This document shows positions 1 through 64,000 of a DNA stretch of 64,000 bases, in pieces. The position numbers and the translations under genes are program-made. Below the pieces are notes generated by a model. The model made no database searches, had not been told where the DNA came from, and saw only the letters and a list, made by a program, of their open reading frames with translations. Each line of letters opens with the position of its first letter. Within the stretch, counting starts at the first letter, position 1. The DNA comes from Clostridiales bacterium (lineage in GTDB: Bacteria > Bacillota > Dethiobacteria > Dethiobacterales > Dethiobacteraceae), in the NCBI GenBank assembly GCA_018335855.1, contig JAGXRM010000055.1, forward strand, positions 1-64,000. The letters run 5' to 3'.

Positions 1-1
1 A

Positions 2-157
2 ACAATAAAAAAAGCGGAAGTTGTGGCTTACCCTGAATTAGGACCGGAAGCCATCTACCGCCTGGAAGTGGAAGATTTTCCCGCAACGGTTGTTAACGAC
101 GCTTATGGCAACGATATCTATGAAGAAGGCCGCAAAGAATACGAAATTACCGGTTAA
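2..157 (+). CDS. Fumarate hydratase beta subunit, C-terminal end (partial)
   Basis: Open reading frame entering from the left edge and ending at TAA 155-157. The visible 51 codons include [19 protein letters not shown] and [13 protein letters not shown], which match from memory the C-terminal end of the class I (Fe-S) fumarase beta subunit. Malate dehydrogenase follows, which fits conversion of fumarate to malate to oxaloacetate. The call depends on a short tail, so it is moderate. A near-identical broken copy follows directly downstream. Confidence 0.55.
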
Positions 158-181
158 TAAAGATAAACAAGGAGGGGATTG

Positions 182-325
182 AACAATAAAAAAAGCGGAA
201 GTTGTGGCTTACCCTGAATTAGGACCGGAAGCCATCTACCGCCTGGAAGTGAAGATTTCCAGGCCACGGTGATTAACGACGCTTACGGCAATGGCCTGTA
301 TGAAGACGCAAACAGTATGCAATGA
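182..325 (+). pseudogene. Frameshifted tandem copy of the fumarase beta C-terminus
   Basis: Bases 182-251 are identical to 1-70. One G is then missing relative to the first copy (GTGGAAGAT becomes GTGAAGAT), which breaks the frame and brings an early TGA near 272. If the G is restored, the frame runs on as VEDFQATVINDAYGNGLYED to TGA 323-325. The part after the missing base has diverged from copy 1, so this is either a duplication with gene conversion of the 5' part or an assembly join between two paralogues. Confidence 0.6.
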
Positions 326-371
326 CTAACTAATGTGGCCGACAGGTCGAATAAAGAGAGGAGAGTTTTTT

Positions 372-1319
372 ATGACGATGAAGCGTGCAAAAATCAGTGT
401 AATCGGAGCCGGTTTCACCGCCCAGGGGACTGTGCTTGCCTGTGCCGAGCGGGAGCTTGGTGACATAGTGATGCTTGACATTCCGGAGAAGGAGAACTTC
501 GCCAAGGGAGTTGCCCTTGACCTTTTGCAGGCAACTCCGGTCAACCTGAAGGACGTGAATATTCATGGTACCGCCGACTACGCCGACATTAAATATTCCG
601 ACGTGGTGGTTGTCACCGCCGGTTTTCCCCGCAAACCTGGCATGAGCCGTGAAGACCTGATTTCAGCCAACGCCGGGATTATTTCCCAGGTTGCCGAAAA
701 TATTGTTAGATACGCGCCGGAAGCCTTTGTGATTGTATTGACCAATCCGGTTGATTCCATGACATATACAATGTTTAAGAAAACCGGTTTTCCGAAAAAC
801 AGGGTGCTTGGCCAGTCCGGCGTACTCGATACCGCCCGTTACCGCACCTTTATTTCACAAGCTCTAGGGGTTTCCGTCAGGGATATCAGCTCGCTGGTGC
901 TCGGTGGCCACGGCGACGAGATGGTGCCGCTGGTGCGTTACACAAGCATCGGCGGCGTGCCGGTAGAAAAGCTACTGCCAGCGGAAACCATTGCCGCGAT
1001 TGTTGAGCGTACCAGAAAGGGCGGCGGTGAAATTGTCAACCTAATGGGCACCAGTGCAGGTTATGCTCCCGGCGCGTCTATCGCTCAGATGGCCGAAGCA
1101 ATTATCAGGGATCAGCGGCGTCTCCTGCCGGTTATTGCTTTCTTGAACGGCGAATACGGCTTGACCGACATGTATCTGGGCGTACCAGCCATTATTGGCG
1201 GCAACGGCCTGGAAAAGATCATTGAGATTGACATGACGGCCGAGGAGAGGGAAGCATTTAATAAGAGCGCTGCCGTTACCAAAACCACAATTGAATATGT
1301 TAAAGAAAAAGTACTATAA
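372..1319 (+). CDS. mdh: Malate dehydrogenase
   Basis: 315-residue NAD-dependent dehydrogenase of the LDH/MDH superfamily that interconverts malate and oxaloacetate in the cytoplasm. It has an N-terminal Rossmann motif GAGFTAQG (about residues 12-19), the substrate loop [12 protein letters not shown] with arginines typical of malate rather than lactate enzymes, the conserved TNPVD, and the catalytic-His motif GGHGDEMVP near residue 180. ATG 372 is preferred over the upstream in-frame start because GAGAGGAGAG lies just before it. It sits between a fumarase subunit end and fumarate reductase-like genes, giving a C4-dicarboxylate block. Confidence 0.95.
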
Positions 1320-1342
1320 CAACTTTTGGGGGGAGAAAAATC

Positions 1343-2026
1343 GTGGGACAAGAACATGAAGGTATAAACATTTTTATTATGGGCAAGAAATACAAGGTGC
1401 CCGATTCCTTGACGATCATGAACGCCATGGAATATGCTGGCTACCAGTTAGTACGTGGGTGTGGTTGCCGTGCCGGTTTTTGCGGTGCCTGCGCCACCAT
1501 TTACCGGCTCAAGGGTGATTATGACCTGAAAGTTGGACTGGCCTGTCAGACGAAGGTGGAGCCCGAGATGTATCTTACCCAACTCCCCTTCTTCCCCGCA
1601 CAAAAGTCGGAATACAATATTCAGGAGTTAAAAGCTACCGCTGAACAGATCAGTCAGTTTTATCCTGAAATCTTCCGCTGTATCGGCTGTAATGCGTGTA
1701 CTAAAATCTGTCCTCAGGACTTAAAGGTAATGCAGTATATCGGGTACGCCCAACGGGGCCAGATTGACCGCTGCGCCGATGAGTCCTTTGACTGTGTCAT
1801 GTGCGGTTTATGCGCTTCCCGTTGCCCGGCACAAATCGTCCATTATAATGTGGGCATTCTGGCCCGCCGCCTTTTCTCCCGTCATTTAACGCCGCCAGCA
1901 CAGCATCTCCAGAATCGGGTCGAAGAGATTGAATCCGGTGCTTTTGACAAAGAGATCAACGAATTAATGAGCGCGGATCTGATAGAACTGAAAAGACGTT
2001 ATAACGAACGTGATATGGAGGCCTAA
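1343..2026 (+). CDS. Fumarate reductase/succinate dehydrogenase-like iron-sulfur subunit
   Basis: 227-residue electron-transfer protein starting at GTG 1343 after a GGGGGGAGA ribosome site. A plant-ferredoxin-type 2Fe-2S region comes first (RGCGCRAGFCGAC, about residues 38-50). Two 4Fe-4S motifs follow, CIGCNACTKICP (about 113) and CVMCGLCASRCP (about 152). This order matches SdhB/FrdB/TfrB proteins. It lies 35 bases upstream of a flavoprotein subunit and is probably co-translated with it. No membrane-anchor subunit is visible, so the complex may be soluble or use an anchor encoded elsewhere. The physiological electron partner cannot be told. Confidence 0.8.
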   Translation: MGQEHEGINIFIMGKKYKVPDSLTIMNAMEYAGYQLVRGCGCRAGFCGACATIYRLKGDYDLKVGLACQTKVEPEMYLTQLPFFPAQKSEYNIQELKATAEQISQFYPEIFRCIGCNACTKICPQDLKVMQYIGYAQRGQIDRCADESFDCVMCGLCASRCPAQIVHYNVGILARRLFSRHLTPPAQHLQNRVEEIESGAFDKEINELMSADLIELKRRYNERDMEA

Positions 2027-2061
2027 GGCCGGGACTCAAGAAATTAGGAGGGTAAGCAAAT

Positions 2062-3672
2062 ATGTCATATACTCCCAAGATGAGGGAACAGATTAAAAAA
2101 GTAGAAGCCACCCGCGCTGAGCGGGTTAAGCAAAACTTTCCGCGCATGAACCCCGAACAAAAAGATAATGTGCTAAAGAATTTCCATCCGGACTATATTG
2201 AAGCCAGCATGCGCGCACTGCCCGTCGGTGTGAATAAAGGTGACCGGGTACCCCACGAACTGGCCGACTTAATCGAAGCCCGCAGCCGGGTGGAGAACAT
2301 TAAGTTTGACCTAGAAGATATCGCCTACGATGTTGACGTGCTTGTTGTCGGCGGCGGCGGGGCCGGTGCTTCCGCAGCACTGTTGGCCCAGGAGCAGGAT
2401 GCCGATGTATTAATGGTTACCAAGCTGCGTTTCGGTGATGCAAACACCGTGATGGCGCAGGGCGGAATCCAGGGTGCCGATAAAGAAAATGATTCTCCCG
2501 CCATTCACTATCTTGATGTTATGGGCGGCGGCCACTACACCAACGTACCAGAGTTGGTCCGCGCACTGACCATGGATGCACCCATTGCCCTGAAATGGCT
2601 GGAATACCTGGGAACCATGTTTGATAAATTCGAAGACGGCACCATGAAAAGTATTCACGGCGGCGGTACTTCACGCAAGCGGATGCATTCAGCCCGTGAC
2701 TACTCCGGCGCTGAAATCATGCGTACCCTGCGGGACGAAGTACGCAACCGCGGAGTACGTGTGATTGAATTCTGCTCTGTTGTAGAACTGCTGCTGGATG
2801 AAGACGGTAAATGCGGCGGTGCCATTCTTTACAATATGGAAACCGGTGAATATGAAATTGCCCGGGCCAAGACGGTTATTATGGCTGTCGGCGGTTCAGG
2901 CCGCCTGCATTACCAGGGTTTTCCCACAACAAATCACTACGGAGCCACAGGAGACGGCCTGATCATGGGCTATCGTGCCGGCGCGAAGCTGGCATTTATG
3001 AACACCATTCAGTATCATCCCACAGGTGCCGCTTATCCGCCGCAGATTCTCGGACTGCTGATTACTGAAAAAGTCCGCGGTCTCGGAGCAGAACCGGTCA
3101 ATATTGACGGTGCCCAATTCGTTTTCCATCTGGAAACCCGTGACGTGGAAGCATCCGCCATCATCCGTGAGGTAAAACAAAACGGTAAAGGCGTTACCAC
3201 TCCCACCGGGATGGTCGGCGTGTGGCTGGATTCTCCCATGATTGATATTATTCATGGGCCGGGAACGATTGAAAAAGAACTTCCCGCCATGGTCCGGCAG
3301 TTCGCCCGGTTCGGCGTGGATATCGTCCGTGACCCCATGCTGATTTACCCTGCTTTGCATTACCAGAACGGTGGACTGCTCATTGATGAAAATGGTATGA
3401 CCAATGTGGAGAACCTGTATGTGGCCGGTGAAGGCGCAGGCGGTATCCACGGCAAAAACCGTCTGATGGGTAACTCACTTCTGGATATCGTTGTCTTTGG
3501 CCGTCGTGCCGGCAAACATGCCGGTGCCCGAGTTAAAGACATTACAGTGAAGAAGCTTAATATGGACCATGTGGCCAGCTACCACAAAGAGCTGGAGGAC
3601 AACGGCGTAGATACTGCCGGCCGTGTTTCGCCACTTCTCCTGCCACGCTATACTCACCGTATTGACGAATAA
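2062..3672 (+). CDS. Fumarate reductase/succinate dehydrogenase-like flavoprotein subunit
   Basis: 536-residue FAD enzyme of the SdhA/FrdA/NadB superfamily. An ADP-binding motif VVGGGGAGASAALLAQ lies near residue 95. Catalytic-domain segments follow: HGGGTSRKRMHSARDYSG, HPTGAAYPPQILGLLITE, HYQNGGLLIDENG and the C-terminal FAD motif VAGEGAGGIHGKNRLMGNSL. The N-terminal about 80 residues precede the Rossmann fold, which is longer than classical FrdA. Paired with the Fe-S gene just upstream, it probably interconverts fumarate and succinate. A strong terminator follows. Confidence 0.85.
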   Translation: MSYTPKMREQIKKVEATRAERVKQNFPRMNPEQKDNVLKNFHPDYIEASMRALPVGVNKGDRVPHELADLIEARSRVENIKFDLEDIAYDVDVLVVGGGGAGASAALLAQEQDADVLMVTKLRFGDANTVMAQGGIQGADKENDSPAIHYLDVMGGGHYTNVPELVRALTMDAPIALKWLEYLGTMFDKFEDGTMKSIHGGGTSRKRMHSARDYSGAEIMRTLRDEVRNRGVRVIEFCSVVELLLDEDGKCGGAILYNMETGEYEIARAKTVIMAVGGSGRLHYQGFPTTNHYGATGDGLIMGYRAGAKLAFMNTIQYHPTGAAYPPQILGLLITEKVRGLGAEPVNIDGAQFVFHLETRDVEASAIIREVKQNGKGVTTPTGMVGVWLDSPMIDIIHGPGTIEKELPAMVRQFARFGVDIVRDPMLIYPALHYQNGGLLIDENGMTNVENLYVAGEGAGGIHGKNRLMGNSLLDIVVFGRRAGKHAGARVKDITVKKLNMDHVASYHKELEDNGVDTAGRVSPLLLPRYTHRIDE

Positions 3673-3680
3673 AATCCAAT

Positions 3681-3716
3681 AAAAAATGGTTGGGACATTG
3701 TACCTAACCATTTTTT
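3681..3716 (+). terminator. Intrinsic terminator after the fumarate reductase-like operon
   Basis: Inverted repeat AAAAAATGGTT ... AACCATTTTTT with a T tract, starting 8 bases after the flavoprotein stop codon. Confidence 0.85.
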
Positions 3717-3887
3717 ATTGTATCCGACGGGTTTTGCAACCCGGACGGTTCTCAAGTTGCAAAGTATTCAGGTGTAGCCTGATTTCCGGTTTGTTTAGGT
3801 ACTACCATAAAAATTTAGTTAGCAGATAATTAAAGCAGGAACTGTAAAAATAAATAGGGAATTCTTTGGGGAGAGGGGGAGTTGACA

Positions 3888-5027
3888 TTGAAACTGCTGG
3901 AAGACGTGCGCGTGCTTGACTTAACCAGACTTTACCCAGGACCGTTCTGTACAATGATGATGGCTGACATGGGTGCGGAAGTAATCAAGGTGGAAAGTCC
4001 GGGGGAAGGCGATTATATGCGGACAATGGGGCCGATGGAGGGAGAAGACAGTCTGTACTTTCGCCTGTTAAACAGAAATAAAAAAAGCATCACGCTTAAT
4101 TTAAAGAGTAAAAAAGGCGTTGAAGTACTTCACCGGCTTGCTGCGACTGCCGATGTGATTGTTGAAAGTTTTCGACCCGGAGTAGTCGATTCATTGGGCG
4201 TTGGTTATGCTGACCTTAAAAAAATAAAGGATGATATCATCTATTGCTCTATCACAGGCTACGGACAGGACGGTCCCTATAAAGACCGGGCAGGCCATGA
4301 CTTAAACTATATTGCACTGGCAGGCATATTGGACATGACCGGCAGCGCTGGCGGTTCTCCGGCCATTCCCGGCGTGCAGCTGGGTGATGTGGGAGGCGGC
4401 GCTTTAATGGCATTATCACCGATCATGGCCGCTTTATATGCCCGTTCCCGGGGTAAGGGCGGATGCTATATTGATGTGGCTATGCTAGACGGCCTGATTT
4501 CCTGGCTGCCGTTGTCTGCAGCAGAGGCTTTTGCCGGCAATCAGGCGGGTAGGGGAAGCTCGGCGTTAAACGGTGCGCTGGCCTGCTACAATGTTTATAA
4601 GACATCTGATGGATGTTATATGGCCCTGGGAGCACTGGAAGCTAAATTCTGGACGGAATTTTGTCAAGCCGTTGGCAAGGAAGATTGGAGAGCGAAGCAT
4701 TACCAGGCAGACCAGGCGGCGTTAAAGAAGGAACTGGCTGATTTGTTTGCTGGCCGTATGCAACAGGAGTGGAAAGAGCTATTCCTGGCCTATGACTGCT
4801 GTTGTGAACCGGTTCTCACAATAAACGAAGCGTTTACCCACCCACAGGTTATAGCCCGTAAAGCAGTGGGAGATAACTCATTATCTTTCCCGATTAAGAT
4901 ATCCGGAGAAACAGCAGAGTTGCGTCACCCGGCGCCCAAGATCGGGGAACATACTGAAGAAGTTCTGTGCCACGCCGGTTTTTCCCGGGAAGAAGTGGCG
5001 ACCCTGCGGGAAAATGAAGTATTGTAA
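3888..5027 (+). CDS. CaiB/BaiF-type CoA-transferase family III protein
   Basis: 379-residue protein of the formyl-CoA transferase / alpha-methylacyl-CoA racemase family, which moves CoA between carboxylic acids through an aspartyl-CoA thioester. Visible signatures are RVLDLTRLYPGPFCTMMMADMGAEVIKVE at the N-terminus (residues about 7-35), LNRNKKSITLNLK, the GHDLNYIALAG segment holding the likely catalytic Asp, and the C-terminal APKIGEHTEEVL. TTG 3888 is preferred to TTG 3882 because GAGAGGGGGA is 7 bases upstream. The substrate is not evident. It stands alone between the C4 block and the acetate transporter. Confidence 0.85.
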   Translation: MKLLEDVRVLDLTRLYPGPFCTMMMADMGAEVIKVESPGEGDYMRTMGPMEGEDSLYFRLLNRNKKSITLNLKSKKGVEVLHRLAATADVIVESFRPGVVDSLGVGYADLKKIKDDIIYCSITGYGQDGPYKDRAGHDLNYIALAGILDMTGSAGGSPAIPGVQLGDVGGGALMALSPIMAALYARSRGKGGCYIDVAMLDGLISWLPLSAAEAFAGNQAGRGSSALNGALACYNVYKTSDGCYMALGALEAKFWTEFCQAVGKEDWRAKHYQADQAALKKELADLFAGRMQQEWKELFLAYDCCCEPVLTINEAFTHPQVIARKAVGDNSLSFPIKISGETAELRHPAPKIGEHTEEVLCHAGFSREEVATLRENEVL

Positions 5028-5059
5028 GGCGAAATACCATATAAGTCAAAAAATGAATT

Positions 5060-5116
5060 TATATTCAGAATATTCAAAATTAATGCTTGCTTTTCAAATT
5101 CACTAAATGTTATAAT
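5060..5116 (+). promoter_or_regulatory. Sigma-A-type promoter with upstream box, Na+/solute symporter operon
   Basis: TTGCTT at 5087-5092, an 18-base spacer and TATAAT at 5111-5116. Immediately upstream is TATATTCAGAATATTCAAAA. A near copy of both promoter and upstream box at almost the same spacing precedes acetyl-CoA synthetase, which suggests a common regulator. Confidence 0.65.
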
Positions 5117-5160
5117 CTCTTTAAAAGGATGCAAATCTGAATTGTATCAAAGGAATTACA

Positions 5161-5178
5161 TTATGCAAAACTGCATAA
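5161..5178. repeat. Inverted repeat in the symporter leader
   Basis: Perfect palindrome TTATGCA-AAAC-TGCATAA about 45 bases after the predicted promoter. It could be an operator or a small RNA hairpin. No T tract follows. Confidence 0.4.
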
Positions 5179-5349
5179 TAATGAGTAGAACAAGATTAAT
5201 AATAGTAAGAAAATTCTAAATATTAATTGTGGGAGGTGGTCTATGGATATGAAATCTTAGGACAACATCCAGGGTTAGCAGCTTAGATGAAGTAATATAA
5301 ATGAACGGCTGCCAGTTCTTGTGAAAAAAAAGCTGGAGGAGGAAAGAGA

Positions 5350-5628
5350 ATGACGGAAGAAAATAACTACAGAGCGGTAACGCAAGTTGATGCTGACGCT
5401 CACTGGAAAGAAAATGTCGGATTGGTCTCATGGCTGTTGCTTGTATGGTTTGTGGTTACGTGGGTAGTAGCACTACTGGCGAACCAGCTCAATTCCTTTT
5501 CGATACTGGGCTTCCCAATGGGCTACACCTTTGGATCGCTGTTTGCGCTACTAATTTACACGGTAATGATTTTTTATTACGCACACCGTATGGAACAAAT
5601 CGATGCGAAATACGGGATGAAAGAATAA
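5350..5628 (+). CDS. Sodium/solute symporter small subunit (DUF4212 family)
   Basis: 92-residue membrane protein with two transmembrane segments (about residues 25-47 and 54-78) and a cytoplasmic tail MEQIDAKYG, the layout of the small subunit that accompanies VC_2705-type symporters. The ribosome site GGAGGAGG precedes ATG. The large subunit begins 35 bases downstream, so the two are expected to be co-transcribed and to act together. Confidence 0.85.
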   Translation: MTEENNYRAVTQVDADAHWKENVGLVSWLLLVWFVVTWVVALLANQLNSFSILGFPMGYTFGSLFALLIYTVMIFYYAHRMEQIDAKYGMKE

Positions 5629-5662
5629 CACAGAAATCATAAGCGTTGAGGAGGGAAAATAA

Positions 5663-7396
5663 TTGAAAAACAAACAATGGGCAATGTTTGTGATAGGCGT
5701 AGTAACCATCTTGCTTGCTCTGGTAGGAATATTTACCATTATGGAAGGGCAAGGTCTTATCCAGCCCAGAACGATTGGCCTGATCTTTTTCTTTGGAACG
5801 GTTGCTTTATATGCTGTTGTCGGCCTGATGGTTTCAGCGCGCAAGGTTTCTGATTATTATGTGGCCGGGCGCGATATCCCCGCGCTTTATAACGGAATGG
5901 CTGGTGCCGCGAACTGGATGAGCGCGGCGTCCGTTATCGGGCTGGCAGGTACGATTTACTTGCTGGGTTATGACGGCTTGGCCTATATCATGGGCTGGAC
6001 CGGCGGCTATGTGCTTCTGGCTCTTCTTGTCGCTCCTTATATCCGGAAAATGCGGGCCTACACCGTGCCGGACTTTATGGCTGCCCGCTACGGCGGCAAT
6101 GTGGCCCGCGGCGTTTCTGTTTTTGCCGCGCTGGCGATGAATATTGTGTATCTGATTCCCCAGTTTATGGGTGTGGGTTCAATCGCCGCCCGTTTCCTGG
6201 GACTACCGTACCAAGTTGGTGTCTTTGTGGCACTTGCCGTAATTCTGCTCACCACCTTCTCTGGTGGGATGCGCGGTGTTACCTGGGTGTCTGTGGCCCA
6301 GTATCTAATATTAATAGTGGCCTTTCTGGTTCCGTTGGTGATTATGTCCGTCCGTCTGACGGGCAACCCCATCCCCTGGATCGCTTACGGCCGCGCATTG
6401 GAATCAATAACTAACTTTGAAAATGCGAATGGTATGGTTAACTATATCCAGCCGTTCCAGAAGATGGGTATGGTAAACACGCTGGGATTGATTTTCTGCC
6501 TGATGGTCGGAACCGTGGGTCTGCCCCACGTTATGACACGTTTTTATACTGTCCCCTCCGTCAAAGAATCCCGGATTAGCGTGGGTTGGTGCCTGCTCTT
6601 TATCATCCTGCTCTATATATCCGCTCCGGCAAAAGCGGCTCTTGTGCGGAACGACATTTACCATAACCTCGTTGGCACAAGTTACGATGAGCTTCCCGCC
6701 TGGATGGAGACCTGGGGTGCCCAGGGCCTCGTTAAGACCGAGGATAAAAACGGTGACGGTTTCCTGCAGTTTAATGAACTGACTCTTCATGCTGACATGA
6801 TCGTTATCGGGACTCCGGAAATCACCCGGATGCCGTACACAGTTTCCAGTCTGATTGGCGCCGGTGGTATGGCTGCAGCCGTATCCACATCCCTCGGACT
6901 GCTGATGGTGCTTGCCGCCGGTGTGGCCCACGATATTTACAAGAAGATGATTAACCCTGACGCGTCAGAGAGTACGGTTCTCTTCTGGTCACGGGCGGTA
7001 CTGGTTGTGGTGGCGTCGCTCTGCGCGTTAGCTGCCCTGACTCGGCCGGCGCTTATCGTAGCTATGGTAGCCTGGGCGTTTTCCATTGCCGCTTCATCAT
7101 TCTTCCCCGCGGTGTTCCTGGGGATTTGGTGGCGGCGAGCCAACGCTCCCGGTGCTGTCTCCGGCATGATAGTCGGACTGATCGTTACCATTAGCTACAT
7201 TATCGCTTCCCACTTCTATGGTGTTAGAATCTTCGGGATTTTACCGGTTAATGCGGGACTCTTCGGTGTTCCGGCCAACTTCATCGTGACATACTTTGTG
7301 TCAATGGCTACAGCGGCTCCGTCCGAAGATATTATGGACCTTGTTACGGAACTGCGCTATCCCGTTGCAACCCGGGCAATCGGTGAAGGCAACTAG
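5663..7396 (+). CDS. Sodium:solute symporter large subunit, acetate-type
   Basis: 577-residue polytopic transporter of the SSS family, starting at TTG 5663 after GAGGAGGG. It has the family segment SDYYVAGRDIPALYNGMA near residue 60 and many hydrophobic helices. An extramembrane loop around residue 361 contains DKNGDGFLQFNEL, an EF-hand-like sequence also known in the two-subunit members of this family. The last residues form a cytosolic tail. The downstream acetyl-CoA synthetase and the shared promoter type make acetate (or propionate) with Na+ or H+ the likely substrate; this is inference from context. Confidence 0.85.
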   Translation: MKNKQWAMFVIGVVTILLALVGIFTIMEGQGLIQPRTIGLIFFFGTVALYAVVGLMVSARKVSDYYVAGRDIPALYNGMAGAANWMSAASVIGLAGTIYLLGYDGLAYIMGWTGGYVLLALLVAPYIRKMRAYTVPDFMAARYGGNVARGVSVFAALAMNIVYLIPQFMGVGSIAARFLGLPYQVGVFVALAVILLTTFSGGMRGVTWVSVAQYLILIVAFLVPLVIMSVRLTGNPIPWIAYGRALESITNFENANGMVNYIQPFQKMGMVNTLGLIFCLMVGTVGLPHVMTRFYTVPSVKESRISVGWCLLFIILLYISAPAKAALVRNDIYHNLVGTSYDELPAWMETWGAQGLVKTEDKNGDGFLQFNELTLHADMIVIGTPEITRMPYTVSSLIGAGGMAAAVSTSLGLLMVLAAGVAHDIYKKMINPDASESTVLFWSRAVLVVVASLCALAALTRPALIVAMVAWAFSIAASSFFPAVFLGIWWRRANAPGAVSGMIVGLIVTISYIIASHFYGVRIFGILPVNAGLFGVPANFIVTYFVSMATAAPSEDIMDLVTELRYPVATRAIGEGN

Positions 7397-7440
7397 TTTT
7401 ATTTCGAGGAAAGAATATTTTCAAAAGTCAAAGATAACTG

Positions 7441-7496
7441 TATATTCTGAAAGTTCAAAAATTAGACTTGTCTTTCTACCATGCGAATGTTATAAT
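7441..7496 (+). promoter_or_regulatory. Sigma-A-type promoter with upstream box, acsA
   Basis: TTGTCT at 7468-7473, a 17-base spacer and TATAAT at 7491-7496. TATATTCTGAAAGTTCAAAA precedes it, matching the box in front of the symporter promoter (TATATTCnGAAnnTTCAAAA) at 50 versus 51 bases from the -10 element. Confidence 0.7.
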
Positions 7497-7540
7497 TTGT
7501 ATGTAGTGATGACGGTCAGCATCAAGACCGTAAAAAGACA

Positions 7541-7572
7541 GGGGGCCGGTTCCCCGGCCCCTAATTTTTTTT
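7541..7572 (+). terminator. Terminator hairpin in the acsA leader (possible attenuator)
   Basis: GGGGCCGG-TTCC-CCGGCCCC followed by AATTTTTTTT. It lies between the acsA promoter and the acsA ribosome site, so it should stop most transcripts started at 7500 unless relieved. A weaker hairpin ACGGTC/GACCGT at 7512-7532 precedes it. It may alternatively end read-through from the symporter operon. Confidence 0.7.
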
Positions 7573-7585
7573 GAGGAGGGGCATT

Positions 7586-9532
7586 ATGGCAGAAGAAGTA
7601 AAAGAATTTGCACCACCGCAAGAGTTTAGCAAGAACGCACATGTTAAGTCGATGGCGGAGTATGAGGAAATGTATAATCGTTCCATTAGTGATCCCGACG
7701 GCTTTTGGGCAGAAATGGCCGGGCAGCTTGATTGGTTTAAGCCGTGGGACAAAGTTGTTGATTTTGATTTTGTGAACGCTAAGATTGCCTGGTTTACCGG
7801 CGGTAAGCTCAATGTTTCCTATAACTGTTTAGACCGCCATTTGGACAGCTGGCGTAAGAACAAAGCGGCCCTGATTTGGGAAGGCGATTCTCCCGGTGAA
7901 AGCAAGACTTACACATATCAGCAGTTACACCGTGAAGTATGCCATTTTGCCAATGTACTTAAAAAGAAGGGCATAAAAAAAGGCGATCGCGTCGCCATTT
8001 ATATGCCGATGATTCCTCAACTGGCCATTAGCATGCTGGCCTGTACCCGTATCGGTGCTGTTCACAGCATTATCTTCGGTGGCTTTAGTGCCGATTCACT
8101 GCGTGACCGCATCCAGGACAGCAGCTGCAAAATGTTAATTACTGCGGATGCAGGTATGCGGGGTGGTAAAACTGTCAAGCTGAAGGCGACGTGCGACGAA
8201 GCTTTGGCAGAATGCCCATCCATTGAGAATATGATTGTCTATAAGCGTACAGGCTTAGACGTAACCATGCAGGATGGCCGCGATACATGGTGGAGTGATG
8301 AGGTAAACGCAGAGGATATCGAAAGTGTCTGCCCTGCCGAAGAAATGGACGCGGAAGATCCGCTATTTATCCTCTACACCAGTGGCAGCACCGGCAAGCC
8401 CAAGGGCGTACTGCATACGACCGGCGGCTATTTGACCCATGTTAACACCACAGCTAAGTACATTTTTGACTTAAAGGACGAAGACACGTATTGGTGCACA
8501 GCAGATATCGGCTGGGTCACAGGCCACAGCTATATCGTCTATGGACCCCTTTCGCTTGGAACAACAAGTTTGATGTTTGAGGGAATTCCCAACTATCCGA
8601 ATCCGGATCGTTTCTGGGATGTGGTGGAAAAGTACCGTGTTAACGTTTTCTATACTGCACCCACAGCAATTCGTGCCATGATGCGTGACGGTCATCAATG
8701 GCCAGACCGCCATGATCTAAGTAGCCTTCGCTTACTAGGTTCTGTCGGTGAGCCGATTAACCCGGAAGCCTGGATGTGGTACCACAAAGTGATTGGGCAT
8801 GAAAATTGCCCCATCGTGGACACATGGTGGCAAACAGAAACCGGCGGCATTCTTATTTCGCCACTTCCCGGTGCCATGGCCACGAAGCCCGGTTCAGCCA
8901 CCCGGCCGTTCTTTGGCGTAGATCCGCTCGTAATCCGTCAGGACGGCAGTGAGTGTGACGTAGACGAGGGCGGTTATTTGGTTATCCGTAAAGCTTGGCC
9001 CGGCATCATGCGTACTGTGTACGGCGATCATGAGCGCTTTAAAACCACATACTTCTCCCAGTATCCCGGCTATTACTTCACCGGGGACGGCGCGCGTAAA
9101 GATGAGGACGGTTATATCTGGCTCACAGGACGGGTAGATGATGTTATTAATATCTCCGGTCACAGGTTGGGTACTGCCGAAGTGGAGAGCGCTCTTGTTT
9201 CCCATCCGTCTGTTGCTGAAGCTGCAGTCGTAGGCTTCCCCCACGATATTAAAGGGGAAGGGATTTACTCCTACGTTATCTTGCGCGATGGTTTTAGCGC
9301 CAGTGATGAATTGCGTAAAGAGTTAATTCAGCACGTACGTAAGGTTATTGGTCCCATTGCAACTCCGGATCGTCTCCAGTTTGCACCAGGCCTGCCAAAG
9401 ACACGAAGCGGGAAGATTATGCGTCGTATTCTGCGCAAAATCGCCCATAACGAAATTGAAAATATCGGTGATACATCCACACTGGCCGACCCCGCTATTG
9501 TGACCACTCTTGTGTCAGAACGGGTTAGCTAA
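7586..9532 (+). CDS. acsA: Acetyl-CoA synthetase (AMP-forming)
   Basis: 648-residue adenylate-forming enzyme that activates acetate to acetyl-CoA through acetyl-AMP. Motifs in order are the AMP-binding P-loop [19 protein letters not shown] (about residue 262), [10 protein letters not shown], the hinge and A8 region [20 protein letters not shown] (about 515), and the C-terminal [11 protein letters not shown] whose Lys (about 609) is the usual regulatory acetylation and catalytic site. ATG 7586 follows GAGGAGGGG. Full length for the family. With the symporter it forms an acetate-uptake and activation pair. An HDAC-like deacetylase encoded further right could act on such acetyl-lysines, but that link is speculative. 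Confidence 0.95.
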
Positions 9533-9546
9533 CTGGCAAAATTTCG

Positions 9547-9580
9547 AAAAAGACAGTTCCGGTATCGGAACTGTCTTTTT
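9547..9580 (+). terminator. Intrinsic terminator after acsA
   Basis: AAAAAGACAGTTCCG-GTAT-CGGAACTGTCTTTTT, a perfect stem with a T tract, 15 bases after the acsA stop codon. Confidence 0.9.
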
Positions 9581-9737
9581 GTATACCTTTATAATCTGTT
9601 TATGGAACAGTTCATGGATGTGTGGTATGATATTGCCTAGTGAGAGGCCGCCCAATTTTGGGGAAAGCAAGGGAAGGATTTTGCCGCAACACCGGGAAAT
9701 AAAGAAAAAGAAGCAGGTGACTAAAGGGGGAAGCGAA

Positions 9738-12173
9738 TTGAAACACAGAACGCTAAAACCAGAAGAATTACGCTATTTTTGCGATCCTTCACAGTTTGAA
9801 TTTGAAACAACAGAGTCGGTTCCGCCATTGGAAGGAATCATAGGCCAGGACCGGGCGGTGCGGGCCATGGAGTTTGGTCTGGCGATTAAACGCCGGGGAT
9901 ACAATATTTTCATGACAGGCTTGACAGGGACAGGGAAAGTTTCCTACGCCCAGACATTGATTAACGAGGTGGCAGGGACAGAACCGCCGCCCGACGATTG
10001 GTGCTACGTTTATAGTTTTGAGAATCCGGGTCATCCGGTGTCATTACGTTTACCGTGCGGTCAGGGATCCCGTTTTGCCAAAGATATGGAAGAACTGGTC
10101 GAATCATTAAAACTGGAGATTCCCAAAGCATTTGATGCCGATGACTATGAGCGGGAAAAAGCGGAGATTTTTAAAATATTCCAGGAAACCAGGTCGCAGT
10201 TGCTGGAAGAGCTAACGAGTACTGCAGCGGAACAGGGATTTGTTTTAAAAAAAGCAAGTACCGGGTTTGTCAGTATTCCTCTGGTGGACGGCCAGGAAAT
10301 TTCCACCGAAGAGTTTGAAGCGCTGCCTGCTGAAAAGAAAGAAGAATTTGAACGTAGATCCAGTGAAATTCAGCTTAAGGCATTGCAGTTAATGAGGAAG
10401 ATTCAAAGTGCAGAGCGGGAAATGAAAATTAAAATAAAAGAGTTGGAAAATAAAATTGGTCTTTTTGCCGTTGGCTATCTGATTGATGAGCTCAAAGAAC
10501 GTTATAGTAAAGAAGAGATGGTTACAGGGTACTTAACCGAAGTTCAAAAGGATATTCTGGATAACCTGGATGAATTCCGCGGTGTTGACGAAGATGAGGC
10601 CAACCCCTTTCCCTGGATGAAGCGTAAAGGAGATCCGGGCCACAAATACCGTGTAAATTTAGTCGTAGATAATAAAGATACCATAGGTGCGCCGGTGATT
10701 CTGGAAACCAACCCGACGTACTACAATTTGGTCGGCCGTGTCGAGTATGAAAACAAAATGGGCATGGTGACCACCGACTATACTATGATTAAAGCCGGCT
10801 CATTATTAAAAGCCAACGGTGGGTATCTTCTTCTGCAAATCAGGGATGTTCTGACCAGTCCCGGTGCATGGGAAGGGCTCAAACGGGTACTGAAGACCAG
10901 GGAAGCTTGTATGGAGAACCTGGGTGAACAGTTTGGCCTATTGGCTATGTCGTCACTGCGTCCCCAGCCCATTCCCGTAGATGTCAAAGTAATACTGATT
11001 GGCAATCCCAGTATCTATCAAGCTCTTTACCATTTAGACGAAGATTTCCGTAAGCTATTTAAAGTAAAAGCTGATTTTGATACAGATATGGTTAGCAGCC
11101 GTGAAAACATGACGCAGATGGCCAGCTTTATTGCTACTCACTCAGAGCGTGAAGGCGTACGCCATTTTGACCGTACAGCCGTAGCCCGTCTGGTTGAGTA
11201 CAGTGCCCGTCTGGCTGACCACCAGGGTAAACTAAGCACCCGGTTCAATGAGATTGTGGAGATTATTTTTGAAGCAGATGCATGGACGCAAATGGCCGAT
11301 GCTGAAATAGTGAGTGGTAATCATGTTAAGAGAGCAATTGAGGAGAAAGTTTTCCGTTCCGATAAATATGAACAGAAATTGCAAGAGTTTCTGGATGAAG
11401 GAACGATCCTCTTAGATGTGGACGGTGAAAAAGTCGGCCAGCTTAATGGACTTTCTGTACTAAATAGCGGTGATTATATATTTGGCCGGCCGTCCAGAAT
11501 TACAGCCGTGACTTATTTGGGGAAACAGGGCATTATAAATATTGAGCGGGAAACAAAAATGAGCGGTCAGATTCACGATAAAGGGTTACTGACACTGAGT
11601 GGGTATATTGCGTCTAAGTTTGCTCAGGAGCGTCCACTGACATTGTCTGCCAGCCTGACATTTGAACAACTGTACTCTGGTGTAGACGGCGATAGCGCTT
11701 CCAGCACAGAGCTATATGCTATTCTATCGAGCCTTTCCGGGTTACCCCTCAGACAGGATATTGCCGTAACCGGGTCAGTGAATCAGCGTGGGGAAGTGCA
11801 ACCCATTGGCGGTGCCACGTATAAAGTGGAAGGCTTCTTTAAAGCCTGTAAACTTTTAGGGCTTACCGGCAAACAAGGGGTAATGCTGCCGGTGCAAAAT
11901 ATTAAAAATCTGAATCTCTCTGATGAAGTGGTTGATGCGGTGCGCGAAGGTAAATTTCATATTTACCCGGTTGCCAGTATTGACGAAGGCATAGAAGTCT
12001 TAACCGGGGTATCAGCCGGAACACAGGAGCCGGATGGCGGCTACCCTGCAGATACTGTCTATGGACTTGTGGCTGCAAAACTGGAAAGATACCATAATCT
12101 TTCACAGCAGTCGGACAACGAAGATGATGGTGAAAAAGACCGGGGATCTGCCTGCCCTGACGGCTGCCATTAA
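9738..12173 (+). CDS. Lon-like ATP-dependent protease (AAA_32/LonC type)
   Basis: 811-residue cytosolic AAA+ protease. A Walker A-like GLTGTGK lies near residue 61. A long helical insertion (about 110-280) separates it from the rest of the ATPase domain. The C-terminal Lon protease domain has the Ser of GDSASSTELYA (about 653) and the Lys of GGATYKVEGFF (about 696), forming the Ser-Lys dyad. It lacks the N-terminal substrate domain of classical Lon. TTG 9738 is chosen because AAAGGGGGAAG lies just upstream and the family homology begins there; the frame is open further 5' but crosses the acsA terminator. Confidence 0.85.
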   Translation: MKHRTLKPEELRYFCDPSQFEFETTESVPPLEGIIGQDRAVRAMEFGLAIKRRGYNIFMTGLTGTGKVSYAQTLINEVAGTEPPPDDWCYVYSFENPGHPVSLRLPCGQGSRFAKDMEELVESLKLEIPKAFDADDYEREKAEIFKIFQETRSQLLEELTSTAAEQGFVLKKASTGFVSIPLVDGQEISTEEFEALPAEKKEEFERRSSEIQLKALQLMRKIQSAEREMKIKIKELENKIGLFAVGYLIDELKERYSKEEMVTGYLTEVQKDILDNLDEFRGVDEDEANPFPWMKRKGDPGHKYRVNLVVDNKDTIGAPVILETNPTYYNLVGRVEYENKMGMVTTDYTMIKAGSLLKANGGYLLLQIRDVLTSPGAWEGLKRVLKTREACMENLGEQFGLLAMSSLRPQPIPVDVKVILIGNPSIYQALYHLDEDFRKLFKVKADFDTDMVSSRENMTQMASFIATHSEREGVRHFDRTAVARLVEYSARLADHQGKLSTRFNEIVEIIFEADAWTQMADAEIVSGNHVKRAIEEKVFRSDKYEQKLQEFLDEGTILLDVDGEKVGQLNGLSVLNSGDYIFGRPSRITAVTYLGKQGIINIERETKMSGQIHDKGLLTLSGYIASKFAQERPLTLSASLTFEQLYSGVDGDSASSTELYAILSSLSGLPLRQDIAVTGSVNQRGEVQPIGGATYKVEGFFKACKLLGLTGKQGVMLPVQNIKNLNLSDEVVDAVREGKFHIYPVASIDEGIEVLTGVSAGTQEPDGGYPADTVYGLVAAKLERYHNLSQQSDNEDDGEKDRGSACPDGCH

Positions 12174-12204
12174 ACGGTATCGCAAATCAGGAAGGACTGG
12201 AACA

Positions 12205-13275
12205 TTGAGAGCACTGCTGAGTGTAGAACAGTTCCTTGAGAACATGAATCAGTATTTTATTGTTGACGTTCGCTCCCCCCTTGAATACGCGGAGGCTTCT
12301 ATTCCGGGAGCTGTCAATATTCCTTTGTTTGATGATCAAGAGCGGGCAGTCGTCGGCACCACGTATAAGCAGGAGGGGACCGACCAAGCTAAAATGGTCG
12401 GTCTTTCTCTCGTTTCTCCACGGTTGCCCAAAATGGTGGAAAAGATAATTTCTGCAGCAGCTGGCCGGGAAATCGTGCTCTATTGTTGGCGGGGCGGTAT
12501 GCGCAGCCGCAGCATTTTTACGTTGTTGGAAGCGTTGGGATATCCGGTGTTACAGTTGGTTGGAGGTTATAAGGCATTTCGTCGTCGGGTTAACAAATTT
12601 TTAAACGATGCCACAGTAAATGTACCTGTCATTGTTTTAAACGGTCTGACCGGTGTGGGAAAAACGCTGGTCATTAAAGAACTGCAGCAGATGAATGCAC
12701 CTGCTTTGGATCTGGAAGCGATGGCTAACCACCGCGGCTCAGCGTTTGGCAGCGTAGGCCTGGGAAAGCCCCGTAGCCAGAAAGATTTTGAAGCTTTACT
12801 TTTTCTGGAGATCCATAAATGTAAAGATGCACCATTTCTCATCGTCGAGGGAGAAGGCAAGTGCATTGGCTCCGTGGTAATCCCTGAATTTTTTTATCAA
12901 GCGATGTTGGACGGACAGCACATCCTCCTGGAGACAGGGTTAGAAACAAGAGTAGAAAGAATTGTCGATGAATACCGGAATGTCTCGGTGGAAAATACAG
13001 AGGATCTGGCCACTGCAGTCTTGGCTCTGCAAAAACGGTTAGGCAAGAATAAATGTGAAGAATTGGCAGAGCAAGTCAGGCAGGGTGAATTTCATTATGC
13101 AGCAACTTGTCTTTGTACCGAATATTATGATTCCTACTACAAAGATTCACGTCGCAGACACGGGGATTATCTGGCGGTCATTAATGTAGATGATGTGAGT
13201 CACGGAGCCAAGGAAGTTGTGGCGGTGATTAACAGTTACTTCCAGGGCAGGAAGGAGCATCATGGCACAGTATAG
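12205..13275 (+). CDS. mnmH: tRNA 2-selenouridine synthase
   Basis: 356-residue protein that replaces the sulfur of 2-thiouridine-34 in tRNA with selenium from selenophosphate. It has an N-terminal rhodanese domain with YCWRGGMRSRS (active-site Cys about residue 93) and a C-terminal P-loop domain beginning GLTGVGKT (about 147). Both halves are typical of SelU/MnmH. TTG 12205 with AGGAAGGA 8 bases upstream fits the family N-terminus. An upstream extension would run into the protease gene. Its presence implies selenophosphate supply (SelD) and agrees with the selenoproteins in this window. Confidence 0.92.
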   Translation: MRALLSVEQFLENMNQYFIVDVRSPLEYAEASIPGAVNIPLFDDQERAVVGTTYKQEGTDQAKMVGLSLVSPRLPKMVEKIISAAAGREIVLYCWRGGMRSRSIFTLLEALGYPVLQLVGGYKAFRRRVNKFLNDATVNVPVIVLNGLTGVGKTLVIKELQQMNAPALDLEAMANHRGSAFGSVGLGKPRSQKDFEALLFLEIHKCKDAPFLIVEGEGKCIGSVVIPEFFYQAMLDGQHILLETGLETRVERIVDEYRNVSVENTEDLATAVLALQKRLGKNKCEELAEQVRQGEFHYAATCLCTEYYDSYYKDSRRRHGDYLAVINVDDVSHGAKEVVAVINSYFQGRKEHHGTV

Positions 13276-14008
13276 CGGGTTATCAGGCATTTATGATCAA
13301 CTGATGGCAGGGATCGACTACCGGGACTGGGCTGATTACATTGAGATATTGGTTCATAAACATGGCGGGGTTCCAGAGCAGTCAGCGCTGGATTTGGCTT
13401 GCGGTACCGGCAATACAACAGTTGCTTTGGCGGAAAAAGGATATATTGTTACCGGGCTGGATTTGGCTGAAAAAATGCTGGAGATTGCTCACCAAAAAGT
13501 AAAAAAACTGCCGATAACACTCCGGCAGGATGATATGCGTATATTTACTTTGCCGCAGCAGGTTGGACTGGTTACTGCGTTTCAGGATGGTTTAAATTAC
13601 CTGCTTTCTGAGGACGATCTTCGACAGACGTTCCTTACGGTATCCAGGACATTATTACCGGAGGGCCTGTTTATTTTTGATATCAACTGCGTTAATAAAC
13701 TGCCTGCGTCTGGCTCGGATGTGGCGTATGTGGAAACTGATAAGTTTACTTTGATTTGGGAAACATCGTTTGTGACAGAGTCGGTATGGGAAATTTCCGT
13801 GACAGGGTTTATCTCACAGGGGGAAGGCCTCTACCGCCGTTTTCAGGAAGTACACAGGGAACGGGTGATTACAGAACAAGAAGTAGAGGCTGCACTGCAT
13901 GCTGCGGGTATGGGATTGTTGGGCAGATACGACGCATTTTCCCTCAATGAGCCAAAAGAAGCAACAAGGCGTGTTTTCTACGTGGCGAGAGGGGGCGAGC
14001 AGCGGTGA
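13262..14008 (+). CDS. Class I SAM-dependent methyltransferase
   Basis: 248-residue protein with the SAM-binding motif SALDLACGTGNTTVALAEKG (about residues 41-60), the acidic loop motif GLDLAEKMLEIA and a post-II segment LLPEGLFIFDIN. The substrate cannot be predicted. Its start overlaps the end of mnmH by 14 bases and its stop overlaps the next methyltransferase start (GTGA), so the three are translationally coupled. A role in tRNA or small-molecule methylation is possible from context only. Confidence 0.8.
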   Translation: MAQYSGLSGIYDQLMAGIDYRDWADYIEILVHKHGGVPEQSALDLACGTGNTTVALAEKGYIVTGLDLAEKMLEIAHQKVKKLPITLRQDDMRIFTLPQQVGLVTAFQDGLNYLLSEDDLRQTFLTVSRTLLPEGLFIFDINCVNKLPASGSDVAYVETDKFTLIWETSFVTESVWEISVTGFISQGEGLYRRFQEVHRERVITEQEVEAALHAAGMGLLGRYDAFSLNEPKEATRRVFYVARGGEQR

Positions 14009-14463
14009 ATGTTGTGCTGGTGGAGCCAGAAATACCGCCGAATACCGGCAATATCTCCCGAACATGCGCCGTCACAGGAACGGTCCTTCATCTGATTGAA
14101 CCGCTGGGCTTCTCCATCGACGAACGTCATTTGCGGCGGGCTGGTCTGGATTACTGGGAGCATCTGAAGCTGGTAACGCATAGTAATCTGGAGAACTTTT
14201 TCCGTAATATTCCAGAGGAGAACTTCTGGCTTTTGACAACCAAAGGAACGCGCTCATACACAGATATTACGTATAGTCGGGACGACTATATTATCTTTGG
14301 AAAAGAAACGGCCGGATTACCGTCCGAATTGCTTGCTGCCCATCCGGAGCGCTGTATCCGTATTCCTATGGGGGAGAAGGTACGTTCTCTCAATCTGTCA
14401 AACGCCGTCGCCGTCGTTCTTTATGAAGCTCTCCGTCAGCAAGGATTCCCGGGAATGGACTAA
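14005..14463 (+). CDS. trmL: tRNA (cytidine(34)-2'-O)-methyltransferase, SPOUT family
   Basis: 152-residue SPOUT methyltransferase that modifies the ribose of the wobble nucleotide in tRNA-Leu isoacceptors. It starts MNVVLVEPEIPPNTGNISRT, with the knot-forming FGKETAGLP and IPMGEKVRSLNLSNAVAV in the C-terminal half, both diagnostic for the TrmL/YibK group. GTG start overlapping the upstream stop by 4 bases. Encoded in a short tRNA-modification cluster with mnmH. Confidence 0.92.
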   Translation: MNVVLVEPEIPPNTGNISRTCAVTGTVLHLIEPLGFSIDERHLRRAGLDYWEHLKLVTHSNLENFFRNIPEENFWLLTTKGTRSYTDITYSRDDYIIFGKETAGLPSELLAAHPERCIRIPMGEKVRSLNLSNAVAVVLYEALRQQGFPGMD

Positions 14464-14494
14464 CACATAATTGGAAAAACTATTCGAAAAATAC

Positions 14495-14523
14495 TTGACA
14501 AATTTGGCAAACACATTTATGAT
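14495..14523 (+). promoter_or_regulatory. Promoter of csoR-copZ
   Basis: TTGACA at 14495-14500, a 17-base spacer and TATGAT at 14518-14523, a near-consensus sigma-A promoter 41 bases before the csoR start. Confidence 0.85.
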
Positions 14524-14526
14524 AAA

Positions 14527-14550
14527 CCTATCCCCGGTATGGGGGGTAGG
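14527..14550. promoter_or_regulatory. Probable CsoR operator
   Basis: Near-palindrome CCTATCCCC-GGTAT-GGGGGGTAGG directly after the -10 element, with the G/C-tract architecture of CsoR copper-repressor sites. Its place implies autoregulation of csoR and copZ by copper. Confidence 0.7.
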
Positions 14551-14563
14551 GGAAGGTGAAACG

Positions 14564-14827
14564 ATGCAGGGATCAGGTAAAGAAGATACGATGCGTCGGC
14601 TAAAAACTGCCGGTGGTCACCTAAAAGCGGTCGAGCGTATGGTGGACGAAGATAAATACTGTGCAGATATATTATTACAGCTTCAGGCTGTGATTGCGTC
14701 TCTGGAAAAGGTAAATGGAATCATTCTGGAAAACCATTTGGAAACATGTCTGCGAGCAGCTATCCGCCGTGGAGAAGATGAAGAGATTGTGAAAGAGTTA
14801 AAAACACTCCTTAAATTTAATAAATAA
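14564..14827 (+). CDS. csoR: CsoR-family copper-sensing repressor
   Basis: 87-residue all-helical DUF156 regulator. The conserved metal ligands of copper sensors are present at Cys33 (KYCADIL), His58 and Cys62 (NHLETC). ATG 14564 follows GGGGAAGGTGAAACG; a longer upstream frame would run through the promoter. Cu(I) binding is expected to release it from the palindrome upstream. A copper-chaperone-like gene follows in the same direction. Confidence 0.9.
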   Translation: MQGSGKEDTMRRLKTAGGHLKAVERMVDEDKYCADILLQLQAVIASLEKVNGIILENHLETCLRAAIRRGEDEEIVKELKTLLKFNK

Positions 14828-14899
14828 CCTTACCGTATTTGTTGGAGCCTTGTGAAATGTAGGTAATGAAAGTCCTAAATTAAAACTGGAGGGATTCGC

Positions 14900-15109
14900 A
14901 TGGCAGAAAAGATTGTTTTGAATATTAGCGGCATGACATGTAACCATTGTAAAATGAAAGTGGAGAAAGCTCTGAAAACGCTGGATGGTGTGGAAGACGT
15001 GCAAATTAATCTGGATGGCGGCACTGCAGATGTGAGCTTTGATTCCGGTAAAGTAAGTGCAGATGATTTAAAAGCTGTTATCGGCGATGCGGGATATGAA
15101 GTAAAATAA
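14900..15109 (+). CDS. copZ: Copper chaperone, HMA domain protein
   Basis: 69-residue heavy-metal-associated domain. The Cu(I)-binding loop GMTCNHC is at residues 11-17, and the ferredoxin-like fold ends at GYEVK. It lies 72 bases after csoR, probably in the same copper-responsive transcript. No CopA ATPase is next to it in this window. Confidence 0.9.
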   Translation: MAEKIVLNISGMTCNHCKMKVEKALKTLDGVEDVQINLDGGTADVSFDSGKVSADDLKAVIGDAGYEVK

Positions 15110-15112
15110 GAG

Positions 15113-15141
15113 AAGTCCGGGAAAAATCCCGGATTTCCTTT
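15113..15141 (+). terminator. Intrinsic terminator after copZ
   Basis: AAGTCCGGG-AAAAA-TCCCGGATTT stem followed by CCTTTATTT. Confidence 0.8.
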
Positions 15142-15147
15142 ATTTGC

Positions 15148-15176
15148 TTGACAAAACAACTCCTAATGAATATAGT
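15148..15176 (+). promoter_or_regulatory. Promoter of the Fur-family regulator
   Basis: TTGACA at 15148-15153, a 17-base spacer and TATAGT at 15171-15176, followed 39 bases later by the start codon. Confidence 0.8.
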
Positions 15177-15215
15177 TTAAATAGTTACAGTTACTGCTGG
15201 AAACGAGGAGATTAT

Positions 15216-15611
15216 ATGACTATTACACCCCGAATCCACAGAATGACGAAACAACGTCAAATCATTCTGGATGTGCTAAAAAAAACAGAGTCTCATCCTA
15301 CCGCTGACTGGATTTATGAAAAAGTCAGGCAGGAAGTTCCGAGAATCAGCCTAGGCACTGTCTATCGGAATTTGCGTGTGCTTAAAGAGATGGGCGATAT
15401 CCAGGAACTAAATTACGGCAGTACCTATAGCCGCTTTGATGGTAATACCAAACCTCACTATCATTTTGTTTGTCTTGACTGCGGTGATATTATGGACATT
15501 CATGTTCCCGTTTACACTGAACTTGATAAAGATGCGGCAGAGGAAACAGGCGGGAAAGTTGAATTCCATAGACTGGAGTTTTACGGAATTTGCTCAGGGT
15601 GTATTCAATAA
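15216..15611 (+). CDS. Fur-family regulator, PerR-like
   Basis: 131-residue metal-dependent repressor. It has a winged helix with the recognition-helix motif ISLGTVYRNLRVLKEMG (about 45-61). The metal-site region FDGNTKPHYHFVCLDCGDIMD carries the His/Asp ligands and first CxxC, and the second CxxC is GICSGC near the C-terminus. ATG 15216 follows ACGAGGAG. The spacing resembles PerR, a peroxide sensor, more than Fur, but the assignment within the family is not certain. Confidence 0.82.
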   Translation: MTITPRIHRMTKQRQIILDVLKKTESHPTADWIYEKVRQEVPRISLGTVYRNLRVLKEMGDIQELNYGSTYSRFDGNTKPHYHFVCLDCGDIMDIHVPVYTELDKDAAEETGGKVEFHRLEFYGICSGCIQ

Positions 15612-15635
15612 AGGCAAGCTGTTCAAAATTAAAAT

Positions 15636-15660
15636 AAAAAAAGCCCGAAAGGGCTTTTTA
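15636..15660. terminator. Bidirectional terminator
   Basis: AAAAAAAGCCC-GAAA-GGGCTTTTTA between two convergent genes, with T tracts on both strands. Confidence 0.9.
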
Positions 15661-15664
15661 ATTT

Positions 15665-16717
15665 TTACAGATTAAATTTACTGTGTTCTTTTAGATAATA
15701 ATGATAAATAATCACTTTAAGTGTGGCTGCTACCGGAATAGCCAGGATAATACCGATAAAGCCTAAAAGCTTACCGCCTACCAACAGGCTGACAATCACT
15801 GTGAAGGGGCGCAAATCAACAGCCTTGCCCAGGAGTAGGGGCACAAGGAGAAAGCCGTCCAGCGCCTGGATGAGGACATACAGCACGATAATAATCAAAG
15901 GGTTAGGTGTGTCGGGCGCCAAGGCAAGTATTACAGCGGGTATCCCGGCCAAATAAGGGCCGACATACACAATGATGTTTAATAACCCTGCCAGGATTCC
16001 CAGCATTAGTGCAAAGGGCATGCCGACAATGGACAGAATCAGGCCCGTTAGAACGCCTACGATGCCGCAACGCAGGATATTCCCCCGGAGATAGGCACCT
16101 ACCTTTACATCGATAATGCGCAGCACGTGGGAACTCTCTTTACGCCAGCGGTCAGGAAACATGCGTATAACGCCTTTTTTTATCAACGAGAGATCCCTTA
16201 GCAGGTAATAGATCAGGAAAAGAACGATAACAGCTTCTGTCAGGACGGAAAAAACATTGCCGGTCAGGCCGGTAAGAGTGAGGACAGCCTGCTGTAGCAT
16301 AATGGGCAGTTCCTGAGAAAACTCCTGGAGAGCAGTGGCAATATTTTCATTAATAAGAATATCTTGAATCTGTACGACCAGTTGCGGAAGCAGATAGCTG
16401 TAATCGGTAGCCAGATAACGTGCTAAACCCCGCATTTCACTGAGCAGTGTGGGGATCAGCAGATAAAAGAACATAGCTGTTGAAAAGAGAAGAAAAAAGT
16501 AAACAGTTAAAACAGAAAGATAATGGGGGAGACCTTTTCTTGTCAGGTACGATGATAACGGAGAGATACTGTATACAATCAGAGTGGCAACGGTAAGCAA
16601 GCCGATTACCCAAGTAATTTGCCTGAGAAACCAAATTACAGCGATAACCGATATGATGACAAAAATAATCCTCAGTGACAATCGCCAGGTTCGTTCTTCC
16701 CAGCTCTGTTCCTCCAT
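15665..16717 (-). CDS. AI-2E family (UPF0118) membrane transporter
   Basis: 350-residue polytopic protein of the AI-2 exporter/PerM/YtvI family. Paired N-terminal transmembrane helices are followed by an amphipathic region (about 90-150) and a C-terminal helix bundle with GILAGLLNIIVYVGPYLAGIP and LVGGKLLGFIGIILAIP, the family hallmark segments. Third-codon ATG 16717 is preferred because GGAGG is 7 bases before it. The exported substrate is unknown. Confidence 0.85.
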   Translation of the reverse strand: MEEQSWEERTWRLSLRIIFVIISVIAVIWFLRQITWVIGLLTVATLIVYSISPLSSYLTRKGLPHYLSVLTVYFFLLFSTAMFFYLLIPTLLSEMRGLARYLATDYSYLLPQLVVQIQDILINENIATALQEFSQELPIMLQQAVLTLTGLTGNVFSVLTEAVIVLFLIYYLLRDLSLIKKGVIRMFPDRWRKESSHVLRIIDVKVGAYLRGNILRCGIVGVLTGLILSIVGMPFALMLGILAGLLNIIVYVGPYLAGIPAVILALAPDTPNPLIIIVLYVLIQALDGFLLVPLLLGKAVDLRPFTVIVSLLVGGKLLGFIGIILAIPVAATLKVIIYHYYLKEHSKFNL

Positions 16718-16822
16718 GTGCACACCTCCGCTACTACCATTATAAATGGGATGGGCCCCGGTGACAACATGCAGTGATAAAAACCGGTGTATGCGCGTAT
16801 ATTTGGGACAGGAGGTGTTTAC

Positions 16823-17095
16823 ATGTTTGTCATAATAATGCTTATCCTGGTCAATCTAATCCTGGCGTTGGGCATGATATGGCTGCCACCGGTAGCCGGA
16901 GGAGAAATCGGCAATCTTTTTGTTCGGATATGGCTTTTATTTGGAATTCTCGTTTTCCTGGGCCACTATCTACATTACAAAACGGACTTTGAAAACAAAG
17001 TATCCACCTCTTGTAGGGACCGGACTAAGGTTCATCGTCGTTCTGTCCCATCTGCGGAACGTGATCAAGTACGTAGGTCAGTTTCTCCGCAATAA
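16823..17095 (+). CDS. Small membrane protein, unrecognised
   Basis: 90-residue protein with two hydrophobic helices in the first 55 residues and a basic, Arg-rich tail. AGGAGGTG precedes ATG 16823, a strong start. Its last 71 bases overlap the end of the convergent ytrI-like gene, so the charged tail may be an accident of read-through or the coding end may be shorter in life. The family is not recognised. Confidence 0.5.
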   Translation: MFVIIMLILVNLILALGMIWLPPVAGGEIGNLFVRIWLLFGILVFLGHYLHYKTDFENKVSTSCRDRTKVHRRSVPSAERDQVRRSVSPQ

Positions 17096-17486
17096 TCACA
17101 GTTTTTACGGTGAGTCGAAAATGTTTGCCATCAGCTTCCACAATCCGCTGGTCAAGTAAGTGGACTACTAACGGATAAGGTATCGTTTCCACCTCTTCAC
17201 CTACTAAATTTTGCGTGAGCTTAAGAATTTGCTGACGAAGTGCCAGTTCAAGAAACTGGTCATCCAAGGGTCGGTGAAACTGGATACTTACTTCCTTAAT
17301 CAGTGCGGTCCGGTGGCTTTGCCACTGGGCTTCCATCTTTTTTAAACGTTCTTCTGTTTCATATAGGTTGACTTTAAGCTTTTCACGGGAAATATATAGT
17401 TCGTCCATGCGGCGGCTTAGATAAATATTCATCAAAACAGCGCCGAATATAGTACCGAGCAGTATCAGTGCCAGGTAACGTTTCAT
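17025..17486 (-). CDS. YtrI-like sporulation membrane protein
   Basis: 153-residue protein with an N-terminal transmembrane anchor (residues 5-24), a coiled-coil stretch (about 30-65) and a C-terminal globular part. Its start overlaps the ytrH stop by 4 bases, and the pair is divergent from dnaE, the same arrangement as ytrH-ytrI in Bacillus. Sequence identity alone would not suffice; the call leans on gene order. Confidence 0.65.
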   Translation of the reverse strand: MKRYLALILLGTIFGAVLMNIYLSRRMDELYISREKLKVNLYETEERLKKMEAQWQSHRTALIKEVSIQFHRPLDDQFLELALRQQILKLTQNLVGEEVETIPYPLVVHLLDQRIVEADGKHFRLTVKTVIIAEKLTYVLDHVPQMGQNDDEP

Positions 17487-17812
17487 CGCATCCGCCCGCC
17501 CGTTAGATGGAGAACCAGCAGATAGCCGGCATGGGCCCCCAAAAAAGCAGATAAAATTAACAGGAGTTGTTTGGCAAGGGTACCGACCTGCCAGCCCAGA
17601 AACCCTTCTTCAATGGCCCGGATCGTATCAAACGTACCGCCCATAGCGGTAACCAGAGCCCAAATCTTTAACTTGCCAGCCAGCTCCAACATGCTGTGGC
17701 CCGGTGCCTGCCCCATAAACACAGCGCCAAGGGACCCAATCAGCGTTCCTCCCAGGATCACGCCAAAAGCAATAAATGCATTAATTGTCAGTGTATCCAG
17801 CAACCTGCCCAT
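17483..17812 (-). CDS. ytrH: YtrH-like sporulation membrane protein
   Basis: 109-residue hydrophobic protein beginning MGRLLDTLTINAFIAFGVI, with about three transmembrane helices and an internal MGGTFDTIRAIEEGF. ATG 17812 follows GGGAGGG, and an extended upstream frame would run into the dnaE promoter region. YtrH family proteins are needed for cortex formation in the forespore. With the neighbouring ytrI-like gene it suggests an endospore former. Confidence 0.8.
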   Translation of the reverse strand: MGRLLDTLTINAFIAFGVILGGTLIGSLGAVFMGQAPGHSMLELAGKLKIWALVTAMGGTFDTIRAIEEGFLGWQVGTLAKQLLLILSAFLGAHAGYLLVLHLTGGRMR

Positions 17813-17933
17813 AAACGTCCCTCCCATGATAAAATAATATGGCGAAAAAGAAAGTTTTAGACATGTGTAGAGAAAAAGGAAAAGTATAGGGAAAAACCGA
17901 ATATTGTACAAAGATTGACATCGAGGTGAAAAC

Positions 17934-20900
17934 ATGACAAAACAACAATTTGTACATTTGCACGTCCATACAGAATATTCTCTGCTGGACGGAGCAGGCC
18001 GTGTTAAAAAATCGGTGGCCCGGGCTGCTGAATTTGGGATGCCCGCACTGGCTATCACCGACCACGGTGTAATGTACGGAGTTATTGACTTTTACAAAGC
18101 AGCAAAAAAAGCAGGAATTAAGCCTATAATCGGCTGCGAGGTTTACGTGGCACCACGCTCCCGTACAGACCGTGACTCGCGTCGTGATAGCAAGCAGCAC
18201 CATTTAGTTCTTCTCGCACGCAATATGGCCGGGTACAAAAACTTAATGGAACTGGTCAGTCGGGGATTCAGCGAGGGCTTTTATTATAAGCCCCGGGTAG
18301 ACCACGAACTGCTAAAACAGTACTCAGGGGGTTTAATTGCATTGTCCGCCTGTCTGGCCGGTGAGATTCCTGCAGCGATTATGGAACACCGCGAAGAAGA
18401 TGCTCTGCAAATTGTCCGTTTTTACCGTGAAACGTTCGGAGAAGAAAATTTCTTCCTGGAAATGCAGGACCACGGTATTCCGGAACAAAAAGTTGTGAAC
18501 CAGGGACTCATTCAATTGTCCAAAGCTACCGGGGCGCCTCTGGTTGCTTCTAACGATCTTCACTATATTGACCGCAGTGATGCGGAAGCTCATGACGTTT
18601 TGCTGTGTATCCAGACAGGCAAAACGATTGACGATACCAACCGGATGCGTTTTTCTACAGAAGAGTTTTATTTAAAGTCCGCCGAGGAGATGGCAACTCT
18701 TTTCCCGGAACAACTGCAGGCACTGGATAATACCCTGGCTGTTGCAGATGCCTGTGACCTTGAATTTGAATTCGGGAATACCCATTTGCCGGTTTATGAA
18801 ATACCTGTTGATTATGACGATAACAGCTATTTGCGTAAAGTGTGTATGGACGGCGCACAGGGTCGTTACAGAACAGGACTTTCCGCTGAAATTACGGAAC
18901 GACTGGACTTCGAATTAAATGTAATCAAACAAATGGGCTATGCTTCCTACTTTTTAATTGTATGGGACTTTATTCGTTACGCCCATGAAAACGGAATTTT
19001 AGTCGGGCCGGGACGGGGCTCGGCTGCAGGTAGCTTAGTGGCGTATTGTCTCGGTATTACCAACATTGATCCGCTCAAATACAATCTACTTTTTGAACGG
19101 TTTCTTAATCCCGAGCGGGTGACCATGCCTGATATCGATATCGACTTCTGCTATGAAAAACGGGAAAAAGTCATTGAATATGTGGTTGCAAAATACGGTG
19201 ATGAAAGCGTAGCGCAAATTATTACCTTTGGTACCATGGCCGCCCGGGCTGCCGTTCGTGATGTGGGTCGGGTACTGAATCTGCCGTACACAGAGGTAGA
19301 CAAGATTGCCAAGCTCATTCCGGCGGAGCTGAATATTTCCATCGCCGATGCGATGGAAAAAACGCCGGAACTGCAGGAGTTGGCAAAAAATGATCCAAGA
19401 GTGGCCAAGCTCATTGAACTGAGCCTGGCTGTTGAAGGGTTGCCACGTCATGCTTCCACTCACGCTGCCGGTGTAGTTATCTCCCGTGACCCTCTGGTAC
19501 AGTATGTGCCTCTGCAGAAATCAGGAAATGACGGCATGGTAACCCAGTTTCCCATGGGGACACTGGAAGAACTGGGCCTGTTGAAAATGGACTTTCTCGG
19601 ACTGCGCACCCTTACCATCATGGAAGAAGCAGTCCGCCTTATTAAGCTTTCTACCGGTAAAGATGTTGATATTTCAACGCTGCCCCTGGAAGACGAAGCA
19701 ACATTTCGTTTACTCTCCCAGGGAGATGCGGCCGGCGTATTCCAGTTGGAATCCAGCGGGATGCGGAGCGTTCTGAGAGAATTAAAGCCGAACGTTTTTG
19801 AAGATATTATTGCTGTGGTGGCTTTGTACCGACCCGGCCCCATGGAGCAGATTCCCACGTTTATTCAAAGTAAGCACGGTCATGTGCCGATTCGCTACGC
19901 ACATCCGTCACTGGAACCAATTCTGAAAGAAACCTACGGGGTCATGGTTTACCAGGAACAAATTATGCAGGTGGCAGCTGCCATGGCCGGATTTTCCCTG
20001 GGCGAGGCAGACTTGCTTCGCCGGGCCATCGGTAAAAAGAAATTAGAAGTACTGAACGAACAGCGTGAAAAGTTCGTTAAAGGTTGTACAGTAAAAGGCC
20101 ACCCGGCAAAAGTGGCCAATGAAATTTATGATCTGATTGTTAAATTTGCTTCCTACGGCTTTAATAAATCCCACGCTGCTGCGTATGCTCTGATTGCTTA
20201 CCAGACCGCCTACCTGAAAGCGAACTACACCACTCAGTTTATGGCAGCCCTGCTGACAGGTGTCATGGGTACAACCGATAAAGTTGCTGCTTATATTGTT
20301 GACAGTAAACGGATGGGGATTGATGTGCTGGCCCCCGATATAAATATCAGTGAGGCAAACTTTACTGTCAGCGGTGATAAAGAAATTCGCTCAGGGCTGT
20401 CAGCAGTTAAGAATGTCGGAATGGGCGCGATTGAATCTATATTAAAGGCACGCGGTGAGCACGGGGATTTTACTTCTCTGCGGGATTTCTGTTCCAGAGT
20501 GGATTTACGCACCTGTAATAAAAAAGTACTGGAGAACCTAATAAAAAGTGGTGCTTTCGACTGCCTCGGCGCAAACCGGGCACAACTACTGGCAATATTG
20601 GAAGATACTGTGGTTGCCGGGCAGACAATGCAAAGGGAGCGGCAAAACGGTCAGATGTCTATGTTTGAAATCGCCGAAGAAGATTGCGAGTGGGTAAAAC
20701 TAAGGGACGAACTGCCTGAACTACCACCGCTTTCCCCGCGGGAACGGTTAGCGATGGAAAAAGAAGCGATTGGCTTGTATATAAGCGGCCACCCGTTGCA
20801 GGAATATGAAAATGTTCTCAATCACTACCCGTATTTGACGAACTGTACCGCACTCAAGCAGGCTCAGGACAACAAGCAAGTGGTCGTTGCCGGCATGATT

Positions 20901-21359
20901 GGCGGTGTTAAGCAAATTGTCACGAAGGCCGGTAAACCCATGGCGTTTTTCATGCTGGAAGACTTACAGGATCAAGTGGAAGTGGTGGTCTTTTCTGCCA
21001 TTTATGATATAGCCAGACCCTACCTGGAGAACGACCGGGTTGTTGTTGTCCAGGGAAGGACAAGCCACAAAGAGGAAGAAGACGTTAAGATTATCGCAGA
21101 CAGTATAGCGCCGCTGCCGGTGGAAGCGAGGGAAGTGGTTATCCACTGCAACGAAACCGGCAGCATCAGCCATCTGCTCACACTAAAAGATTTGCTACAG
21201 GGAATTCGTGGTACTCTGCCTGTTTATCTCTATTTTCCTGAAGAAAAAAAGAAAGTGCTTTTAGCACAAAATTATTGGGTTAACGAGGATGACCCCCGGC
21301 TTTTGGAGGTAGAAAAGCTGTTCGGCAGGGATGCTGTCTGCGTCAATAAAGCAGGATAA
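17934..21359 (+). CDS. dnaE: DNA polymerase III alpha subunit
   Basis: 1141-residue replicative polymerase. The N-terminal PHP domain starts HLHVHTEYSLLDGA. The polymerase palm has the catalytic acidic motif MPDIDIDF (about residue 400), then the fingers motif GPGRGSAAGS upstream and VYQEQIM downstream. The helix-hairpin-helix region (NKKVLENLIKSGAFD) is followed by a C-terminal OB-fold beginning VVVAGMIGGVKQIVTKAGKPM. Length and order are those of DnaE1-type enzymes. Confidence 0.97.
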   Translation: MTKQQFVHLHVHTEYSLLDGAGRVKKSVARAAEFGMPALAITDHGVMYGVIDFYKAAKKAGIKPIIGCEVYVAPRSRTDRDSRRDSKQHHLVLLARNMAGYKNLMELVSRGFSEGFYYKPRVDHELLKQYSGGLIALSACLAGEIPAAIMEHREEDALQIVRFYRETFGEENFFLEMQDHGIPEQKVVNQGLIQLSKATGAPLVASNDLHYIDRSDAEAHDVLLCIQTGKTIDDTNRMRFSTEEFYLKSAEEMATLFPEQLQALDNTLAVADACDLEFEFGNTHLPVYEIPVDYDDNSYLRKVCMDGAQGRYRTGLSAEITERLDFELNVIKQMGYASYFLIVWDFIRYAHENGILVGPGRGSAAGSLVAYCLGITNIDPLKYNLLFERFLNPERVTMPDIDIDFCYEKREKVIEYVVAKYGDESVAQIITFGTMAARAAVRDVGRVLNLPYTEVDKIAKLIPAELNISIADAMEKTPELQELAKNDPRVAKLIELSLAVEGLPRHASTHAAGVVISRDPLVQYVPLQKSGNDGMVTQFPMGTLEELGLLKMDFLGLRTLTIMEEAVRLIKLSTGKDVDISTLPLEDEATFRLLSQGDAAGVFQLESSGMRSVLRELKPNVFEDIIAVVALYRPGPMEQIPTFIQSKHGHVPIRYAHPSLEPILKETYGVMVYQEQIMQVAAAMAGFSLGEADLLRRAIGKKKLEVLNEQREKFVKGCTVKGHPAKVANEIYDLIVKFASYGFNKSHAAAYALIAYQTAYLKANYTTQFMAALLTGVMGTTDKVAAYIVDSKRMGIDVLAPDINISEANFTVSGDKEIRSGLSAVKNVGMGAIESILKARGEHGDFTSLRDFCSRVDLRTCNKKVLENLIKSGAFDCLGANRAQLLAILEDTVVAGQTMQRERQNGQMSMFEIAEEDCEWVKLRDELPELPPLSPRERLAMEKEAIGLYISGHPLQEYENVLNHYPYLTNCTALKQAQDNKQVVVAGMIGGVKQIVTKAGKPMAFFMLEDLQDQVEVVVFSAIYDIARPYLENDRVVVVQGRTSHKEEEDVKIIADSIAPLPVEAREVVIHCNETGSISHLLTLKDLLQGIRGTLPVYLYFPEEKKKVLLAQNYWVNEDDPRLLEVEKLFGRDAVCVNKAG

Positions 21360-21418
21360 GCTGACTTTTTGCGGGGCAAATTATGGGCAGGCCATTTTAA
21401 GTGAGGAGTCTACTTTAT

Positions 21419-22378
21419 ATGCGAAAAATAGGTGTTTTAACATCCGGAGGCGATGCTCCTGGAATGAATGCAGCACTCCGGGCAGTCGTCCGTAAGGCCA
21501 TCTACCATGGTTTGGAAGTCGTCGGCTTCCGCCGTGGCTTTCATGGCTTAATTTATGGCGAATACGCGCCGATGGAGTTAGGTTCTGTCGCCGATATTAT
21601 TCACCGCGGCGGTACAACGTTACGCACGGCCAGGGCGCCGGAATTTCTCGAACCTGTCGGCCGGGAGAAAGCGCTGGAAACAATCAGCGCCAGCGGAATT
21701 GACGCCCTGATTGTTATTGGCGGGGACGGCTCTTTCAAAGGAGCCGCAGCACTGGAGGGTGCCGGCATACAAACCATCGGCATACCGGGGACCATTGACA
21801 ACGATATCGCCTGTACTGAATACAGTATTGGCTTTGATACTGCCGTCAATAACGTCACCGATGCAATCAATAAAGTCAGGGATACAGCCACATCCCACGA
21901 ACGCGTCTACCTTATTGAAGTGATGGGCCGTACAACCGGCCATATTGCGCTGGCAGCGGGAGTCGCCGGCGGTGCAGAGTCCATACTTGTGCCCGAGGTT
22001 CCTTTTGAACTGGACCATGTATGCGAGCGGCTTCACCGGGGCGTACGCCGTGGTAAGCTTCACAGTATTATTCTGGTTGCCGAAGGAGTGAGGAGTGCCA
22101 TTGATATCGGTAAACAACTGGAAGATCTGACAAAAATGGAGACACGGGTCACCATACTTGGCCATCTGCAGCGGGGTGGCACACCCACTGCATTCGACCG
22201 GATGCTTGCGAGCCGAATGGGCGCCGCCGCAGTAGACCTTTTACGTTCCGGTTGTCACGGTCAAATGGTCGGCATCGAGGCAGGCCAGATCTGTGCCACA
22301 CCATTTGCCGAGGCACTGGCACAGGACAAGCCGTTCCCCATGGATTTGTATGAATTAGCGACAATATTAGCCATATAA
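21419..22378 (+). CDS. pfkA: ATP-dependent 6-phosphofructokinase
   Basis: 319-residue glycolytic enzyme phosphorylating fructose 6-phosphate. It has MRKIGVLTSGGDAPGMN at the N-terminus, GGDGSFKGA (about 102) with the Gly associated with ATP rather than PPi use, and the catalytic PGTIDNDIACTEYSIGFDTA. ATG 21419 follows GTGAGGAGT. Pyruvate kinase follows 25 bases downstream, the usual Firmicute pfkA-pyk operon. Confidence 0.96.
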   Translation: MRKIGVLTSGGDAPGMNAALRAVVRKAIYHGLEVVGFRRGFHGLIYGEYAPMELGSVADIIHRGGTTLRTARAPEFLEPVGREKALETISASGIDALIVIGGDGSFKGAAALEGAGIQTIGIPGTIDNDIACTEYSIGFDTAVNNVTDAINKVRDTATSHERVYLIEVMGRTTGHIALAAGVAGGAESILVPEVPFELDHVCERLHRGVRRGKLHSIILVAEGVRSAIDIGKQLEDLTKMETRVTILGHLQRGGTPTAFDRMLASRMGAAAVDLLRSGCHGQMVGIEAGQICATPFAEALAQDKPFPMDLYELATILAI

Positions 22379-22403
22379 GTATAAGCCGACGGAGGAGGTA
22401 ACT

Positions 22404-24152
22404 ATGAGGAGGACAAAAATTGTCTGTACACTGGGACCCGCCAGCAGCACTGTTCCCGTACTCAAGCAACTAATGGCTGCAGGGATGGATGTGGCCAGGT
22501 TAAATTTTTCCCACGGCACCCACGAAGAACATGTTGTAACTATTGCCGCCGCAAGACAGGCCATTGCAGAACAACACAGCAATGTGGCATTGCTCCTGGA
22601 CACCAAGGGACCTGAAATCCGTATTGGCATATTTGCTGAGGGAAGTGTTATTTTAAAGGAAGGTGAACACTTTAAGCTTATCACGGACGAAGTAATCGGG
22701 AGTGAAACCGGCGTCCACGTTAACTATCGCGGGCTTGTCCATGATGTTGAACCGGGCATGAAAATACTGCTGGATGACGGTCTGATTATCCTGGAAGTGA
22801 TGGAGACTACTGCCAATGAAATACGCTGTCTTGTGTTAAATGGCGGGGAACTGACTAATCGAAAAGGAGTGAATGTTCCCGGTGCTCTCCTTAGCCTGCC
22901 GGCTATGTCCGATAAAGACAGAGAAGACATCGTTTTCGCCGTAAAGAACGACCTGGATTTTATTGCCGCATCCTTCGTCCGGAAACCATCTGATGTCTTA
23001 GCCATTCGAGCCATCCTGGAAGAACACCGTTCGCATATTCAAATTATCGCCAAAATTGAGAACCAGGAAGGTGTCGATAACCTGGACAAAATCCTGGCGG
23101 TAGCTGATGGCATCATGGTCGCCCGCGGTGATTTGGGCGTGGAAATTCCCACCGAAGATGTGCCTCTGGTTCAGAAAATGATCATAACCAAATGCAATTC
23201 TGTGGGAAAACCGGTTATAACGGCTACACAGATGCTGGATTCAATGATACGGAATCCCCGTCCTACCCGGGCTGAAGCCAGTGACGTCGCCAACGCCATC
23301 TTTGATGGTACAGACGCAGTGATGCTCTCCGGAGAAACAGCTGTTGGCCGCTATCCCCTGGAAACGGTACAGACGATGGCACGGATTGCTGAACGGGCTG
23401 AAACCGCCCTCCACTATGCGCAAATGCTGGAAAATTTTGATCCGCCTGCGGAACGGAGCGTCACAGACGCCATCTCCTACGCTACATGCTATGCTGCGCA
23501 AGAGCTGGGGGCCAAGGCTATCATCACAGCAACCCAATCGGGTTTTACTGCGAAAGCAGTCTCTAAATATAAGCCTAAAGCAAGAATCATCGCAGTCACA
23601 CCACGTGAACCGGTGGCGCGTAAATTAGCATTGACATGGGGCACCTTTCCCGTTCTCTGCCGGCCTACAAACTCGACTGATGAGATGTTTGCCACAGCGA
23701 TAGAAGCGGCGCTGGGAAGCGGTTACATATCAAACGGTGATCTGGTCATAATCACGGCCGGCGTACCAGTCGGTGTCAGCGGTACTACCAACCTGCTTCG
23801 GGTCCACACTGTTGGTGAGATTCTCATGCGAGGTACAGGTCTGGGCAAAAAGCCGGGCACCGGTAAAGTACGAATTGCCCTAAACGGCGAGGAAGCCGAA
23901 AAGTTACAAGAAGGTGAAATTCTCGTTGCGCCCTGCACCGACAGCGAATACATCCCATATCTTCGCAGAGCCGCCGGATTAATCGTGGAAGAAGGCGGAT
24001 TAACATCCCATGCCGCCGTTGTGGCAATACACATGGGGCTGCCTGTAATTGTAGGTGTCGAACATGCAATCTCGAACCTCACCAATGGGGAAACGGTGAC
24101 GCTCGATACGGTCAGGGGCTTAATTTACCGGGGCAAGGCAACAATACTATAG
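22404..24152 (+). CDS. pyk: Pyruvate kinase with C-terminal PEP-utiliser domain
   Basis: 582-residue enzyme converting PEP and ADP to pyruvate and ATP. MRRTKIVCTLGPASS opens the barrel. K+/Mg2+ and substrate motifs include RLNFSHG, DTKGPEIRIG, IIAKIENQEGV and MVARGDLGVEIP. The final about 110 residues add the PEP-utiliser mobile domain with GGLTSHAAVVA, whose His is the phospho-acceptor equivalent. This extension is typical of Bacilli and Clostridia. Confidence 0.96.
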   Translation: MRRTKIVCTLGPASSTVPVLKQLMAAGMDVARLNFSHGTHEEHVVTIAAARQAIAEQHSNVALLLDTKGPEIRIGIFAEGSVILKEGEHFKLITDEVIGSETGVHVNYRGLVHDVEPGMKILLDDGLIILEVMETTANEIRCLVLNGGELTNRKGVNVPGALLSLPAMSDKDREDIVFAVKNDLDFIAASFVRKPSDVLAIRAILEEHRSHIQIIAKIENQEGVDNLDKILAVADGIMVARGDLGVEIPTEDVPLVQKMIITKCNSVGKPVITATQMLDSMIRNPRPTRAEASDVANAIFDGTDAVMLSGETAVGRYPLETVQTMARIAERAETALHYAQMLENFDPPAERSVTDAISYATCYAAQELGAKAIITATQSGFTAKAVSKYKPKARIIAVTPREPVARKLALTWGTFPVLCRPTNSTDEMFATAIEAALGSGYISNGDLVIITAGVPVGVSGTTNLLRVHTVGEILMRGTGLGKKPGTGKVRIALNGEEAEKLQEGEILVAPCTDSEYIPYLRRAAGLIVEEGGLTSHAAVVAIHMGLPVIVGVEHAISNLTNGETVTLDTVRGLIYRGKATIL

Positions 24153-24163
24153 GAGTTGATAGG

Positions 24164-24592
24164 ATGAAGAGCGGGGAAGCAATCGTCCGAGTCCGTTATG
24201 CGGAAACAGACCAGATGGGTGTTGTCTATTACGCCAACTATTTTACCTGGCTGGAAGTGGGCAGAACCGAATATTTCAGACAGATGGGGATGCCTTACAG
24301 TGAAGTTGAGAAAAATGATATTCTTTTGCCGGTCACCAAAGCATTCTGCCAATATAAATCACCGGCACGCTATGATGATACCCTGCGAATTGTTACAAAC
24401 ATTGCCAGTCTGCAGGAAGTACGTATTGCATTTAAATATGAAGTCTTCAGGCACGAAACCGGAGAATTGCTGGCCAACGGTGAAACAGAACATGCTTTTG
24501 TTAACCGTCAGGGCCGGCCGGTCGTTCTTAAAAAACATAACCCGTTTCTGTGGAAACGCCTGCAGGAAACTGCAGGGGAACATGTGGAGTAG
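24164..24592 (+). CDS. YbgC/4HBT-family acyl-CoA thioesterase
   Basis: 142-residue hotdog-fold thioesterase. The active-site segment RYAETDQMGVVYYANYFTW (about 11-29) contains the conserved Asp and the Y-x-N signature of 4-hydroxybenzoyl-CoA-type thioesterases. It starts 11 bases after pyk, so is probably in the glycolytic transcript. The acyl-CoA substrate is unknown. Confidence 0.88.
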   Translation: MKSGEAIVRVRYAETDQMGVVYYANYFTWLEVGRTEYFRQMGMPYSEVEKNDILLPVTKAFCQYKSPARYDDTLRIVTNIASLQEVRIAFKYEVFRHETGELLANGETEHAFVNRQGRPVVLKKHNPFLWKRLQETAGEHVE

Positions 24593-24595
24593 ACA

Positions 24596-24988
24596 ATGTT
24601 TGCAAAACTTCTGATTCTTTTCACCCTGGGACCTTTATTAGAACTTTATCTGTTAATTGAAGTAGGACGGGCAATAGGTACAGGGCCGACAGTCCTGCTT
24701 GTGGTATCCACCGGTTTCTTTGGTGTCATGTTAGCCAGAGCCGAGGGATTTCTCGTCCTGCGCAGAATCGGTGATAACCTGCGCAGCGGCGAAGTACCGG
24801 GAGACGAACTTTTAAACGGTGTTCTGATTCTTATCGGCGCCGCCTTTCTGTTAACACCGGGCCTAATCTCAGACACGGCAGGGTTTTTACTATTAATTCC
24901 CGGCAGCCGTAACCGGGTTAAACATATTATCCGCCGCAAACTTAAAAAAGCTCTGGACGACGGAACCATGCGCATTTTCTGGCGATAA
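24596..24988 (+). CDS. fxsA: FxsA family membrane protein
   Basis: 130-residue protein with two to three transmembrane helices, starting MFAKLLILFTLGPLLELYLLI, with the family segment ILIGAAFLLTPGLISDTAGF and a basic C-terminal tail. Three bases after the thioesterase stop, hence co-translated. FxsA proteins affect phage exclusion in E. coli; the role here is unknown. Confidence 0.88.
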   Translation: MFAKLLILFTLGPLLELYLLIEVGRAIGTGPTVLLVVSTGFFGVMLARAEGFLVLRRIGDNLRSGEVPGDELLNGVLILIGAAFLLTPGLISDTAGFLLLIPGSRNRVKHIIRRKLKKALDDGTMRIFWR

Positions 24989-25010
24989 GGCTTAAAGGAG
25001 GTTAGTAACC

Positions 25011-26063
25011 ATGTCAGATAAACCACAAATCGGTATTGTTTATCATCCCAACTACTTTATACATACGAATGACAATCATCCGGAAAAAAAAGAAAGGCTT
25101 CAGGCCATTCTTACCCAACTTAAAGAAGAAGAGCTATTCGTAAAACTTCAGCAGCTGGCTCCATATCCGGCAACCGCAGACGAAATCGGCACAGTCCACA
25201 CCAAGCAGCACATAGAGCATCTCCGCGGCCTCTGCGAACGCCGTGCTACCTACCTGGACCCAGATACATACCTTACTCCGCAGTCCTACGACGTCGCTCT
25301 CCTGTCAGCCGGCGGTGCCCTTACAGCCATGCGTGCAGTCATGGACAACAAACTAAAAACATGCTATGCCCTGAGTCGGCCTCCAGGCCATCACGCCGAG
25401 CCAAACAGAGGGATGGGCTTCTGTCTCTTTAACAACGGCGCCATCGCTACCCGCCATGCACTGGAAGAATACAATCTCTCGCGAATTCTATATTTGGACT
25501 GGGATGTTCACCACGGTAATGGCGTACAAAAGACATTCTACCATGATCCCCGGGTTCTGTTCGTTTCTATTCACCAAAGCCCCGCCTACCCCGGAACTGG
25601 TCATGTCAACGAAACAGGCGAAGGCGAAGGGAAGGGCTACACTGTGAATATTCCCCTCCCACCCGGATGCGGCGATCGTCACTACGCCAAAGTCTTCGAT
25701 CAAATTGTCATGCCCCTGGCTGATAAATTTAAACCTGAACTGCTTATGGTTTCCGCCGGTCAGGATGCGTATCACGAAGATCCGTTAGCCGGCATGTGCA
25801 TCAGCTTCGAAGGCTTTGCCAATATGGCCCGCCATGCCAAAAAAATTGCCGACAAATACACCGACGGCAAAGCAGTCCTTTTCTTAGAAGGAGGCTACCA
25901 CCTCCGTGGTCTCTCTGAGGCCGTCATCACAATACTTTCAGAATTTGGCGGCTGGGAACGACCTATAAACCCAGAACCCGCCCCCAATATGACTCCCATG
26001 TACGACGACCCCGATGCAATTATCGAAGCCGTCAAGAAAGCCAGTATGCTCTTAAACAGCTAA
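25011..26063 (+). CDS. Histone deacetylase-family (AcuC-like) deacetylase
   Basis: 350-residue zinc-dependent amidohydrolase of the HDAC/AcuC/APAH family. It shows RPPGHHAEPNRGMGFCLFNN (active-site His pair about residues 126-127), metal-ligand motif YLDWDVHHGNG (about 165), SAGQDAYHEDPL with the second Asp ligand, and LEGGYHLRG with the transition-state Tyr. Substrates may be acetyl-lysines (for example on acetyl-CoA synthetase) or acetylpolyamines; sequence does not decide. Confidence 0.88.
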   Translation: MSDKPQIGIVYHPNYFIHTNDNHPEKKERLQAILTQLKEEELFVKLQQLAPYPATADEIGTVHTKQHIEHLRGLCERRATYLDPDTYLTPQSYDVALLSAGGALTAMRAVMDNKLKTCYALSRPPGHHAEPNRGMGFCLFNNGAIATRHALEEYNLSRILYLDWDVHHGNGVQKTFYHDPRVLFVSIHQSPAYPGTGHVNETGEGEGKGYTVNIPLPPGCGDRHYAKVFDQIVMPLADKFKPELLMVSAGQDAYHEDPLAGMCISFEGFANMARHAKKIADKYTDGKAVLFLEGGYHLRGLSEAVITILSEFGGWERPINPEPAPNMTPMYDDPDAIIEAVKKASMLLNS

Positions 26064-26067
26064 ATAG

Positions 26068-26107
26068 AAAGAAGACAGAGGAATGTATTATTCCCTGTCT
26101 TCTTTTT
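26068..26107. terminator. Terminator between convergent genes
   Basis: AAAGAAGACAGAGGAAT-GTATT-ATTCCCTGTCTTCTTTTT, a long near-perfect stem with a T tract. Confidence 0.9.
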
Positions 26108-26115
26108 ATTTGTAA

Positions 26116-27438
26116 TTACTTTGAAAAGTCATTAATGATCAGGCCGGTAATTAATTTCGGGTAGAAGTAGGTGGACTTTTGGGGCATTTTATCGCCAGCG
26201 GCAGCTACTTCTGTTACTTCTTTGACCAGGGTTGGGTTGAGGAAGATGGCAGCCTGGTATTCACCGGCGTCGACACTTTCTAACGCCTTGGCTTCTTCCC
26301 TGGTATAGGTTAGGTTTGTGCCGCTGTGACGGGCTTCTTTATCAATGCCTAGAGCCTCTTCCAGGACCAGACATTGGAGTATGGCCACGTCAAGTTCCCG
26401 CCATTGCGCGCTGTACGCGCCACAGCGGCTTGCCATGAGCCTGTTTTCAACGCCGCGGGGGATGGAGAGGCGGTAGAGTATGTTGTCGCCTAAGTAGACA
26501 GAGAAAGCGTTTGCTGAAGCCATGGCTTCTTTCATGGAAGCCAGTTCGACGGATAGGGCAGTTGCTCTGTCATTTGAGGGAAAAGTGGCGGATAAAACAG
26601 TGAAATTTTGTGCCACTTTATCCAGGAATTGTTGAGGTGAAAAGTTATGTATATTTTTTACGAGTCTGTGGGTAGGAAGAATGATCAGGCCGGGGTCGTG
26701 GAGGTTCACCAGGGTCATGAGGGTGAAGCCGAATTCGTTGCGGCCCTGGGCCTGCATTTCTTTGTGGTAGTTGAGGGCTGTTTCATAGCGATGGTGGCCG
26801 TCGGCGATGTAGATTTTTTTAGAGTCGAAGAGTGCGGTGATACAGGAGAGGTCTCCTTCGTCTGAGAGAAGCCAGAGCCGGTGTGCTTCGCCGTTTTCGG
26901 CAGTAAAGGCAACGTCCGGTTCACGGTTTTTGTAACCGGTCGCGATGGTTTCCACGGAGAGGGACGGGTCATCGTATAACCCGAAGATGGGACTGAAATT
27001 GGCGCCGCAGTGACGTAATAATTCCAGGCGGTCGGCTTTGGCTTTAGAAAGTGTTTCCTCGTGGGGGAGGATTGTACCTGAACTGTAATCTTCGACGCCG
27101 ACGCCGCAGATGATACCGCTGCGGGTGAGACGTTGATCTTCAACGGTGAACTCTTGCTCGTAGAGATAGATGGACGGCTTTTGATCGTGAATGAGGATAT
27201 TTTGCTGGAGCCAGTTGGAAAAGAATGCGGCGGAACGGGTATAGCGGTTGTCGTTTGCGTCATCGTTGTCACGAATCCGGCCGTACTCCAGACGAATGAT
27301 ATTATAGGGGCTTTTTTCGTAAAAGCCAATTTGCGCTTCTTCATTGATCACGTCATAGGGCGGTGTGATCAGGTCGGGCATGTTGCCGGCTTTGTCCGGG
27401 TTATAGCGGACACCGCGGATGGGAACAATTTTTGCCAT
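26116..27438 (-). CDS. DUF1015 family protein
   Basis: 440-residue cytosolic protein opening MAKIVPIRGVRYNPDKAG and PPYDVI, with the family signature IADGHHRYETAL near residue 215 (ParB/sulfiredoxin-like fold by family knowledge). GGAGGAGG lies 10 bases before ATG 27438. DUF1015 proteins often neighbour serine or amino-acid metabolism genes, but here none is adjacent; no function is assigned. Confidence 0.85.
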   Translation of the reverse strand: MAKIVPIRGVRYNPDKAGNMPDLITPPYDVINEEAQIGFYEKSPYNIIRLEYGRIRDNDDANDNRYTRSAAFFSNWLQQNILIHDQKPSIYLYEQEFTVEDQRLTRSGIICGVGVEDYSSGTILPHEETLSKAKADRLELLRHCGANFSPIFGLYDDPSLSVETIATGYKNREPDVAFTAENGEAHRLWLLSDEGDLSCITALFDSKKIYIADGHHRYETALNYHKEMQAQGRNEFGFTLMTLVNLHDPGLIILPTHRLVKNIHNFSPQQFLDKVAQNFTVLSATFPSNDRATALSVELASMKEAMASANAFSVYLGDNILYRLSIPRGVENRLMASRCGAYSAQWRELDVAILQCLVLEEALGIDKEARHSGTNLTYTREEAKALESVDAGEYQAAIFLNPTLVKEVTEVAAAGDKMPQKSTYFYPKLITGLIINDFSK

Positions 27439-27483
27439 TAGGGGAACCTCCTCCGTTAAACTGAGTAAATTTTACCTTATATC

Positions 27484-27520
27484 CAGTAAAAAAGCAACGA
27501 CCCCGGATAACGGGTCGTTG
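27484..27520 (-). terminator. Terminator of the exonuclease/DUF294 operon
   Basis: On the minus strand CAACGACCC-GTTATCCG-GGGTCGTTG followed by CTTTTTTAC, directly after the exonuclease gene. Confidence 0.85.
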
Positions 27521-27547
27521 TTTTGTCAATTCAAAAGATTGCGAATA

Positions 27548-28360
27548 TTAACAATATGCCATAGTGTTTTTGACGTGGAGATAGTAGTAAACTTGCTTTA
27601 ATGTGTCAATTTGTTTTTCTTCCAGTTTGGTGAGGTGATCCAGGAATACTTCCGCCGTCATTAACGAATCACCTAAAGCTGTGTGTCTGTCGACACAGGG
27701 AACGTTATGATACTTCAAGAGAGTATCGAGGTCGTGGGAGAGAAGTTCGGGGCAAAGAGCCCGGGACAGTTTTAAGGTGTCCAAAACCGGATTGTAAATC
27801 TCGGTCTGGGTATACCAATTTAGCTTGATGTTAAGAAAGGCTAAGTCAAAATCAGCATTATGCGCAACAAGTACAGAATCGCCGATGAAGTCCATGAATT
27901 CGTTAAGTACGGAGCAGATGCCAGGTTTGTCGGCAACCATTTCGTTAGAGATTCCCGTTAGTTCAACGACTGCCGGAGGAATGGACCGATAGGGGTTAAC
28001 CAGTTGGTGGAAATACTGGTCTTTACATATTTCACCGTTTTCCACAACGACAGCACCAATTGAAATAATTTCATCCCCCTGATAGGGGTAAAACCCTGTA
28101 GTTTCAGTATCAAAAAGAATATAGCGGCAGGTTTTCAACTGCAGGTTCCAGTCTTTTCGATCTTTTAAGTGTTGGGTTTTTTCTACTATTTCCGAGGTAA
28201 CTGTAGGCTCCGGACTGTATCCGTTTTGGGGACCGCTTTTTATGGCCCGTGTTTTATAAAGCCGGTAAAGCATCCGGTTAAAGAATACTTGCCAGCGTGA
28301 GGGGCGTGTCTCCATAATGGTGGGCAGACTGTCTCTGTTTATCATTAGAAACGGCAGCAT
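27548..28360 (-). CDS. DnaQ-like 3'-5' exonuclease
   Basis: 270-residue DEDDh exonuclease. Exo I motif FDTETTGFYPYQGDEIISIG (about 87-106), Exo II VLVAHNADFDLAFL, and Exo III VDRHTALGDSLMTAEVF contain the four acidic residues and His. An N-terminal extension of about 75 residues precedes the nuclease. AAGGAGTG precedes ATG. It lies 19 bases after the CBS/DUF294 gene; this pairing is common in bacteria, though its joint function is unclear. Confidence 0.88.
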   Translation of the reverse strand: MLPFLMINRDSLPTIMETRPSRWQVFFNRMLYRLYKTRAIKSGPQNGYSPEPTVTSEIVEKTQHLKDRKDWNLQLKTCRYILFDTETTGFYPYQGDEIISIGAVVVENGEICKDQYFHQLVNPYRSIPPAVVELTGISNEMVADKPGICSVLNEFMDFIGDSVLVAHNADFDLAFLNIKLNWYTQTEIYNPVLDTLKLSRALCPELLSHDLDTLLKYHNVPCVDRHTALGDSLMTAEVFLDHLTKLEEKQIDTLKQVYYYLHVKNTMAYC

Positions 28361-28379
28361 TCTTCCTCACTCCTTGTTG

Positions 28380-30323
28380 TTAACCGATAAATGCGTAAAA
28401 TGCATGACCGGTCAGGTTCTGCATGCGATCTACAGCGATGAACGCCTCGCGTAGAGCTGCTTTTTCTTTTTTGGTCAGGTCATTTGGGTTAATATAGTTA
28501 TCCGGGTGTTCTCCACGGCTTAACTGCAGCAGACTCTGCCGAATTCTGAACGTCATGAGTGTTTCATAGGCTGTAGTAAAAAACTCCGTATCATCAGGGG
28601 AGAAGACACCCCTTTTAGCTAGCTCCTCCAAGCGGCGGAAAGTGTTGGTTTCCACAATCCCTTCCCGCAGAGAAAAATTTCGTAAACAATCAACCATGTG
28701 TACGCAGGCAGCGCTTTTCAGATTCACAAGATTACGGTGTTCCTTTGATTTTTCAGTGATTATTTGTTTAAAAAAGTTTATGGGAACTCTGTGCATCAAA
28801 TCATCTTTTGTAAGAAAAAGTAAGACGGTGGGGGCCTTCTGAAATTTTCGTGTGACAAAATTTCGCAGTAGGTCGCAAAGACTTTTTTTGCCGTAAACAT
28901 GCCTAAAGTCAAGAAAAATTGTCATTAGTCTTACATTTTCATTATCTAAGTTATTTATCCACTCCGTTATGGAATCCCGCCAGCTTCTAAAGGAACGGCA
29001 CCAGATAGGGTTGGAAGCCATGACATTCCCTTTGCATTTGGCGAACCCAACTTGGAACAGGCCTTCCACAACTTTCTCAGCCAGAATGTGAAAATACTGG
29101 GCGGTTTCTTCTTCCTTTTCCGGGGGTACGTTATCATAGATGATTCCGTTATCCTGGTCTGTTTTAACAAATTGCTCCAACCGTCCGCTACTTCCCATGG
29201 TTATCCAACTATAAGCAACAGGAGGGGGCCCATGCCCTTCCGTTTGCATTTCCCGCTCACAGAGCTGAATGATTTTTATTGTCAGACGGTCGAAAAATTC
29301 AGTAATTAACTGTAAGATTTCTTTGCTACTGGCATTTTCTGCGACCAATGCATGTAGAACTCTGTCAATTTCTTTACTTGCTTTGACCAAGCCTTCAATG
29401 GTGGTTTGTTTCTCAATACTGTTAACAATCGTTAATGCTCCGGTGCTGCGAGAGATAATAAGGTCACGAATGGTAATAATTCCTTGGAGACCCTCATTGT
29501 CAACGACAACAAGATGCTTTACCTTGTTTTTTACCATGATTAACAGCGCTTCATAGTAAAATGCTTCAGGGGCCACGGTAAGCAGGTTGGAACTCATGAT
29601 GTCGGATGCTGTCAAACGTTTAAGAAAGTCACCCCGGGCCAAGACTTTGCTAACCAAATCTTTTTCTGTCACAATCCCCACAGGTTGATTTGCATTGTCG
29701 ACAACAATCAGGGAAGAGACATTTTTTGTAGTCATTTTTTCTGCAAGGGCGGTTATTTCGTCTCCTTGCAGGCATGTAGCCGGCGGGGTTGACATTAAGT
29801 CCGATACCCGCTTACGCATTGACTGTTCTTTTGGCGCATTCTCTGAAAACATATCCGACTTCAATGCCTGGTAAACCTTTCGCATCCTGGATGCCAGGAT
29901 GCGGCTAAATTGACTGGAAAAATCGGCGGACTGACTGAGGATAGTTTCAAAGAGTTCATAAGGCAAAATGACACATATCATGTCTTCCACGGCTTTCACA
30001 GATCCGGGATAAGCCTCATCACTCATAAACACGGTTTCACCGAAAAAATCCAGTTCCCCACGCAGCCCTGTGATGACTTCTTTGTCCTGTTCGTCCAATA
30101 CGGTTACCTCGGCGGTTCCCGTGACGATAATGAACAGAGACTGCTGTGAAGGATCACCTTGGCGAAAGACATAGGAGCCTTTTGGGTAATCACGAATCTC
30201 GACGCGTTTAACAACAGCATCAATCGTTTTTGGGTCAAGAAGGTTAAAAGGAACGACCTTTTTCAGAAATGCAGCTGCATCAGTTGGCTGTCCATTATAT
30301 AGAATAAGCTTCATCGGCAGCAC
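28380..30323 (-). CDS. cNMP-binding/CBS/DUF294 nucleotidyltransferase-like protein
   Basis: 647-residue multidomain signalling protein. It has a cyclic-nucleotide-binding-like domain (about 20-140), a pair of CBS domains (about 175-300), and a nucleotidyltransferase-like DUF294 domain with GSSGRLEQFVKTDQDNG (about 378). A helical DUF294 C-terminal domain follows (about 480-640). GTG 30323 has AGGAG only 4 bases upstream and ATG 30314 is 13 away, so the exact start is uncertain. The G-S-x-G-R-x-E-x8-D-x-D core suggests nucleotidyl transfer to an unknown partner. Confidence 0.85.
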   Translation of the reverse strand: MLPMKLILYNGQPTDAAAFLKKVVPFNLLDPKTIDAVVKRVEIRDYPKGSYVFRQGDPSQQSLFIIVTGTAEVTVLDEQDKEVITGLRGELDFFGETVFMSDEAYPGSVKAVEDMICVILPYELFETILSQSADFSSQFSRILASRMRKVYQALKSDMFSENAPKEQSMRKRVSDLMSTPPATCLQGDEITALAEKMTTKNVSSLIVVDNANQPVGIVTEKDLVSKVLARGDFLKRLTASDIMSSNLLTVAPEAFYYEALLIMVKNKVKHLVVVDNEGLQGIITIRDLIISRSTGALTIVNSIEKQTTIEGLVKASKEIDRVLHALVAENASSKEILQLITEFFDRLTIKIIQLCEREMQTEGHGPPPVAYSWITMGSSGRLEQFVKTDQDNGIIYDNVPPEKEEETAQYFHILAEKVVEGLFQVGFAKCKGNVMASNPIWCRSFRSWRDSITEWINNLDNENVRLMTIFLDFRHVYGKKSLCDLLRNFVTRKFQKAPTVLLFLTKDDLMHRVPINFFKQIITEKSKEHRNLVNLKSAACVHMVDCLRNFSLREGIVETNTFRRLEELAKRGVFSPDDTEFFTTAYETLMTFRIRQSLLQLSRGEHPDNYINPNDLTKKEKAALREAFIAVDRMQNLTGHAFYAFIG

Positions 30324-30528
30324 CCAACTCCTAGCTAAAATTTATCAGAAAATTTCTACTACTCATATATTATATAATAAGAGTACTACCAGTGCAACGT
30401 TCTTTTCCTGAAAATTACTATTAAATCTCAGTCCTATTGAGATGGGGCAGGATATTGCACAAATGAGTGGAATATATTTCTCAATAAGGTATTTAGAACC
30501 AGTGACCGAGTTGAAACGTCTTTTAACG

Positions 30529-30864
30529 TTAATCCCGGTCTTGTTTTTCCTGGCGAATTTCCCAATGGACAATCAGGTTAAGAGTAGCCCGCAGGAAGAT
30601 TATCGAGGCCAGGATGATTACTTCATTCATTGTACGGACGATGACGGTACGGAGAATTTCTCCGGCGAGCTTAAATTCTAATCCAAAGACTAGGTAACGA
30701 GCAAACGTTAAACGGGCTTCCCGGCCGTCTTTGCTGGTACGTAAAAAACGCAGGAAGATTCCTGTGCCAGCGTATAGAATAATAACGGCACCGAAAACTT
30801 CCAGCATATGAACTGCTATCAGTATTACCTGTCCTAGTAGCTCCTCAATGGCATGGATATTCAA
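30529..30864 (-). CDS. DUF1622 family membrane protein
   Basis: 111-residue protein with two to three transmembrane segments. The family-like cytosolic stretch SKDGREARLTFARYLVFGLEF (about 44-64) is followed by LRTVIVRTMNEVIILASIIFLRA. Start at TTG 30864 is inferred from frame and a GGATG upstream. Function unknown. It is divergent from the diguanylate cyclase. Confidence 0.75.
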   Translation of the reverse strand: MNIHAIEELLGQVILIAVHMLEVFGAVIILYAGTGIFLRFLRTSKDGREARLTFARYLVFGLEFKLAGEILRTVIVRTMNEVIILASIIFLRATLNLIVHWEIRQEKQDRD

Positions 30865-30942
30865 GTCTCAACATCCTTTTCCCTTTTTATTAAGTTTTTC
30901 CATAAGGAAGCATAATAACTCTTTATTAAGGTGATTTGTGCT

Positions 30943-31842
30943 ATGAAAACAAAAATCGTATTTAATAAATGTCTCCCTTCGACTAGGGAACCGTTTGTTC
31001 GTTACGTGCCTGTTTGGGGATGGCTGCTTCTGCTTGCTCTTTATTTGCTTCCTTTGACTTTTATCGTTGTTTATCTTAACTCCGGGTATTATCTCATTCA
31101 GCGGATTTGGCTATACACGGCGCTACTTCTTCCTGGACTGATGCTCTGTTATTATCTTGGTTTCCGCGGCGCTATAGTAGCTAACATCTTCAAATTTCCT
31201 CTCTTTTATTTGCACGGATCCAGGGCATTCGTTGAACGGTCGGAAGCTTCCATGGTTCTTACCTCACACCTGGCCCTCTTAATGATTACGGTGTTTTTCA
31301 TCGGGCTCATGGCGGAAACAATGAAGCGTCAGGAAGAAAAATTAAAAATGCTTTCCATCACTGACGAGTTAAGCGGGCTGTTTAATCACCGTTTTTTTTA
31401 CCAGTGCCTTGAGAAGGAAGTTGATAGAGCAAGGCGCTATAAATTACCTTTGTCATTAGTTATCATAGATTTAGATGATTTTAAAAAATATAATGATTCC
31501 TGGGGGCATCCCCAAGGTGACAGGGCAATTTCGTTGGCCGCCTCTGTTTTAAAAGAAACAGTACGGACAACCGATATTGTGGCCCGCTACGGCGGAGAAG
31601 AGTTTGCCATTATTTTGCCACAGACAAATTTAATGGACGCCAAGCAAATTTGTGAAAGAGTCAGGGAAGCCTTAGCCAAAACTCCCGTTCCCACGGTATC
31701 CGGTGTTACGGAACCGTTAACGGCTTCTTTTGGGGTTGTGGTTCGTGAGCCTTCCATGACGGCATCCGAGCTTGTTACCGAGGCAGACAAAATTCTTTAC
31801 TATGCCAAAAGCAGCGGTAAAAATTTGGTTACATGCAAATAA
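30943..31842 (+). CDS. Membrane-anchored diguanylate cyclase (GGDEF domain)
   Basis: 299-residue protein with about four transmembrane helices in the first 125 residues, then a GGDEF domain. LSITDELSGLFNHRFFYQCL opens the domain. The active-site motif ARYGGEEFAIILP (about residue 205) is intact, as is the IDLDDFKKYND metal-binding segment, so synthesis of c-di-GMP is expected. ATG 30943 follows AAGGTGAT. No clear RxxD inhibitory site is seen 5 residues upstream of GGEEF. Confidence 0.88.
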   Translation: MKTKIVFNKCLPSTREPFVRYVPVWGWLLLLALYLLPLTFIVVYLNSGYYLIQRIWLYTALLLPGLMLCYYLGFRGAIVANIFKFPLFYLHGSRAFVERSEASMVLTSHLALLMITVFFIGLMAETMKRQEEKLKMLSITDELSGLFNHRFFYQCLEKEVDRARRYKLPLSLVIIDLDDFKKYNDSWGHPQGDRAISLAASVLKETVRTTDIVARYGGEEFAIILPQTNLMDAKQICERVREALAKTPVPTVSGVTEPLTASFGVVVREPSMTASELVTEADKILYYAKSSGKNLVTCK

Positions 31843-31910
31843 GCCAAAACAAGAGGAATTTGAAAAAAAATGACGAATTTTAACAAAAACCTTAAATGCT
31901 GGGTGGGCTT

Positions 31911-33622
31911 ATGAAAAATAAGATAACACCAGGTAAGGATAAATGGGAATCAATCTTTCAGAATATATTCGAATCACTGCCTGCGGCTGTTCTGGTGCTG
32001 GACCAAGATTTACATGTAGAAATGGCCAACCAGGCAGCACAGTCGCTTTTTTCTTGTTGCGCAAACCCGGAGTGTAAGCCGGGTGTTCTTTTTCGTTGTG
32101 CTGATCCGGAGTTTGGTTGTGGTTTTGGACCGGATTGTTCAAATTGTGTTTTACTGCAACAACTGAAGGCAGAAATATTGCAGGAAAGGGCTAACGGCAC
32201 ACAGTCGGTTATCAAAGACAGGTATAGCTTTGTTATTTCTTCTGTACGCTCTGCGGACGAACCGGTAAAGTTTGTTTTGACCGTGACGACGCAGGACACG
32301 GACAAATCTGGACAACCAGAGGATTCAATGTACCGGGATATTTTTGAAAACATCAGTGACCTCATTTTTATTCATGACTTTAATGGGAAGATTATTCATC
32401 TAAATCCTGCAGTGAAAGATGTGTTTGGATATTTACCTGAAGAACTAACAGGCAGGCATTTACACGACTTGGTCGCTGTACTGTACCGTGACGAAGTCGA
32501 TGATTATTTGAAGACGTTATGCGAACAAGGCGAAATGACCGGAGTTATGCGCGCAACGGCACGGAATGGACAGGAAAAATTCCTCTCCTATAATGCATCT
32601 TTGATAAATAACGGGAAAATGTGCAGAGGGATTGCCAGAGATGTCACCACTGATTTTATGGCAGCCAAAGTTTTGGAAGAAAATCCTATCCTCTGAGCCT
32701 GATTATCGTCGATGTGGACGGTTTAAAAATTATCAACGATACGCTTGGGCACCAGCGGGGAGATGCTGTCCTGAGCAAAACTGCGGCCATTCTGCAAGCT
32801 CCGTTTCGGTCCGGTGACATTGTCGCCAGGATCGGGGGTGATGAATTTGCCATTGTTCTGCCCCGGGCAGAAGAGGCCATAGTAGAAAATGCCCGTTTGC
32901 GTATACTCCAGGCTCTTCGCAGGGAAAACCGGGAATTAGAAGATTTGCGACTCAGTGTTTCTTTTGGTTATGTAACGGCCAGAAAACCCGGTGCCACAAT
33001 CAGTGAGTTGGTTAAAGCTGCAGACGATGCTATGTATATACAAAAGAGTGCAGAATCCGGAGAAACCAGACAGGGCATTGTGAAATCGCTCCTTGCTACT
33101 CTGGAGGTTCGGGATCATATGACTGTGGAGCACGCAGAACGATTACAGCGACTGGCCGATACGTTTGGGCGGTTGGTGAACCTAAGTGACAGGGAAAAAG
33201 ATGACTTGCTTATGCTCACCCTGCTTCACGATATCGGTAAGATTGGTGTGCCGGATAACGTCTTGTTTAAGCCCGGTCCCTTATCGGCAGAAGAGCGTTG
33301 TCTGATGCAAAAACATTCCGAAATCGGCTACCGGATTGCTGCTTCTACCCCGGAATTAACGACCATTGCCCGGTATGTTCTACTCCACCATGAACGGTGG
33401 GACGGTGACGGGTACCCGCAAAAGCTGACCGGCAAAAAAATACCTCTTGTGTGTAGGATGTTAACGATTCTTGACGCTTATGATGCCATGATTTCAAACC
33501 GTCCTTACCGTCCAGGGATGAGTAAGGATGAAGCTGTACTTGAACTTCAGCGCTGTGCAGGAAGTCAGTTTGACCCTGATTTGGTAGAGTTGTTTATAGA
33601 ACATGTACTGAAAGAAGTATAG
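31911..33622 (+). pseudogene. PAS-PAS-GGDEF-HD-GYP protein broken by an internal deletion and frameshift
   Basis: The 5' part (to TGA 32694) encodes a Cys-rich PAS domain (CCANPECKPG ... CGFGPDCSNCVL) and a second PAS (SMYRDIFENISDLIFIHDFNG). The 3' part, in the +2 frame, resumes inside a GGDEF domain at SYPLSLIIVDVDGLKIIND, continues with RIGGDEFAIVLP, and ends in an HD-GYP phosphodiesterase (LLHDIGKIGVPD, HHERWDGDGYPQKLTG). The first about 40 residues of the GGDEF domain (the LTGLYNR region) are absent at the junction near 32665-32690. The HD-GYP part could still be made from GTG 32714, but no good ribosome site is visible there. Confidence 0.8.
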
Positions 33623-33665
33623 ATATAGTAAAACCGGGCTTATTTAGCCCGGTTTTACTATATCT
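33621..33665. terminator. Long bidirectional terminator
   Basis: AGATATAGTAAAACCGGGC-TTATTTA-GCCCGGTTTTACTATATCT, a 19-base perfect stem between convergent genes. The stop codon of the minus-strand selenoprotein lies in the loop. Confidence 0.9.
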
Positions 33666-33991
33666 TTCAGCGTTTCCATTGTTATATTTCTGTGTGCAGT
33701 ATTCCATACGCATTGGCCGTCACGGATAAGTAAGACCTGCGGCGACTCGTGGCGTACACCTGTTTTACTGGCAACAGCCTGAGAGACGTCTCTTGCTTCC
33801 TGAACAACAACACGGCAAACATCGACGGCTTGCGCTTCTTTGCATTCTAAAAACCTGTCCACCTCCCGGTGGGCGCGTCCGCTTACCGGTCACGTGGCAC
33901 TGTGTTTAAAAATAAGCACGGGTTTTTTATCAGAACCGGCCAAGGAGTGCTCCAGGTCACTTACATTACTAATCTGAATAATATTAGACAT
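33644..33991 (-). CDS. YtxJ-like thioredoxin-fold selenoprotein (TGA at 33890-33892 read as Sec)
   Basis: Reading through one in-frame TGA gives 115 residues. The segment LIFKHSATUPVSGRAHREVD aligns with the KHSxxCP active site of YtxJ/DUF2847 bacillithiol-related redox proteins, with Sec34 exactly at the redox Cys. The frame stays coding to TAA 33644. GAGGTGG precedes ATG 33991. A hairpin with a G-rich loop sits 18-31 bases 3' of the TGA, the geometry of a bacterial SECIS. A conventional annotation would show only a 72-codon fragment. Proposed role: cytosolic thiol/selenol redox; partner unknown. Confidence 0.85.
33859..33872 (-). promoter_or_regulatory. Candidate SECIS hairpin in the YtxJ-like gene
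   Basis: On the minus strand CCACC-GGGA-GGTGG; the apical loop begins 23 bases after the TGA and starts with G. Confidence 0.65.
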
Positions 33992-34084
33992 GTCTAACCA
34001 CCTCGCTGTATTATAATAGTTACTATTCCACATTTATCCGAAAAAATCCTTCTTAAAGCGAAGGCAACAGATGCCATTCATGGA

Positions 34085-35357
34085 CTAATCCGGCAGCTTT
34101 TTTCCGGGGTTTAAAATTCCATGGGGGTCGAAGGCGTTTTTAAGACGTTTCATTAAACTAATTTCTGATTCACTCAATACATTCGGGAGAAACTGCTTAC
34201 GTTTTAAGCCGATACCATGTTCTCCGCTAATGGAACCGTCAAGGGAAGCAGCCATCTGGTATGCATCTTTTAGCATCTCAGGCAAATTATTTTCCCACTG
34301 GAGCACATCGTGTGCTGCACGTTTCAGGAAACGGGCATGAATATTTCCGTCTCCCGCATGACCGTAGCTTACCACATCACAGTAATATTTTTCGGCCAGA
34401 GCATGCAAAAACATGACGAATTCGGATACGGCACTGACAGGAACTACGATATCTTCGCCGTTTTGTATGGGGTATAGGGTTTTTACTGCCTCGGCGACTG
34501 CTTCACGTATGCGCCAGAGTTTGTGGCGTGCCTGAGCATCATTGGCACTGTAAATCTCAAGAACCCCGTATGTCTCTGCAAGCCCGCCGAGCGTTTCACA
34601 GGCCACAAACAGTTCATCTTCGCTGCTGCCATCCAGTTGTACCAATAGAAGGGCACCGGCTTGGTGCGGGAGGGTCTCACCCAAAAAACGGCATGATATT
34701 TCCACTGCAAACCGTAGTAATAACGGCTAATGTTCCTTCTGAACCTACCAGCAGAGAAACAAGGTTATACCCGGTTACATCTTTAACACGCTTACCGCCG
34801 ATTTGCATAATTTCACCGGTGGGCAGGACTACTTCCAGGCCCAAAACATAACGGCCTGTCACACCGTATTTGACGGCATGACCGCCTCCGGCATTGGTTG
34901 CCACATTTCCGCCCACGGAGCAGGATTCTTTACTCATGGGGTAACCAGGATAAAAAAGATTATCACGGGCTAACCGCTCATTAATGGTTTTGGTGATGAC
35001 CCCCGGCTCCACGGTAATTGTCAGATTAGCCAAATCATAGTCCAGGATCCTGTCCATGCGCTCCAGTGACAGGACGATTCCGCCGTAAACAGGCACAGCC
35101 CCTCCAGCCAGGCCTGTGCCCGCACCCCGGGGAGTAACAGGAAGGTGGTGTACATGAGCAATTTTCATGACAGCTGCCACTTCTTCCGCAGACGCCGGCT
35201 TGACTACCACATCAGGGAATGCCCGATACTTTTTGCCGGGGACTTCATCGTGGGAATAGGGAAAAAGTTGCTCTTTATCTGTGATGATGTTAATAGTGCC
35301 GACAATATCCTCAAGATCTGAGAGGATAGACAGGGTGACAGTATTAAATGTGTTCAT
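34085..35357 (-). pseudogene. Glycolate oxidase-type FAD-linked oxidase (glcD-like), internally deleted
   Basis: The 5' part (35357 down to about 34677) has the FAD-binding PCMH domain with TPRGAGTGLAGGAVP and GGNVATNAGGGHAVKYG, ending at GSEGTLAVITTV. The 3' part, in another frame from about 34705, resumes at ETLPHQAGALLLVQLDG and ends SGEHGIGLKRKQFLP ... FDPHGILNPGKKLPD. About 50-60 residues between the two are missing compared with GlcD (about 460 aa) and the frame changes at the junction near 34690-34710, so the enzyme should be inactive. ATG 35357 follows GGAGG. The intact ancestor would oxidise a 2-hydroxyacid such as glycolate or lactate. Confidence 0.8.
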
Positions 35358-35499
35358 GTTTGCCTCCATATAAATCATAAAGTAACCTTCGTTTCTTTTT
35401 AGGAATACCCTGCAGAAAGGAAAAATTTTTAAATGACTAGGCAGGAAAACAATTGGTCTCTGTCATAACTGTTTAAAAGCAATCAATAGGAGGCAGCTT

Positions 35500-35706
35500 A
35501 TGTTTTTTAATTTTAATAGAAAAACGGTGGGCGAATTAAGGAGGAAACGGGGATTAACTGTGAGGGAACTGGCAGACCGGGTTCGCTGCAAAGAGTCTTT
35601 AATTCTTTCCATTGAAAGCAGAAAGTTAATACATGTACCCAGACCGTTACGGGACCGACTGGAACCAATATTGCGCGGGGATGACATGGATAAGATTCCG
35701 TGGTAA
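35500..35706 (+). CDS. Small XRE-type helix-turn-helix protein
   Basis: 68-residue protein with a Cro/C1-type HTH: TVGELRRKRGLTVRELADRV (about 9-28) and a recognition helix CKESLILSIESRK. AGGAGGC precedes ATG 35500. Target unknown. It may regulate a neighbouring gene, but the adjacent genes are decayed. Confidence 0.75.
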   Translation: MFFNFNRKTVGELRRKRGLTVRELADRVRCKESLILSIESRKLIHVPRPLRDRLEPILRGDDMDKIPW

Positions 35707-35718
35707 TCTGTTAAGATT

Positions 35719-36059
35719 CCAGCTATATACCGAAAGGTATAAAACTGGTAAAACTATGGGAGCTTAACTACCTCTTGGCAAAGCTTCCGGTTAAGGATGT
35801 CATGGCAAAGGAAGTACGGTTTGTTTCTCCGGATGAACCCATTGATGACGCAGCACAATTGATGCGTGAGTATCGCATAGGTGGACTGCCTGTCGTAAAA
35901 GACAATAAAGTGGTGGGGATCATTACGGAAACAGATATCTTTGCCGCATTCCTGGAGATGTTTGGTGTCAGCCGCGGCGGGTTACGACTTACATTGGAAT
36001 TGCCGGACAAGCCCGGCGCACTGGTAGAGGCGGCTGAAGTTTTCCGGATAATTGAATAA
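35719..36059 (+). pseudogene. Truncated CBS-ACT (AcuB-like) protein
   Basis: Frame open from about 35719, with WELNYLLAKLPVKDVMAKEV leading into one CBS domain (RIGGLPVVKDNKVVGIITET) and the start of an ACT domain (LTLELPDKPGALVEAAEV). Family members carry two CBS domains before this linker, so the first is missing, and the ACT domain stops after about 25 residues at IIE-stop. The ORF could start at TTG 35775, but no ribosome site is evident. Both ends appear lost. Confidence 0.65.
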
Positions 36060-36069
36060 ATACCAGCAA

Positions 36070-36099
36070 AAAGCGGCATGCCTCCAGGCATGCCGCTTT
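36070..36099. terminator. Terminator between the CBS remnant and typA
   Basis: Perfect stem AAAGCGGCATGCC-TCCA-GGCATGCCGCTTT between convergent coding regions. Confidence 0.85.
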
Positions 36100-36102
36100 G
36101 AT

Positions 36103-37929
36103 TTAACTTTGGTTGGATGCAGTTTTCTGGTCTTTATTCGCCCTGGAGCGTTCATGCTTTTTGAGAAGCTTTTTGCGTAAACGAATGCTTTTTGGCGTAA
36201 TTTCCACCAGTTCGTCATCGGCAATAAATTCAATTGCTTCTTCCAGGCTGAGAACCAGCGGTTCTCTCAGTCGAACGGTATCGTCCGAGCTGGATGAGCG
36301 GATGTTGGTCAGGTGCTTTTTCTTACAGACGTTCACTTCCAGATCGTCTTCCCTGTTATTTTGACCGACAATCATTCCCTCGTAGACTTTATACGTGGGA
36401 GTGATAAATAGTGTGCCCCGTTCTTCAGCGGCATGCAGGCCGTAAGCGGTAGCCTCGCCGTCTTCAAAAGCAATGAGCGCACCCTGATAACGGGAAGGAA
36501 TATCCCCTTTATAAGGCTGGTAACCGTAGAAGATATGGTTCATTACGCCGTTGCCCCGGGTTTCTGTTAAAAACTCGGAACGGAAGCCAATCAGGCCACG
36601 GGCGGGAATATGGAACTCCAGGCGAATCTGGCCCGTTCCCGAAGAGGTCATATCGACCATATCGGCTTTTCGCTTGCTTAGTGCTTCCATAACTCCACCC
36701 ATGGCTTCCTCAGGCAGGTCAAGAATTAAATGCTCCACAGGCTCGTGGACTTTACCGTCAATCCGCTTGAGAATAACTTCCGGCTTGCTCACTTGCATTT
36801 CATAGCCTTCGCGGCGCATGTTTTCAATCAGAATTGAGAGGTGCAGTTCACCCCGGCCGGCAACCAGGTAGCAGTCCGCGCTGTCGGTTTCTTCCACACG
36901 CAGGGAAACGTTGACATCCAACTCCCTGAAAAGCCGCTCCCGTATTTTACGGGATGTGACAAACTGGCCTTCACGTCCGGCGAAAGGGCTGTTATTGACG
37001 AGAAAGTTCATGGTCAGCGTCGGTTCATCTACGGCAATGACTGCAATTTGCTCCGGGTTATCGGGGTGACAGATAGTTTCACCAATATTAACCTGCTCTA
37101 AGCCGGAAAGCGCGACGATTTCACCGGCTTCTGCTTTTTCCGTCTCTACTTTTTTCAGACCATCATAAACAAAAACTTTATTAATACGTCCCCGTTCTAC
37201 TGTGCCGTCTGTACGCATAACGATAACACTTTCACCCGGCGCCAGTGATCCCCGCAGTACGCGGCCGATCGCATACTTTCCCACATAATTGTCGTGGGAC
37301 AAATTGGCAACCAACATTTGAAACGGAGCGGCAACCTCCCCCAGAGGCGCCGGGGTATACTCTACCATCATCTCAAAAAGCGGCTGCAGTGAATCTTCCA
37401 GTTTATCCGGTTCTAACCCGGCAACGCCTTCTTTAGCAGATGCATAAATTACGGGAAAGTCCAATTGTTCATCAGAAGCACCCAGTTCCACAAACAGGTC
37501 AAAAACCATGTCAACAACTTCCAGCGGGCGGGAATCGGTACGGTCTACCTTATTGACGACAACAATGGGTCGAAGCCCGGACTCCAGAGCTTTTCGCAGT
37601 ACAAACCGCGTTTGCGGCATCGGTCCCTCAAAGGCATCAACGATAAGTAGAGCACCGTCTACCATGGAGAGTGCCCGTTCCACCTCGCCGCCAAAATCAG
37701 CGTGTCCCGGTGTATCCACAATATTAATCTTAACACCGCGGTAGTTTACGGCAGTGTTTTTTGCCAGAATTGTGATTCCCCGCTCTCTTTCCAGATCGTT
37801 GGAATCCATCACACGTTCAGCTACCACTTCATTACTGCGAAAAATACCGCTCTGCCTGAGCAGTCCGTCAACAAGAGTAGTTTTACCGTGATCTACGTGG
37901 GCGATAATCGCCAAGTTCCTAATTTCCAT
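36103..37929 (-). CDS. typA: Ribosome-associated GTPase TypA/BipA
   Basis: 608-residue translational GTPase acting on the 50S subunit in assembly and stress adaptation. G1 [10 protein letters not shown] (about 10-19), switch [16 protein letters not shown] (about 73) and G4 VVNKVDR (about 128) are intact. The EF-G-like C-terminal domains contain [14 protein letters not shown] and the BipA-specific end. Normal length, good start at ATG 37929. Confidence 0.96.
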
Positions 37930-38113
37930 TTGTTAGCCCCCTATAAGCACCTTACTAGTATAACAGCTTAACGGCCCGGATACAAGGAAAACGGTGCAAG
38001 CGAACCATTAGCCGGCTCCATGCTTTAAAAGACATGATAGCAGGAATAATAGTCATTGCGCTGAATTACATTATAGATTATATTTGTTTCTTTAACGGAG
38101 GCCTTTGCTATAT

Positions 38114-40036
38114 ATGACCGTACTTGCAGTGAATCAACTATCAAAATCATACGGTTTCGATATCATTCTTGACGCCGTCTCCCTGCAAATCCAGCCGGGT
38201 GAGCGGGTAGGGCTTATCGGCCCAAATGGAGCAGGTAAAACTACATTGCTGAAAATCCTTACCGGACAGGAACGGGCCGACGATGGGACAATCACAATGG
38301 CACGTAATACTGCTCTCGGTTATTTGGCGCAGGGAACGCTGGCGCCGATCCCCGGAACCATGGAGGGGGAACTGCGGCGCGCGTTTGAAAAGCTGGATGA
38401 GATGTCCGTCCGCCTGCGTGAAATGGAAGCAAGGATGGGTACACCTGAAGTGACAGCAGACCCGGAGGCACTTGAGGCGCTGATGTTGTCTTATGGGGAA
38501 TTGGAGCAGAATTTTGAGCATGCAGGCGGGTATCGCGCCGAAGCTAAGTTTCGTGCAGTCACCTTTGGCTTGGGTTTTTCTGATTCAGACCTGCAACGGC
38601 CTGTGTCCACATTTTCTGGCGGAGAGCGAACACGGCTACAATTGGCTCGTTTACTCCTGGAAGAACCTGACTTATTGCTTCTTGATGAACCAACAAACCA
38701 TCTGGACATTGCTGCAGTGGAATGGCTGGAAGGGTATCTCCGTGACTGGCGGGGAAGTGTGCTTATTGTTTCCCATGACCGCTACTTTCTGGATCGGGTG
38801 GTAGGGCGGATTCTCTCCCTGGATGCCTGTCGCATCAAGAGTTATCCCGGGAACTATACGGCGTACCTGGCACAGCGTGAACTGGAAGAAGTCTCACTGC
38901 GCAAAGAATATAACAAACAGCAAATCTTGCTGGATAAGGAAAGAACATTGATCCGTACAACCGGTACCGGGGAACGGGAAAAAAGGCAGGCAAAAAGCAG
39001 GCAGAAACGGCTGGATACACTGGAATTGGTGGAAAAACCCCGGAGTGAGAAGAACATCCGGATAGGTTTCGGTTATTCCGGCCGGAGCGGTGAAATTGTG
39101 ACACGGGTGGAAAATGCCGCAAAAGAATTTGACGGAAAGACTGTGTTTGCCAGTGCCAACTTTGAGCTTCGCTGGGGTGACAGAATCGCGTTGGTGGGCC
39201 CCAACGGTGCCGGAAAAAGCACGTTGCTGAAAATGATTGCTAAAGAACTGGAGCCTGATGAGGGCAACGTCTGGCTTGGATCCAGTGTGCGCATGGTTTA
39301 TTTTGACCAGCATCAAGGCGCCTTATCTGCTGAAAAAACACCGCTGGAGGAAATTCTCGATGCATCAGATATGACAGACACGGAGGCACGCACCTACCTG
39401 GGGAGGTTTTTGTTTCCTGGGGATGATGTTTTTAAACGCAATGCTGATCTGAGCGGCGGGGAGAGAAGTCGCTTAGCCTTGGCCAAACTGGGGCTTGAGG
39501 ACGGAAACTTCCTGGTGCTTGACGAACCCACCAATCATTTGGATATCAGCGGCGTGGAAGAGCTGGAAAAAGCAATCGGACAGTTTCCGGGCACATTACT
39601 GGTGGTTTCTCACGACCGGTACTTTATTTCTCGGACAACCCAAAAGGTGCTGGAAGTAACAGACGGCTGTGTTCGTCTTTATAAAATGCCTTATGCCGCC
39701 TATGTGGAAGAACGGAATAACCGGCGTGAGGCTGTGACAGATCAGGGAAAAACAGAGAAACGGCTACGGGTGGAAAAAGAAAAAGAAGAGCGCGGCCGTG
39801 AACTGGCTGTCCGCCGTGAACGGCGTAAACTGGAACAGGGGTACGCTCAACTGGAAGAAAGTATTACCGCCAAAGAACGCCTGGTATGTGATTTGGAGCA
39901 ACAGTTGGCACTGCCGGAAGTGTTTGGGGATTTTACGCTGGCCAGGGAAAAGGCGGAGGCCATGCAATCCCTAAAAGTGGAGCTTGAAGAAATGTATCAG
40001 GATTGGGAATGTATGGCCAGAAAACTGGAGAGTTGA
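38114..40036 (+). CDS. ABC-F family ATPase
   Basis: 640-residue soluble protein with two ABC ATPase domains and no membrane segment. Walker A motifs are GPNGAGKTT (about 38) and GPNGAGKST (about 363). Signature motifs are FSGGERTRLQLARLLLEEP and LSGGERSRLALAKLG, each followed by LLLDEPTNHLD/LVLDEPTNHLD. An inter-domain linker and a charged C-terminal coiled coil (about 540-640) resemble the Uup/YdiF/YfmR group. ATG 38114 is preferred to TTG 38105 on spacing from ACGGAGG. Likely acts on the ribosome; subgroup not settled. Confidence 0.92.
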   Translation: MTVLAVNQLSKSYGFDIILDAVSLQIQPGERVGLIGPNGAGKTTLLKILTGQERADDGTITMARNTALGYLAQGTLAPIPGTMEGELRRAFEKLDEMSVRLREMEARMGTPEVTADPEALEALMLSYGELEQNFEHAGGYRAEAKFRAVTFGLGFSDSDLQRPVSTFSGGERTRLQLARLLLEEPDLLLLDEPTNHLDIAAVEWLEGYLRDWRGSVLIVSHDRYFLDRVVGRILSLDACRIKSYPGNYTAYLAQRELEEVSLRKEYNKQQILLDKERTLIRTTGTGEREKRQAKSRQKRLDTLELVEKPRSEKNIRIGFGYSGRSGEIVTRVENAAKEFDGKTVFASANFELRWGDRIALVGPNGAGKSTLLKMIAKELEPDEGNVWLGSSVRMVYFDQHQGALSAEKTPLEEILDASDMTDTEARTYLGRFLFPGDDVFKRNADLSGGERSRLALAKLGLEDGNFLVLDEPTNHLDISGVEELEKAIGQFPGTLLVVSHDRYFISRTTQKVLEVTDGCVRLYKMPYAAYVEERNNRREAVTDQGKTEKRLRVEKEKEERGRELAVRRERRKLEQGYAQLEESITAKERLVCDLEQQLALPEVFGDFTLAREKAEAMQSLKVELEEMYQDWECMARKLES

Positions 40037-40109
40037 ACATCGCTTATAACCGGACGTTTTTTGCTCTGTATAATACAATATAGCAAAGTGAAACGGGAGG
40101 TAATTACAT

Positions 40110-40676
40110 ATGGAAAAAGTATTGTTAGTCTCCGGTAGCCCCAAAAAAGAAGGCAATACCATGCGGGTGATGGAGAAATGTGCTACGGTACTGACGGCAC
40201 AGGGTCTGGAAGCAGAAATTATCTCTTTAGCCGGCCGAAAGATTGAAGCATGTATAGCCTGCGCAAAATGTGTGGGGACCGGCGTTTGTGTTTTGGATGA
40301 CGGGTTGAATGAAATTGCCGACAAAGTCAGGGCTGCTAAAGGCTTTATTATCGGTTCCCCCGTCTACTTCGGCACAGCCCGGGGAGATTTAATGAATCTT
40401 CTGCAACGGGTTGGGATGCTCTCTTACAACAATGATAAATTCCTATCCTGGAAAGTGGGGGGACCCATTGCTGTTAACCGCCGGGGCGGCGCCACGGCAA
40501 CTATACAGGAAATGCTGATGTTTTTCTTTATCAATGAGATGATTGTGCCCGGATCAACGTACTGGAATATTCTCTTCGGCAAAAAGCCTGGAGAAGCTAT
40601 GGAAGATGAAGAGGGCGTAAGAACGGCGGAACGATTTGCAGAGAATGTTGGCAAACTCATTGAAAAGCTAGCGTAA
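40110..40676 (+). CDS. Flavodoxin-fold NAD(P)H-dependent oxidoreductase with Cys motif
   Basis: 188-residue FMN protein. SGSPKKEGNTMRVMEKC (about 8-24) is the phosphate-binding loop, and IGSPVYFGTARGDLMNLLQR contacts flavin. Between them, CIACAKCVGTGVCV (about 48-61) is a compact Cys cluster like that of iron-sulfur flavoproteins, so a 4Fe-4S cluster is possible. GGGAGG precedes ATG. Electron partner unknown. Confidence 0.87.
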   Translation: MEKVLLVSGSPKKEGNTMRVMEKCATVLTAQGLEAEIISLAGRKIEACIACAKCVGTGVCVLDDGLNEIADKVRAAKGFIIGSPVYFGTARGDLMNLLQRVGMLSYNNDKFLSWKVGGPIAVNRRGGATATIQEMLMFFFINEMIVPGSTYWNILFGKKPGEAMEDEEGVRTAERFAENVGKLIEKLA

Positions 40677-40686
40677 CATTCGTTCT

Positions 40687-40713
40687 ATAAGCCCGGCATA
40701 TGTGCCGGGCTTA
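40687..40713 (+). terminator. Intrinsic terminator after the flavodoxin-fold gene
   Basis: ATAAGCCCGGCA-TAT-GTGCCGGGCTTAT followed by TTTA. Confidence 0.85.
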
Positions 40714-40834
40714 TTTTAGAAGAAAACAATGGGTAGACATCATTTTTTTGTCGATTTGCGTAAAGTATTACTTGTTTTTTTTAGTCTTTTATAGATAAAA
40801 TAGGAGAGAAGTGGTTAGATTCAGGAGGGATGAA

Positions 40835-42826
40835 ATGAAACATATTGAGGAACAAGCGATAAACACCATTCGCTTATTATCAGTGGACGCGATTGAAGCC
40901 GCAAATTCCGGACACCCAGGACTGCCTATGGGCGGAGCTCCCATGGCTTATGTGCTCTGGTCAAAGTTTATGAAGCACAGTCCAACTGACCCGGCGTGGA
41001 CAAACCGGGATCGGTTTGTTTTGTCAGCAGGACACGGTTCCATGCTTCTATATTCTTTGCTTCACCTTTTTGGTTATGACTTGCCGCTGGAAGAGATTAA
41101 AAAATTTCGTCAGTGGGGAAGTAAGACGCCGGGACACCCGGAATATGGCCATACACCCGGCGTAGAAACGACGACCGGACCACTGGGACAGGGTTTTGCT
41201 AATGCAGTGGGCATGGCCATGGCGGAAAGACGTTTGGCTGCAGAGTTTAACCGTCCCGGCTATAACTTAGTTGATCACTTTACCTATGTTTACACCGGAG
41301 ACGGTTGCATGATGGAAGGAATTACGTCGGAGGCCGCTTCGTTAGCCGGTCACTTAAAGCTGGGTAGATTAATCTGCCTGTATGACGACAATCATATCAC
41401 CATCGACGGATCCACGGAAATGGCTTTCACCGAAGATGTGGGGAAACGGTTTGAGGCGTACAACTGGCATGTGTTAAAAGTGGCAGACGGTAATGATACA
41501 GAGGCCATTGCCAAAGCATTGACAGCGGCAAAGAATGAAGAAGAACGGCCAACACTAATTATGGTACGGACAGAAATTGGTTTTGGCAGCCCTAACAAGC
41601 AGGGGAGTGCCGATGCTCACGGCGCACCGCTGGGAGCTGATGAAGTTAAATTAACGAAAGAACGCCTGGGCTGGCCTGGATCGCCTGCGTTTCATGTCCC
41701 AGCAGAAGTGCGGGAGCTATACGAACGGCTACGCAGTGAGCTGGAAGAACAAAAAGATGAATGGGACAAGCTATTCGCCCGGTTCCGCGAGGAATTCCCG
41801 GAAGCGGCTGCACGCTGGGATGCCTGGCATGCCCACGGCGTACCGGATGAACTGGAGAACGACCCTTCCCTGTGGGATTTTGATAAACCTGTGGCCACCC
41901 GGGCCGCATCGGGCCATATTATGCAAGTATTAGCTCGCTATCTGCCCAACATGATAGGTGGATCGGCGGATTTAAACGCATCCACAAAGACTTACCTGAA
42001 AGGCTTCGGTGATTTTGGCCCCGGTAAATACGGCTGGAATAATATCTATTTTGGTGTACGGGAACATGCCATGGGTGCCATCATGTCCGGGCTTGCTCTC
42101 CACGGCGGGTTACGGTCTTACGGCTCAACTTTTATGGTTTTCTTTGATTATATGAAGCCATCAGTCAGATTAGCGGCACTGATGGGTTTGCCGGTCGTCT
42201 TTGTATTCACCCATGACAGTATTGGCGTCGGTGAAGACGGGCCTACTCATCAACCCATTGAACATCTGGCAAATATGCGCTCCATTCCTAATTTACATGT
42301 CTTGAGACCTGCAGATGGCCGTGAAACGGCAGCTGCCTGGCTACAGGCGGTAAAACGCTCTGACGGTCCAACTGTGCTTGTTTTGACAAGACAAAACCTG
42401 CCCCAGTTGCCAGGCACAGGAATGAACGCTTTAAAAGGCGGATATATCCTCAGCCGGGAAGACGGCGGAGCTGCACCAGATATTACAATGCTGGCCAGCG
42501 GTTCGGAAGTGCCGTTGGTGATGGAAGCCAAAACCATGCTGGAACAAAAAAATATCCGTGTACGGGTTGTGAGTATGATGAGTTGGGAACTGTTCCTTTC
42601 TCAGGATGAAAGTTACAGAAGCGATGTTCTGCCTAGTGGTGGGAAGCGCCTGGCTGTTGAAGCTGGCCACTCCATGGGTTGGGAACGCTTTACTGGCGAC
42701 AGTGGCCGTGTTATCGGCATTGATCATTTCGGTGCGTCAGCGCCGGGGGACATTTTAATGGAGAAATTCGGGTTTACCGTAGAAAATATTGTAGCACAGG
42801 CAGAAGAACTGCTTGCAGTTAAGTAG
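40835..42826 (+). CDS. tkt: Transketolase
   Basis: 663-residue thiamine-diphosphate enzyme of the pentose phosphate pathway. It shows [21 protein letters not shown] (about 22-42), [19 protein letters not shown], and the ThDP/Mg motif [18 protein letters not shown] (about 155). The transketolase-specific [19 protein letters not shown] lies in the Pyr domain. AGGAGGGATGAA directly precedes ATG 40835. Full length, single gene rather than the split form seen in some Clostridia. Confidence 0.96.
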
Positions 42827-42907
42827 AATGATTGACACTATGGGAGAAACAGGCTAAAATAGCTACATGCCCATTGGGTATAGTGGATATGTAAAGGAGG
42901 TTGAACG

Positions 42908-43111
42908 ATGCCTACTTACGAGTATGTCTGTAAAAACTGCCGCAACAGATTTGAGGTTATGGTCCCCAGTGCGGATAAAATGAACGTAAAATGTCCTTCC
43001 TGCGAAAGCTGTGAGTTACAGGAAGTGTACAGTGTAAATGTGCAAAAGTCGGCCGGTAATTCTTGCGAGCAAATTGATTCCTGCCCGTCAAGACGGTTCG
43101 GCTTCGGCTGA
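42908..43111 (+). CDS. FmdB-family zinc-ribbon protein
   Basis: 67-residue protein starting MPTYEYVCKNCRNRFEV, with a second pair CPSCESC, the FmdB putative regulatory zinc ribbon. AGGAGG precedes ATG. Additional cysteines near the C-terminus (NSCEQIDSCPSR) are unusual but not family-breaking. Role unknown. Confidence 0.85.
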   Translation: MPTYEYVCKNCRNRFEVMVPSADKMNVKCPSCESCELQEVYSVNVQKSAGNSCEQIDSCPSRRFGFG

Positions 43112-43147
43112 GGTTAATAAGTAGTAGCCTTGTACAGGTTAATAAAT

Positions 43148-43187
43148 AAAAACGGACGGCAGTTTCACACTGCCGTCCGTTTTTTTA
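43148..43187. terminator. Bidirectional terminator
   Basis: AAAACGGACGGCAGT-TTCAC-ACTGCCGTCCGTTTT with T tracts both ways, between convergent genes. It overlaps the fprA stop codon. Confidence 0.9.
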
Positions 43188-44378
43188 TTCTATGTTTGCT
43201 CCTGCAGCAAGCTTTTTGCCAAACTCACTGCATTGCTGTAATTCTTCTTCACCAGGTACCCAATAAACTTCCATTGTTTCATCATGGAGAGTGAAGCCTG
43301 CTTTTTTGACCCTCTCATCCATCTGCTTGGTCGCACCGCGGCTCCAGCCGGAGGAGCCAAAGAGAGCAGCCCGTTTATTTTTGGGTTTTAAGCCCATTAA
43401 ATCATCCAGAAAGGCGGAAAGGGCCGGAATAAACTCACGGTTAATCGTTGGAGAACCGACGACAAGCAATTCCGAATCCATGACTTCGGCGATAACATCA
43501 TTACGGTCGCTTACCGACATGCGGAAAATCTTTACTTCCATACCGCCTTCTACCAGGCCGCTTGCAATGGCGTGTGCCATTTTGTCGGTGCTATCCCACA
43601 TAGTGTCATAGACCACAGTTGCTTTGTTTTTATTCGTACCTTTTGCCCATTCCACATAAGCGTTAATAATCTTACCCGGGTCATTACGCCAGATAATGCC
43701 GTGGCTCGGAGCAATCATATCTATTTCGATCCCCATCTCGACCACTTCTTCGATTTTCTTTAGTACAAGGGAGCTAAACGGTAACAAAATATTAGCGTAA
43801 TATTTCTTTGCCTCCTGCATGACTTCTGTCATATCTACCTCATCATCGAAGCGGGCAGAGGAAGCAATGTGTTGGCCGAACGCGTCATTGGGCAGCAGTA
43901 GTTTTTCCTCGGGAATGTAGGTGAACATGCTGTCCGGCCAATGCAACATGGGTGCTTCCACAAATGCAAGAGTTCGTTTTCCGATAGATACAGTGTCGCC
44001 GCTTTTCATGATTTGTTTTTTCCACGAACTGCTGAAATGCTTGTCAATGGAAGGGGCCGCTTTTTCCGAGCAAAGAATCGTCGCCTGCGGGGCCGCTTCC
44101 ATCACTGCAGGCAGTGCGCCGGAGTGATCCATTTCCACGTGATTAACAACGATATACTTTAATTGTTTTGGATCAATAACAGCGCGGATATTGTTAAGCA
44201 AATCTTCGGAGAAGGGTGTAAAAACCGTATCAACAAGTGTTGGTTGCTCATCCAGAAGCAGGTACGAATTATATGTCGTACCCCTGTGAGTAGTGTACAT
44301 GGGGCCGTGGAAATAACGAATATTCCAGTCTACAACACCAACCCAGAAAATATTTTTTTTAATCTCTGCCTGAATCAT
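43185..44378 (-). CDS. fprA: FprA-type flavodiiron protein
   Basis: 397-residue A-type flavoprotein that reduces O2 to water and/or NO to N2O in anaerobes. The N-terminal beta-lactamase-like domain has the diiron motif NHVEMDHSGALP (about residue 80) and LHWPDSMFTY. The C-terminal flavodoxin domain begins ATVVYDTMWDSTDKMAHAI (about 254) and includes VVGSPTINREF for FMN. AAGGGGGA precedes ATG 44378. A perfect palindrome lies about 30 bases upstream, probably an operator. Confidence 0.95.
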   Translation of the reverse strand: MIQAEIKKNIFWVGVVDWNIRYFHGPMYTTHRGTTYNSYLLLDEQPTLVDTVFTPFSEDLLNNIRAVIDPKQLKYIVVNHVEMDHSGALPAVMEAAPQATILCSEKAAPSIDKHFSSSWKKQIMKSGDTVSIGKRTLAFVEAPMLHWPDSMFTYIPEEKLLLPNDAFGQHIASSARFDDEVDMTEVMQEAKKYYANILLPFSSLVLKKIEEVVEMGIEIDMIAPSHGIIWRNDPGKIINAYVEWAKGTNKNKATVVYDTMWDSTDKMAHAIASGLVEGGMEVKIFRMSVSDRNDVIAEVMDSELLVVGSPTINREFIPALSAFLDDLMGLKPKNKRAALFGSSGWSRGATKQMDERVKKAGFTLHDETMEVYWVPGEEELQQCSEFGKKLAAGANIE

Positions 44379-44405
44379 GTAAATCCCCCTTTAAAAAAGA
44401 TATTT

Positions 44406-44423
44406 AACATAGATTTCTATGTT
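44406..44423. promoter_or_regulatory. Candidate operator upstream of fprA
   Basis: AACATAGA-TT-TCTATGTT, a perfect 8+8 palindrome. On the minus strand a TATAAA -10-like element is immediately upstream of it, so a bound regulator would block fprA transcription. The regulator is not identified. Confidence 0.5.
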
Positions 44424-44802
44424 TTATAGGCATTCCCTCTTTTATCTTTTAACATTAATAATACATTAACATTTAGTTCTGACAGTTGTGAAAAATTCAT
44501 TATCATGTCATGAAAATTAGAAGTTTATGATGATGGCGTGAAATTTATGTGAAGTTTTTTATGATTAGCTATAGCGTAAATCATAAAAATGTGCTACACT
44601 AATACTGGCAATAACCCTTATGTATAAGGAGATTCTTTGTGCATAGAATATCTATAGGAATACTATATGAAGTTAGTATATGAGGATTTTTTAAGAAAGA
44701 CTAAGTTCAAAAGTTCACTAATACTAAGCGCGGGAGGAGTGGGCAGAAAGTACAAGCGCTAAAGTGTCTAGTTAAACCGGGGGTCAATGACAACACAGAG
44801 AG
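44424..44802. other. AT-rich intergenic region between fprA and the Sec cytochrome
   Basis: About 380 bases without a supported gene. It holds an inverted repeat TTTTTATGATT (44556-44566)/AATCATAAAAA (44579-44589), several AT-rich promoter-like stretches and a purine-rich GCGGGAGGAGTGGG near 44729 that is not followed by an ORF. Divergent promoters for fprA and the cytochrome are expected here. Confidence 0.5.
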
Positions 44803-44811
44803 GTGATTTAT

Positions 44812-46113
44812 TTGCAGAAAAATGGAGGAAAAAGTTTAGTATTTTTAAGACTGCTTGTTTTATCAGCTTTTGTTGTGCTGATTTTTTCCGGGTGCGGGGC
44901 CAAAAAATCTCCTGTATCTCCCGTAGCTGCTGTGGTCAGTGACGCGTGTATCCTCTGTCACATCAGTCCAGAGGCTATTGACATGATGCATGTCCCGCCG
45001 GAAGTTGCCGCCGGCGGCGGTGGGTGAGGCGTGGCGGGCCCGCAGTTAGCGGGCAGCGAAATGTTTTGTATCAGTGAGGATTTTCTCAGCTCGGAACACG
45101 GCAAGCTCGGCTGCATCGCCTGTCACGGCGGTGAAAATGTCGGAGATTTTGGGAAGGCTCATGCCGGGGTAAACCGTTATCCGTCAGCAGATGCCGGCGG
45201 TATCTGTAATCAATGCCACGGTGAAATAGGCGCAACCTTTGCTAATTCCATCCACTATACGGTTCAGGGGATGGCAAACGCTCTGGAAAACTTCACCCAT
45301 CCGGGAGTGTTGGACGTGGACGGCCCGTTGAAGACGGCGTTTGATAACAATTGTTACAAATGCCATGCAACATGTGGTTCCTGCCATGTCAGCAGGCCAA
45401 AAGCGTTTACCGGCGGTCTTCACTCCCAGCATGTTTTCACTAAGCGCCCGCCAATGGAAGACACTTGCTACGGTTGCCATGGTGCCAGAAATGCTGGCGA
45501 ATACATGGGTAAAGTTGGCTATACCAAGGATGTTCACTTTGAGTCCGGCAAACATTGTGCAGATTGTCACAATGTAAGTAATTTCCACGGTACCGGTGTT
45601 GCAGAGCAGAATATGTATGAAGTTGACCTGCCTCAATGTACGGACTGTCATGAAAATATTTATAGTGGTTCGTCCATTCCAGCCCATAACATACATTCTG
45701 CGGACACCATGTCCTGCCAGGTATGTCACGCATCAGCCAATAATAACTGCTTTGACTGTCATGCAACGCAAAAAACGGATGACAGTGTTGCTGGGGTGGC
45801 CGATCAGATGAGAATTATGTTTAAAATCGGCCTAAACCCGGAGAGGACCGAGGAAAGGCCATACAAGTACATTACTTTGCGTCATATTCCCACGACGCCG
45901 GATACCTTTGCCCCGCTGGGCGGTGAACTACCCAACTATGACCTGATTCCCAACTGGAAATACTCACCAACGCATAATATCCAGCGCAAAACAGTTCAGA
46001 ACGAGAGCTGCGATTCTTGTCACGGGAATCAGTACATTTGGCTGCAGGAGAAGGATTTACGGGAGAACGACAGCAAGTCCAACCTGAAACTGGTTGTTCC
46101 GGATCTGCCTTAA
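44812..46113 (+). CDS. Eleven-haem c-type cytochrome lipoprotein with selenocysteine (TGA 45025-45027)
   Basis: Reading through one in-frame TGA gives 433 residues. The lipoprotein signal LRLLVLSAFVVLIFSGCG places it outside the membrane. Eleven CxxCH haem sites are visible: CILCH before the TGA, then CIACH, CNQCH, CYKCH, CGSCH, CYGCH, CADCH, CTDCH, CQVCH, CFDCH and CDSCH. The TGA is codon 72 in the context GGGGUGVAGPQ. Without read-through the signal peptide and first haem would be cut from the other ten. A SECIS-like hairpin follows the TGA. TTG 44812 has GAGAGGTGA at good spacing. A rhodanese lipoprotein follows. Likely an extracytoplasmic electron-transfer or reductase protein; substrate unknown. 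Confidence 0.85.
45038..45054 (+). promoter_or_regulatory. Candidate SECIS hairpin in the cytochrome gene
   Basis: GCCCGC-AGTTA-GCGGGC, a perfect 6-base stem. The loop begins 17 bases after the TGA with G as its second base, inside the known bacterial SECIS range. Confidence 0.75.
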
Positions 46114-46206
46114 TTGCACTCCGGTTTTGAAGGGAGGGATGAATGAAACGTTTTATGGATTTAGTAATAGGTTAGCTATACCAAAAAATAAGGGGGTTAG
46201 TAAGAG

Positions 46207-47166
46207 ATGAAAAAGAATCTTAGATTACTGTTGCTTGTGCTTTTAATCGGTTTAATGATTTTTAGTGTGGTAGGTTGCGGCAAATCAACAACACCAACTC
46301 CGCCGCCCGTTGCGGAAGAACCCGTTGCTGAAGAACCCGAAGCGCTTGATCCTCAGCAGGTGCTACTTGATGCCGCTAAGGCATATTTCCCCAAAGTTGC
46401 GGATAGCAACAATATTATTCCCTCGGAAGATGTAAAGGACATGCTGGAATCCAATCCAGATTCCGTATTAATCATCGATATCCGCAGCGCAGAAGATTTT
46501 GAAGCCGGCCACATCCCTGGAGCGGTCCACAGCCCGTGGGCAAATGTTGGAGAAATCATGGATCGTATTCCCCGCAATAAGCCTGTTGTGGTTGCTTGTT
46601 ACAGCGGCCAGACAGCTGGCCAGACTATCGGCGCACTGAGAGCAGCAGGATTTGACAATGTGAAGTCCCTGTTTTACGGAATTAAGCTTGGCTGGACCGG
46701 GAAAAGCGGGTTTGAGCTGGAAGGTACCGGCATGGTAGCCGCTGCCGATCTGCCGGTAGTATCCGCCCCCACTAGCGAAGAAGAAGAAATTCTTTGGCAG
46801 GCCGCCAAAGATTACTTCCCCAAGGTGGCAACCTCAGCCGAAGGAAACAAAATTATTCCCGGGGCGGACCTGTACGCTGCGCTTCAGGATAACCCAAGTT
46901 CTTTCCATGTTATTGATATCCGCAGCGCCGAGCACTTCGCGGAAGGCCATATCGAGCACTCCGTTCACAGCCCGTGGTCCAAGTTCGGTGATTTGCTAGA
47001 AGGGCTACCCACAAACCGTCCGATTGTTGTAGCATGCTATTCCGGCCAGACGGCGGGACAGACCGTGGGCATACTGCGTATGATGGGTTACGACGCTTAC
47101 TCACTCTTTTACGGTGTACGTGACGGTTATGTCGCCAAAGACAATCTGCCGCTCGTTACAAACTAA
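46207..47166 (+). CDS. Lipoprotein with two rhodanese domains
   Basis: 319-residue protein with a lipobox ending VVGC (Cys24) and a Pro/Glu-rich linker. Two rhodanese domains have nearly identical active sites, VVACYSGQTAGQTIGALRAAG (first, about 126) and VVACYSGQTAGQTVGILRMMG (second, about 278). Each is preceded by VxIIDIRSAEDFEAGHIPG-type segments. Both catalytic Cys are kept, so sulfur or selenium transfer is possible on the outer face. The domains share a KxYFPKVA repeat start, showing internal duplication. It lies 93 bases after the Sec cytochrome and likely works with it. Confidence 0.85.
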   Translation: MKKNLRLLLLVLLIGLMIFSVVGCGKSTTPTPPPVAEEPVAEEPEALDPQQVLLDAAKAYFPKVADSNNIIPSEDVKDMLESNPDSVLIIDIRSAEDFEAGHIPGAVHSPWANVGEIMDRIPRNKPVVVACYSGQTAGQTIGALRAAGFDNVKSLFYGIKLGWTGKSGFELEGTGMVAAADLPVVSAPTSEEEEILWQAAKDYFPKVATSAEGNKIIPGADLYAALQDNPSSFHVIDIRSAEHFAEGHIEHSVHSPWSKFGDLLEGLPTNRPIVVACYSGQTAGQTVGILRMMGYDAYSLFYGVRDGYVAKDNLPLVTN

Positions 47167-47181
47167 CACTAATGCAACAAA

Positions 47182-47209
47182 AAAAACCGGGACACGCGTC
47201 CCGGTTTTT
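47182..47209. terminator. Terminator after the rhodanese lipoprotein
   Basis: AAAACCGGGAC-ACGC-GTCCCGGTTTTT, T tracts on both strands, between convergent genes. Confidence 0.9.
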
Positions 47210-47213
47210 CCTT

Positions 47214-47972
47214 TTATATAGCAGGTTCTTTTAGCATATTAATAAAATTAAGCACTAGCTTAATCTGGTCTTTATCCAGTGTGCAGATATGTCCGATAAG
47301 CATTTGCACTTTAGTGTCAAAGAGAAGCTCTCTAAGTTCTGGCGTGATGCCAACCATTATCCCTTCAGCATCCTCCTGTTCAAGAATCAAAAAGCAGGTG
47401 GATACACCAAGCGCACTGGCAATCCTTTCAATAGTCTTTAATGAAGGCTGAACTTTTCCCGCCTCTAACTGGGCAATCAACCCTGGTGAAACTTCGGCCC
47501 CGCCAGCAAGCTGTTTTTGTGTCATTCCTTTAGCTTCCCGGGTCGTTTTGATTTTTTTACCTGTTGTTATAAGCTTAGACTGGGTATGTAAAAAAACGCT
47601 AACAGGAACGCTAAAGTATCTGCTAATTTTTTGCAGCGTCTGTATGGAAGGCGTTCTTTCTTCCAGTTCAATTTCACTCAGATAGGTCGTTGAGAGATCA
47701 AGATGTTTGCCCAGCTCTTCCAGTGTCAGTTTTTTTTCTTCGCGCATAGCTCTTACTTTATCTCCCAGGCCACGGGTGCTGATATGTATCTTTCCCAGTT
47801 CTTCGTCAAAATCTAGATTTTCAAGCAGAAAATCTAACGCTTTATTCGTTAATTCTCTTTTACCATCTTCAACTTCCTGCAGATAGGCTAAGGGAAGATT
47901 GCAACTGCGGGAAAGCTCTTCTAATGAAATTTTTTGTTTTGTCCTTATCTTTTTCAAGTGTTTTTCCAGCAT
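47214..47972 (-). CDS. Regulator with three XRE helix-turn-helix domains
   Basis: 252-residue protein with three Cro/C1-type HTH units in tandem: residues about 4-56 (ISLEELSRSCNLPLAYLQEV), 69-125 (LTLEELGKHLDLSTTYLSEIE) and 137-193 (MTQKQLAGGAEVSPGLIAQLE), then a C-terminal helical tail of about 55 residues. GGGAGGG precedes ATG. Three domains would allow binding of an extended or multi-site operator. It is convergent with the rhodanese gene; targets unknown. Confidence 0.8.
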   Translation of the reverse strand: MLEKHLKKIRTKQKISLEELSRSCNLPLAYLQEVEDGKRELTNKALDFLLENLDFDEELGKIHISTRGLGDKVRAMREEKKLTLEELGKHLDLSTTYLSEIELEERTPSIQTLQKISRYFSVPVSVFLHTQSKLITTGKKIKTTREAKGMTQKQLAGGAEVSPGLIAQLEAGKVQPSLKTIERIASALGVSTCFLILEQEDAEGIMVGITPELRELLFDTKVQMLIGHICTLDKDQIKLVLNFINMLKEPAI

Positions 47973-48344
47973 GAAAAACCCTCCCGTGTGTTTTTAGCAT
48001 CATTATATCACGGCTATTAGTTTTTGCCCAATAAAAAGCCCCTGTCCTGACCCAGAAGTCTTTTCCCGTATACAGAAGTAAATATGTCATCAGTACGCCA
48101 AAAAAGCCTGCAACTGATAAATGGGCGAGAATGGCGCTGATAAAACCTCCGGGAGTTAAATTTATTATATCGATTACTACCAATGTGGCTTTGGTGACAT
48201 TATTTCCACAACCAAATCACAAGGACCGTCAATGCGCTCCTTTCGCATAATTTCTTTATGACACTATATATTTTTGTATTCCGTGTCAAAATTTTGTCAG
48301 AAAACAAACACACAAGGCCCGAAAATAAAGCCTTGTGTGTTCTT
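47973..48344. other. Gene-poor stretch between the XRE regulator and the toxin gene
   Basis: No supported gene. It contains a perfect 11-base stem at 48308-48340. A minus-strand open frame upstream of the regulator (from about 48183) has one hydrophobic segment but overlaps the regulator by 100 bases and lacks a ribosome site. Confidence 0.5.
48308..48340 (-). terminator. Terminator of the dinJ-yafQ pair
   Basis: ACACACAAGGC-N11-GCCTTGTGTGT; on the minus strand it is followed by TTTGTTTTC, just after the toxin gene. Confidence 0.8.
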
Positions 48345-48623
48345 TTATGTTCTAAACAAATCGGAGTGTGTCCCGGTGCGGGAGGCCACAAGGATGAGTG
48401 TTTCGCTGTCAACCTGATAGATTAGCAGCCAATCGGGGAGAATATGGCATTCCCGAAAGCCGGTATAGTTCCCGACAAGTGCATGGTCACAATGCTTTTC
48501 AGCAAGCGGCTTTTCTTCCAAAAGTGTTTGCAAGACTTCTTGAAGCAAACCTATATTATAGCCACGCTTTTTCATCAGCTTATAGTCTTTGCGAAATTGT
48601 GTAGTCGTTTTTAATGTCAACAT
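48345..48623 (-). CDS. yafQ: YafQ-family (RelE superfamily) mRNA interferase toxin
   Basis: 92-residue toxin with the family pattern TTQFRKDYKLMKKRGYNIGLL at the N-terminus, the central ECHILPDWLLIYQVD and the C-terminal RTGTHSDLF containing the catalytic-type His and terminal Phe. It overlaps the antitoxin gene by 7 bases. Cleaves mRNA on the ribosome in characterised relatives. Signature of an accessory region. Confidence 0.9.
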   Translation of the reverse strand: MLTLKTTTQFRKDYKLMKKRGYNIGLLQEVLQTLLEEKPLAEKHCDHALVGNYTGFRECHILPDWLLIYQVDSETLILVASRTGTHSDLFRT

Positions 48624-48901
48624 TCGTGGTCAAGCTCCTGAAATAGCTCTTTAGCAGAAGCGTAAGATTTCGCCGGGATTTTTCCACTAGTAATGGCTCT
48701 TGCTTCCTGCATAGCTGCTTCGGTTTCAGCATTATAGTTGGGTTGCTTCATCTCAAATGGTAGGCCACCTACCATCAGAGACTGACGCAGGAAAATGTTT
48801 ACCGCATCGGTTAAGGTAATGCCGAACTTGGCAAAAAGCTGCTCTGCTCCCGCTTTAGTTTCCGGGTCAATTCGAATGTTGATGTTTGCCGTCTTTGCCA
48901 T
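48617..48901 (-). CDS. dinJ: DinJ/RelB-family antitoxin
   Basis: 94-residue antitoxin. The ribbon-helix-helix DNA-binding N-terminus AKTANINIRIDPETKAGAEQL is followed by FGITLTDAVNIFLRQSL and a C-terminal toxin-neutralising segment (AKSYASAKELFQELDHE). ATG 48901 follows GGGGGTGAA. The protein is expected to repress its own operon together with YafQ. Confidence 0.9.
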   Translation of the reverse strand: MAKTANINIRIDPETKAGAEQLFAKFGITLTDAVNIFLRQSLMVGGLPFEMKQPNYNAETEAAMQEARAITSGKIPAKSYASAKELFQELDHEC

Positions 48902-49271
48902 AAGTTCACCCCCTTGCAATCCTATTATAGCCAAATGTGCTCACAATGTCAACACAATGAGATAAGTTTTAGCGTCCATGCGCTACTAGATATGCAGTCC
49001 AAAAAAACAAGTTATAACAACTTCAAGTTTATTCTCATGAGCATTATTCGATTGAAAGGTTTTTTGCAAATGAATAAGAAATTTTTGCCAGTTGAGAACC
49101 AAAAAACCGTTATTTCTGATATTGAAATGGTATAAAGCCAGAGGATTCAGATGGCGATGAATTGGATTGCGTGGTGCTAGCCGGAGATCCTATTTTTTCT
49201 GGACGTATGGTATTTCCGAATACGATTCCTTATCAGGCCGAGCAGGAAAGATTCTAAAAGCCAGTCTACAA
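48902..49271. other. Region with a possible decayed gene end
   Basis: No intact gene. On the plus strand 49126-49257 is open in one frame and reads protein-like (VVLAGDPIFSGRMVFPNTIP, then YQAEQERF and stop) with no start or ribosome site, so it may be the remains of an unidentified gene. The rest is AT-rich without visible signals. Confidence 0.35.
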
Positions 49272-50429
49272 TCAATGGGTGATTTGACCAGACATTATTT
49301 TACGAATCAGCGGCTTTGCCGTAAGTGGCAAATCATCAAGAATGAGCCCGTTGGTCCAGTCGGCCTGAACATGGCCCTGCATGACATACTGGAGAAGGGT
49401 CGCTTCCTGTGTTATGGCCTGTTTAATCTTTTTTAGTGTGCTTATTTTATCCGGTTGGCCAAACCCTATTTTCATAAATTCGTTAATAGAAGTAATCTCT
49501 GTCTTCTCCAAATACTCAAAAATCTTTTGCTCCAGGTTTTGACGGGATCCAAGTATTTTTTGAACCGACTGCATGTACTGTTCAGAACTGGCTGCACCTA
49601 TGGCTCTGGCCGCTAGAATTCCGGAAATACAGGCTATGTCAATGCCTCCACCGTGTAAGGGAGAAGCCAGTCCTGCGGCATCCCCCACCAACAGTGTATT
49701 GCCAAGAACCAGTTCTTTTCGGCGTAAAAGAGGTATGGGGCCACCGGTTTGCCTGAGAATCTGATAATGGTCAAGTTGCTCTTTTTCAATAATCCGTTTT
49801 AATTCTTGATGAATCTGAAGTCCGCTACTGCGCTTGCCAAACCAGCCCACACCTACATTTGCACAGTCCCGGGCTTTGGGAAAAACCCAATAATAGCCAC
49901 AATAATGCGGTTCAACTGCCACTTTTATTTTACCAAACAAAGAGGAAAAATCCCCGGCGAGGGTATACTGTGCTGTCATTCCCAGACGGACTGGCGGCAG
50001 CTTAAACTTTGCTTTTGAAACCGGTGATACACCACTGCTATCTACAATCCAGTCATAATCACTTTGCAAGCATGAAAAATTAATAGCGGTAACAGGTGTA
50101 TTCTCGTAGAGTTGACAGCCGCGCCGACAGGCATCCTCTGCCAACGCTTTTTGCCACTCCGACCGGTCGATTACCCACAGATGAAGGCCGGTACAATCTA
50201 CAGTAAAGGTATCTATAGCAGAAAGTATAGCTTCCTTGACTTTACAGCGGATACCAGCGATGGGAGGGTCTAAAAGTTTGAGCAAATCAAAAAAACCTTC
50301 TGCACAGGAAATACGTTCCCCAACGGACGCTTTTTCAAAGATTGTAACCGATAAACCAAGGGAAGCTGCCTCACGGGCCGCACTAAGTCCCCCGGGACCG
50401 GCTCCAATGATGGCCACCTTATCCCCCAT
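49272..50429 (-). CDS. Geranylgeranyl reductase-family FAD-dependent oxidoreductase
   Basis: 385-residue flavoprotein. N-terminal Rossmann motif VAIIGAGPGGLSAAREAASLG (about 5-25), the central PHYCGYYWVFPKARDCANVGVG (about 185) and C-terminal FAD motif LLVGDAAGLASPLHGGGI (about 267) are those of geranylgeranyl reductases and related archaeal/bacterial proteins. It lacks obvious membrane segments. In Firmicutes such enzymes may reduce isoprenoids or act in corrinoid or electron-transfer contexts; substrate not assigned. Confidence 0.82.
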   Translation of the reverse strand: MGDKVAIIGAGPGGLSAAREAASLGLSVTIFEKASVGERISCAEGFFDLLKLLDPPIAGIRCKVKEAILSAIDTFTVDCTGLHLWVIDRSEWQKALAEDACRRGCQLYENTPVTAINFSCLQSDYDWIVDSSGVSPVSKAKFKLPPVRLGMTAQYTLAGDFSSLFGKIKVAVEPHYCGYYWVFPKARDCANVGVGWFGKRSSGLQIHQELKRIIEKEQLDHYQILRQTGGPIPLLRRKELVLGNTLLVGDAAGLASPLHGGGIDIACISGILAARAIGAASSEQYMQSVQKILGSRQNLEQKIFEYLEKTEITSINEFMKIGFGQPDKISTLKKIKQAITQEATLLQYVMQGHVQADWTNGLILDDLPLTAKPLIRKIMSGQITH

Positions 50430-50465
50430 TTTCTCTACCTCCGCGCTTTTAACTGTTACTACATA

Positions 50466-50852
50466 CTATTTGACAGGGTAACAGCAGATGCATTTATTAA
50501 TACTTTCTGTATCTGTCTGACCCAGATGAATTGTCAGTTCTCCCGCTCCCGCAGTGATATTCAGTTTTTTAACATCAAGCATTGATAAATCCAAATCAGC
50601 ACGGGTCACACCGGTTCTGAATACTATTTCCGCCGGCACCCTCTCTGCCATAGAGAATTCCCAACGTGAAGGGGAGTCGCCTATGCTCCAGGAACGAGAT
50701 TCATCACCAATTATAATTTGTGCCAAGCTTCCACTTCTATGCACATTGATTTCCGGTCCACAGTGAACCCACGGTGTATTGGGAAGAACACAGCAAAAAA
50801 GCCGCCGAAAGATAATCCAATTAATAACTGTATAAAACCGTGTAAATGGCAA
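50466..50852 (-). pseudogene. Fragment of a LiaF/DUF2154-type envelope protein
   Basis: The reading frame ends with RADLDLSMLDVKKLNITAGAG and GELTIHLGQ, the repeat pattern of the C-terminal toast-rack domain of LiaF-like proteins. The N-terminal portion that would carry transmembrane helices lies in a different frame (hydrophobic stretch near 50790-50850), and the end degenerates after the motif. I interpret it as a frameshifted or truncated remnant; a short live protein cannot be excluded. Confidence 0.4.
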
Positions 50853-50894
50853 AAAACTATAATGTATTTAAATAATTTTTTGAGGAGCAAACTC

Positions 50895-51112
50895 ATGACT
50901 GTTCAGTCAGATTTAAAAACAGCTATTGCCGCATGTGAAAGCGCTAAAGGCAACTACGATACTTTTGCGCAGTCTACCGAAGACGAAGCTGCCAAAACAA
51001 TGTTTCAGCAAATGAGCCAAGATATGACAACCATCTCCAGCAACTAAACAGCCGTATGAAATATATTACTGAAAGCAATCCAATGAATCAGGGCCAACAA
51101 CAGCAACAATAA
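50895..51112 (+). pseudogene. DUF1657 protein, frameshifted near its end
   Basis: ATG 50895 follows TGAGGAG. The first 50 codons (MTVQSDLKTAIAACESAKGN ...) match DUF1657 proteins. The frame stops at TAA 51045, but a +1 frame continues directly with LNSRMKYITESNPMNQGQ and a Gln run to TAA 51110-51112, restoring the usual about 70-residue length. One base appears to be missing near 51043. DUF1657 proteins are small sporulation-associated proteins in Bacilli and Clostridia. Confidence 0.65.
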
Positions 51113-51133
51113 GTAAGAGGCTGCCGTACAACA

Positions 51134-51378
51134 TGATATGCTCCCCTTGTAGTAGACAGTTGAAATAATAAAACTGTTAATTACAAGGATGAGCTATTTT
51201 TGTGCCTCACTGGGTGAAAGTATCAGGGCCAGATAAGGTTGCAGCTATTGAAAAATATCTTCGAGACGAAGATTCACTTAGTCATATAGCCACTCAGCTA
51301 GGTGTCCGTGTGCCATCCATCAGAAAATGGCTTAACAAGTATCAATCATTAGGTCCTGACAGCCTGCTTAATCAATGA
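51134..51378 (+). mobile_element. 5' fragment of an IS3/IS150-type insertion sequence
   Basis: A terminal repeat-like TGATATGCTCCCCTTGTAGT is followed by a short ORF at GTG 51202. It encodes an HTH transposase N-terminus (SLSHIATQLGVRVPSIRKWL, ending SLLNQ-stop). The rest of the transposase (OrfB with DDE residues) is absent. The element ends abruptly against an nrfA fragment at about 51377, showing deletion after insertion. Confidence 0.7.
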
Positions 51379-51640
51379 AATTGGCCGCCAGGAAATGCGA
51401 ACCTTGGTCTGCGCCCAGTGCCATGTTACCTACTACCTCGACCCTAAAACAGCAGAGGTCAAAATCCCCTGGTCGCAAGAACCAAATATAAATGCGGTTG
51501 AAAACTACTTTTCTGCCTCTCTTTTCCGCGAATGGACACATACCATGACCGAGGCTGATTTAGTTAAGCTACGCCATCAGGACTACGAATTTTTCCTGGG
51601 CAGTAATCATTTTGAGGCCGGCGTAACCTGTGTCGATTAG
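51377..51640 (+). pseudogene. Internal fragment of cytochrome c nitrite reductase (nrfA)
   Basis: The frame GRQEMRTLVCAQCHVTYYLD (CxxCH haem), then VKIPWSQ and VKLRHQDYEFFLG through GVTCVD-stop matches the middle of NrfA, the pentahaem ammonia-forming nitrite reductase. The next haem motif (usually ADCHMP) is lost to the stop. It is missing both ends and abuts the IS fragment, so it is a relic. Confidence 0.75.
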
Positions 51641-51669
51641 GACACCTTACTAAGTAAAGGGAGGTATAA

Positions 51670-52185
51670 ATGATGTTGCGAGACGCTTATGAGCTCATGA
51701 AATTACTCCCAATTGGGACTGAGGCTGTGAAATTCGAACTCAAGGATATTTTTGGAAATATAGTTACACTAGACGATTTTTTGGGTAAGTATTGGGTAGT
51801 GCTGGAGTTTGGCTCCTTCACGTGACCTCCCTTCCGGAGCCAGATGGCTCCCATGGAGAGCGTAGCCGCTGAATTAAAATCAAAGCCCGTACGATTTTTA
51901 ATCATTTACACTCGTGAAGCCCACCCCGGCCAATATAATTTTAAGCATATTCCTCAACACTGCAACATAGAAGACAAGAGCAAGATGGCAGCAATGCTTC
52001 AACAAGAAACTGGCTTGGAAAACAGAACCATATTGATTGATGATATTAATGATTCTGTAACGAGAACGTATCGGGGATTTCCCAACAAGGCGTATATCAT
52101 TGGCCTTAACGGCAAAATAGTTTACGCCGATCGCTGGGCTTCTGCCGATAGAATCAGTAAAGAGGTACACAGTCTCTTGAAATAA
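51670..52185 (+). CDS. Iodothyronine deiodinase-like selenoprotein (TGA 51823-51825 read as Sec)
   Basis: Read-through gives 171 residues. VVLEFGSFTUPPFRSQM places Sec52 exactly where vertebrate deiodinases have NFGSCTUPPF. Downstream, FLIIYTREAHPGQYNFK matches the deiodinase VIYIEEAH region, and the C-terminal half is a thioredoxin-like fold with RTILIDDINDSVTRTYRGFP and KAYIIGLNGKIVYADRW. AAAGGGAGG precedes the paired ATG codons at 51670 and 51673. A hairpin of SECIS form follows the TGA. Thyroid hormone is not the substrate; a peroxidase or reductive dehalogenation role is open. It lies downstream of decayed genes and carries its own ribosome site. Confidence 0.88.
51836..51851 (+). promoter_or_regulatory. 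Candidate SECIS hairpin in the deiodinase-like gene
   Basis: GGAGCC-AGAT-GGCTCC, a perfect 6-base stem. The loop starts 17 bases after the TGA and has G as its second base. Confidence 0.75.
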
Positions 52186-52274
52186 CTATAAACAAGTAAC
52201 TGACTATGCTCAGGAACATTACAGTGAATAATTACCAAAAGCATCTCTGAATTTACAAATTTCATAATGAAAAG

Positions 52275-52305
52275 CAAAGTGGGCTTTAATTCGTAGCCCA
52301 CTTTG
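52275..52305 (+). terminator. Terminator after the deiodinase-like gene
   Basis: CAAAGTGGGCT-TTAATTCGT-AGCCCACTTTG, 11-base stem, then GTGTATTTATT. Confidence 0.75.
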
Positions 52306-52405
52306 TGTATTTATTAAATGTATAAGAGGTTTTCATTTATAATTTCCACAGAATAAGTTAAGCGAAAACATCAATAATAAATATAATAAGGGAAGGTGAT
52401 TTTCT

Positions 52406-53515
52406 TTGAAGATGTTTACTGCCAAAAGAGCTGCTTTACTTATACTGGTTGCAGGGATTATTTTTTTTGTATCCTCCCTGCTCTTAAATGATACCCGGGG
52501 GCAAAAGGAACCGGATGATCCAAATATTCCTGAAGAAGAACAGCAAGCTCTGGATAAATTTTTTCTAAACCTTAAATCAGGAGGGCCCTCTAAAGATGGA
52601 ATTCCCCCTATTGAAAACCCCAATTATCTATCCATAACTGACGCCGATGAAAATATTGATGATAATGAGGTCGTATTTGTTGTTGAATCTAGTGATGGTG
52701 TTTTTATTTATCGTCAGCGAATTCTTGCCTGGCATGAAATCGTAAATGAAACGTTTTCAGGGGAGAAGATGAGCATTACCTACTGCCCCTTGACTGGTTC
52801 TGCTGTAGGCTTTAAGGGGGCTGTTTCCAGAGGGGAAACCACCTTTGGAACATCGGGTAAGCTTTTAAACAGTAACTTGGTGATGTATGACCGGTTAACA
52901 GGCAGCTATATTCCTCAGTTGCTGGGAAAGGCTATCAATGGGAACTTAAAGGGAGAAAGACTGGATGAATTTCCAATTATCTGGACTAGGTGGTTTAAAG
53001 CAAAATCATTTTATGAAGAAGCCCAGGTTTTATCAGAAAAGACAGGTTTTATCAGAAATTATCGAGGGGATCCTTATGGCTCATATCTGGAAAAAAACAA
53101 TTACTATGATAGCGGTGGAGCTTTATTTCCCGTCATGCATCAAGATAACAGATTTGAGCCAAAAGAAGTTGTCATGGCTGGAAGAGTAAATGAAACACCT
53201 TTTGCTATTTTAAAGCAAAAGATTAGGAGCGAAAAAGTGATGAACCTGGAACTTGAAAACATCCCATTGGTCGCTCTTTATGATGGGGAGCTGGATACGG
53301 TGAGAATTTTTAGAAGAATGGATCAGGATCAAACGTTAACCTTTAGATTTGAAAACGGTGATTTTCTTGATGAAAATACCATGTCAATATGGAATGAAAG
53401 AGGAGCAGCGGTGGAAGGACAACAGCAAGGCGCCCAGCTGGAAGCTATAAATTCTTTTGACGTAATGTGGTTTGCCTGGGTTGCATTTCACCCTGAAACA
53501 GAAGTTTATGAATAG
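52406..53515 (+). CDS. DUF3179 domain protein, membrane-anchored
   Basis: 369-residue protein with an N-terminal anchor (about 8-26, ALLILVAGIIFFVSSLLL) and a DUF3179 domain. RILAWHEIVNETFSGEKMSI and TYCPLTGSAVGFKG are the family signature with its single conserved Cys, followed by TTFGTSGKLLNSNLVMYDR. TTG 52406 follows GGGAAGGTGAT. It probably faces the outside. Function unknown; the Cys in a YCPLTG loop suggests a redox or metal role. It overlaps the next membrane-protein gene by 8 bases. Confidence 0.82.
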   Translation: MKMFTAKRAALLILVAGIIFFVSSLLLNDTRGQKEPDDPNIPEEEQQALDKFFLNLKSGGPSKDGIPPIENPNYLSITDADENIDDNEVVFVVESSDGVFIYRQRILAWHEIVNETFSGEKMSITYCPLTGSAVGFKGAVSRGETTFGTSGKLLNSNLVMYDRLTGSYIPQLLGKAINGNLKGERLDEFPIIWTRWFKAKSFYEEAQVLSEKTGFIRNYRGDPYGSYLEKNNYYDSGGALFPVMHQDNRFEPKEVVMAGRVNETPFAILKQKIRSEKVMNLELENIPLVALYDGELDTVRIFRRMDQDQTLTFRFENGDFLDENTMSIWNERGAAVEGQQQGAQLEAINSFDVMWFAWVAFHPETEVYE

Positions 53516-54074
53516 GAACAATAGTTTGCACAAAATACGCAATATCTTAAAAAATAAAAGTGCATTAATTCCTGGAATAGTTATAGGTACTGTTTATTTT
53601 ATTCTATACCTGATAAGCATAAATCACTTGTTCTTAGCAGTTGGTGAATTTGAGATAGCTGTGATTGATAATCCTGGATCGAAATTTTTTACAATGAGAG
53701 CGCCTTTTTTATGGGAACCGATTGCCTCGATTTCATTCTTTGGGTTAAAGCTCTTTATTGCCCCTTTAAATATACTAATAGGGGTACTCCTTTCTCTGAT
53801 GGTGATGCTAAATATAGCGGTGGCCGTTTTTAGCTATCGATGCAAAAGATCTTGCCGCACCAACTTAGGCTACTCCTTTGCCGGCTTTTTGCCGGCTATG
53901 CTCACTGGTTTCGCCTGTTGTGCACCAACTTTTGTCATTGCTCTGGCACCAGTGCTGTCTTCCTTTACGGTATTCTTTGTTTCACTTCAGCCGTTTTTAA
54001 TCCCATTCAGTGTAGCAGTTATGACTCTGGGTTTGCTCTGGAGCCTATCGAGAATAACTGAACTTAATATCTAA
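53508..54074 (+). CDS. Polytopic membrane protein with a Cys-Cys motif, unrecognised
   Basis: 188-residue protein with four to five hydrophobic helices and MLTGFACCAPTFVIALAPVL in the third membrane segment. The paired Cys in a helix next to Pro resembles thiol-relay membrane proteins, but the family is not recognised. ATG 53508 overlaps the DUF3179 stop (ATGAATAG), so they are translationally coupled and may form a two-protein unit. Confidence 0.7.
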   Translation: MNRNNSLHKIRNILKNKSALIPGIVIGTVYFILYLISINHLFLAVGEFEIAVIDNPGSKFFTMRAPFLWEPIASISFFGLKLFIAPLNILIGVLLSLMVMLNIAVAVFSYRCKRSCRTNLGYSFAGFLPAMLTGFACCAPTFVIALAPVLSSFTVFFVSLQPFLIPFSVAVMTLGLLWSLSRITELNI

Positions 54075-54171
54075 CATAATCTATATTTTAACAGGGCCTC
54101 TTTTCTGTTTGTTATCTCTTGTTTTACTTTTTCCAATCCAAAGCATTTCGAGGAACATTTTCAGTTGACTA

Positions 54172-54915
54172 TCATAATTGAACAGGTAGTTTTTTAATGC
54201 TACCCGGTGATTCGATATCCTGCAATGCCTGTAAAGCCATGGTAACTACACGAGTTTGTGTTTCCACGTCAAAAGCCTTACCGGTAACTCTTCCCAGAGG
54301 AAAATTAACATGTACTGCTCTGGGAACCCGGATTTTTGCGGTTAATCCCTGCATTAATGTTATACTCACAGTAATGAGACCGGCTGTTTCCAGTTCCCGC
54401 TGAATCAATCCCACCGATTGATGGCACAGCGGTCAGCCTGGAGTAAGTAAAACTATATCAGTTTCTTGTTTTAATAGTTCCCGGGCTACTTTGCCTGCAT
54501 TGGCAATCAGTGTTTCATGCAGGGCATTAAGGATAAAGCCCATAAACCCATAATTTGTTGCAGAGATTCCTTTAATAAAGCCGGACTGCACCAGTTCCTC
54601 AAGTCTTGTTATGGGGAAGACACAATTAATATCTTTATCTGCGTCAGTATGGTCATAATGAGTGTGAGTGATTAGATAGTCCTCTAGTGGCGCTTTAGCC
54701 GAAACTTCCCGAAAGGAAGCATCCCCCTTTTTTGCCTTGACATCAAAGGGTGCCTGATTCTTTAAATGCACGCCAGCGGTAGTAACAAGGGCGACGCGAC
54801 ATTCGTTTAGAGTTTTTTGCAGGGGCTGCCACGGTACTTCTTTGCCCGTGTTATCAACTATAAATGGTTTAACAAGCTTCTGTGTCAAATTTTGTTTTAA
54901 CATATATTCTCTCAT
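54172..54915 (-). CDS. Selenoprotein B family reductase-like protein (PrdB-like; TGA 54433-54435 read as Sec)
   Basis: Read-through yields 247 residues (243 if the second ATG, 54903, is used). RVALVTTAGVHLKNQAPFD, ITHTHYDHTDADKDINCVFP and GFMGFILNALHETL precede VLLTPGUPLCHQSVGLIQRE, matching the glycine/betaine/D-proline reductase selenoprotein B family (PrdB/GrdB), with Sec161 at its known place. A 7-base-stem SECIS-like hairpin follows the TGA. No proline reductase PrdA or other Prd/Grd subunits are nearby, so the substrate is probably different. Confidence 0.85.
54404..54422 (-). promoter_or_regulatory. Candidate SECIS hairpin in the PrdB-like gene
   Basis: On the minus strand ATCAATC-GGTGG-GATTGAT; perfect stem, loop starting 18 bases after the TGA with G first. 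Confidence 0.75.
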
Positions 54916-55054
54916 CCCTTCAAGTTACTATCCTGCCTGGGAAAGCGGGATATACTGCACAGAGGACTTTCTTTGCGGATGCTGCGGAGCATTATATTGT
55001 ACAGTTGTAGTATTATAGTTTGGTCATAGTCTTATACAAGTTCTTACATACATT

Positions 55055-55786
55055 CTATGATGGAAGCATCTGCTTTTCCCGCCAATAGATTAGCACCAAA
55101 ATTACGGCAAAAAGAACGATACTTGAAAACTGGGCAGTATTGAAGACAACAAAAGTAGGTTCACTGCGGAAGTAATCGATAAAAGAACGGGCGGCAAAAT
55201 ACCCGGCGAGATAGGTCAGGAACAGCTGCCCTTCTCTTACCCTGTCTCTCAGATACCAGAGGACAAAGAAGATAAGCAGTGTAGCTATCATCGTATACAG
55301 CGGGATATTGTGATAGGGCACGCCGCCAACCAGCCTCGGCCAGGGCGCCGATGGCGCATGCAGGCCGTAGACATCGCAACCGAGTCGGGCGATTGCTTCC
55401 CCCAGGGCGAGGGATGGGGCGAAAACATCAGCCATGGCCCAAAATTTAACTTTCCGGCGGCGGACAAACCAGATTGCGACCAACACTCCTCCGGTAAGAC
55501 CGCCCAGAAAAGCCAGGCCGCCTTCGTGAATACGGAAAAGATAGAGGGGGTCAGCGAGAAAAAGATTGAAATTCAACAACACGGAGAGAATGCGGGAACC
55601 GACGACGGCTCCGACAACCGCGTAAATGGCAAACTCGAAGATCAGATCCGGTTCAATTTTTTTGGCAATGGCACGACGGTGGGCAAGGGCCAGCCCAACT
55701 AAAATAGCAGCAACCAACCCCAATCCGTAAAGATGGAAAGTCAATGGCCCAAGGTAAAATGAGGGCTCCACATAATTCAGAAGCAT
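55055..55786 (-). CDS. Lgt-like prolipoprotein diacylglyceryl transferase family protein
   Basis: 243-residue membrane protein with about seven helices. The Lgt landmark RIHEGGLAFLGGLTGG (about 84-99) is present, but the usual GRIGNFxN signature is replaced by ARLGCDVYGLHA (about 134-145). The conserved Arg is kept while the Asn residues are not. It could attach diacylglycerol to lipoprotein Cys or be a diverged relative. AAGGAG lies within the end of the upstream ccdA-like gene, and the two overlap by 10 bases. It is the third gene of the Sec-thioredoxin operon. Confidence 0.75.
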   Translation of the reverse strand: MLLNYVEPSFYLGPLTFHLYGLGLVAAILVGLALAHRRAIAKKIEPDLIFEFAIYAVVGAVVGSRILSVLLNFNLFLADPLYLFRIHEGGLAFLGGLTGGVLVAIWFVRRRKVKFWAMADVFAPSLALGEAIARLGCDVYGLHAPSAPWPRLVGGVPYHNIPLYTMIATLLIFFVLWYLRDRVREGQLFLTYLAGYFAARSFIDYFRSEPTFVVFNTAQFSSIVLFAVILVLIYWREKQMLPS

Positions 55787-56211
55787 CTGTTCATCTCCTT
55801 TGCACTAGAACTATTGTACCCTTTTACATTTAACGGAACCTTCTTAATTCCCGGCATTGAAAAAGTTAAAACTCCCAAAAGGTGTAACCCCATTACTATT
55901 GCCACCACAGCCAGAAGGTAATACCACCCGGCCCCAATCCGGCCAAAAAAGAGGCCAAAATAAGAGGCAATAAAACCGAGAATGGCAAAAGTCACAGCCA
56001 AGCCTGTCACAAACGACAGCGACATCAAAAAACCTTTTATTCTTGACCCTTCGCTGTAGCCGCCGATGTAGCCGACCATAACAGGTGTCATTGACAAAAT
56101 GCAGGGGCTAAAACTTGTAACTAAGCCGCCTGCAAAAACGATCACGTAAGTGAGAATAGACGTGTTTGCAAGGGAATTTGGTATAATTTCAGAGAAAAAC
56201 AGATCCAGCAA
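55777..56211 (-). CDS. CcdA-like membrane protein, half length
   Basis: 144-residue protein with three to four helices, carrying AGGLVTSFSPCILSMTPVMVGYIGGYS with the first active Cys and Pro of CcdA/DsbD transmembrane domains. CcdA is usually about 220-240 residues with a second Cys helix (SPCATP), absent here. After KKVPLNVKGYN the sequence becomes SSSAKEMNRCF, coding from the lgt ribosome site, so a deletion probably removed the second half. A single-Cys half might still dimerise. TTG start with GAGGTGAGG upstream; 21 bases after the Sec thioredoxin. Confidence 0.7.
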   Translation of the reverse strand: MLDLFFSEIIPNSLANTSILTYVIVFAGGLVTSFSPCILSMTPVMVGYIGGYSEGSRIKGFLMSLSFVTGLAVTFAILGFIASYFGLFFGRIGAGWYYLLAVVAIVMGLHLLGVLTFSMPGIKKVPLNVKGYNSSSAKEMNRCF

Positions 56212-56232
56212 AACTACCTCACCTCAATAGGC

Positions 56233-56670
56233 TTAATTATCCAGAATTTGTGCTATTCTGCTCTCTATATTGCCTTTTGTCAAAACCCCTGTATCGTTTG
56301 CAACAATTTCACCATTGCTGTCAATATAGAAAAATGCCGGGATGTATCTAACCATGAATTCATTCGCCATGCGGTTGCCTTCCTGATCGCCAACATCGAC
56401 AATAACAAAAACAACTTGATCTTCATACTTCTCTTTAAGAGCCATAACCACGGGCTCCATTAGTTTGCATGTAATTCACCAATCAGCATAAAATTCTACA
56501 AATACAGGTTTTCCTTCGGCCAGTGCCTGTTCATAAAGGGCAATTGGATCAGGTGTAGCGGAAAACTGACTCTCAGTCCGATTCAAAAAAGGAATATATG
56601 GTTTTGCCATTACACCAACAACCAGTAAGCCTACAAATACCAGGATTAACCGTTTTACACTAGTCTTCAA
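56233..56670 (-). CDS. Membrane-anchored thioredoxin-like selenoprotein (WUxxC; TGA 56476-56478 read as Sec)
   Basis: Read-through gives 145 residues. The N-terminal anchor (KRLILVFVGLLVVGVMA) is followed by VFVEFYADWUITCKLMEPVV, the thioredoxin active site with Sec65 in place of the first Cys, and the fold continues through RYIPAFFYIDSNGEIV, containing the cis-Pro. TTG 56670 follows AGAGGAGAA. The extracytoplasmic domain would be reduced by the neighbouring CcdA-like protein. A BlaI-type palindrome lies just upstream, so expression is probably regulated with blaI-blaR1. Confidence 0.88.
56439..56457 (-). promoter_or_regulatory. Candidate SECIS hairpin in the thioredoxin-like gene
   Basis: On the minus strand GAGCC-CGTGGTTAT-GGCTC; loop of 9 bases beginning 24 bases after the TGA, with G second. 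Confidence 0.6.
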
Positions 56671-56700
56671 GCTCGATTCTCCTCTCGTTTTTATTGCCAG

Positions 56701-56719
56701 GCACTACTCTTTGTAGTGC
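56701..56719. promoter_or_regulatory. BlaI-type operator, Sec-thioredoxin operon
   Basis: GCACTAC-TCTTT-GTAGTGC, a perfect palindrome 31 bases before the thioredoxin start. The same half-sites and 5-base spacer occur upstream of the blaI-like gene. Confidence 0.75.
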
Positions 56720-56742
56720 AAATCCCGAAAAAAAGAGCAGCG

Positions 56743-57597
56743 TCAGACACAACCCTGCCCAAAACTAATAAGTATACCTGCTAAAAAAAGGAAGGTAGCC
56801 GCAATATGGGCGGGCGGGGCAATTCGAATTTGTCGGTTACCTGATAACAGCTGGGCGATTCGCAAATCGGGTGTTGTATTAGGCTCGATCAACCATACCG
56901 GAACTGAGATATTTTCCACATCTGAGAACACTTTCAAAAATGCGGATGCCAAATATCTTTTGTCCGGAATCTTGTTCAATGAAGCCTGATCAGCGGCTAA
57001 TTCTTTAAATTGGTCATAGCTGCGAAATAGATACTTTGCTAAAGGCAGAAAGAAAAGGCTCCCTTTTATTGCCCTGCTGATAACCACCTTTAGCGGATCT
57101 GAATGGTAGAGGTGGTACTGTTCATGTAAAAGCACCGCTTCCATTTCAGACATGCTAAACGCGGCTGCGAGCTTGCTCGAAACAACGATTTGCGGACGAG
57201 AAAATCCGTACGTAAAAACCAGGGGAGTGTCACTGTTTATGCATACTGTATGTTTTAGAAGGCCCAACCTGTCTAAGAGCCGGATTAACTCACAGGGTGG
57301 AGTCGTTCTCAATGCTGACAGCTTCCTGTTCAGCCTGAGGAAAGAGAGATACTGTTTCACAGTAAAATAAATAAAAAATGAGATGATGAAAAACAAAGCA
57401 CCTGTCAGTAAAAGTAACATTATTTGATTAATCAGGTTATTTTGAATGGCAAAGCCAAGTCTGACAAACTTAAATTTGTAAAATACAGTAAGAAACAAGA
57501 CTCCCGCAACAGCGGCAAAAAGGGCTGTCAACCCGTAAAATGACACCTGTGCTTTAATGTGGGGATGCGAGTAGTCACTCTTTAAATGTATCATCAT
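56743..57597 (-). CDS. M56-family (BlaR1/MecR1-like) membrane metallopeptidase
   Basis: 284-residue protein with N-terminal helices (two segments in residues 20-70), a zinc protease motif VLLHEQYHLYHSDPLK (HExxH variant with Q, about 153-157) and the downstream FKELAADQASL providing the third ligand region. One C-terminal helix follows. No penicillin-binding sensor domain is present, so the signal is likely not a beta-lactam. It starts inside the last 23 bases of the blaI-like gene and is expected to cleave that repressor. Confidence 0.85.
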   Translation of the reverse strand: MMIHLKSDYSHPHIKAQVSFYGLTALFAAVAGVLFLTVFYKFKFVRLGFAIQNNLINQIMLLLLTGALFFIISFFIYFTVKQYLSFLRLNRKLSALRTTPPCELIRLLDRLGLLKHTVCINSDTPLVFTYGFSRPQIVVSSKLAAAFSMSEMEAVLLHEQYHLYHSDPLKVVISRAIKGSLFFLPLAKYLFRSYDQFKELAADQASLNKIPDKRYLASAFLKVFSDVENISVPVWLIEPNTTPDLRIAQLLSGNRQIRIAPPAHIAATFLFLAGILISFGQGCV

Positions 57598-58030
57598 TTT
57601 TCATATCCTTTGAATTTTTAATAAGATCCTCCAAAGCCTTTAAATATTCCGGGCTTGCTTTTTCAAGAGTCTGCACAAAAGAAGCAATTGCATCCTCTCC
57701 ATATTCATGTAAAAGCTCTTCAGTTACTTGCCTGGAAATATCGTTAAGGAAGCACTCCTTTGTTTGCACAGGCAAATAACAGTAAGCTTTTTCACCGGGT
57801 TTCTTCTGAAGAAATCCTTTATCTGACAAACGGTTCATTACAGTCATCACAGTATTAAAGGCAATTGGCCTTTTTAAACTTATGCTTTCCGTAACTTCTT
57901 TAATCATCACACCTTCTCCCCGGGACCAGGCAACTTCCATGATTTCTGTCTCGAGATCCCCTAAAACCCTGTTAATACCACGCTTTTCAAGATTAAAAGA
58001 TTGAATTAGCTTTTTTTTCAAGCGCATCAC
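57575..58030 (-). CDS. BlaI/MecI/CopY-family transcriptional repressor
   Basis: 151-residue winged-helix repressor. DLETEIMEVAWSRGEGVMIKEV (about 25-46) and the recognition region IAFNTVMTVMNRLSDKGFLQKK (about 56-77) are typical of BlaI, and the C-terminal helices serve dimerisation and BlaR1-dependent cleavage. GTG 58030 or a downstream TTG may be the start. A palindromic operator lies between its promoter and start, indicating autoregulation; the same site upstream of the thioredoxin operon indicates a shared regulon. Confidence 0.88.
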   Translation of the reverse strand: MMRLKKKLIQSFNLEKRGINRVLGDLETEIMEVAWSRGEGVMIKEVTESISLKRPIAFNTVMTVMNRLSDKGFLQKKPGEKAYCYLPVQTKECFLNDISRQVTEELLHEYGEDAIASFVQTLEKASPEYLKALEDLIKNSKDMKNDDTFKE

Positions 58031-58048
58031 CTTTTTATTTAAAGAATA

Positions 58049-58067
58049 ACACTACTATCTGTAGTGT
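58049..58067. promoter_or_regulatory. BlaI-type operator, blaI-blaR1 operon
   Basis: ACACTAC-TATCT-GTAGTGT, a perfect palindrome directly downstream of the -10 element of the blaI promoter. Confidence 0.8.
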
Positions 58068-58073
58068 CACCTT

Positions 58074-58103
58074 AGTATACCTTCATTAACCTAAACAAGT
58101 CAA
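58074..58103 (-). promoter_or_regulatory. Promoter of the blaI-blaR1 pair
   Basis: On the minus strand TTGACT, an 18-base spacer and TATACT, ending 6 bases before the operator. Confidence 0.75.
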
Positions 58104-58160
58104 TTGGATAATTTGAAGAGGCTGGGACAACTTTTTTCAGGAGTGTTTTGTAACAAAGCA

Positions 58161-58199
58161 AAGCAGAGAATAACGCATCCGGCTGATGATTCTCTGCTT
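58161..58199 (-). terminator. Terminator after the CC-repeat microprotein
   Basis: AAGCAGAGAAT-N17-ATTCTCTGCTT, 11-base stem, followed on the minus strand by TGCTTTGTT. Confidence 0.7.
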
Positions 58200-58216
58200 A
58201 ATACAGTCTCCCTGGA

Positions 58217-58363
58217 CTATGACAAATTTTGCTCTATTTTTTTGCAGCAATCCTTAATCTTTTGCACCTCTTGCTGTACGCTCTGTTGCGAAGTCGCCGC
58301 TTCGATCTTGTTGCAGCAATCTTTTATTTGCTCCGCTTCCTGGTTTACCTGGTTATTAATCAC
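58217..58363 (-). CDS. 48-residue microprotein with two IKDCC repeats
   Basis: GTG 58363 follows the excellent ribosome site GGAGGTGATAAT. The protein has two similar helical halves: EAEQIKDCCNKIE and EVQKIKDCCKKIE, each with vicinal cysteines, in an otherwise charged coiled-coil-like sequence without membrane segments. The repeats, the terminator and the start support a real gene. Family not recognised; vicinal Cys pairs suggest metal, selenium or thiol binding. Confidence 0.7.
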   Translation of the reverse strand: MINNQVNQEAEQIKDCCNKIEAATSQQSVQQEVQKIKDCCKKIEQNLS

Positions 58364-58436
58364 ATTATCACCTCCTTCTCCGTGCTAAGCTTATTTTCTT
58401 CTGCAGTTCTTCCCTGGTTGCTTTCAGTAAGTTAAA

Positions 58437-59030
58437 TCATCGCAACACGGAACCGGCTGCATGATTATTATCTACATTGTTCCTTATTTGATTTTTTCTG
58501 GTGCTAAACTGAGATGGTGGTCGCGCAGCATCCCTTTTTGGTGATATTAGCGGACTTGCGTTTAAAGGCGTGGCGCCCGTGAATAATTTGTCATCGCCGA
58601 GTTTAACGGCGATAGCCGCTGCAACTGTGCCGTAGGCGGTGTGGCTGACAAATTGCGTTAACACTGTTTTGGGGGAGAATGGCCGGACTTTTGTTGCACC
58701 CATTGTAGCCATTACGCCGTAAAGTGACTGCCACATGACCTGACCGCTAAAAGCTCCTTTTAAGGCAGCCTTATCCTTTCCTGTTATTGAGAGCATGTAG
58801 ACGGTTCCCACACCAAGTAAGCCGGCAATCACTGAATCTGCAAGAATACCTACTGCCTTTCCCTCAGGAGAGATTAATTTGTAAGGTGGCGTCAACATGC
58901 CGGCGGCAATACCAGGCCCGTCTATTTCTGAAATGTTCAGCCTCTGAGCAAGAGTGCCAATAGCCAGCTTTGCAATGTTTCCACCTAACCCCGCGACAAA
59001 ACCAAGTATTACTCTATCTGAAATTTTCAC
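58437..59030 (-). CDS. Membrane-associated protein with glycine-rich helices, unrecognised
   Basis: 197 residues from GTG 59030 (AGGTGGG upstream), opening KISDRVILGFVAGLGGNIAKL, with several Gly/Ala-rich helices (VIAGLLGVGTVYMLS, TVAAAIAVKLG) and a basic C-terminal tail. The frame is open upstream to 59141 and would add YCRRCGIRLQR, a zinc-ribbon-like start, but without a good ribosome site. Resembles small hypothetical Firmicute membrane proteins; no function assigned. Confidence 0.6.
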   Translation of the reverse strand: MKISDRVILGFVAGLGGNIAKLAIGTLAQRLNISEIDGPGIAAGMLTPPYKLISPEGKAVGILADSVIAGLLGVGTVYMLSITGKDKAALKGAFSGQVMWQSLYGVMATMGATKVRPFSPKTVLTQFVSHTAYGTVAAAIAVKLGDDKLFTGATPLNASPLISPKRDAARPPSQFSTRKNQIRNNVDNNHAAGSVLR

Positions 59031-59303
59031 AATATCTGTTCCCACCTTTACGCGTTGCAATCTAATCCCACAACGACGGCAATAAAACTGCACTACCTCT
59101 TCCAGATTTAACCGTCCTTGGCCAGTTCCGCCGCTTATCATACAGAAAAAATTACTTATCTGCTTTTAATATTCGTAAAAAGACAGATAATATACTGACA
59201 CTGCCTGCAACCTGAAGCAGTAATATATGTAAAGTATTTTACATCATACTGTATTGAACATCTGTTATAATTAAATTGATAAAAAAGAAACGGAGGTTTT
59301 AGT

Positions 59304-60545
59304 ATGGTCAGCCTCGAAAAGCTCCATCCTGAGGAGCGAAACTTCCTCGAAAACGTACCCTGTCCGACATTTGCAGCACAGCCTTGGGTCAGGGGCAAAA
59401 AACTGAAGGAAAGGCGAGTCGCAATAATTTCCACGGCCGGTCTGCATCAGCCCGAAGACCGCCCCTTTACCTCTGTGGAAGGTGATTACTACCGTATAAT
59501 TCCCGGGGACATTCAATCAAATAACCTGGTAATGAGCCATGTCTCGGTCAATTTTGACAGGACAGGCTTTTACCGGGACTTAAATGTGGTCTTTCCCATT
59601 GACCGCCTGAGGGAACTTGCAGAAAGCGGCGATATCGGCAGCATAGCAAGCTTTCATTATTCTTTCATGGGCGCTGATGATCCTATGAGATGGGAGCAGA
59701 CGGCACGCCATCTTGCAGGCCTGTTAAAAAAAGACAATATTGACGCCGTGTTGCTGGTGCCGGTCTGACCGCTTTGTACGCGCGCCGTTGGCGTGCTGGC
59801 ACACTTTCTTGAGGAGGAAGGGCTTGCTACCACGCAAATCAGCCTGATTCGCCTGCATACGGATGTTATCAAGCCGCCAAGAGCCCTTTGGGTGCCTTTT
59901 GAACTTGGTCGCCCGTTAGGAGAGCCAAATAACCCAGCTTTTCAGAAGCGTGTTCTGATGTCCGCCCTCGGTCTGCTTGAAGCGCCACGGGGCCCGCTGC
60001 TGATCGATTTCCCGGATGATACCCCGTTATTAGGGGGGGCGCCGGTTATGCTTGCCTGCCCATATGTTCCGCCGGCAGAGGATGCCGAGACCACGCAGGC
60101 CGACCGGCTTTGCAAGACCTTTAAAACAGAAATGACATCGATGAGACCCTGGTATGATCAGGCCTTAAAAAAGCGAGGGCGTACCATAGTCGGAATTAGC
60201 AAACTCACACCCGAGGCTATCGCAGATTTTTTGTGTTCTTTCCTTGAAGGCAGCACTCCTACTCAGAACCCGCGCCAGGATGTATCTCTTGCATACCAAC
60301 TCGGGTATTCAGTAGAAGACCTGAAGGCCTACTACTATGAGGCTATCACGGCGCAACCTGGTGCTGATGTTCTGTCTAGCGAAGATCTCGATAAATGGTT
60401 TTGGGAAAATACAGTTGCCGGAAAATTCTTGCGGGAATTAAGAGGAATTTGTCTTAAAAACGAAGATAAATTGTTGCAACAGACCGCCGCAAGGCGGATA
60501 ATACCTCAAAAAACCCTGTTAACAAATACTGGTGGTAAAGGATAG
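59304..60545 (+). CDS. Selenoprotein B family reductase-like protein (TGA 59766-59768 read as Sec)
   Basis: Read-through yields 413 residues. RRVAIISTAGLHQPEDRPF, VMSHVSVNFDRTGFYRDLNV and the Phe-rich HYSFMGADDP precede VLLVPVUPLCTRAVGVLAHF, the selenoprotein B family active site with Sec155. After about residue 230 comes a distinct C-terminal extension of about 180 residues (IVGISKLTPEAIADFLCSFL, YYYEAITAQPGADVLSSEDL) not present in the shorter paralogue in this window. GGAGG precedes ATG 59304. SECIS-like hairpin after the TGA. Substrate unknown. Confidence 0.85.
59780..59796 (+). promoter_or_regulatory. Candidate SECIS hairpin in the long selenoprotein B-like gene
   Basis: GCGCGCC-GTT-GGCGTGC with one G-U pair; loop begins 19 bases after the TGA with G first. 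Confidence 0.7.
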
Positions 60546-60630
60546 TATTTTAGAGGTTTGTCTATTTTGGCTTCATAAGCGATTCGTATACACCATTTTG
60601 CAAGATATTACAATTGAATAATCACCCTTA

Positions 60631-60668
60631 ACGCAAATAGACCGTATTTATATACGGTCTATTTGCGT
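60631..60668 (+). terminator. Terminator after the long selenoprotein B-like gene
   Basis: ACGCAAATAGACCGTAT-TTAT-ATACGGTCTATTTGCGT, a 17-base perfect stem followed by TTA. Confidence 0.8.
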
Positions 60669-60683
60669 TTAGTCACAAGAAAA

Positions 60684-60785
60684 AAAACCACCCACATAAA
60701 AATGGATGGTCGTAATCACAAATGGTCACGGAAGCATTATAACTTACTGTTTTTAACGAACTAACCAAACGTTCTCCTGCGGGAA
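60684..60785 (-). repeat. Gene tail plus terminator, copy A
   Basis: The 3' end of the hydrolase-like gene and its minus-strand terminator (ACCATCC ... GTGGGTGGTTTTTTT). The 19-base block TCACAAATGGTCACGGAAG and flanking similarity recur at 63147-63252. Confidence 0.65.
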
Positions 60786-61322
60786 TAGAAAACTCTCTGA
60801 TAATTTTAATATTTTCATTGTGTCGTTCCGATTACTTTTGAGATCCTGGACTAACGCTTCAACCATTTTAACCGATACTGACAGCATGGCAGTGAAATTA
60901 GAGAGTTTACCAATCTTGTCCAGATAAAATTTCATGCTCTGTTTGTGGAATGGAGCCCTGAGAGATATAAGATTAGCGTCGAACATGTCTTTTTTAGACA
61001 GAAAAATAAGTTTAAAGGAGTTTTTACTGGTAGCTCCGTAATTAAAGGGACGTTCATTATTACCGTGATGGTAAATGATGGTGGGGTACTCCGGACCAAG
61101 CCACTTTGCCACGTGAAAAGCTGGGTCGAGATTACCTGCCAGTGATTCTGCCTCAACCTCGTAAAAGCCTTCTCCTTTAAACTTCGGCAATGTCAGTTTA
61201 ATATTGTTGAGATGCTCTTCAAAACCGGGACTATCTACACTTTCCCTAAACCACTTAGCGTTTTTAAGTACTATGGCAGCCATCGCTACAGAGTACTTAT
61301 CAAGAAATACATGCATTACCAT
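60753..61322 (-). pseudogene. N-terminal part of an alpha/beta-hydrolase-like protein
   Basis: 189 residues beginning VMHVFLDKYSVAMAAIVLKN, with PEYPTIIYHHGNNERPFNYG (about 80-99), an HHGN oxyanion-type loop of alpha/beta hydrolases. The expected nucleophile elbow (G-x-S-x-G) after the central helix never appears; the sequence ends KLSESFLFPQENVWLVR. It is thus probably truncated or frameshifted and catalytically dead, although its start (AAGGTG before ATG) is good. Confidence 0.5.
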
Positions 61323-61394
61323 TCAACACCTTTCTGAATTTATCTTATATTTTTTGCCTCTGATATTCTCCTCAGCTAATAAATCCCAGGTTTT

Positions 61395-61880
61395 TTACCG
61401 GTTGTTTACCCCCAAAGGCGAAAGTCCGTTTTCTACGAGCTTCATAAGATCTTTTATTATCCCATGCAAATCGAGTTTTTTAATAATTTCAATGTTGCCT
61501 GGCTCATAGATCTGGCCAAAATAGTTCGGACCTGCTTTAGTAGCCACATACTTAGCGAACTCGGTGGTGAGGGCATTTATAAAAAAAACCATTAGATCTG
61601 TGCCCACGTCATCTCGGACCTGCCTACTGTTTTTGGCGTTCTCCAGCAGGTGAACCATATAATGTTGGCTCATCTCCTTCATCTTGGCCAAGCTTTCATC
61701 AACCAGTGGTCCGTTAAAAGCACTGACGAGCAACTTACTGTGCATCGGATTGTTTAAGTCAAATTCTGAGCCCTGTAACATCAGTGCGGCAAAGCCCTCA
61801 AAGAAGTCGTCAAACACCACAACCTGTTCACTTTCCTGCAAAAACTTTAATTTAGCCTGGCTGGAAGACCGCCTGGTCAT
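61395..61880 (-). pseudogene. TetR-family regulator lacking its DNA-binding domain
   Basis: 161 residues matching the ligand-binding C-terminal domain of TetR proteins (QAKLKFLQESEQVVVFDDFF, FDLNNPMHSKLLVSAFNGPL, MVFFINALTTEFAKYVATKA). The N-terminal HTH of about 45 residues that should precede it is missing, and nothing TetR-like is found in the upstream 200 bases. It should be unable to bind DNA. It is adjacent and parallel to the truncated hydrolase gene, which it may once have controlled. Confidence 0.65.
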
Positions 61881-62146
61881 GTCAAGTGTTTTAATTTAAA
61901 GAAATCCCCCCGGTTTTAAATATTAAAAGTGCTTGGGTTTAATTAAGTTTTAGTGAAAACCGGTGGCAGAGGCCTCTGAATTTCTTGTATTTCCACATTG
62001 CTCATTTAACTAATTGCCGATTTAAACAGTCTATTGTGTTTTAACGCAGAATTATCTATGCACTATAGAACTCAGGACTTAAGTGGAGTTTACGGGGTAA
62101 GGCAATAGTCGAGCAAAAGAAGGTTATTGCTTTTAACATATATAAG
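61881..62146. other. Intergenic region upstream of the HTH-Uma2 gene
   Basis: No gene supported. It has CCGGTTTT near 61913 and its inverse AAAACCGG near 61960, about 40 bases apart, and otherwise AT-rich sequence leading into the promoter at 62147. Confidence 0.4.
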
Positions 62147-62176
62147 TTGATTTTAGTTGTTTCCAGATTGTATAAT
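62147..62176 (+). promoter_or_regulatory. Promoter of the HTH-Uma2 gene
   Basis: TTGATT at 62147-62152, an 18-base spacer and TATAAT at 62171-62176, only 18 bases before the start codon, so the leader is very short. Confidence 0.65.
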
Positions 62177-62194
62177 AGAAACGGAGGTGGGAAC

Positions 62195-62956
62195 ATGGAT
62201 AATGGGAAAGACCTTATCACGGCTCAAGTATTGGCTGATGCCCTTGACCTCTCTGTTGAAACAATTTGGAGATATACCAGGAGCAATAAAATTCCTTATG
62301 TGCACCTTGGTGAAAGACAATACCGATATAATCTTAATGAAGTTATTCAGGCTCTTTCCGGAGTTGTCAAAGAAAAACGTCAGGACTACAAAACTGAATG
62401 TAAAACTTATACCTACCAGGATTATCTGGCATTACCGGAGGAACCGGGATTCCGCTATGAGGTCCTGGAAGGTGAACTGGTCAAAGAACCCTCACCTAAT
62501 TTGTTGCATCAAAGAATATCCAGAGAATTGGAATTTCTTTTGATCACTTATTTTAAACAGGCGGATCCTATAGGAGAAGTTTTTGACGCTCCGCTGGACG
62601 TTACATTTGAGGACATAACCGTAGTTCAGCCGGATATTCTTTACATAGCCGGAAACCGGCTTGATATCATGAAAAAAAACAGGATTGACGGTGCTCCGAC
62701 TTTGACCGTAGAGATTATATCTGATTCCAGCTGGCGAAAAGATCGAATGAGAAAACTGCAGATTTACCAAAAGGCCGGGGTTCAACATTATTGGCTGGTA
62801 AATCCTCTGGATAATACATTTGAATGCTTTGCTCTCAGGGACGGAATATACTCACTAGTGGCTTTAGGAATGGATGATGATGTGCTAGAGCATCCTGGCT
62901 TCCCAGGCCTGGCCATTCCGTTGGCTGAATTATGGTATGATCCAACCCGGCCTTAA
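62195..62956 (+). CDS. Excisionase-type HTH fused to a Uma2 (DUF820) nuclease-like domain
   Basis: 253 residues. The N-terminus is a MerR/excisionase-type HTH (LITAQVLADALDLSVETIWR, YTRSNKIPYVHLGERQYRY; about 6-52). The remainder is a Uma2 domain of the PD-(D/E)xK superfamily, with YEVLEGELVKEPSPNLLHQ, VVQPDILYI (the conserved Asp) and PTLTVEIISDSSWRKDRM (the E-x-x-S region). GGAGGTGGG precedes ATG. The fusion could target nuclease activity or regulate its own promoter. Role unknown; typical of accessory regions. Confidence 0.82.
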   Translation: MDNGKDLITAQVLADALDLSVETIWRYTRSNKIPYVHLGERQYRYNLNEVIQALSGVVKEKRQDYKTECKTYTYQDYLALPEEPGFRYEVLEGELVKEPSPNLLHQRISRELEFLLITYFKQADPIGEVFDAPLDVTFEDITVVQPDILYIAGNRLDIMKKNRIDGAPTLTVEIISDSSWRKDRMRKLQIYQKAGVQHYWLVNPLDNTFECFALRDGIYSLVALGMDDDVLEHPGFPGLAIPLAELWYDPTRP

Positions 62957-63355
62957 CATTAAGCGGCTGTGATATTCTAGCTATGATAGAATGTTTTCCC
63001 TTCTGGCATCACATACACTGAAACTACCGTACAGGATGATAAACATATAAGAAAGGTGCGCTTATTCGGTTCCCTTGCGCGCGCTTTTGTTGGTTTCATT
63101 AAGCAGCTTCACAAGCTGTGAAGCGTTATAATTTTCTGGCAGTATAAAAAAACCACCACACTTTTATAAAGTGGGCGGCGTGGTCACAAATGGTCACGGA
63201 AGTGTTATAACTTACTATTTTTCAGCTAACTTACAACGTTCTCCTACGGGGAAAAGCCTTAAATTAATTAACTTCTTGGCACTTTAGCATACATTACGGA
63301 CATCCTAATAAAGTCTGCAACATGGGGTTAATTATATTTTGCACGGAATCCACAG
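62957..63355. other. Gene-free stretch with a decayed gene tail
   Basis: No intact gene. Bases 63147-63252 resemble the 3' end and terminator of the hydrolase-like gene 2.5 kb to the left; the remainder shows nothing recognisable. Confidence 0.5.
63147..63252 (-). repeat. Gene tail plus terminator, copy B (orphan)
   Basis: Shares TCACAAATGGTCACGGAAG, ATAACTTACT and CGTTCTCCT with copy A in the same order, and carries a comparable minus-strand terminator ending GGTGGTTTTTTT. No coding region precedes it, so it is the leftover of a deleted paralogue. Confidence 0.6.
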
Positions 63356-63634
63356 TCACTTTAGTTTAAAAGGTATAACCTTACCTTTATCTGGTTGAGG
63401 TGATTTGTCCTTGCAAGACTTACAACCTCCACCACAGCCGGCTTCATAACCTATAAACACTTTACGCCAGTAAACATGCCATTTTTCATTTACTTTCTCT
63501 ATTTTAGTCTCAACATAATACTGGGGGCCACGTGGTTGGCTGGCCAATCTGGCTTCTGTAGTTGAAACAATTTTTGCAGCTTTTGACGCTTTTACCTCCG
63601 AGTCAAAGGAAGTTTGTAGCTTTACCCATTCCAT
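63356..63634 (-). CDS. Small protein with a Gly-Cys-rich motif, unrecognised
   Basis: 92 residues starting MEWVKLQTSFDSEVKASKAA after AAGGGAG. The body has a beta-rich pattern (QYYVETKIEKVNEKWHVYWR), then EAGCGGGCKSCKDKSPQPDK with three Cys, and a basic end. The CGGGCKSC cluster may bind metal or take part in thiol chemistry. Family not recognised. Confidence 0.65.
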   Translation of the reverse strand: MEWVKLQTSFDSEVKASKAAKIVSTTEARLASQPRGPQYYVETKIEKVNEKWHVYWRKVFIGYEAGCGGGCKSCKDKSPQPDKGKVIPFKLK

Positions 63635-63719
63635 ATGAATTACTCCCTTGCAGTTAATTATAAATACTACAATTTGCTAATAAATGCTGGTATCATCAGA
63701 CGTTTTTAAAAATGGCAAT

Positions 63720-64000
63720 TTAGCTTTTGGGGCGTAAAAACCTTGCAGAATAGGAACCAAGCGTATAAAGAGCTGCCATGGGATTGTGTCCTGAGACCCG
63801 GTCTTTAACAGCAAAAACTGTTGTTGGAGCTTTAGTGTTCATAAAGAAAAGTGAATCATGCCCTACGCACAGTCCCATCAGTATGTTAAAATCCGTCTTG
63901 GATTCATTTAGGACCTCTGCTTGTGTCAGGGGATTGCACATAGGTTCAAACGAACCGATCTGAACTTTCTCAGAGTCCGACAGGCCTATTTCTTCTTTTG
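63720..64000 (-). CDS. DUF1847 family metal-binding protein (partial)
   Basis: The frame is open from the right edge to the stop at 63720, at least 93 residues. EEIGLSDSEKVQIGSFEPMC, ILMGLCVGHDSLFF and VFAVKDRVSGHNPMAALYTL match the C-terminal half of DUF1847 proteins, which carry several conserved Cys. The N-terminal CxxC region is outside the window. Function unknown. Confidence 0.8.
   Translation of the reverse strand, partial: KEEIGLSDSEKVQIGSFEPMCNPLTQAEVLNESKTDFNILMGLCVGHDSLFFMNTKAPTTVFAVKDRVSGHNPMAALYTLGSYSARFLRPKS

Follow-up and report, generated by a model that had tools for sequence, protein, structure and literature searches.

The locus at positions 33644 to 33991 of the 64,000-nt stretch of DNA analyzed here (the window) raises the question of what a 72-aa open reading frame on its minus strand represents. 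A table-11 ORF list yields only this piece unless TGA is recoded, and the piece could either stand for a gene of its own or form the end of a longer protein in which an in-frame TGA specifies selenocysteine (Sec). Based on family models, comparison with relatives and the genes of the host genome, we place a probability of about 0.88 on the gene encoding a Sec-containing version of YtxJ/BrxC, a monothiol bacilliredoxin, with Sec inserted at the UGA and a mode of action like that of BrxC. The family assignment and the Sec site are well supported; Sec insertion, the substrates and the catalytic cycle are what we infer from the sequence.

Reading frame and family assignment

Translated with TGA as Sec, the minus-strand frame from 33991 to 33644 comprises 115 codons with an ATG start and a single in-frame TGA. 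A preliminary description of this DNA had extended the 72-codon fragment upstream through the TGA at 33890-33892 to a good start, and the ATG at 33991, preceded by GAGGTGG, bears this out. The elements of the locus are listed below with the evidence for each.

33644-33991, minus strand: ytxJ/brxC coding sequence with an in-frame UGA, 115 aa including the stop (translation; TIGR04019, 114.2 bits; PF11009, 109.2 bits)
33890-33892, minus strand: predicted Sec UGA codon, residue U34, replacing the invariant Cys of the family (translation; alignment column)
33998-34004, minus strand: ribosome binding site GAGGTGG, 6 nt upstream of the ATG (sequence)
33859-33872, minus strand: SECIS-like hairpin CCACC-GGGA-GGTGG, loop 22 nt past the UGA (folding; frozen codons)
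33644-33862, minus strand: 72-aa fragment of the standard ORF call, the GTG start of which is not the real start (table-11 ORF list)
33622-33664, no strand assigned: perfect 19-bp inverted repeat with a 5-nt loop, between two convergent genes (read from the sequence)

The ytxJ stop lies inside the inverted repeat, which is probably a bidirectional terminator common to ytxJ and the convergent gene at 32714-33622.

The read-through protein scored above the cut-offs of both family models, with 114.2 bits against TIGR04019 (YtxJ, cut-off 77.25) and 109.2 bits against PF11009 (BrxC, cut-off 24.2). An alignment of 31 rows (A1), from which the near-copies L021, L035 and L038 were left out, was used to examine the active site. 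All 31 members matched TIGR04019, and column 34 was Cys or Sec in every row, within the site motif K29 H30 S31 .. C/U34 P35. S37. The sequence KHSATUPVSG, earlier proposed to occupy the KHSxxCP site of YtxJ, is indeed carried by the 115-aa read-through product, and its TGA codon aligns with the invariant Cys of the family. These model scores, the position of the TGA and its presence in three other genera (see below) indicate that the frame is more than chance.

The BrxC/YtxJ proteins of Bacillus subtilis and its relatives (PF11009, formerly DUF2847) resemble the window protein in length, in thioredoxin fold and in the motif KHSxTxP[IV]S, and share with it the invariant residues K29, H30, S31, P35, S37, R67, S70, H81, P84, Q85, W96 and H100. 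They differ in the catalytic Cys of the TCPIS-type motif, which is absent from the window protein and replaced by a UGA-coded Sec. Since this Cys is replaced and the invariant residues that flank it in the motif are retained, the protein was filed as a Sec variant rather than as a plain YtxJ/BrxC member. Two further cysteines, C59 and C94, are extra relative to BrxC/YtxJ; they are present in all eight rows from the taxonomic family of the source genome (f1), and most rows of A1 outside that family are without Cys in these columns.

An AlphaFold2 model of the window protein (pLDDT 96.6, pTM 0.90) has a helix at residues 35 to 48 directly after U34. The model and its match to 3iv4 agree with a thioredoxin fold in which the active site is located where the second helix starts. 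The structure 3iv4 was both the top PDB structure match (Z 18.7, rmsd 1.6 over 108 residues, 34% identity) and the sole PDB match by sequence. BrxA with bacillithiol bound (7rzb, Z 14.6) was also among the structure matches, and a common fold by itself shows no function.

Bacillithiol genes and predicted function

The bshABC check suggested with the preliminary description gave a clear result: bshC, bshB1 and bshA are consecutive in the window's genome and all score over their cut-offs, from which the host is predicted to make bacillithiol. In the taxonomic family, bshA was above cut-off in 15 of 19 genomes, including all eight with ytxJ. Since ytxJ is found in 8/19 of these genomes and absent from 11/19, it is not strictly tied to the bsh genes in the family.

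BrxA/BrxB and Bdr are described as the usual partners in PMC10950700. A profile search for BrxA/BrxB (TIGR04191) found none in the 19 family genomes, and no match to Bdr/YpdA (TIGR04018) was above cut-off in any of them (best 74 bits against 339.9). In this respect the window's genome is unlike those of the known BrxC/YtxJ proteins. Because none of these models scored above cut-off in the family, the Sec-containing YtxJ would be the sole recognized bacilliredoxin of its cell. All eight family genomes with ytxJ hold a single copy, so the Sec form is also the sole ytxJ found in its cell.

In the proposed mechanism, U34 would occupy the N-terminal end of the active-site helix in the thioredoxin fold, in the place of BrxC's catalytic Cys. 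By analogy with BrxC, its selenolate would attack protein-bacillithiol mixed disulfides, releasing the free protein thiol and leaving a selenenylsulfide (Brx-Se-S-B); the reduction of such mixed disulfides is the activity that the analogy predicts for the window protein. As BrxA/BrxB and Bdr were not recognized, Brx-Se-S-B would be reduced by bacillithiol alone or by a thioredoxin-reductase-like enzyme.

The strongest competing explanation accepts a selenoprotein of the same fold and gives it another main job, either as a bacillithiol-dependent peroxidase or as a thioredoxin-type disulfide reductase, which we consider possible though clearly the lesser prospect. Peroxide chemistry is favored by Sec, and the usual partners were not recognized. 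A precedent is AbxC of Deinococcus, an atypical BrxC with bacillithiol-dependent peroxidase activity that, according to PMC8301015, has a BrxC-like domain, as does the window protein, and is the only Brx in its genome. PMC8301015 also describes a TCHKT site and a C-terminal immunity-like domain for AbxC, whereas the window protein has TUPVS, of the KHSxxCPIS type typical of BrxC, and no extension. The AbxC model also gave only 38 bits with the window protein, against a cut-off of 340. A further and somewhat more doubtful variant is a stand-alone bacillithiol selenoenzyme of this lineage: with no BrxA, BrxB or Bdr recognized, the selenolate would allow a single redoxin to carry the whole cycle by direct use of bacillithiol, perhaps with C59 or C94 as the resolving thiol, and it may also reduce peroxides as a bacillithiol peroxidase.

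Sec/Cys exchange among relatives

The Sec form of YtxJ/BrxC further implies that the UGA is decoded as Sec, and relatives of the gene were used to examine this. A family search for Sec/Cys exchange at codon 34, as advised in the preliminary description, did uncover such an exchange within one bacterial family. Among the eight family ytxJ genes, four have TGA (those of the window's genome, G000, and of G004, G005 and G015, representing four genera) and four have TGC/TGT (G006 to G009, all of one genus). The order search added no genomes to the 19 of the family search, and a class search of 97 genomes returned the same eight ytxJ genomes. In a phylum sample of 398 genomes, 30 had a match, 28 of them above cut-off, and TGA was found solely in G000 and G005; a second phylum sample (28/384) repeats genomes of the first and gives no independent evidence. 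Around G022, a class search covered four genomes, two of them with ytxJ and neither with TGA. A contig scan with the window protein gave five loci, and the site TGA was present in none of the four examined at the site (all except L003).

The ytxJ gene of one Sec genome (G005) and of two Cys genomes (G007 and G008) has the neighbors found in the window, namely a GGDEF gene and, on the opposite side, CBS and typA-like genes, which places the exchange at a syntenic locus. The same neighbors were sought and not found in G004 and G015, and there is no conserved operon. A protein tree was built from 34 proteins out of 37 loci tried, as L003, L022 and L027 fell to the motif filter; it is without L002 (a likely duplicate of L011 with the same protein), the weak matches L039 and L040, and matches lacking a locus. 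The tree separates the four Sec from the four Cys family rows by a well supported branch and does not show which state is ancestral. With Sec and Cys versions in sister genera, one set of them syntenic, these genes offer a natural pair for studying the contribution of selenium to a monothiol redoxin.

Between the Sec genes, pN was 0.15 to 0.25 and pS 0.62 to 0.90, values stated for the part downstream of the UGA since the 12 codons preceding it are too few for firm numbers. With pN well below pS, the downstream part appears to be translated and under selection in the same frame. This bears directly on the explanation that the UGA is a true stop, leaving a nonsense pseudogene or a 33-aa peptide followed by an unrelated 72-aa ORF. 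Standard ORF calling, which yields the 72-aa piece alone, agrees with a true stop, but we hold it to be very unlikely given a TGA kept across four genera, purifying selection beyond it, no further stop in the ytxJ frame and Sec machinery in the genome.

Hairpin downstream of the UGA

If the UGA is read as Sec, an RNA element would be expected to guide insertion, and the hairpin at 33859-33872 is the candidate. Its codons are identical among the Sec genes in four of five cases (GCC, CAC, GTG and GAC, with GAR varying) compared with 2 of 37 elsewhere, counting only codons with the same amino acid in all four genes (Fisher one-sided P = 6.4e-4, a guide rather than an exact value as the four genes are related). 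One of the two invariant codons outside the hairpin is the CCG adjoining the UGA, and synonymous sites outside the hairpin are near saturation among the Sec genes. At the hairpin codons the Cys genes have GCG/GCA and GTA/GTC/GTT or ATT, and no such hairpin is formed.

The bSECIS layout given in PMC13188914 has a loop of 3 to 9 nt, a stem of 4 to 16 bp, a distance of 16 to 37 nt from the UGA, a G within the first two loop positions and a minimum free energy of at most -7.5 kcal/mol. Stem, loop, loop G and spacing (21 to 22 nt) fit this layout in all four Sec genes: three have a 5-bp stem, a GGGA or AGGA loop and a spacing of 22 nt, and the G004 gene has 4 bp, CGGGAA and 21 nt. The energies of the stems alone were -7.6 (window gene), -6.8, -3.2 (G004) and -6.8 kcal/mol, so that one of the four reached the limit. 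Folds of 45 nt from the UGA (-15.0 to -10.6) were not better than those of shuffled sequences (z of -0.77, -0.59, -1.63 and +0.10), and competing folds were present in L001 and L008. Reshuffling of synonymous codons gave mixed results, with 124, 14, 609 and 32 equally good cases out of 2000 per gene. Because the fold z-scores were unsupportive and the reshuffling was mixed across genes, we relied on codon invariance. The suggested SECIS prediction was thus upheld in its layout and synonymous-site conservation and not in its energy, and support for the putative RNA element comes from the conserved codons rather than from energy. An Rfam scan of 33300-34300 returned no SECIS family and eight matches, none of which reached its gathering score; the terminator repeat accounts for most of them, and one weak match (rne5, 11.6 bits) touches the hairpin region.

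Selenocysteine machinery

The genome of the window has selA, selB, selC and selD, with scores of 578 bits for selA and 385 bits for selB, adjoining selD at 386 bits, and its tRNA-Sec has the anticodon TCA. The selD gene (L070:5860-6903, G000:C20) contains its own TGA in the N-terminal sequence TCSGGU, which we take to be the usual Sec position of SelD, and an ATG-start ORF call opens downstream of that UGA. In the Cys genomes, tRNA-Sec and selB were found in G006 to G008 and selB in G009; as selB is still there, the Cys of their ytxJ genes is not due to selB loss. In the window's genome, SelB and Sec-tRNA(UCA) would insert Sec at the ytxJ UGA, with the hairpin that follows the codon as the guide.

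It could also be supposed that the UGA is read through as an amino acid other than Sec, for instance as Cys by an opal-reading tRNA, since a second tRNA in the genome, called tRNA-Cys, exceeds the gathering score of the tRNA-Sec model. We find this improbable: the anticodon of that tRNA is GCA, which is unable to read UGA, the sole tRNA seen with a TCA anticodon is a standard tRNA-Sec, and the conserved hairpin points to SelB-guided insertion. The least credible explanation is a sequencing or assembly error at a codon that is really TGC/TGT, as in the Cys homologs at the syntenic locus of the sister genus, for although the assembly is a draft of 60 contigs, this codon reads TGA in four different genomes, one from each of four genera, and the hairpin codons occur solely in the four TGA genes. 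Evidence for Sec in YtxJ comes from a small set, four related genes of one family, and the Sec-for-Cys interpretation put forward in the preliminary description is supported by the exchange within the family, by the layout and codon conservation of the hairpin and by the bsh gene run.

Comparison with known selenoproteins

The bacillithiol thiol-protection system is, to our knowledge, not known to use selenium. If the interpretation is right, this gene encodes the first selenoprotein of the bacillithiol redox system within the literature searched and adds a new family to selenoprotein catalogs. It also illustrates an annotation failure, the standard ORF call reducing ytxJ to a 72-aa fragment.

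In the accessible parts of the 2026 catalog of 119 selenoprotein families (PMC13188914), there is no mention of PF11009, TIGR04019, YtxJ or bacilliredoxin. Term searches of the available text likewise found no YtxJ/BrxC in the 2022 review of the prokaryotic selenoproteome (PMC9312934) and no YtxJ named in the deep-Sep paper (PMC12013277). A literature search of titles and abstracts of openly available papers gave no report of a Sec YtxJ/bacilliredoxin or of a selenoprotein linked to bacillithiol. The earlier suggestion that a Sec YtxJ would be new if not already cataloged is thus in line with the 2022 and 2026 reviews as far as their available text goes, and as far as searched we regard the window gene as a novel Sec form in a family so far known with Cys. 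The closest parallels are the Sec glutaredoxin and thioredoxin families of the 2026 catalog (PMC13188914, Table 1 as available), where Sec likewise replaces Cys in a thioredoxin-fold redoxin; these carry a UxxC motif and fall into different Pfam families, and PF11009/TIGR04019 is not in that table.

Additional observations in the window and its genome

The tRNA-Cys(GCA) mentioned above is 94 nt long (L071:1610-1703; G000:C32:16609-16698) and scored 55 bits with the tRNA-Sec model, for which the gathering score is 47. Similar-scoring second matches were found in G005 and G017, and the top match of G009 scores alike. Cys tRNAs that resemble tRNA-Sec are known, and this one looks like such a mimic.

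Just upstream of ytxJ, a glcD-like gene (34085-35378, minus strand) is split into two frames and lacks about 143 nt relative to the open copy in G005, reflecting either a deletion or an assembly error.

Four further Sec-type frames were noted within the window. A deiodinase-like frame (51670-52185, plus strand) has SFTUPPF with the TGA at residue 52 (NF038285, 87 bits, under the cut-off of 250), and a thioredoxin-like protein (56233-56670, minus strand) has WUITC in place of WCxxC (TIGR01068, 63 bits, under the cut-off of 96.8). The other two are PrdB-like, with the TGA at ...LLTPGUPLC (54169-54915, minus strand) and at ...LLVPVUPLC (59304-60545, plus strand); they gave 178 and 111 bits, respectively, with TIGR04483, under its cut-off of 300, and both are likely to be further selenoproteins.

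Follow-up and report, generated by a model that had tools for sequence, protein, structure and literature searches.

The window analysed here, a stretch of 64,000 nucleotides, holds several genes interrupted by in-frame TGA codons, which raises the question of whether these codons encode selenocysteine (Sec) and whether the genes that carry them act together. A sequence-only reading had proposed five such genes in 16 kb (an 11-haem cytochrome, a deiodinase-like protein, a PrdB-like protein, a WUxxC thioredoxin, and a long selenoprotein B-like protein) and a sixth at 33.6-34.0 kb, and had placed them in accessory DNA as a single selenium-dependent redox module. The genes and their families are borne out by reading frames, hairpins, homologues, and the Sec machinery of the genome (Table 1), but the module is not, and the finding of most consequence is a selenocytochrome family paired with a rhodanese.

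Table 1. Features of the selenoprotein gene cluster, with distance from TGA to apical loop and apical hairpin energy
Feature	Position	Strand	TGA	Hairpin	Loop start (nt)	Energy (kcal/mol)	Remarks
YtxJ/BrxC-like Sec bacilliredoxin	33644..34033	-	33892-33890	33859-33872	22	-7.6	SATUPVS
11-haem c-type selenocytochrome	44803..46113	+	45025..45027	45038..45054	16	-11.6	11 CxxCH; Sec in AAGGGGUGVAGPQLAG; hairpin GCCCGC-AGTTA-GCGGGC
Tandem-domain rhodanese	46207..47166	+					Lipoprotein-like N-terminus (by eye); two CYSGQTAG active-site loops
XRE-type regulator-like gene (named by reading)	47214..47972	-					Right end of block collinear with G005/G015
Shared block	49083..57778						99.8% identity with the end of G015 contig C15 (another genus), over 8697 columns
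Iodothyronine-deiodinase-like selenoprotein	51670..52185	+	51823-51825	51836-51851	16	-10.4	SFTUPPF
DUF3179 protein	52406..53515	+					YCPLTG
PrdB-like selenoprotein	54172..54915	-	54435-54433	54404-54422	17	-6.2	248 aa; TPGUPLC
Half-length CcdA/DsbD-transmembrane protein	55780..56211	-					Probably truncated; profile 4-114 of 219
WUxxC thioredoxin	56233..56670	-	56478-56476	56438-56458	23	-7.2	WUITC; hydrophobic N-terminus (by eye)
Long PrdB/GRDB-like selenoprotein	59304..60545	+	59766-59768	59775-59801	18	-12.1	413 aa; PVUPLC

Selenocysteine at six in-frame TGA codons

Comparison with homologues shows the six in-frame TGAs to be predicted selenocysteine codons, which would be decoded by the standard bacterial Sec system. 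TGA or Cys occupies the Sec column in 59/59 homologue rows (five families; each locus counted as one row, with the own locus among them), the conserved column that the sequence-only reading had asked an alignment to reveal, and further cytochromes add one Ser form and four loop-less forms. The genome encodes all four components of the bacterial Sec-decoding system that the same reading had named, namely tRNA-Sec (selC, UCA anticodon), selA, selB, and a TGA-containing selD, with selD-selB-selA adjoining each other on contig C20.

The bSECIS model (PMC13188914, Fig. 2 legend) calls for an apical loop of 3-9 nt with G in its first two positions, 16-37 nt after the TGA, and a minimum free energy (MFE) of -7.5 kcal/mol or lower. 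Loop size, G position, and distance agree with this model in all six hairpins. The earlier claim of a G at loop position 1 or 2 thus stands for all six, while it is the loop, and not the hairpin, that begins roughly 17-24 nt after the TGA. The apical hairpin alone reaches the energy value in four of the six, those of the PrdB-like and thioredoxin genes being weaker, and the ∼57 bases after the TGA fold at -12.1 to -21.9 kcal/mol in every case. As background, 396 of 4085 TGC/TGT sites in the window lie at -6.2 or lower, from which six of six would be expected with a probability of ∼1e-6 if the sites were independent. Rfam returned no matches at gathering thresholds on 40-64 kb.

When contig bases 1-84000 were scanned mechanically for TGA read-through frames followed by such a hairpin, exactly these six genes were returned. 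The same 84 kb gave 0 TAG and 5 TAA matches against 6 for TGA, and 20 picked 20-kb stretches elsewhere in the genome gave 12 TGA, 2 TAG, and 5 TAA matches; selD alone was recognised among those 12, and the other 11 were judged by eye to be noise. Because the TAA and TAG controls are not clean, the scan by itself is no proof, and the proof lies in homology. The claim of unusual density is upheld: six selenoprotein genes fall within 27 kb of one contig, whereas selD is the only one recognised in the 400 kb picked outside the cluster, in a stretch chosen in the knowledge that selD was there.

It is extremely improbable that the TGAs are true stops in genes that are pseudogenes or carry sequencing errors. 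The broken state of some neighbours (an NrfA fragment, half a CcdA) and the lack of specificity of the hairpin scan by itself would suit such an explanation, but divergent genomes share the TGA column, with conserved protein and hairpins downstream, the cytochrome hairpin carries compensatory changes, and the genome encodes the Sec machinery. We rejected it on conservation and hairpins.

A composite cluster

The label of accessory DNA does not suit the cytochrome and YtxJ genes, which lie in DNA collinear with relatives. The cytochrome-rhodanese region is collinear with two related genera (G005 and G015), and the YtxJ region with G005 only, the YtxJ homologue of G015 being on another contig. 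The 8.7-kb block shared with G015 carries the deiodinase-like, PrdB-like, and thioredoxin genes and has other flanks in that genome; all differences fall in its first ∼470 bases, followed by 8230 identical positions. This block is the result of recent transfer or mis-binning. G015 has it on C15 and the cytochrome on C12, while G005 has the cytochrome, a weak, stop-free thioredoxin match, and, when searched, no deiodinase-like or long-PrdB match. Broken genes within the block comprise the NrfA fragment, a transposase helix-turn-helix remnant, and the half-length CcdA.

Judged from these sequence comparisons, the cluster is a composite of a relative-collinear block (Sec bacilliredoxin-like and cytochrome/rhodanese genes), a shared or transferred block, and a long PrdB-like gene with relatives of its own. 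The proposal of a single selenium-dependent redox module of the envelope, made up of all five genes, draws on the presence of five Sec genes within 16 kb, interspersed with thioredoxin, CcdA-like, and DUF3179 genes; it is nonetheless very unlikely, as the genes lie on both strands, have different histories, occur apart in G015 and G005, and have broken genes between them. Synteny and the sharing of the block with another genus led us to reject it. The Sao/Tso selenoprotein loci resemble the cluster in having several selenoprotein genes side by side, but they are described as operons (PMC13188914).

A selenocytochrome family paired with a rhodanese

The cytochrome has a lipoprotein-like N-terminus (..FSGC, by eye), and its predicted Sec lies in a glycine-rich loop (GGGGUG) between haem 1 and haem 2. 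Ordinary annotation would start the gene after the TGA, at GTG 45031, and yield 360 aa. Among 19 distinct homologues, which are not all independent (L100-L102 are one genus), 14 have TGA, one has Ser, four are loop-less, and none has Cys; all six cytochrome rows in the homologue table have U (two of them from one contig). The Ser homologue has a TCA codon where the others have the Sec TGA and retains an intact hairpin, and no Cys, Met, or His occurs at this column in the 15 loop-bearing homologues. Two loop-less homologues (L103 and L104) keep 11 CxxCH motifs, so haem binding does not need the loop. TGA-bearing forms occur in seven bacterial families among the genomes searched and in two named MAGs.

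The hairpin itself varies in a compensatory manner among cytochrome orthologues, with stem pair changes of the type G-C / U-A / C-G. In five orthologues, two of the six stem pairs are changed on both sides, a count of doubly changed pairs that 58/500 shuffles reach, and 96.7% of cells are paired, compared with 43-57% when the alignment is slid. Three of the 14 TGA cytochromes have weak hairpins (L094, -5.7; L095, -3.1; L097, -4.0).

A PDB profile search with the cytochrome gave no matches at E<=0.01, and an AlphaFold model had a pLDDT of 31 and was unusable. A literature search on bacterial multiheme cytochrome selenoproteins, outside which most subscription papers fell, found only work on formate dehydrogenase. 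Comparison with homologues shows the predicted selenocytochrome to belong to a selenoprotein family that none of the catalogues searched contains, typically with 11 haems and Sec in a glycine-rich loop. The family has likely been mis-annotated or missed because the TGA breaks up its reading frame.

The adjacent rhodanese scores 101 bits against PF00581 (cut-off 22.2) and retains the active-site Cys. A rhodanese lies within 1.5 kb of the cytochrome in 12/14 TGA-bearing loci and also adjoins the Ser form, but in none of the four loop-less homologues, one of which (L106) has a rhodanese ∼1.9 kb away; the two TGA loci without one are L018, whose 13 kb contain no match, and L019, where the gene is broken. 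Wider neighbourhoods, viewed for five relatives (L115-L119), differ. The G120 pair, alone among them, is flanked by a PhsA/NrfD set (PhsA-like molybdoenzyme, TorD-like, 4Fe-4S, and NrfD genes), G180 has 4Fe-4S and cytochrome b561 genes, and G209 has cytochrome b561, a six-CxxCH NapC-like cytochrome, and two PF04143 sulphur-transport genes nearby, while G172 and G131 have no obvious partner except the rhodanese. Gene order shows the conserved unit to be the cytochrome and rhodanese, and not five genes together, with the cytochrome genetically tied to the rhodanese.

Proposed role in sulphur metabolism and its alternatives

We hypothesize, with confidence little better than even, that in this pair sulphane sulphur passes from the rhodanese to Sec and electrons travel through the haems, in thiosulphate-type chemistry. 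The rhodanese would draw sulphane sulphur from thiosulphate or polysulphide, bind it as a Cys persulphide, and transfer it to the selenolate of the flexible GG-U-G loop. Quinol would feed a haem wire by way of cytochrome b561-, NapC-, or NrfD-type partners, and this wire would reduce the Sec-bound sulphur to sulphide or, in reverse, oxidise sulphide. Loop-less 11-haem relatives exist, and the four loop-less homologues examined have no rhodanese within 1.5 kb; on these grounds the Sec loop would be an extra element for catalysis or docking. More tentatively, and less likely than not, the pair could represent an unrecognised class of sulphur-respiratory enzyme: an exported rhodanese would feed Sec on an 11-haem cytochrome, and the reduction of thiosulphate or polysulphide, or the oxidation of sulphide, would take place outside the membrane and need neither molybdenum nor sirohaem. 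If true, this would account for some of the sulphur metabolism in Dethiobacter and in several other Bacillota.

The physiology of Dethiobacter alkaliphilus gives this proposal a setting. The species reduces thiosulphate, its type strain reduces or disproportionates sulphur, and it is described as lacking DsrAB, a molybdopterin sulphur reductase, and the canonical reductases of sulphur and thiosulphate (PMC10376724; PMC5609068). One of its multihaem cytochromes, DealDRAFT_1917, was earlier misnamed a sulphurtransferase and, like the cytochrome here, directly adjoins a rhodanese (DealDRAFT_1918); it is upregulated in AHT1T on thiosulphate relative to ferrihydrite (PMC10376724). DealDRAFT_1917 probably belongs to the selenocytochrome family, on the basis of gene order and the resemblance of G005 to the D. 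alkaliphilus genome. It is, however, grouped with octahaem cytochromes and given as 22% homologous to the SirA sulphite reductase in passages that do not mention Sec (PMC10376724), whereas the selenocytochrome has 11 CxxCH and does not match the octahaem tetrathionate reductase model TIGR04315 (E<=0.01), nor do any of the six relatives scanned (E<=1e-4). Thiosulphate also raises cytochromes 1443, 1451, and 1670 (the last two most strongly), and 2539 is the most abundant (PMC10376724); 1917 is thus one of several candidates. A Sec in a thiosulphate-induced cytochrome would be a chemical site to test for sulphur reduction in D. alkaliphilus.

Two other readings of the pair were weighed against sulphur transfer. 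We consider it unlikely that the pair is a Gram-positive equivalent of the Geobacter ext cluster and reduces metals or oxyanions (Fe, selenite, tellurite), in which case Sec would handle metal or Se/Te in place of sulphane sulphur. Its nearest precedent, Geobacter extHIJKL, also combines a rhodanese lipoprotein (ExtH) with a Sec multihaem cytochrome (ExtKL) whose gene annotation is split at TGA, and loss of extI impairs selenite/tellurite reduction (PMC6148476, PMC5877670); ExtM is among the weak profile matches; and Dethiobacter reduces Fe(III), while in strain Z-1002, grown with Fe(II) oxidation or Fe(III) reduction, the probable orthologue was detected only in the former condition (PMC10376724). 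ExtKL is another family, however: it is pentahaem, its TGA separates the cytochrome part from a small reading frame downstream (PMC6148476, PMC5877670), and the cytochrome here does not match its model NF040886 at E<=0.01; the sole match in the genome is another gene, elsewhere, at 60.7 bits against a cut-off of 250. The sulphur-type genes in 2/5 wider neighbourhoods and the thiosulphate response in AHT1T also weigh against it. Less probable still is an ordinary cytochrome of extracellular electron transfer in which Sec relays electrons or ligates haem and the rhodanese is an assembly or repair partner. The 11 CxxCH motifs, the lipoprotein-like N-terminus, and the many multihaem cytochromes employed in Dethiobacter extracellular electron transfer (PMC10376724) are consistent with such a role, but the 11 CxxCH motifs retained by loop-less L103 and L104 and the lack of Cys, Met, or His at the Sec column argue against it.

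Other selenoproteins

The YtxJ-like protein is a full-length match to bacilliredoxin BrxC/YtxJ above both cut-offs (TIGR04019 and PF11009; 113.7 bits against the curated 77.25 of TIGR04019), but has Sec in place of the active Cys found in orthologues from the same bacterial family. Its homologues are evenly divided (8 loci, own included; 4 U, 4 C), with a hairpin at -6 or lower in 3/4 Sec-type genes compared with 0/4 Cys-type genes. A Sec form is absent from the 119-family table of PMC13188914, and a literature search on bacilliredoxin and selenocysteine, outside which most subscription papers fell, listed nothing that looked relevant; such a protein would extend the selenoprotein catalogue.

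The two PrdB-like proteins resemble PrdB/GrdB in UxxC at the active site and in Pfam GRDB scores (PF07355, gathering score 22) of 33.8 bits for 54172-54915 and 34.5 bits for 59304-60545, but fall far below the PrdB cut-off of 300 (TIGR04483; 178.4 and 111 bits, respectively). The D-proline reductase partner PF09338 was not matched in the genome, nor in control genomes, so its absence is unproved; we rejected a D-proline reductase identity on the low scores and the partner not found. Homologues of the long protein have U in 14/14 loci.

The deiodinase-like protein shares the FGSFTUPPF motif with bacterial deiodinase-like selenoproteins and scores 58.7 bits against PF00837 (gathering score 27), but its 86.5 lies below the NCBIfam deiodinase-family cut-off of 250; among 11 loci, 2 have U (its own and an identical copy) and 9 have C (ResA-like by reading). 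The WUITC thioredoxin scores 66.0 bits against PF00085 (gathering score 23.5) with UxxC present, and its homologues have U in all 20 loci returned (an identical copy among them), a count that leaves aside weaker matches to ordinary thioredoxins. The CxxT of the DUF3179 protein fits the UxxC/T motif given for Sec forms of its family in PMC13188914, if the positions are, as we infer, equivalent.

Selenocysteine codons and their decoding

The window is the first 64000 bases of contig C55. A scan of bases 1 to 84000 of this contig for open reading frames that read through TGA and carry a bacterial-SECIS-like hairpin returned precisely six genes, encoding a YtxJ/BrxC-like protein, an 11-haem cytochrome, a deiodinase-like protein, a 248-aa PrdB-like protein, a thioredoxin, and a long PrdB-like protein, and read-through translation of the window confirmed all six frames as described in a sequence-only reading of this DNA. 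Under the identical rule the same 84 kb gave 0 TAG and 5 TAA hits, while 20 hand-picked 20-kb stretches elsewhere in the genome gave 12 TGA, 2 TAG, and 5 TAA hits; among these 12, selD alone was recognised, its stretch having been picked for holding selD, and the remaining 11 were set aside on inspection by eye. All six hairpins have G within the first two loop positions, as had been proposed, with energies of -6.2 to -12.1; as background, an energy of -6.2 or lower occurs at 396 of the window's 4085 TGC/TGT sites. The reading had also placed each hairpin 17 to 24 bases after the TGA, a distance that holds for the start of the loop (measured at 16 to 23 nt 3' of the TGA) but not for the start of the hairpin.

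The selenocysteine (Sec) machinery is all present in this 2.96-Mb, 99.5% complete assembly: selA (578.5 bits against a cut-off of 267.9), selB (384.9 against 242.25), and selD, which has a TGA within it (379.6 against 125), are adjacent on contig C20, and the tRNA-Sec has a UCA anticodon. Near one end of contig C57 (locus L001, positions 162-1232 and 1497-1593), a tRNA-Sec has an integrase-like frame (by eye) about 265 bases off, possibly an integration site. A second match to the tRNA-Sec model on contig C32 (G000:C32:16609-16698; L002 1501-1594), with anticodon GCA and 55.2 bits against a cut-off of 47, is a tRNA-Cys of the selC* type, which the available part of PMC7609411 has previously reported.

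Among 97 genomes of the class, the aligned homologues of the noncytochrome genes have Sec or Cys at the TGA column. YtxJ matches (8/97 genomes) divide into four Sec and four Cys forms, with hairpins at -6 or lower in 3/4 of the former versus 0/4 of the latter. Thioredoxin matches occur in 87/97 genomes, and the 20 loci listed, which leave out many weaker stop-free matches, have both Sec and such a hairpin in 20/20. The long PrdB-like protein (13/97 genomes) likewise has both in 14/14, a tally that takes in the 248-aa PrdB-like gene together with a copy identical to it. For the deiodinase-like protein (9/97 genomes), nine aligned proteins have Cys and look ResA-like, and 1/9 of their genes has a hairpin at -6 or lower. 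Because its two Sec rows are the gene itself and an identical copy, independent support is weakest for the deiodinase-like gene and comes down to its family match and hairpin. We regard it as very probable that the six TGAs are real Sec codons, this gene being the weakest case.

A family of selenocytochromes

The cytochrome is matched in 3/19 genomes of the order, and its TGA column holds Sec in 6/6 rows (two of them from one contig), in line with the original proposal. Named sequences sharing at least 62% identity with it come from MAGs of Dethiobacter and Syntrophomonadaceae, along with a fragment from a Desulfovibrio MAG, so that the host is probably a Dethiobacter-like member of the Bacillota. 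The block GGGGUGVAGPQLAGS is common to three full-length orthologues. A five-row profile searched against the phylum found matches in 35/398 genomes; the best 16 loci (L091-L106) comprise 11 with TGA, including repeats of the gene in genome G005 and of our own (L091 and L092), one with Ser, and four lacking the glycine-rich Sec loop. The TGA loci considered here number 14 (our own, G015 [L014/L017], G005, L018, L019, L093-L097, and L099-L102), and Cys occupies the Sec column in 0/19 distinct cytochrome homologues. L099-L102 have a divergent motif (GESUAGPPPP or GEGUAGPPPP), L097 has 10 CxxCH motifs, and L103 and L104 have 11 without the Sec loop. The Ser form, L098 (G475:C120), from a 72% complete genome and cut by a contig end, has TCA for TGA with its hairpin intact, which may stem from a mutation, from an error in sequencing, or from Sec having been lost.

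Cytochrome hairpins reach -6 in 11/14 TGA loci, the weak ones being L094 (-5.7), L095 (-3.1), and L097 (-4.0). Across five orthologues, 96.7% of stem cells are paired, two pairs are changed on both sides, and one pair varies among G-C, U-A, and C-G. Shuffled controls reached the count of doubly changed pairs in 58/500 cases and the covariation score together with the percentage paired in 6/500. Such apparently compensatory changes, drawn from just five related sequences, are supportive of the hairpin and not conclusive.

Coupling to rhodanese

At 12/14 TGA loci a gene for rhodanese is found no more than about 1.5 kb away, a count over nonindependent loci (L100-L102 are one genus) and raw with respect to phylogeny, and another adjoins the Ser form. 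Pfam identified rhodanese in 10/10 neighbours tested and in our own gene, and L102 was assigned by motif only; N termini at these loci look signal-peptide-like by eye. No rhodanese was found at L018, on a 13-kb contig, or at L019, where homology stops after about 200 codons. The loop-less homologues had one within 1.5 kb in 0/4 cases, and in wider stretches of 9.5 to 15 kb three had none and L106 (in L114) had one about 1.9 kb from the frame.

In five wider neighbourhoods around TGA loci (L115-L119), the pair keeps differing company. That in genome G120 holds a molybdoenzyme for which NCBIfam ranks thiosulphate reductase PhsA first, at 489.5 bits and so short of the cut-off of 694, beside TorD-like (PF02613), 4Fe-4S, and NrfD proteins. 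G180 has cytochrome b561 and a 4Fe-4S protein. In G209 the genes immediately upstream encode cytochrome b561 and a NapC-like cytochrome with six CxxCH motifs, and two PF04143 sulphur-transport genes lie past an opposite-strand gene. Inspected by eye, the G172 and G131 neighbourhoods show no obvious partner except rhodanese. We lean slightly toward the cytochrome and rhodanese being a sulphane-sulphur redox pair; the stronger claim, that they represent a new sulphur-respiratory enzyme class, is tentative and less likely than not.

G005 has a tandem rhodanese after its selenocytochrome, and we infer that this cytochrome gene is quite probably the same as DealDRAFT_1917 of Dethiobacter alkaliphilus, which adjoins the rhodanese DealDRAFT_1918. 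According to the accessible portions of two papers, DealDRAFT_1917 was first named a thiosulphate sulphurtransferase (PMC5609068) and then corrected to a multihaem cytochrome that shares 22% identity with SirA and is upregulated in cells grown on thiosulphate relative to ferrihydrite; thiosulphate also raised three other cytochromes, two of them more strongly, and the strain Z-1002 orthologue, OMD50_RS07060, was detected under Fe(II) oxidation only (PMC10376724). The accessible text of PMC5609068 contains no mention of "selen," and PMC10376724, as indexed, is not among literature matches for Dethiobacter and selenocysteine.

In its available part, a catalogue of 119 prokaryotic selenoprotein families and subfamilies includes as multihaem cytochromes ExtKL (NF040886) and the TIGR04315 octahaem family, and BrxC/YtxJ is absent from that table (PMC13188914). 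Our cytochrome matches neither the NF040886 nor the TIGR04315 model. Geobacter ExtKL is, by available accounts, accompanied by the rhodanese ExtH, much as our cytochrome is by its rhodanese, and the idea of a rhodanese with a Sec multihaem cytochrome is therefore already known; what differs is the protein family itself, its 11 CxxCH motifs, and its sulphur contexts. Elsewhere in our genome, a distant ExtKL-like match without TGA lies at G000:C38:76286-77392 (L120; 60.7 bits against a cut-off of 250).

Composite origin of the cluster

The window is collinear with G005 over 33.7 to 48.0 kb (with gaps) and with G015, from the same family and a different genus, over 40.8 to 48.0 kb, both at about 67 to 74% DNA identity. 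Positions 49083-57778 are 99.8% identical to the end of G015 contig C15, with all differences in the first ~470 bases followed by 8230 identical bases, and the C15 genes beyond this segment differ from those of the window. The sharing reflects either recent transfer between genera or an artefact of metagenome binning or assembly. Within the shared segment lie part of an NrfA gene, the remains of a transposase, and a CcdA gene of half length that is probably truncated.

Toxin gene, gene remnants, and repeats in and around the shared segment
Feature	Position	Remark
YafQ-type toxin and antitoxin-like frame (by eye)	48345-48979	just left of shared segment
Transposase helix-turn-helix remnant	51202-51375	beside NrfA fragment
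NrfA-type cytochrome c552 fragment	51395-51640	profile 166-249 of 438
CcdA/DsbD-membrane protein, first half of domain only	55780-56211	ahead of lgt
21-nt inverted repeat, 95% complementary	60627-60672	just 3' of long PrdB gene
75-nt direct repeat, 76% identical	60680-60754 and 63148-63222	just 3' of long PrdB gene

For the long PrdB-like gene, genome G016 holds a 69% relative, set among other neighbours. The C15 flank of the shared segment (L078 8697-14600) contains oxidoreductase-like, glycosyltransferase-like, and radical-SAM-like frames, which may be selenium/arsenic associated. A 338-base stretch further along C15 (L085 2186-2523) is 84% alike to window positions 50812-51132 and is perhaps an insertion-sequence remnant.

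Follow-up and report, generated by a model that had tools for sequence, protein, structure and literature searches.

An eleven-haem c-type cytochrome with a predicted selenocysteine and its rhodanese partner in anaerobic Bacillota

A 64,000-nucleotide stretch of DNA from a Clostridiales bacterium of the family Dethiobacteraceae (contig JAGXRM010000055.1, positions 1 to 64,000), hereafter called the window, contains the frame of an eleven-haem c-type cytochrome with a single in-frame TGA, which almost certainly encodes selenocysteine (Sec). Selenocysteine is rare in haem proteins. The gene is directly followed by one for a lipoprotein with two rhodanese domains, and the two proteins are jointly best explained, with slightly better than even confidence and with a genuine Sec included, as an extracytoplasmic reductase of sulfane sulfur (thiosulfate or polysulfide).

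The cytochrome frame and the conservation of its TGA

The frame at 44812-46113 on the forward strand is open apart from the one TGA. The sequence-only reading of this DNA had described the codon as parting a lipoprotein signal and the first haem motif from ten further CxxCH motifs, which proved accurate when the frame was reread. The following features were assigned to the cytochrome and to the gene downstream of it, all on the forward strand:

44800..44805 (+): ribosome-binding site GAGGTG, six nt 5′ of the TTG start (direct reading)
44812..46113 (+): c-type cytochrome of 433 residues with 11 haems and Sec; begins with TTG, coordinates include the stop codon
44884..44895 (+): lipobox FSGC, residues 25-28, at the end of the signal peptide (direct reading, motif only)
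44947..44961 (+): haem motif 1, CILCH, residues 46-50, the sole one upstream of the TGA
45025..45027 (+): in-frame TGA, predicted Sec, codon and residue 72, context GGGGUG
45038..45054 (+): SECIS-like hairpin GCCCGC-AGTTA-GCGGGC, separated from the TGA by 10 nt
45112..46024 (+): haem motifs 2 to 11, all CxxCH and downstream of the TGA; residues 101-105, 132-136, 181-185, 188-192 and 219-223 (motifs 2-6), 249-253, 276-280, 302-306, 313-317 and 400-404 (motifs 7-11)
46207..47166 (+): lipoprotein with two rhodanese domains, loop CYSGQTA in each (PF00581, E = 5.7e-29)

Judged by these motifs, the cytochrome would leave the cytoplasm, stay attached to the cell surface and bind eleven haems c. Its designation as a lipoprotein is a prediction from the signal peptide and the lipobox motif of the window protein; in several orthologues (L013, L014 and L039) the lipobox is missing. 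The location of the Sec in a GGGGUG context between haems 1 and 2, outside the haem motifs, agrees with the motif map and with the homologues.

Homologues were collected by whole-genome searches of the class and the phylum, in which frames with exactly one internal TGA were found. The genome sample covers one phylum; searches in the orders and the class of the distant members yielded no further homologues. In three pairs of loci (L003/L012, L005/L013 and L006/L014), both members come from a single contig present in two collections, and each pair was counted once. After removal of duplicates, 16 of the 21 homologues, the window protein included, have a TGA at the corresponding place, the Gly-rich segment that separates haem 1 from haem 2. 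These 16 represent nine families of the Bacillota, and those in alignment A1 share 34-74% identity with the window protein. In four remote members the TGA is offset by one or two columns by the aligner, and the length of the segment varies. The remaining homologues comprise four remote relatives in which the Gly-rich segment is missing (L043, L051, L054 and L055), and L050, the sister of L047, which has TCA (Ser) at the Sec position. Neither Cys nor Trp occupies this position in any of the 21 homologues.

The alignment at residue 72, which had been suggested as a check, therefore gave TGA in 16 of 21 homologues, one Ser and no Cys, and neither intact homologues without conservation of this column nor TGG or TGC in place of the TGA were encountered. 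At L050 (5790-6758) a single base of the Sec codon is changed and the hairpin is intact; the TCA is either a recent replacement of Sec by Ser or an assembly error. In the phylogenetic tree, all Sec forms, with L050 among them, lie on one side of one branch (support 91/85), so that one origin and one replacement by Ser suffice. A comparison of orthologues revealed codon differences that are mostly in third positions on both sides of the TGA.

Hairpin and selenocysteine decoding

The six-base-pair stem with an AGTTA loop that had been noticed close to the TGA is present at 45038-45054 and covaries among the homologues. For the 49 nt from the TGA onwards a folding energy of -21.2 kcal/mol was calculated (z = -2.9), which was equalled by one of 200 shuffled sequences. 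In ten sequences that could be aligned without gaps, 88% of the pairs of the six-pair stem are kept and 13 cells are changed on both sides, compared with 3.0 after shuffling and 0-3 in slid controls. The hairpin energies of single sequences are modest and, in many members, are often equalled when synonymous codons are resampled with the protein kept, so that this procedure gives modest support for single members (P = 0.017 for the window hairpin). Shifted or weaker hairpins were found in L040, L046, L047 and L048; that of L047, CACAGTT-GGA-AACTGTG, is an example of the different hairpins of the remote members. A scan of the window against Rfam gave no match, which is neutral with regard to the hairpin.

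The machinery for Sec insertion was searched for in 21 genomes. SelB was detected above the cut-off in all of them (C20:36950-38824 in the genome of the window), and tRNA-Sec exceeded the Rfam cut-off in 20 (C57:22465-22557 in the genome of the window). The tRNA-Sec score lies below the cut-off in G046 and barely above it in G020, both of which are fragmented assemblies. The TGA in 16 homologues, the covarying hairpin, the presence of SelB and tRNA-Sec, the constraint on both sides of the codon and the tree together make it nearly certain, as far as comparative sequence data can tell, that residue 72 is Sec and that the cytochrome is a genuine selenoprotein. The UGA at codon 72 would be decoded via SelB, tRNA-Sec and the hairpin immediately 3′ of it, as the comparative data support.

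Further genes of this kind were observed elsewhere in the window. A deiodinase/AhpC-like frame at 51673-52185 (+) matches PF00837 (E = 6.8e-16) and contains a TGA at 51823-51825 in the context FGSFTUPPF, followed by the stem GGAGCC-AGAT-GGCTCC (fold z = -2.8); it is the predicted second selenoprotein of the window. Two PrdB/GrdB-like proteins at 54289-54915 (-) and 59304-60545 (+) have an in-frame TGA before PLC (TPGUPLC and VPVUPLC, respectively) and are probably further selenoproteins. At 51395-51640 (+), a fragment of 81 residues of the cytochrome c nitrite reductase NrfA ends with a TAG inside a would-be haem motif and looks like a decayed gene.

The rhodanese partner and related cytochromes

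The rhodanese gene at 46207-47166, which is missing from the sequence-only reading, is the best clue to the function of the cytochrome. Of the 16 Sec forms, 14 have a secreted rhodanese next to the cytochrome, in most cases downstream. At L047 it lies upstream, and in L039 it is joined to the C-terminal end of the cytochrome; in the latter, the cytochrome and a double rhodanese share one frame (4251-6452), and a second, separate double rhodanese is encoded at 2704-3510. In the DNA read around L013 and the fragmentary L042, no rhodanese was found. Among the relatives without the Gly-rich segment, none is located beside L043, L051 or L054, and L055 has a weak rhodanese match about 2 kb away. The genome of the window contains only two rhodanese genes, namely the partner gene and a homologue of mnmH, encoding the tRNA 2-selenouridine synthase MnmH, at 12034-13275 (+) of the window, so that an adjacency to the cytochrome by chance is very unlikely. 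Given this association of the genes, the two proteins would be expected to work together and to be in physical contact.

Other neighbours in the family include cytochrome b561 proteins at L045 and L048, haem c assembly proteins at L014 and L047 and, at L040, a PhsA-like molybdoprotein and NrfD, which represent a sulfur context. Next to the pair in the window, a helix-turn-helix regulator is encoded at 47214-47972 (-), which is also found near the pair in L012, L038 and L045 and is a candidate for its regulator.

As a kind of protein, a multihaem cytochrome with Sec is already known from ExtKL of Geobacter (GSU2937-GSU2936, NF040886; extHIJKLMNOPQS). The prediction dates from 2007 and describes a cytochrome with an in-frame TGA; its five haems lie in the N-terminal part, the C-terminal part resembled nothing known, and no SECIS was detected (PMC1914089). 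The cluster of ExtKL also encodes a rhodanese-like protein, ExtH, and a porin, ExtI, the loss of which impairs the reduction of selenite and tellurite (PMC5877670). ExtKL and the window family share the multihaem c-type character, the conserved in-frame TGA and a rhodanese in the vicinity, and for ExtKL, too, no homologue without Sec was found. In contrast to ExtKL, the window family has eleven haems along the whole chain, a Sec that follows haem 1 and precedes haem 2, and a hairpin that covaries. It is separate from ExtKL, with the Sec placed differently: the window gene is absent from the matches of NF040886 in its own genome at E <= 10 (cut-off 250 bits). A phylum-wide search with the same model listed no match, the control sequences being likewise unmatched. 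The genome also encodes a weakly ExtKL-like cytochrome without TGA (L015, G000:C38:76286-77392, -), which scores 60.7 bits against the cut-off of 250.

A 2026 review mentions ExtKL, a protein of the GSU2204 family and one Sec-annotated record of an octahaem tetrathionate reductase (PMC13188914). No description of an 11-haem Sec cytochrome family was found in the open-licence literature searched, and the family is apparently undescribed. The octahaem tetrathionate reductases (TIGR04315) resemble it as multihaem proteins, named after a sulfur oxyanion, with the one Sec-annotated record; none of the ten alignment members matched this model at E <= 0.001, and the haem number differs. The recurrence of a Sec cytochrome together with a rhodanese in two cytochrome families is notable and would point to chalcogen transfer chemistry in both.

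With regard to sulfur enzymes, a weak profile match to MccA (4rkm, E = 6.8e-5) and a likewise weak one to the nitrite reductase superfamily (NrfA/ONR) were obtained around residues 238-341. The octahaem sulfite reductase MccA/SirA has eight haems, one of them on a CX15-17CH motif. Membership of the window protein in this family was rejected, as it has eleven CxxCH motifs and no conserved CX15-17CH, and the profile match misses the Sec segment. A CX17CH-like spacing before haem 2 of the window protein is due to chance, its Cys not being conserved in the homologues. AlphaFold2 models of four close homologues have a mean pLDDT of 28.5.

In the 15 complete Sec forms, eleven haem motifs each were counted, except for ten in L048. 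Outside the motifs, nine His are invariant in these forms and a tenth is present in 12 of the 15. Since the conserved distal His are fewer than the haems, the distal side of at least one haem may be free of His and accessible to the substrate or to the Sec. The sequence-only reading had argued for a catalytic selenol and not simple electron transfer, which is plausible and fits both the rhodanese partner and the shortage of distal ligands.

Possible functions of the pair

A link to physiology is provided by Dethiobacter alkaliphilus, which reduces thiosulfate, yet has neither Dsr nor molybdopterin enzymes for this task; in thiosulfate-grown cells, the multihaem cytochrome DealDRAFT_1917, encoded next to the rhodanese DealDRAFT_1918, was increased (PMC10376724, PMC5609068). 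Like the window pair, these genes (cluster 5-T, strain AHT1) encode a multihaem cytochrome beside a rhodanese in an organism of the same class. Unlike it, DealDRAFT_1917 is described as an octahaem SirA homologue, and selenium is not mentioned in the main text of the paper. Judged by gene order, the two are probably orthologues of the window pair. In G010, a Sec cytochrome with 69% identity to the window protein forms the single cytochrome-rhodanese pair of the genome. If DealDRAFT_1917/1918 are the Sec pair, the peptides assigned to DealDRAFT_1917 probably originate from beyond the TGA. A simple sulfur view is countered by strain Z-1002, in which Fe(II) oxidation was the only condition under which the homologue was detected; this strain reduces thiosulfate and not elemental sulfur (PMC10376724).

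The adjacency of the rhodanese, the neighbours of sulfur context, the weak profile match to MccA, the thiosulfate data of D. alkaliphilus and the shortage of distal His are the basis for favouring a sulfane-sulfur reductase. More specifically, and with confidence that falls somewhat short of even, a new class of enzyme is proposed in which the rhodanese hands sulfur to a Sec on a flexible Gly arm and the 11-haem cytochrome reduces it to sulfide. The Cys of the rhodanese would accept a sulfane sulfur from thiosulfate or polysulfide and form a persulfide, whose sulfur would then be accepted or attacked by the selenol on the Gly-rich arm under formation of a Se-S bond. Two electrons from the haem chain, fed by the quinone pool, would release sulfide and restore the selenol. 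In this scheme the Gly-Sec arm would act like the sulfur-binding GGCGG stretch of SoxY (PMC6067878), for reduction rather than oxidation. That both place a reactive chalcogen residue among Gly residues (GGCGG vs. GGGGUG) is an analogy of design, not homology; in SoxY, the residue is a Cys at the C-terminus and belongs to the thiosulfate-oxidising Sox complex.

It is unlikely that the pair instead acts on selenite, tellurite or another chalcogen oxyanion, a type of substrate that has been proposed for the Ext cluster of Geobacter, with a rhodanese that handles selenium and not sulfur. The make-up is the same as in the Ext cluster, with a Sec multihaem protein, a rhodanese-like protein and the phenotype of the ExtI mutant (PMC5877670), and the partner rhodanese weakly matches ExtH (E = 0.015). 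However, the window cytochrome does not belong to the ExtKL family, no porin, ExtM, ExtN or Rieske protein was found among the neighbours read, and DealDRAFT_1917, if orthologous, responds to thiosulfate.

A role in extracellular electron transfer to or from iron, in which the selenol or selenolate serves as axial haem ligand, redox partner or metal trap and the rhodanese maintains or repairs it, is judged quite unlikely. The invariant distal His, being fewer than the haems, would leave room for such a ligand, iron is both reduced and oxidised by relatives of the window organism, and Fe(II) oxidation is the condition under which the homologue of Z-1002 appeared (PMC10376724). However, a Gly-rich arm of variable length would be a poor fixed ligand, and the adjacent rhodanese points to the transfer of sulfur or selenium.

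Very unlikely is a Sec enzyme for sulfite, tetrathionate or organic disulfides, for which the rhodanese would only remove or supply sulfane sulfur: the weak profile matches to MccA and to the nitrite reductase superfamily are in its favour, but the CX15-17CH motif of MccA and a match to the octahaem tetrathionate model are both missing. That the TGA is a true stop, whether in a pseudogene, through a sequencing error or between two genes, the second re-initiated at GTG 45031, is extremely improbable, because the split made there by standard gene callers and the GTG two codons after the TGA with a purine-rich stretch ahead of it are outweighed by a TGA in 16 homologues of separate assemblies, a covarying hairpin and constraint on both sides, and a separate shorter gene starting at the GTG was ruled out by this constraint and by the missing signal peptide of the second piece.

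Gene calling that cuts such proteins at the TGA, as it does in the window, conceals the signal peptide, the first haem and the Sec site. In anaerobic Bacillota, the family combines Sec and haems with a partner that handles persulfide, and makes the standing question of which protein reduces thiosulfate in the cultured relative, which has no recognised thiosulfate reductase, directly testable in a cultured strain. If the proposed sulfane-sulfur reductase is true, it would account for the way in which bacteria that lack Dsr, Phs and Psr enzymes respire thiosulfate.

What the first reader, a model, noticed from the sequence alone, without database searches (positions are those of the whole stretch)
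51670..52185. Bacterial iodothyronine deiodinase-like selenoprotein
EFGSFTUPPF and the later IYTREAH stretch closely resemble the vertebrate deiodinase active site NFGSCTUPPF and IYIEEAH. The TGA is exactly at the Sec column, and a GGAGCC-AGAT-GGCTCC hairpin follows. Bacterial members exist but are little studied, and this one lies in a cluster of other selenoproteins.
Basis: partly seen in the sequence, partly recalled or inferred. Interest (0 to 1): 0.88.

Follow-up and report, generated by a model that had tools for sequence, protein, structure and literature searches.

The report
Bacterial deiodinase-like selenoprotein
An anaerobic bacterium carries a small selenium-containing enzyme whose active site matches that of the animal enzymes that strip iodine from thyroid hormone; such bacterial relatives have been catalogued since 2005, but I found no paper giving any of them a tested function.

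Summary
Window 51670-52185 (+) is a 171-aa frame with one in-frame TGA (51823-51825). It falls exactly on the catalytic Sec column of animal deiodinases (EFGSFTUPPF, IYTREAH, IPQHCNIED). PF00837 scores 58.7 bits (cut-off 27). Of 177,635 PDB sequences, mouse Dio3 and Dio2 are the two best hits. A hairpin meeting the published bacterial SECIS rules follows the TGA; only 17 of 2099 window TGAs rank ahead of it. The genome has SelA, SelB and tRNA-Sec(UCA). All seven residues of the proposed Dio proton relay are kept, but the thyronine-binding omega loop is shortened and its Trp missing, the proximal and distal Cys are absent, and there is no membrane anchor. It is therefore a soluble deiodinase-family selenoprotein; nothing suggests thyroid hormone as substrate. 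The kind has been known since the 2005 Sargasso Sea survey. In this class only this lineage has it; the identical copy in a second MAG is probably a misbinned contig. Most likely mechanism (inferred): selenolate attack with relay-supplied proton, removing halogen (or oxygen) from a small electrophile, then thiol recycling. At least four other Sec genes lie within 64 kb. Novelty: new member of a known kind.

The parts
51670..52185 (+). Coding sequence of the deiodinase-family selenoprotein, 171 aa, Sec at residue 52
   Evidence: PF00837 58.7 bits; NF038285 E 2.2e-24; PDB Dio3 4tr3 E 2.1e-13
51658..51667 (+). Ribosome-binding site aaagggaggt just upstream of ATGATG
   Evidence: read directly from the sequence
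51823..51825 (+). In-frame TGA, predicted selenocysteine codon (Sec52), in the Sec column of Dio1-3
51836..51851 (+). Bacterial SECIS hairpin GGAGCC-AGAU-GGCUCC, apical loop 16 nt after UGA; lower stem CUCC (51827-51830)/GGAG (51855-51858)
   Evidence: meets the published bSECIS constraints (PMC13188914)
51814..51825 (+). Ser49-Phe50-Thr51-Sec52 of the active site; S and T are relay residues, Phe replaces the proximal Cys
   Evidence: alignment A1; residue roles from PMC11592359
51907..51927 (+). Tyr80, Glu83, His85, Pro86 (YTREAHP) = Dio2 Tyr157, Glu160, His162, Pro163
51952..51963 (+). PQHC: His97 (= Dio2 His182, Dio1 His174) and Cys98, the only Cys of the protein (possible resolving thiol, inferred)
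52274..52307 (+). Strong 12-bp hairpin downstream (-21.4 kcal/mol for 51 nt), probable transcript end; weak U-tract

Best explanation
The gene encodes a soluble, cytoplasmic selenoenzyme of the deiodinase (PF00837) branch of the thioredoxin/peroxiredoxin fold. UGA 51823 is decoded as Sec by SelB/tRNA-Sec on the SECIS hairpin that follows (strongly supported, not shown chemically). The Sec52 selenolate attacks a soft electrophilic atom, most plausibly the halogen of a small iodo- or bromo-aromatic or a similar activated compound. It takes the atom formally as X+, while the Ser49/Thr51/Tyr80/Glu83/His85/His97 network passes a proton to the leaving carbanion, as proposed for Dio1-3 (inferred from residue conservation). 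The oxidised selenium is returned to selenol by thiols, directly or through Cys98, which follows relay His97. Bacilliredoxin- or thioredoxin-type proteins, which are also Sec genes in this window, are candidate reductants (inferred). Thyroid hormone is very unlikely as the natural substrate because the thyronine-binding omega loop is shortened and the membrane/dimerisation anchor absent.
For: Family: PF00837 E 6.9e-16, over the cut-off; best PDB hits Dio3 and Dio2; 36% identity to Dio3 against 25% to a Mycolicibacterium deiodinase-like protein; clade with Dio2, Dio3 and that protein at 96/94 support. Sec: TGA in the Sec column, SECIS by the published rules and in the top 0.9% of window TGAs, SelA, SelB, tRNA-Sec UCA. 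Mechanism: all seven residues Ser, Thr, Sec, Tyr, Glu, His, His named for the Dio relay (PMC11592359; PMC9141512) are present. The Dio3 Phe258 position aligns with Pro138, as with the Pro of Dio1. Gene neighbours and genome show an active Sec-based thiol metabolism.
Against: No substrate, expression or activity data. The omega loop is 5-8 residues shorter and lacks the conserved Trp. The proximal Cys (Phe50 here) and distal Cys of Dio1 are absent, so recycling must differ. AlphaFold on the single sequence gave no usable model (pLDDT 36), so the fold rests on sequence. No operon partner points to halogen metabolism; upstream is a truncated nrfA piece and downstream a DUF3179 gene. The relay could equally serve peroxide or other oxidant reduction.
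Confidence: 0.45

Rival explanations
1. Same protein and Sec, but the physiological reaction is thiol-dependent reduction of peroxides or other reactive oxygen, nitrogen or sulfur species (peroxidase-like); the authors of the 2005 survey suggested a general redox function.
For: Secondary matches to AhpC-TSA and Redoxin; Dio structures carry a peroxiredoxin-like module (PMC11592359); window context of redox selenoproteins BrxC and Trx; no evidence of halogenated substrates; PMC1088965 suggests a redox role.
Against: The peroxiredoxin motif PxxxTxxC is not met (Leu45 at the Pro position; sequence). The Dio-specific EAH and PQH motifs, absent from the ResA/Prx relatives examined, are kept.
Confidence: 0.38
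2. Thiol-disulfide or metal/metalloid-handling thioredoxin-like selenoprotein (ResA-like reductant, or a Hg/As/Te/Se-oxyanion detoxifier) that has kept a deiodinase-like site by descent.
For: ResA-type proteins are the next-best sequence relatives; many prokaryotic Sec proteins are linked to metal resistance (PMC13188914).
Against: No CxxC/UxxC: the site is UPPF. No Cys other than Cys98, so a classical dithiol exchange within the motif is impossible.
Confidence: 0.12
3. Not a functional selenoprotein: the TGA is a true stop or a decaying gene next to IS and nrfA remnants.
For: Upstream are a truncated nrfA fragment (PF02335 positions 166-249 only) and a helix-turn-helix transposase-like fragment; no independent close homolog is at hand to show selection.
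Against: TGA sits exactly on the Sec column, with SECIS, good RBS, 119 intact codons after it with conserved motifs, and the Sec machinery in the genome.
Confidence: 0.04

Closest known systems
Animal iodothyronine deiodinases Dio1-3 (PF00837; PDB 4tr3, 9h48)
   Same: Sec in FGSxTUPPF, relay Ser/Thr/Tyr/Glu/His/His, EAHP and PQHxxxED motifs; 36% identity to the Dio3 core over the aligned part
   Different: No N-terminal membrane helix or linker, shorter omega loop without Trp, no proximal or distal Cys, Pro instead of Phe258; bacterial in-frame SECIS
Bacterial deiodinase-like selenoproteins of the Sargasso Sea and GOS surveys (PMC1088965, PMC2398784; reviews PMC9312934, PMC13188914)
   Same: PF00837 family, Sec at the active site, bacterial SECIS
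   Different: The 2022 and 2026 reviews list the motif as UxxC, the GOS table gives none; here it is UPPF as in animals. Sequences of those members could not be fetched, so distance is untested. Those were marine surveys; this is a Dethiobacter-family anaerobe
NCBIfam NF038285 deiodinase family protein (347 positions) and Mycolicibacterium vanbaalenii WP_235881892 'deiodinase-like protein'
   Same: Homologous C-terminal domain (E 2.2e-24; E 7e-7), FGSxTCP and REAHPG
   Different: NF038285 members have about 175 further N-terminal residues and the score is below its cut-off (86.5 vs 250); the Mycolicibacterium protein has Cys, Asn for the relay Tyr and no PQH His
ResA/TlpA thiol-disulfide oxidoreductases and Sec peroxiredoxin-like proteins of the same phylum
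   Same: Thioredoxin-fold N-terminal half, about 26-46% identity over 50-115 residues
   Different: CxxC or UxxC sites, no EAHP or PQH; separate from the deiodinase clade at 96/94

Membership tests
Deiodinase family PF00837 | Score over Pfam's curated cut-off | tested here: met
   58.7 bits against 27
Deiodinase family PF00837 | Catalytic Sec/Cys in FGSxT[UC]P | tested here: met
   FGSFTUPPF aligned to Dio3 FGSCTCPPF
Deiodinase family PF00837 | Proton-relay residues Ser, Thr, Tyr, Glu, His, His around Sec | tested here: met
   S49, T51, Y80, E83, H85, H97
Deiodinase family PF00837 | Thioredoxin fold with Dio insertion | tested here: inconclusive
   Single-sequence AlphaFold pLDDT 36; sequence homology implies the fold
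Animal iodothyronine deiodinase (Dio1-3) | Omega loop with conserved Trp for thyronine binding | tested here: not met
   HPGQYNFKHIPQH versus HPSDGWVTTDSPYVIPQH; loop shorter, no Trp
Animal iodothyronine deiodinase (Dio1-3) | N-terminal transmembrane helix and linker | tested here: not met
   Only 51 residues before Sec, with no long hydrophobic run (by eye, no TM predictor run)
Animal iodothyronine deiodinase (Dio1-3) | Proximal (-2) and distal Cys for recycling | tested here: not met
   Phe50; only Cys is Cys98. Dio2 also lacks the proximal Cys (PMC9141512)
Animal iodothyronine deiodinase (Dio1-3) | Reductive deiodination of iodothyronines | not testable with these tools
   needs enzyme assay
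Bacterial selenoprotein | bSECIS after the UGA (loop 3-9 nt, G in first two, stem 4-16 bp, 16-37 nt spacing, MFE <= -7.5) | tested here: met
   loop 4, G second, 6 bp, 16 nt, -10.4 kcal/mol (rules in PMC13188914)
Bacterial selenoprotein | Host has SelA, SelB and tRNA-Sec | tested here: met
   SelA and SelB adjacent on C20; tRNA-Sec(UCA) on C57. SelD not searched
Bacterial selenoprotein | Chemical presence of Sec in the protein | not testable with these tools
   needs 75Se labelling or mass spectrometry
NF038285 deiodinase_rel equivalog | Full-length match over cut-off 250 bits | tested here: not met
   86.5 bits, positions 179-323 of 347
Peroxiredoxin | PxxxTxxC catalytic motif | tested here: not met
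   LEFGSFTU: Leu45 at the Pro position, Ser49 at the Thr position (sequence)
ResA/TlpA thiol-disulfide oxidoreductase | CxxC dithiol | tested here: not met
   UPPF, no second Cys near

The most novel reading that the evidence does not exclude
A strictly anaerobic Bacillota lineage uses a stand-alone, cofactor-free selenoenzyme with the complete vertebrate deiodinase catalytic network to dehalogenate small organohalogens, recycled through a single Cys next to the relay His instead of the Dio proximal Cys; it would be a living proxy for the bacterial precursor of animal deiodinases.
Probability: 0.25. Interest if true: 0.72.

Novelty: new member of a known kind. Interest (0 to 1): 0.38.

Why it matters
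Thyroid-hormone deiodinases are often treated as animal enzymes, but their active site already exists in bacteria that make no thyroid hormone. This member keeps every proposed relay residue yet lacks the thyronine-binding loop, membrane anchor and accessory cysteines. That makes it a natural minimal construct for separating the deiodination chemistry from hormone recognition, and a candidate for soluble Sec enzyme work that the membrane-bound animal Dios make hard.

Tried and rejected
Structure prediction from the single sequence failed, so no fold search was run. Scans of viral contigs with the protein and with a four-sequence alignment found no relative; no phage hit; one plasmid hit only; PHROGs nothing. 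Three class searches around other centres covered only 1-3 genomes each and say nothing. The apparent second copy (G375) was rejected as independent evidence: the contig is identical over the gene and about 8.2 kb, while the TypA of G375 is only 78% identical to that of the window genome; the same-genus genome has 90%. I considered a true stop codon or pseudogene, ResA and peroxiredoxin, and ranked them low or rejected them on motif and score.

Full report
OBSERVATION. The frame at 51670-52185 (+) opens with ATGATG behind a good ribosome-binding site (aaagggaggt) and runs 171 codons with a single TGA at codon 52. In the standard code it would stop after 51 residues; 119 further codons follow without interruption. 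The quoted peptides EFGSFTUPPF and IYTREAH are present. Pfam gives T4_deiodinase PF00837 at 58.7 bits (cut-off 27, E 6.9e-16), ahead of AhpC-TSA (36 bits). NCBIfam gives NF038285 'deiodinase family protein' at E 2.2e-24 but under its full-length cut-off. Among 177,635 PDB sequences the two best are mouse Dio3 (E 2.1e-13) and Dio2 (E 4.2e-6); ResA-like proteins start at 6e-4.

SELENOCYSTEINE. The TGA lies exactly in the Dio Sec column. The hairpin GGAGCC-AGAU-GGCUCC begins 10 nt after the TGA. Its loop starts 16 nt after the TGA, has G in position 2, and the stem is 6 bp with -10.4 kcal/mol. All the published bacterial SECIS constraints are met (PMC13188914). Over all 2099 TGAs of the window, both strands, 0.9% have an equal or better hairpin under the same rules. 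The genome holds SelA and SelB side by side on C20 and a tRNA-Sec with anticodon UCA on C57. Sec incorporation itself is inferred, not shown.

ACTIVE SITE. The Dio2/Dio3 structural work names Ser127, Thr129, Tyr157, Glu160, His162 and His182 (Dio2 numbering) around Sec130 as a hydrogen-bonded proton relay (PMC11592359), supported by mutagenesis in Dio1 (PMC9141512). The window protein has Ser49, Thr51, Tyr80, Glu83, His85 and His97, with Sec52, in those columns. The Mycolicibacterium plasmid 'deiodinase-like protein' WP_235881892 keeps Ser, Thr, Cys, Glu and the first His but has Asn for Tyr and lacks the PQH His. The window protein is thus nearer to the animal active site than that bacterial relative: 36% identity to Dio3 against 25%. 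The shielding Phe258 of Dio3 aligns with Pro138, as in Dio1. What is missing: the omega loop is shortened and lacks the Trp, the proximal Cys is Phe50, the distal Cys is absent, and there is no N-terminal membrane segment. Cys98, directly after relay His97, is the only Cys; its role as resolving thiol is a guess.

PHYLOGENY. A small tree puts the protein with Dio3, Dio2 and the Mycolicibacterium protein apart from ResA-like and Sec-Prx proteins (96/94); order inside the clade is not resolved and two branches are long.

DISTRIBUTION. Of 97 genomes of the class only the window genome and one other rang over the PF00837 cut-off. The other copy is the CROMO metagenome bin 'Dethiobacter sp.' (JAGXRN010000015.1), whose contig is identical through the gene and about 8.2 kb around it. 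TypA from this window is 90% identical in the same-genus genome and only 78% in that bin, so its copy is probably a misbinned contig of the window's species. The same-genus genome has no PF00837 match. In 398 genomes across the phylum only the window gene matches NF038285 beyond the N-terminal thioredoxin part with a strong score. The gene is therefore sporadic, and lateral acquisition is likely (inference), in keeping with the nrfA fragment (PF02335 positions 166-249 only) and transposase-like piece just upstream. G+C of the gene (43%) is close to that of the window (46%).

SURROUNDINGS. The gene looks monocistronic. A strong 12-bp hairpin follows (z -6.3), then a DUF3179 gene (PF11376) in its Cys form; DUF3179 itself is listed among families with Sec members (PMC9312934). 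Other Sec genes in the window: BrxC/YtxJ with TUPVS (33644-34033), PrdB/GrdB-like UPLC proteins (54169-54915 and 59304-60545) and a thioredoxin with WUITC (56233-56670).

MECHANISM. Shown: the gene, the family and the residue constellation. Strongly supported: Sec insertion. Inferred: selenolate attack on a soft electrophilic atom with the relay supplying the proton, then reduction by thiols. I place halogen removal from a small electrophile slightly above peroxide reduction because the Dio-specific relay motifs are kept whole while the peroxiredoxin motif is absent, but no substrate evidence exists. Thyroid hormone is not a plausible natural substrate.

KNOWN OR NEW. Bacterial deiodinase-like selenoproteins were found in the Sargasso Sea data in 2005 with both Sec and Cys forms (PMC1088965), tabulated again in GOS (PMC2398784), and are listed as predicted and uncharacterised in the 2022 and 2026 reviews. 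This is a new member of that kind, notable for keeping the animal UPPF/EAH/PQH site.

Noticed in passing
window 44812-46113 (+), TGA 45025-45027: Multihaem c-type cytochrome lipoprotein (lipobox LIFSGC, many CxxCH) whose frame is interrupted by one TGA (GGGGUGVAGPQ) followed by a strong SECIS-like hairpin GCCCGC-AGUUA-GCGGGC at 16 nt (-11.6 kcal/mol). The part before the TGA supplies the signal peptide and a CILCH haem site, so this may be a Sec-containing multihaem cytochrome; only weak matches to ExtM/GSU2203 families.
   Followed up: partly
window 33644-34033 (-): BrxC/YtxJ monothiol bacilliredoxin with Sec in place of the catalytic Cys (HSATUPVS), SECIS-like hairpin -7.6 kcal/mol.
   Followed up: partly
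window 56233-56670 (-): Membrane-anchored or secreted thioredoxin with WUITC active site next to a CcdA/DsbD-like gene.
   Followed up: partly
window 54169-54915 (-) and 59304-60545 (+): Two PrdB/GrdB-like selenoproteins (TPGUPLC and VPVUPLC) well below the equivalog cut-offs, one with about 190 extra C-terminal residues; not ordinary D-proline or glycine reductase subunits.
   Followed up: partly
window 55777-56211 (-): CcdA/DsbD transmembrane gene covering only the first half of PF02683 (4-115 of 219), ending in a TGA without a SECIS-like hairpin just before lgt; probably truncated rather than a selenoprotein.
   Followed up: partly
window 51395-51640 (+) and about 51195-51380 (+): Truncated nrfA (cytochrome c552) fragment ending at GVTCVD, and a helix-turn-helix transposase-like fragment, directly upstream of the deiodinase-like gene.
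   Followed up: partly
L034 / G375:C15 (JAGXRN010000015.1): 41-kb contig identical to the window around the gene sits in a MAG of another genus; TypA comparison suggests it is misbinned there.
   Followed up: yes
window 52406-53515 (+): DUF3179 protein, Cys form of a family that has Sec members, next to the deiodinase-like gene; whether the two are linked elsewhere was not tested.
   Followed up: no
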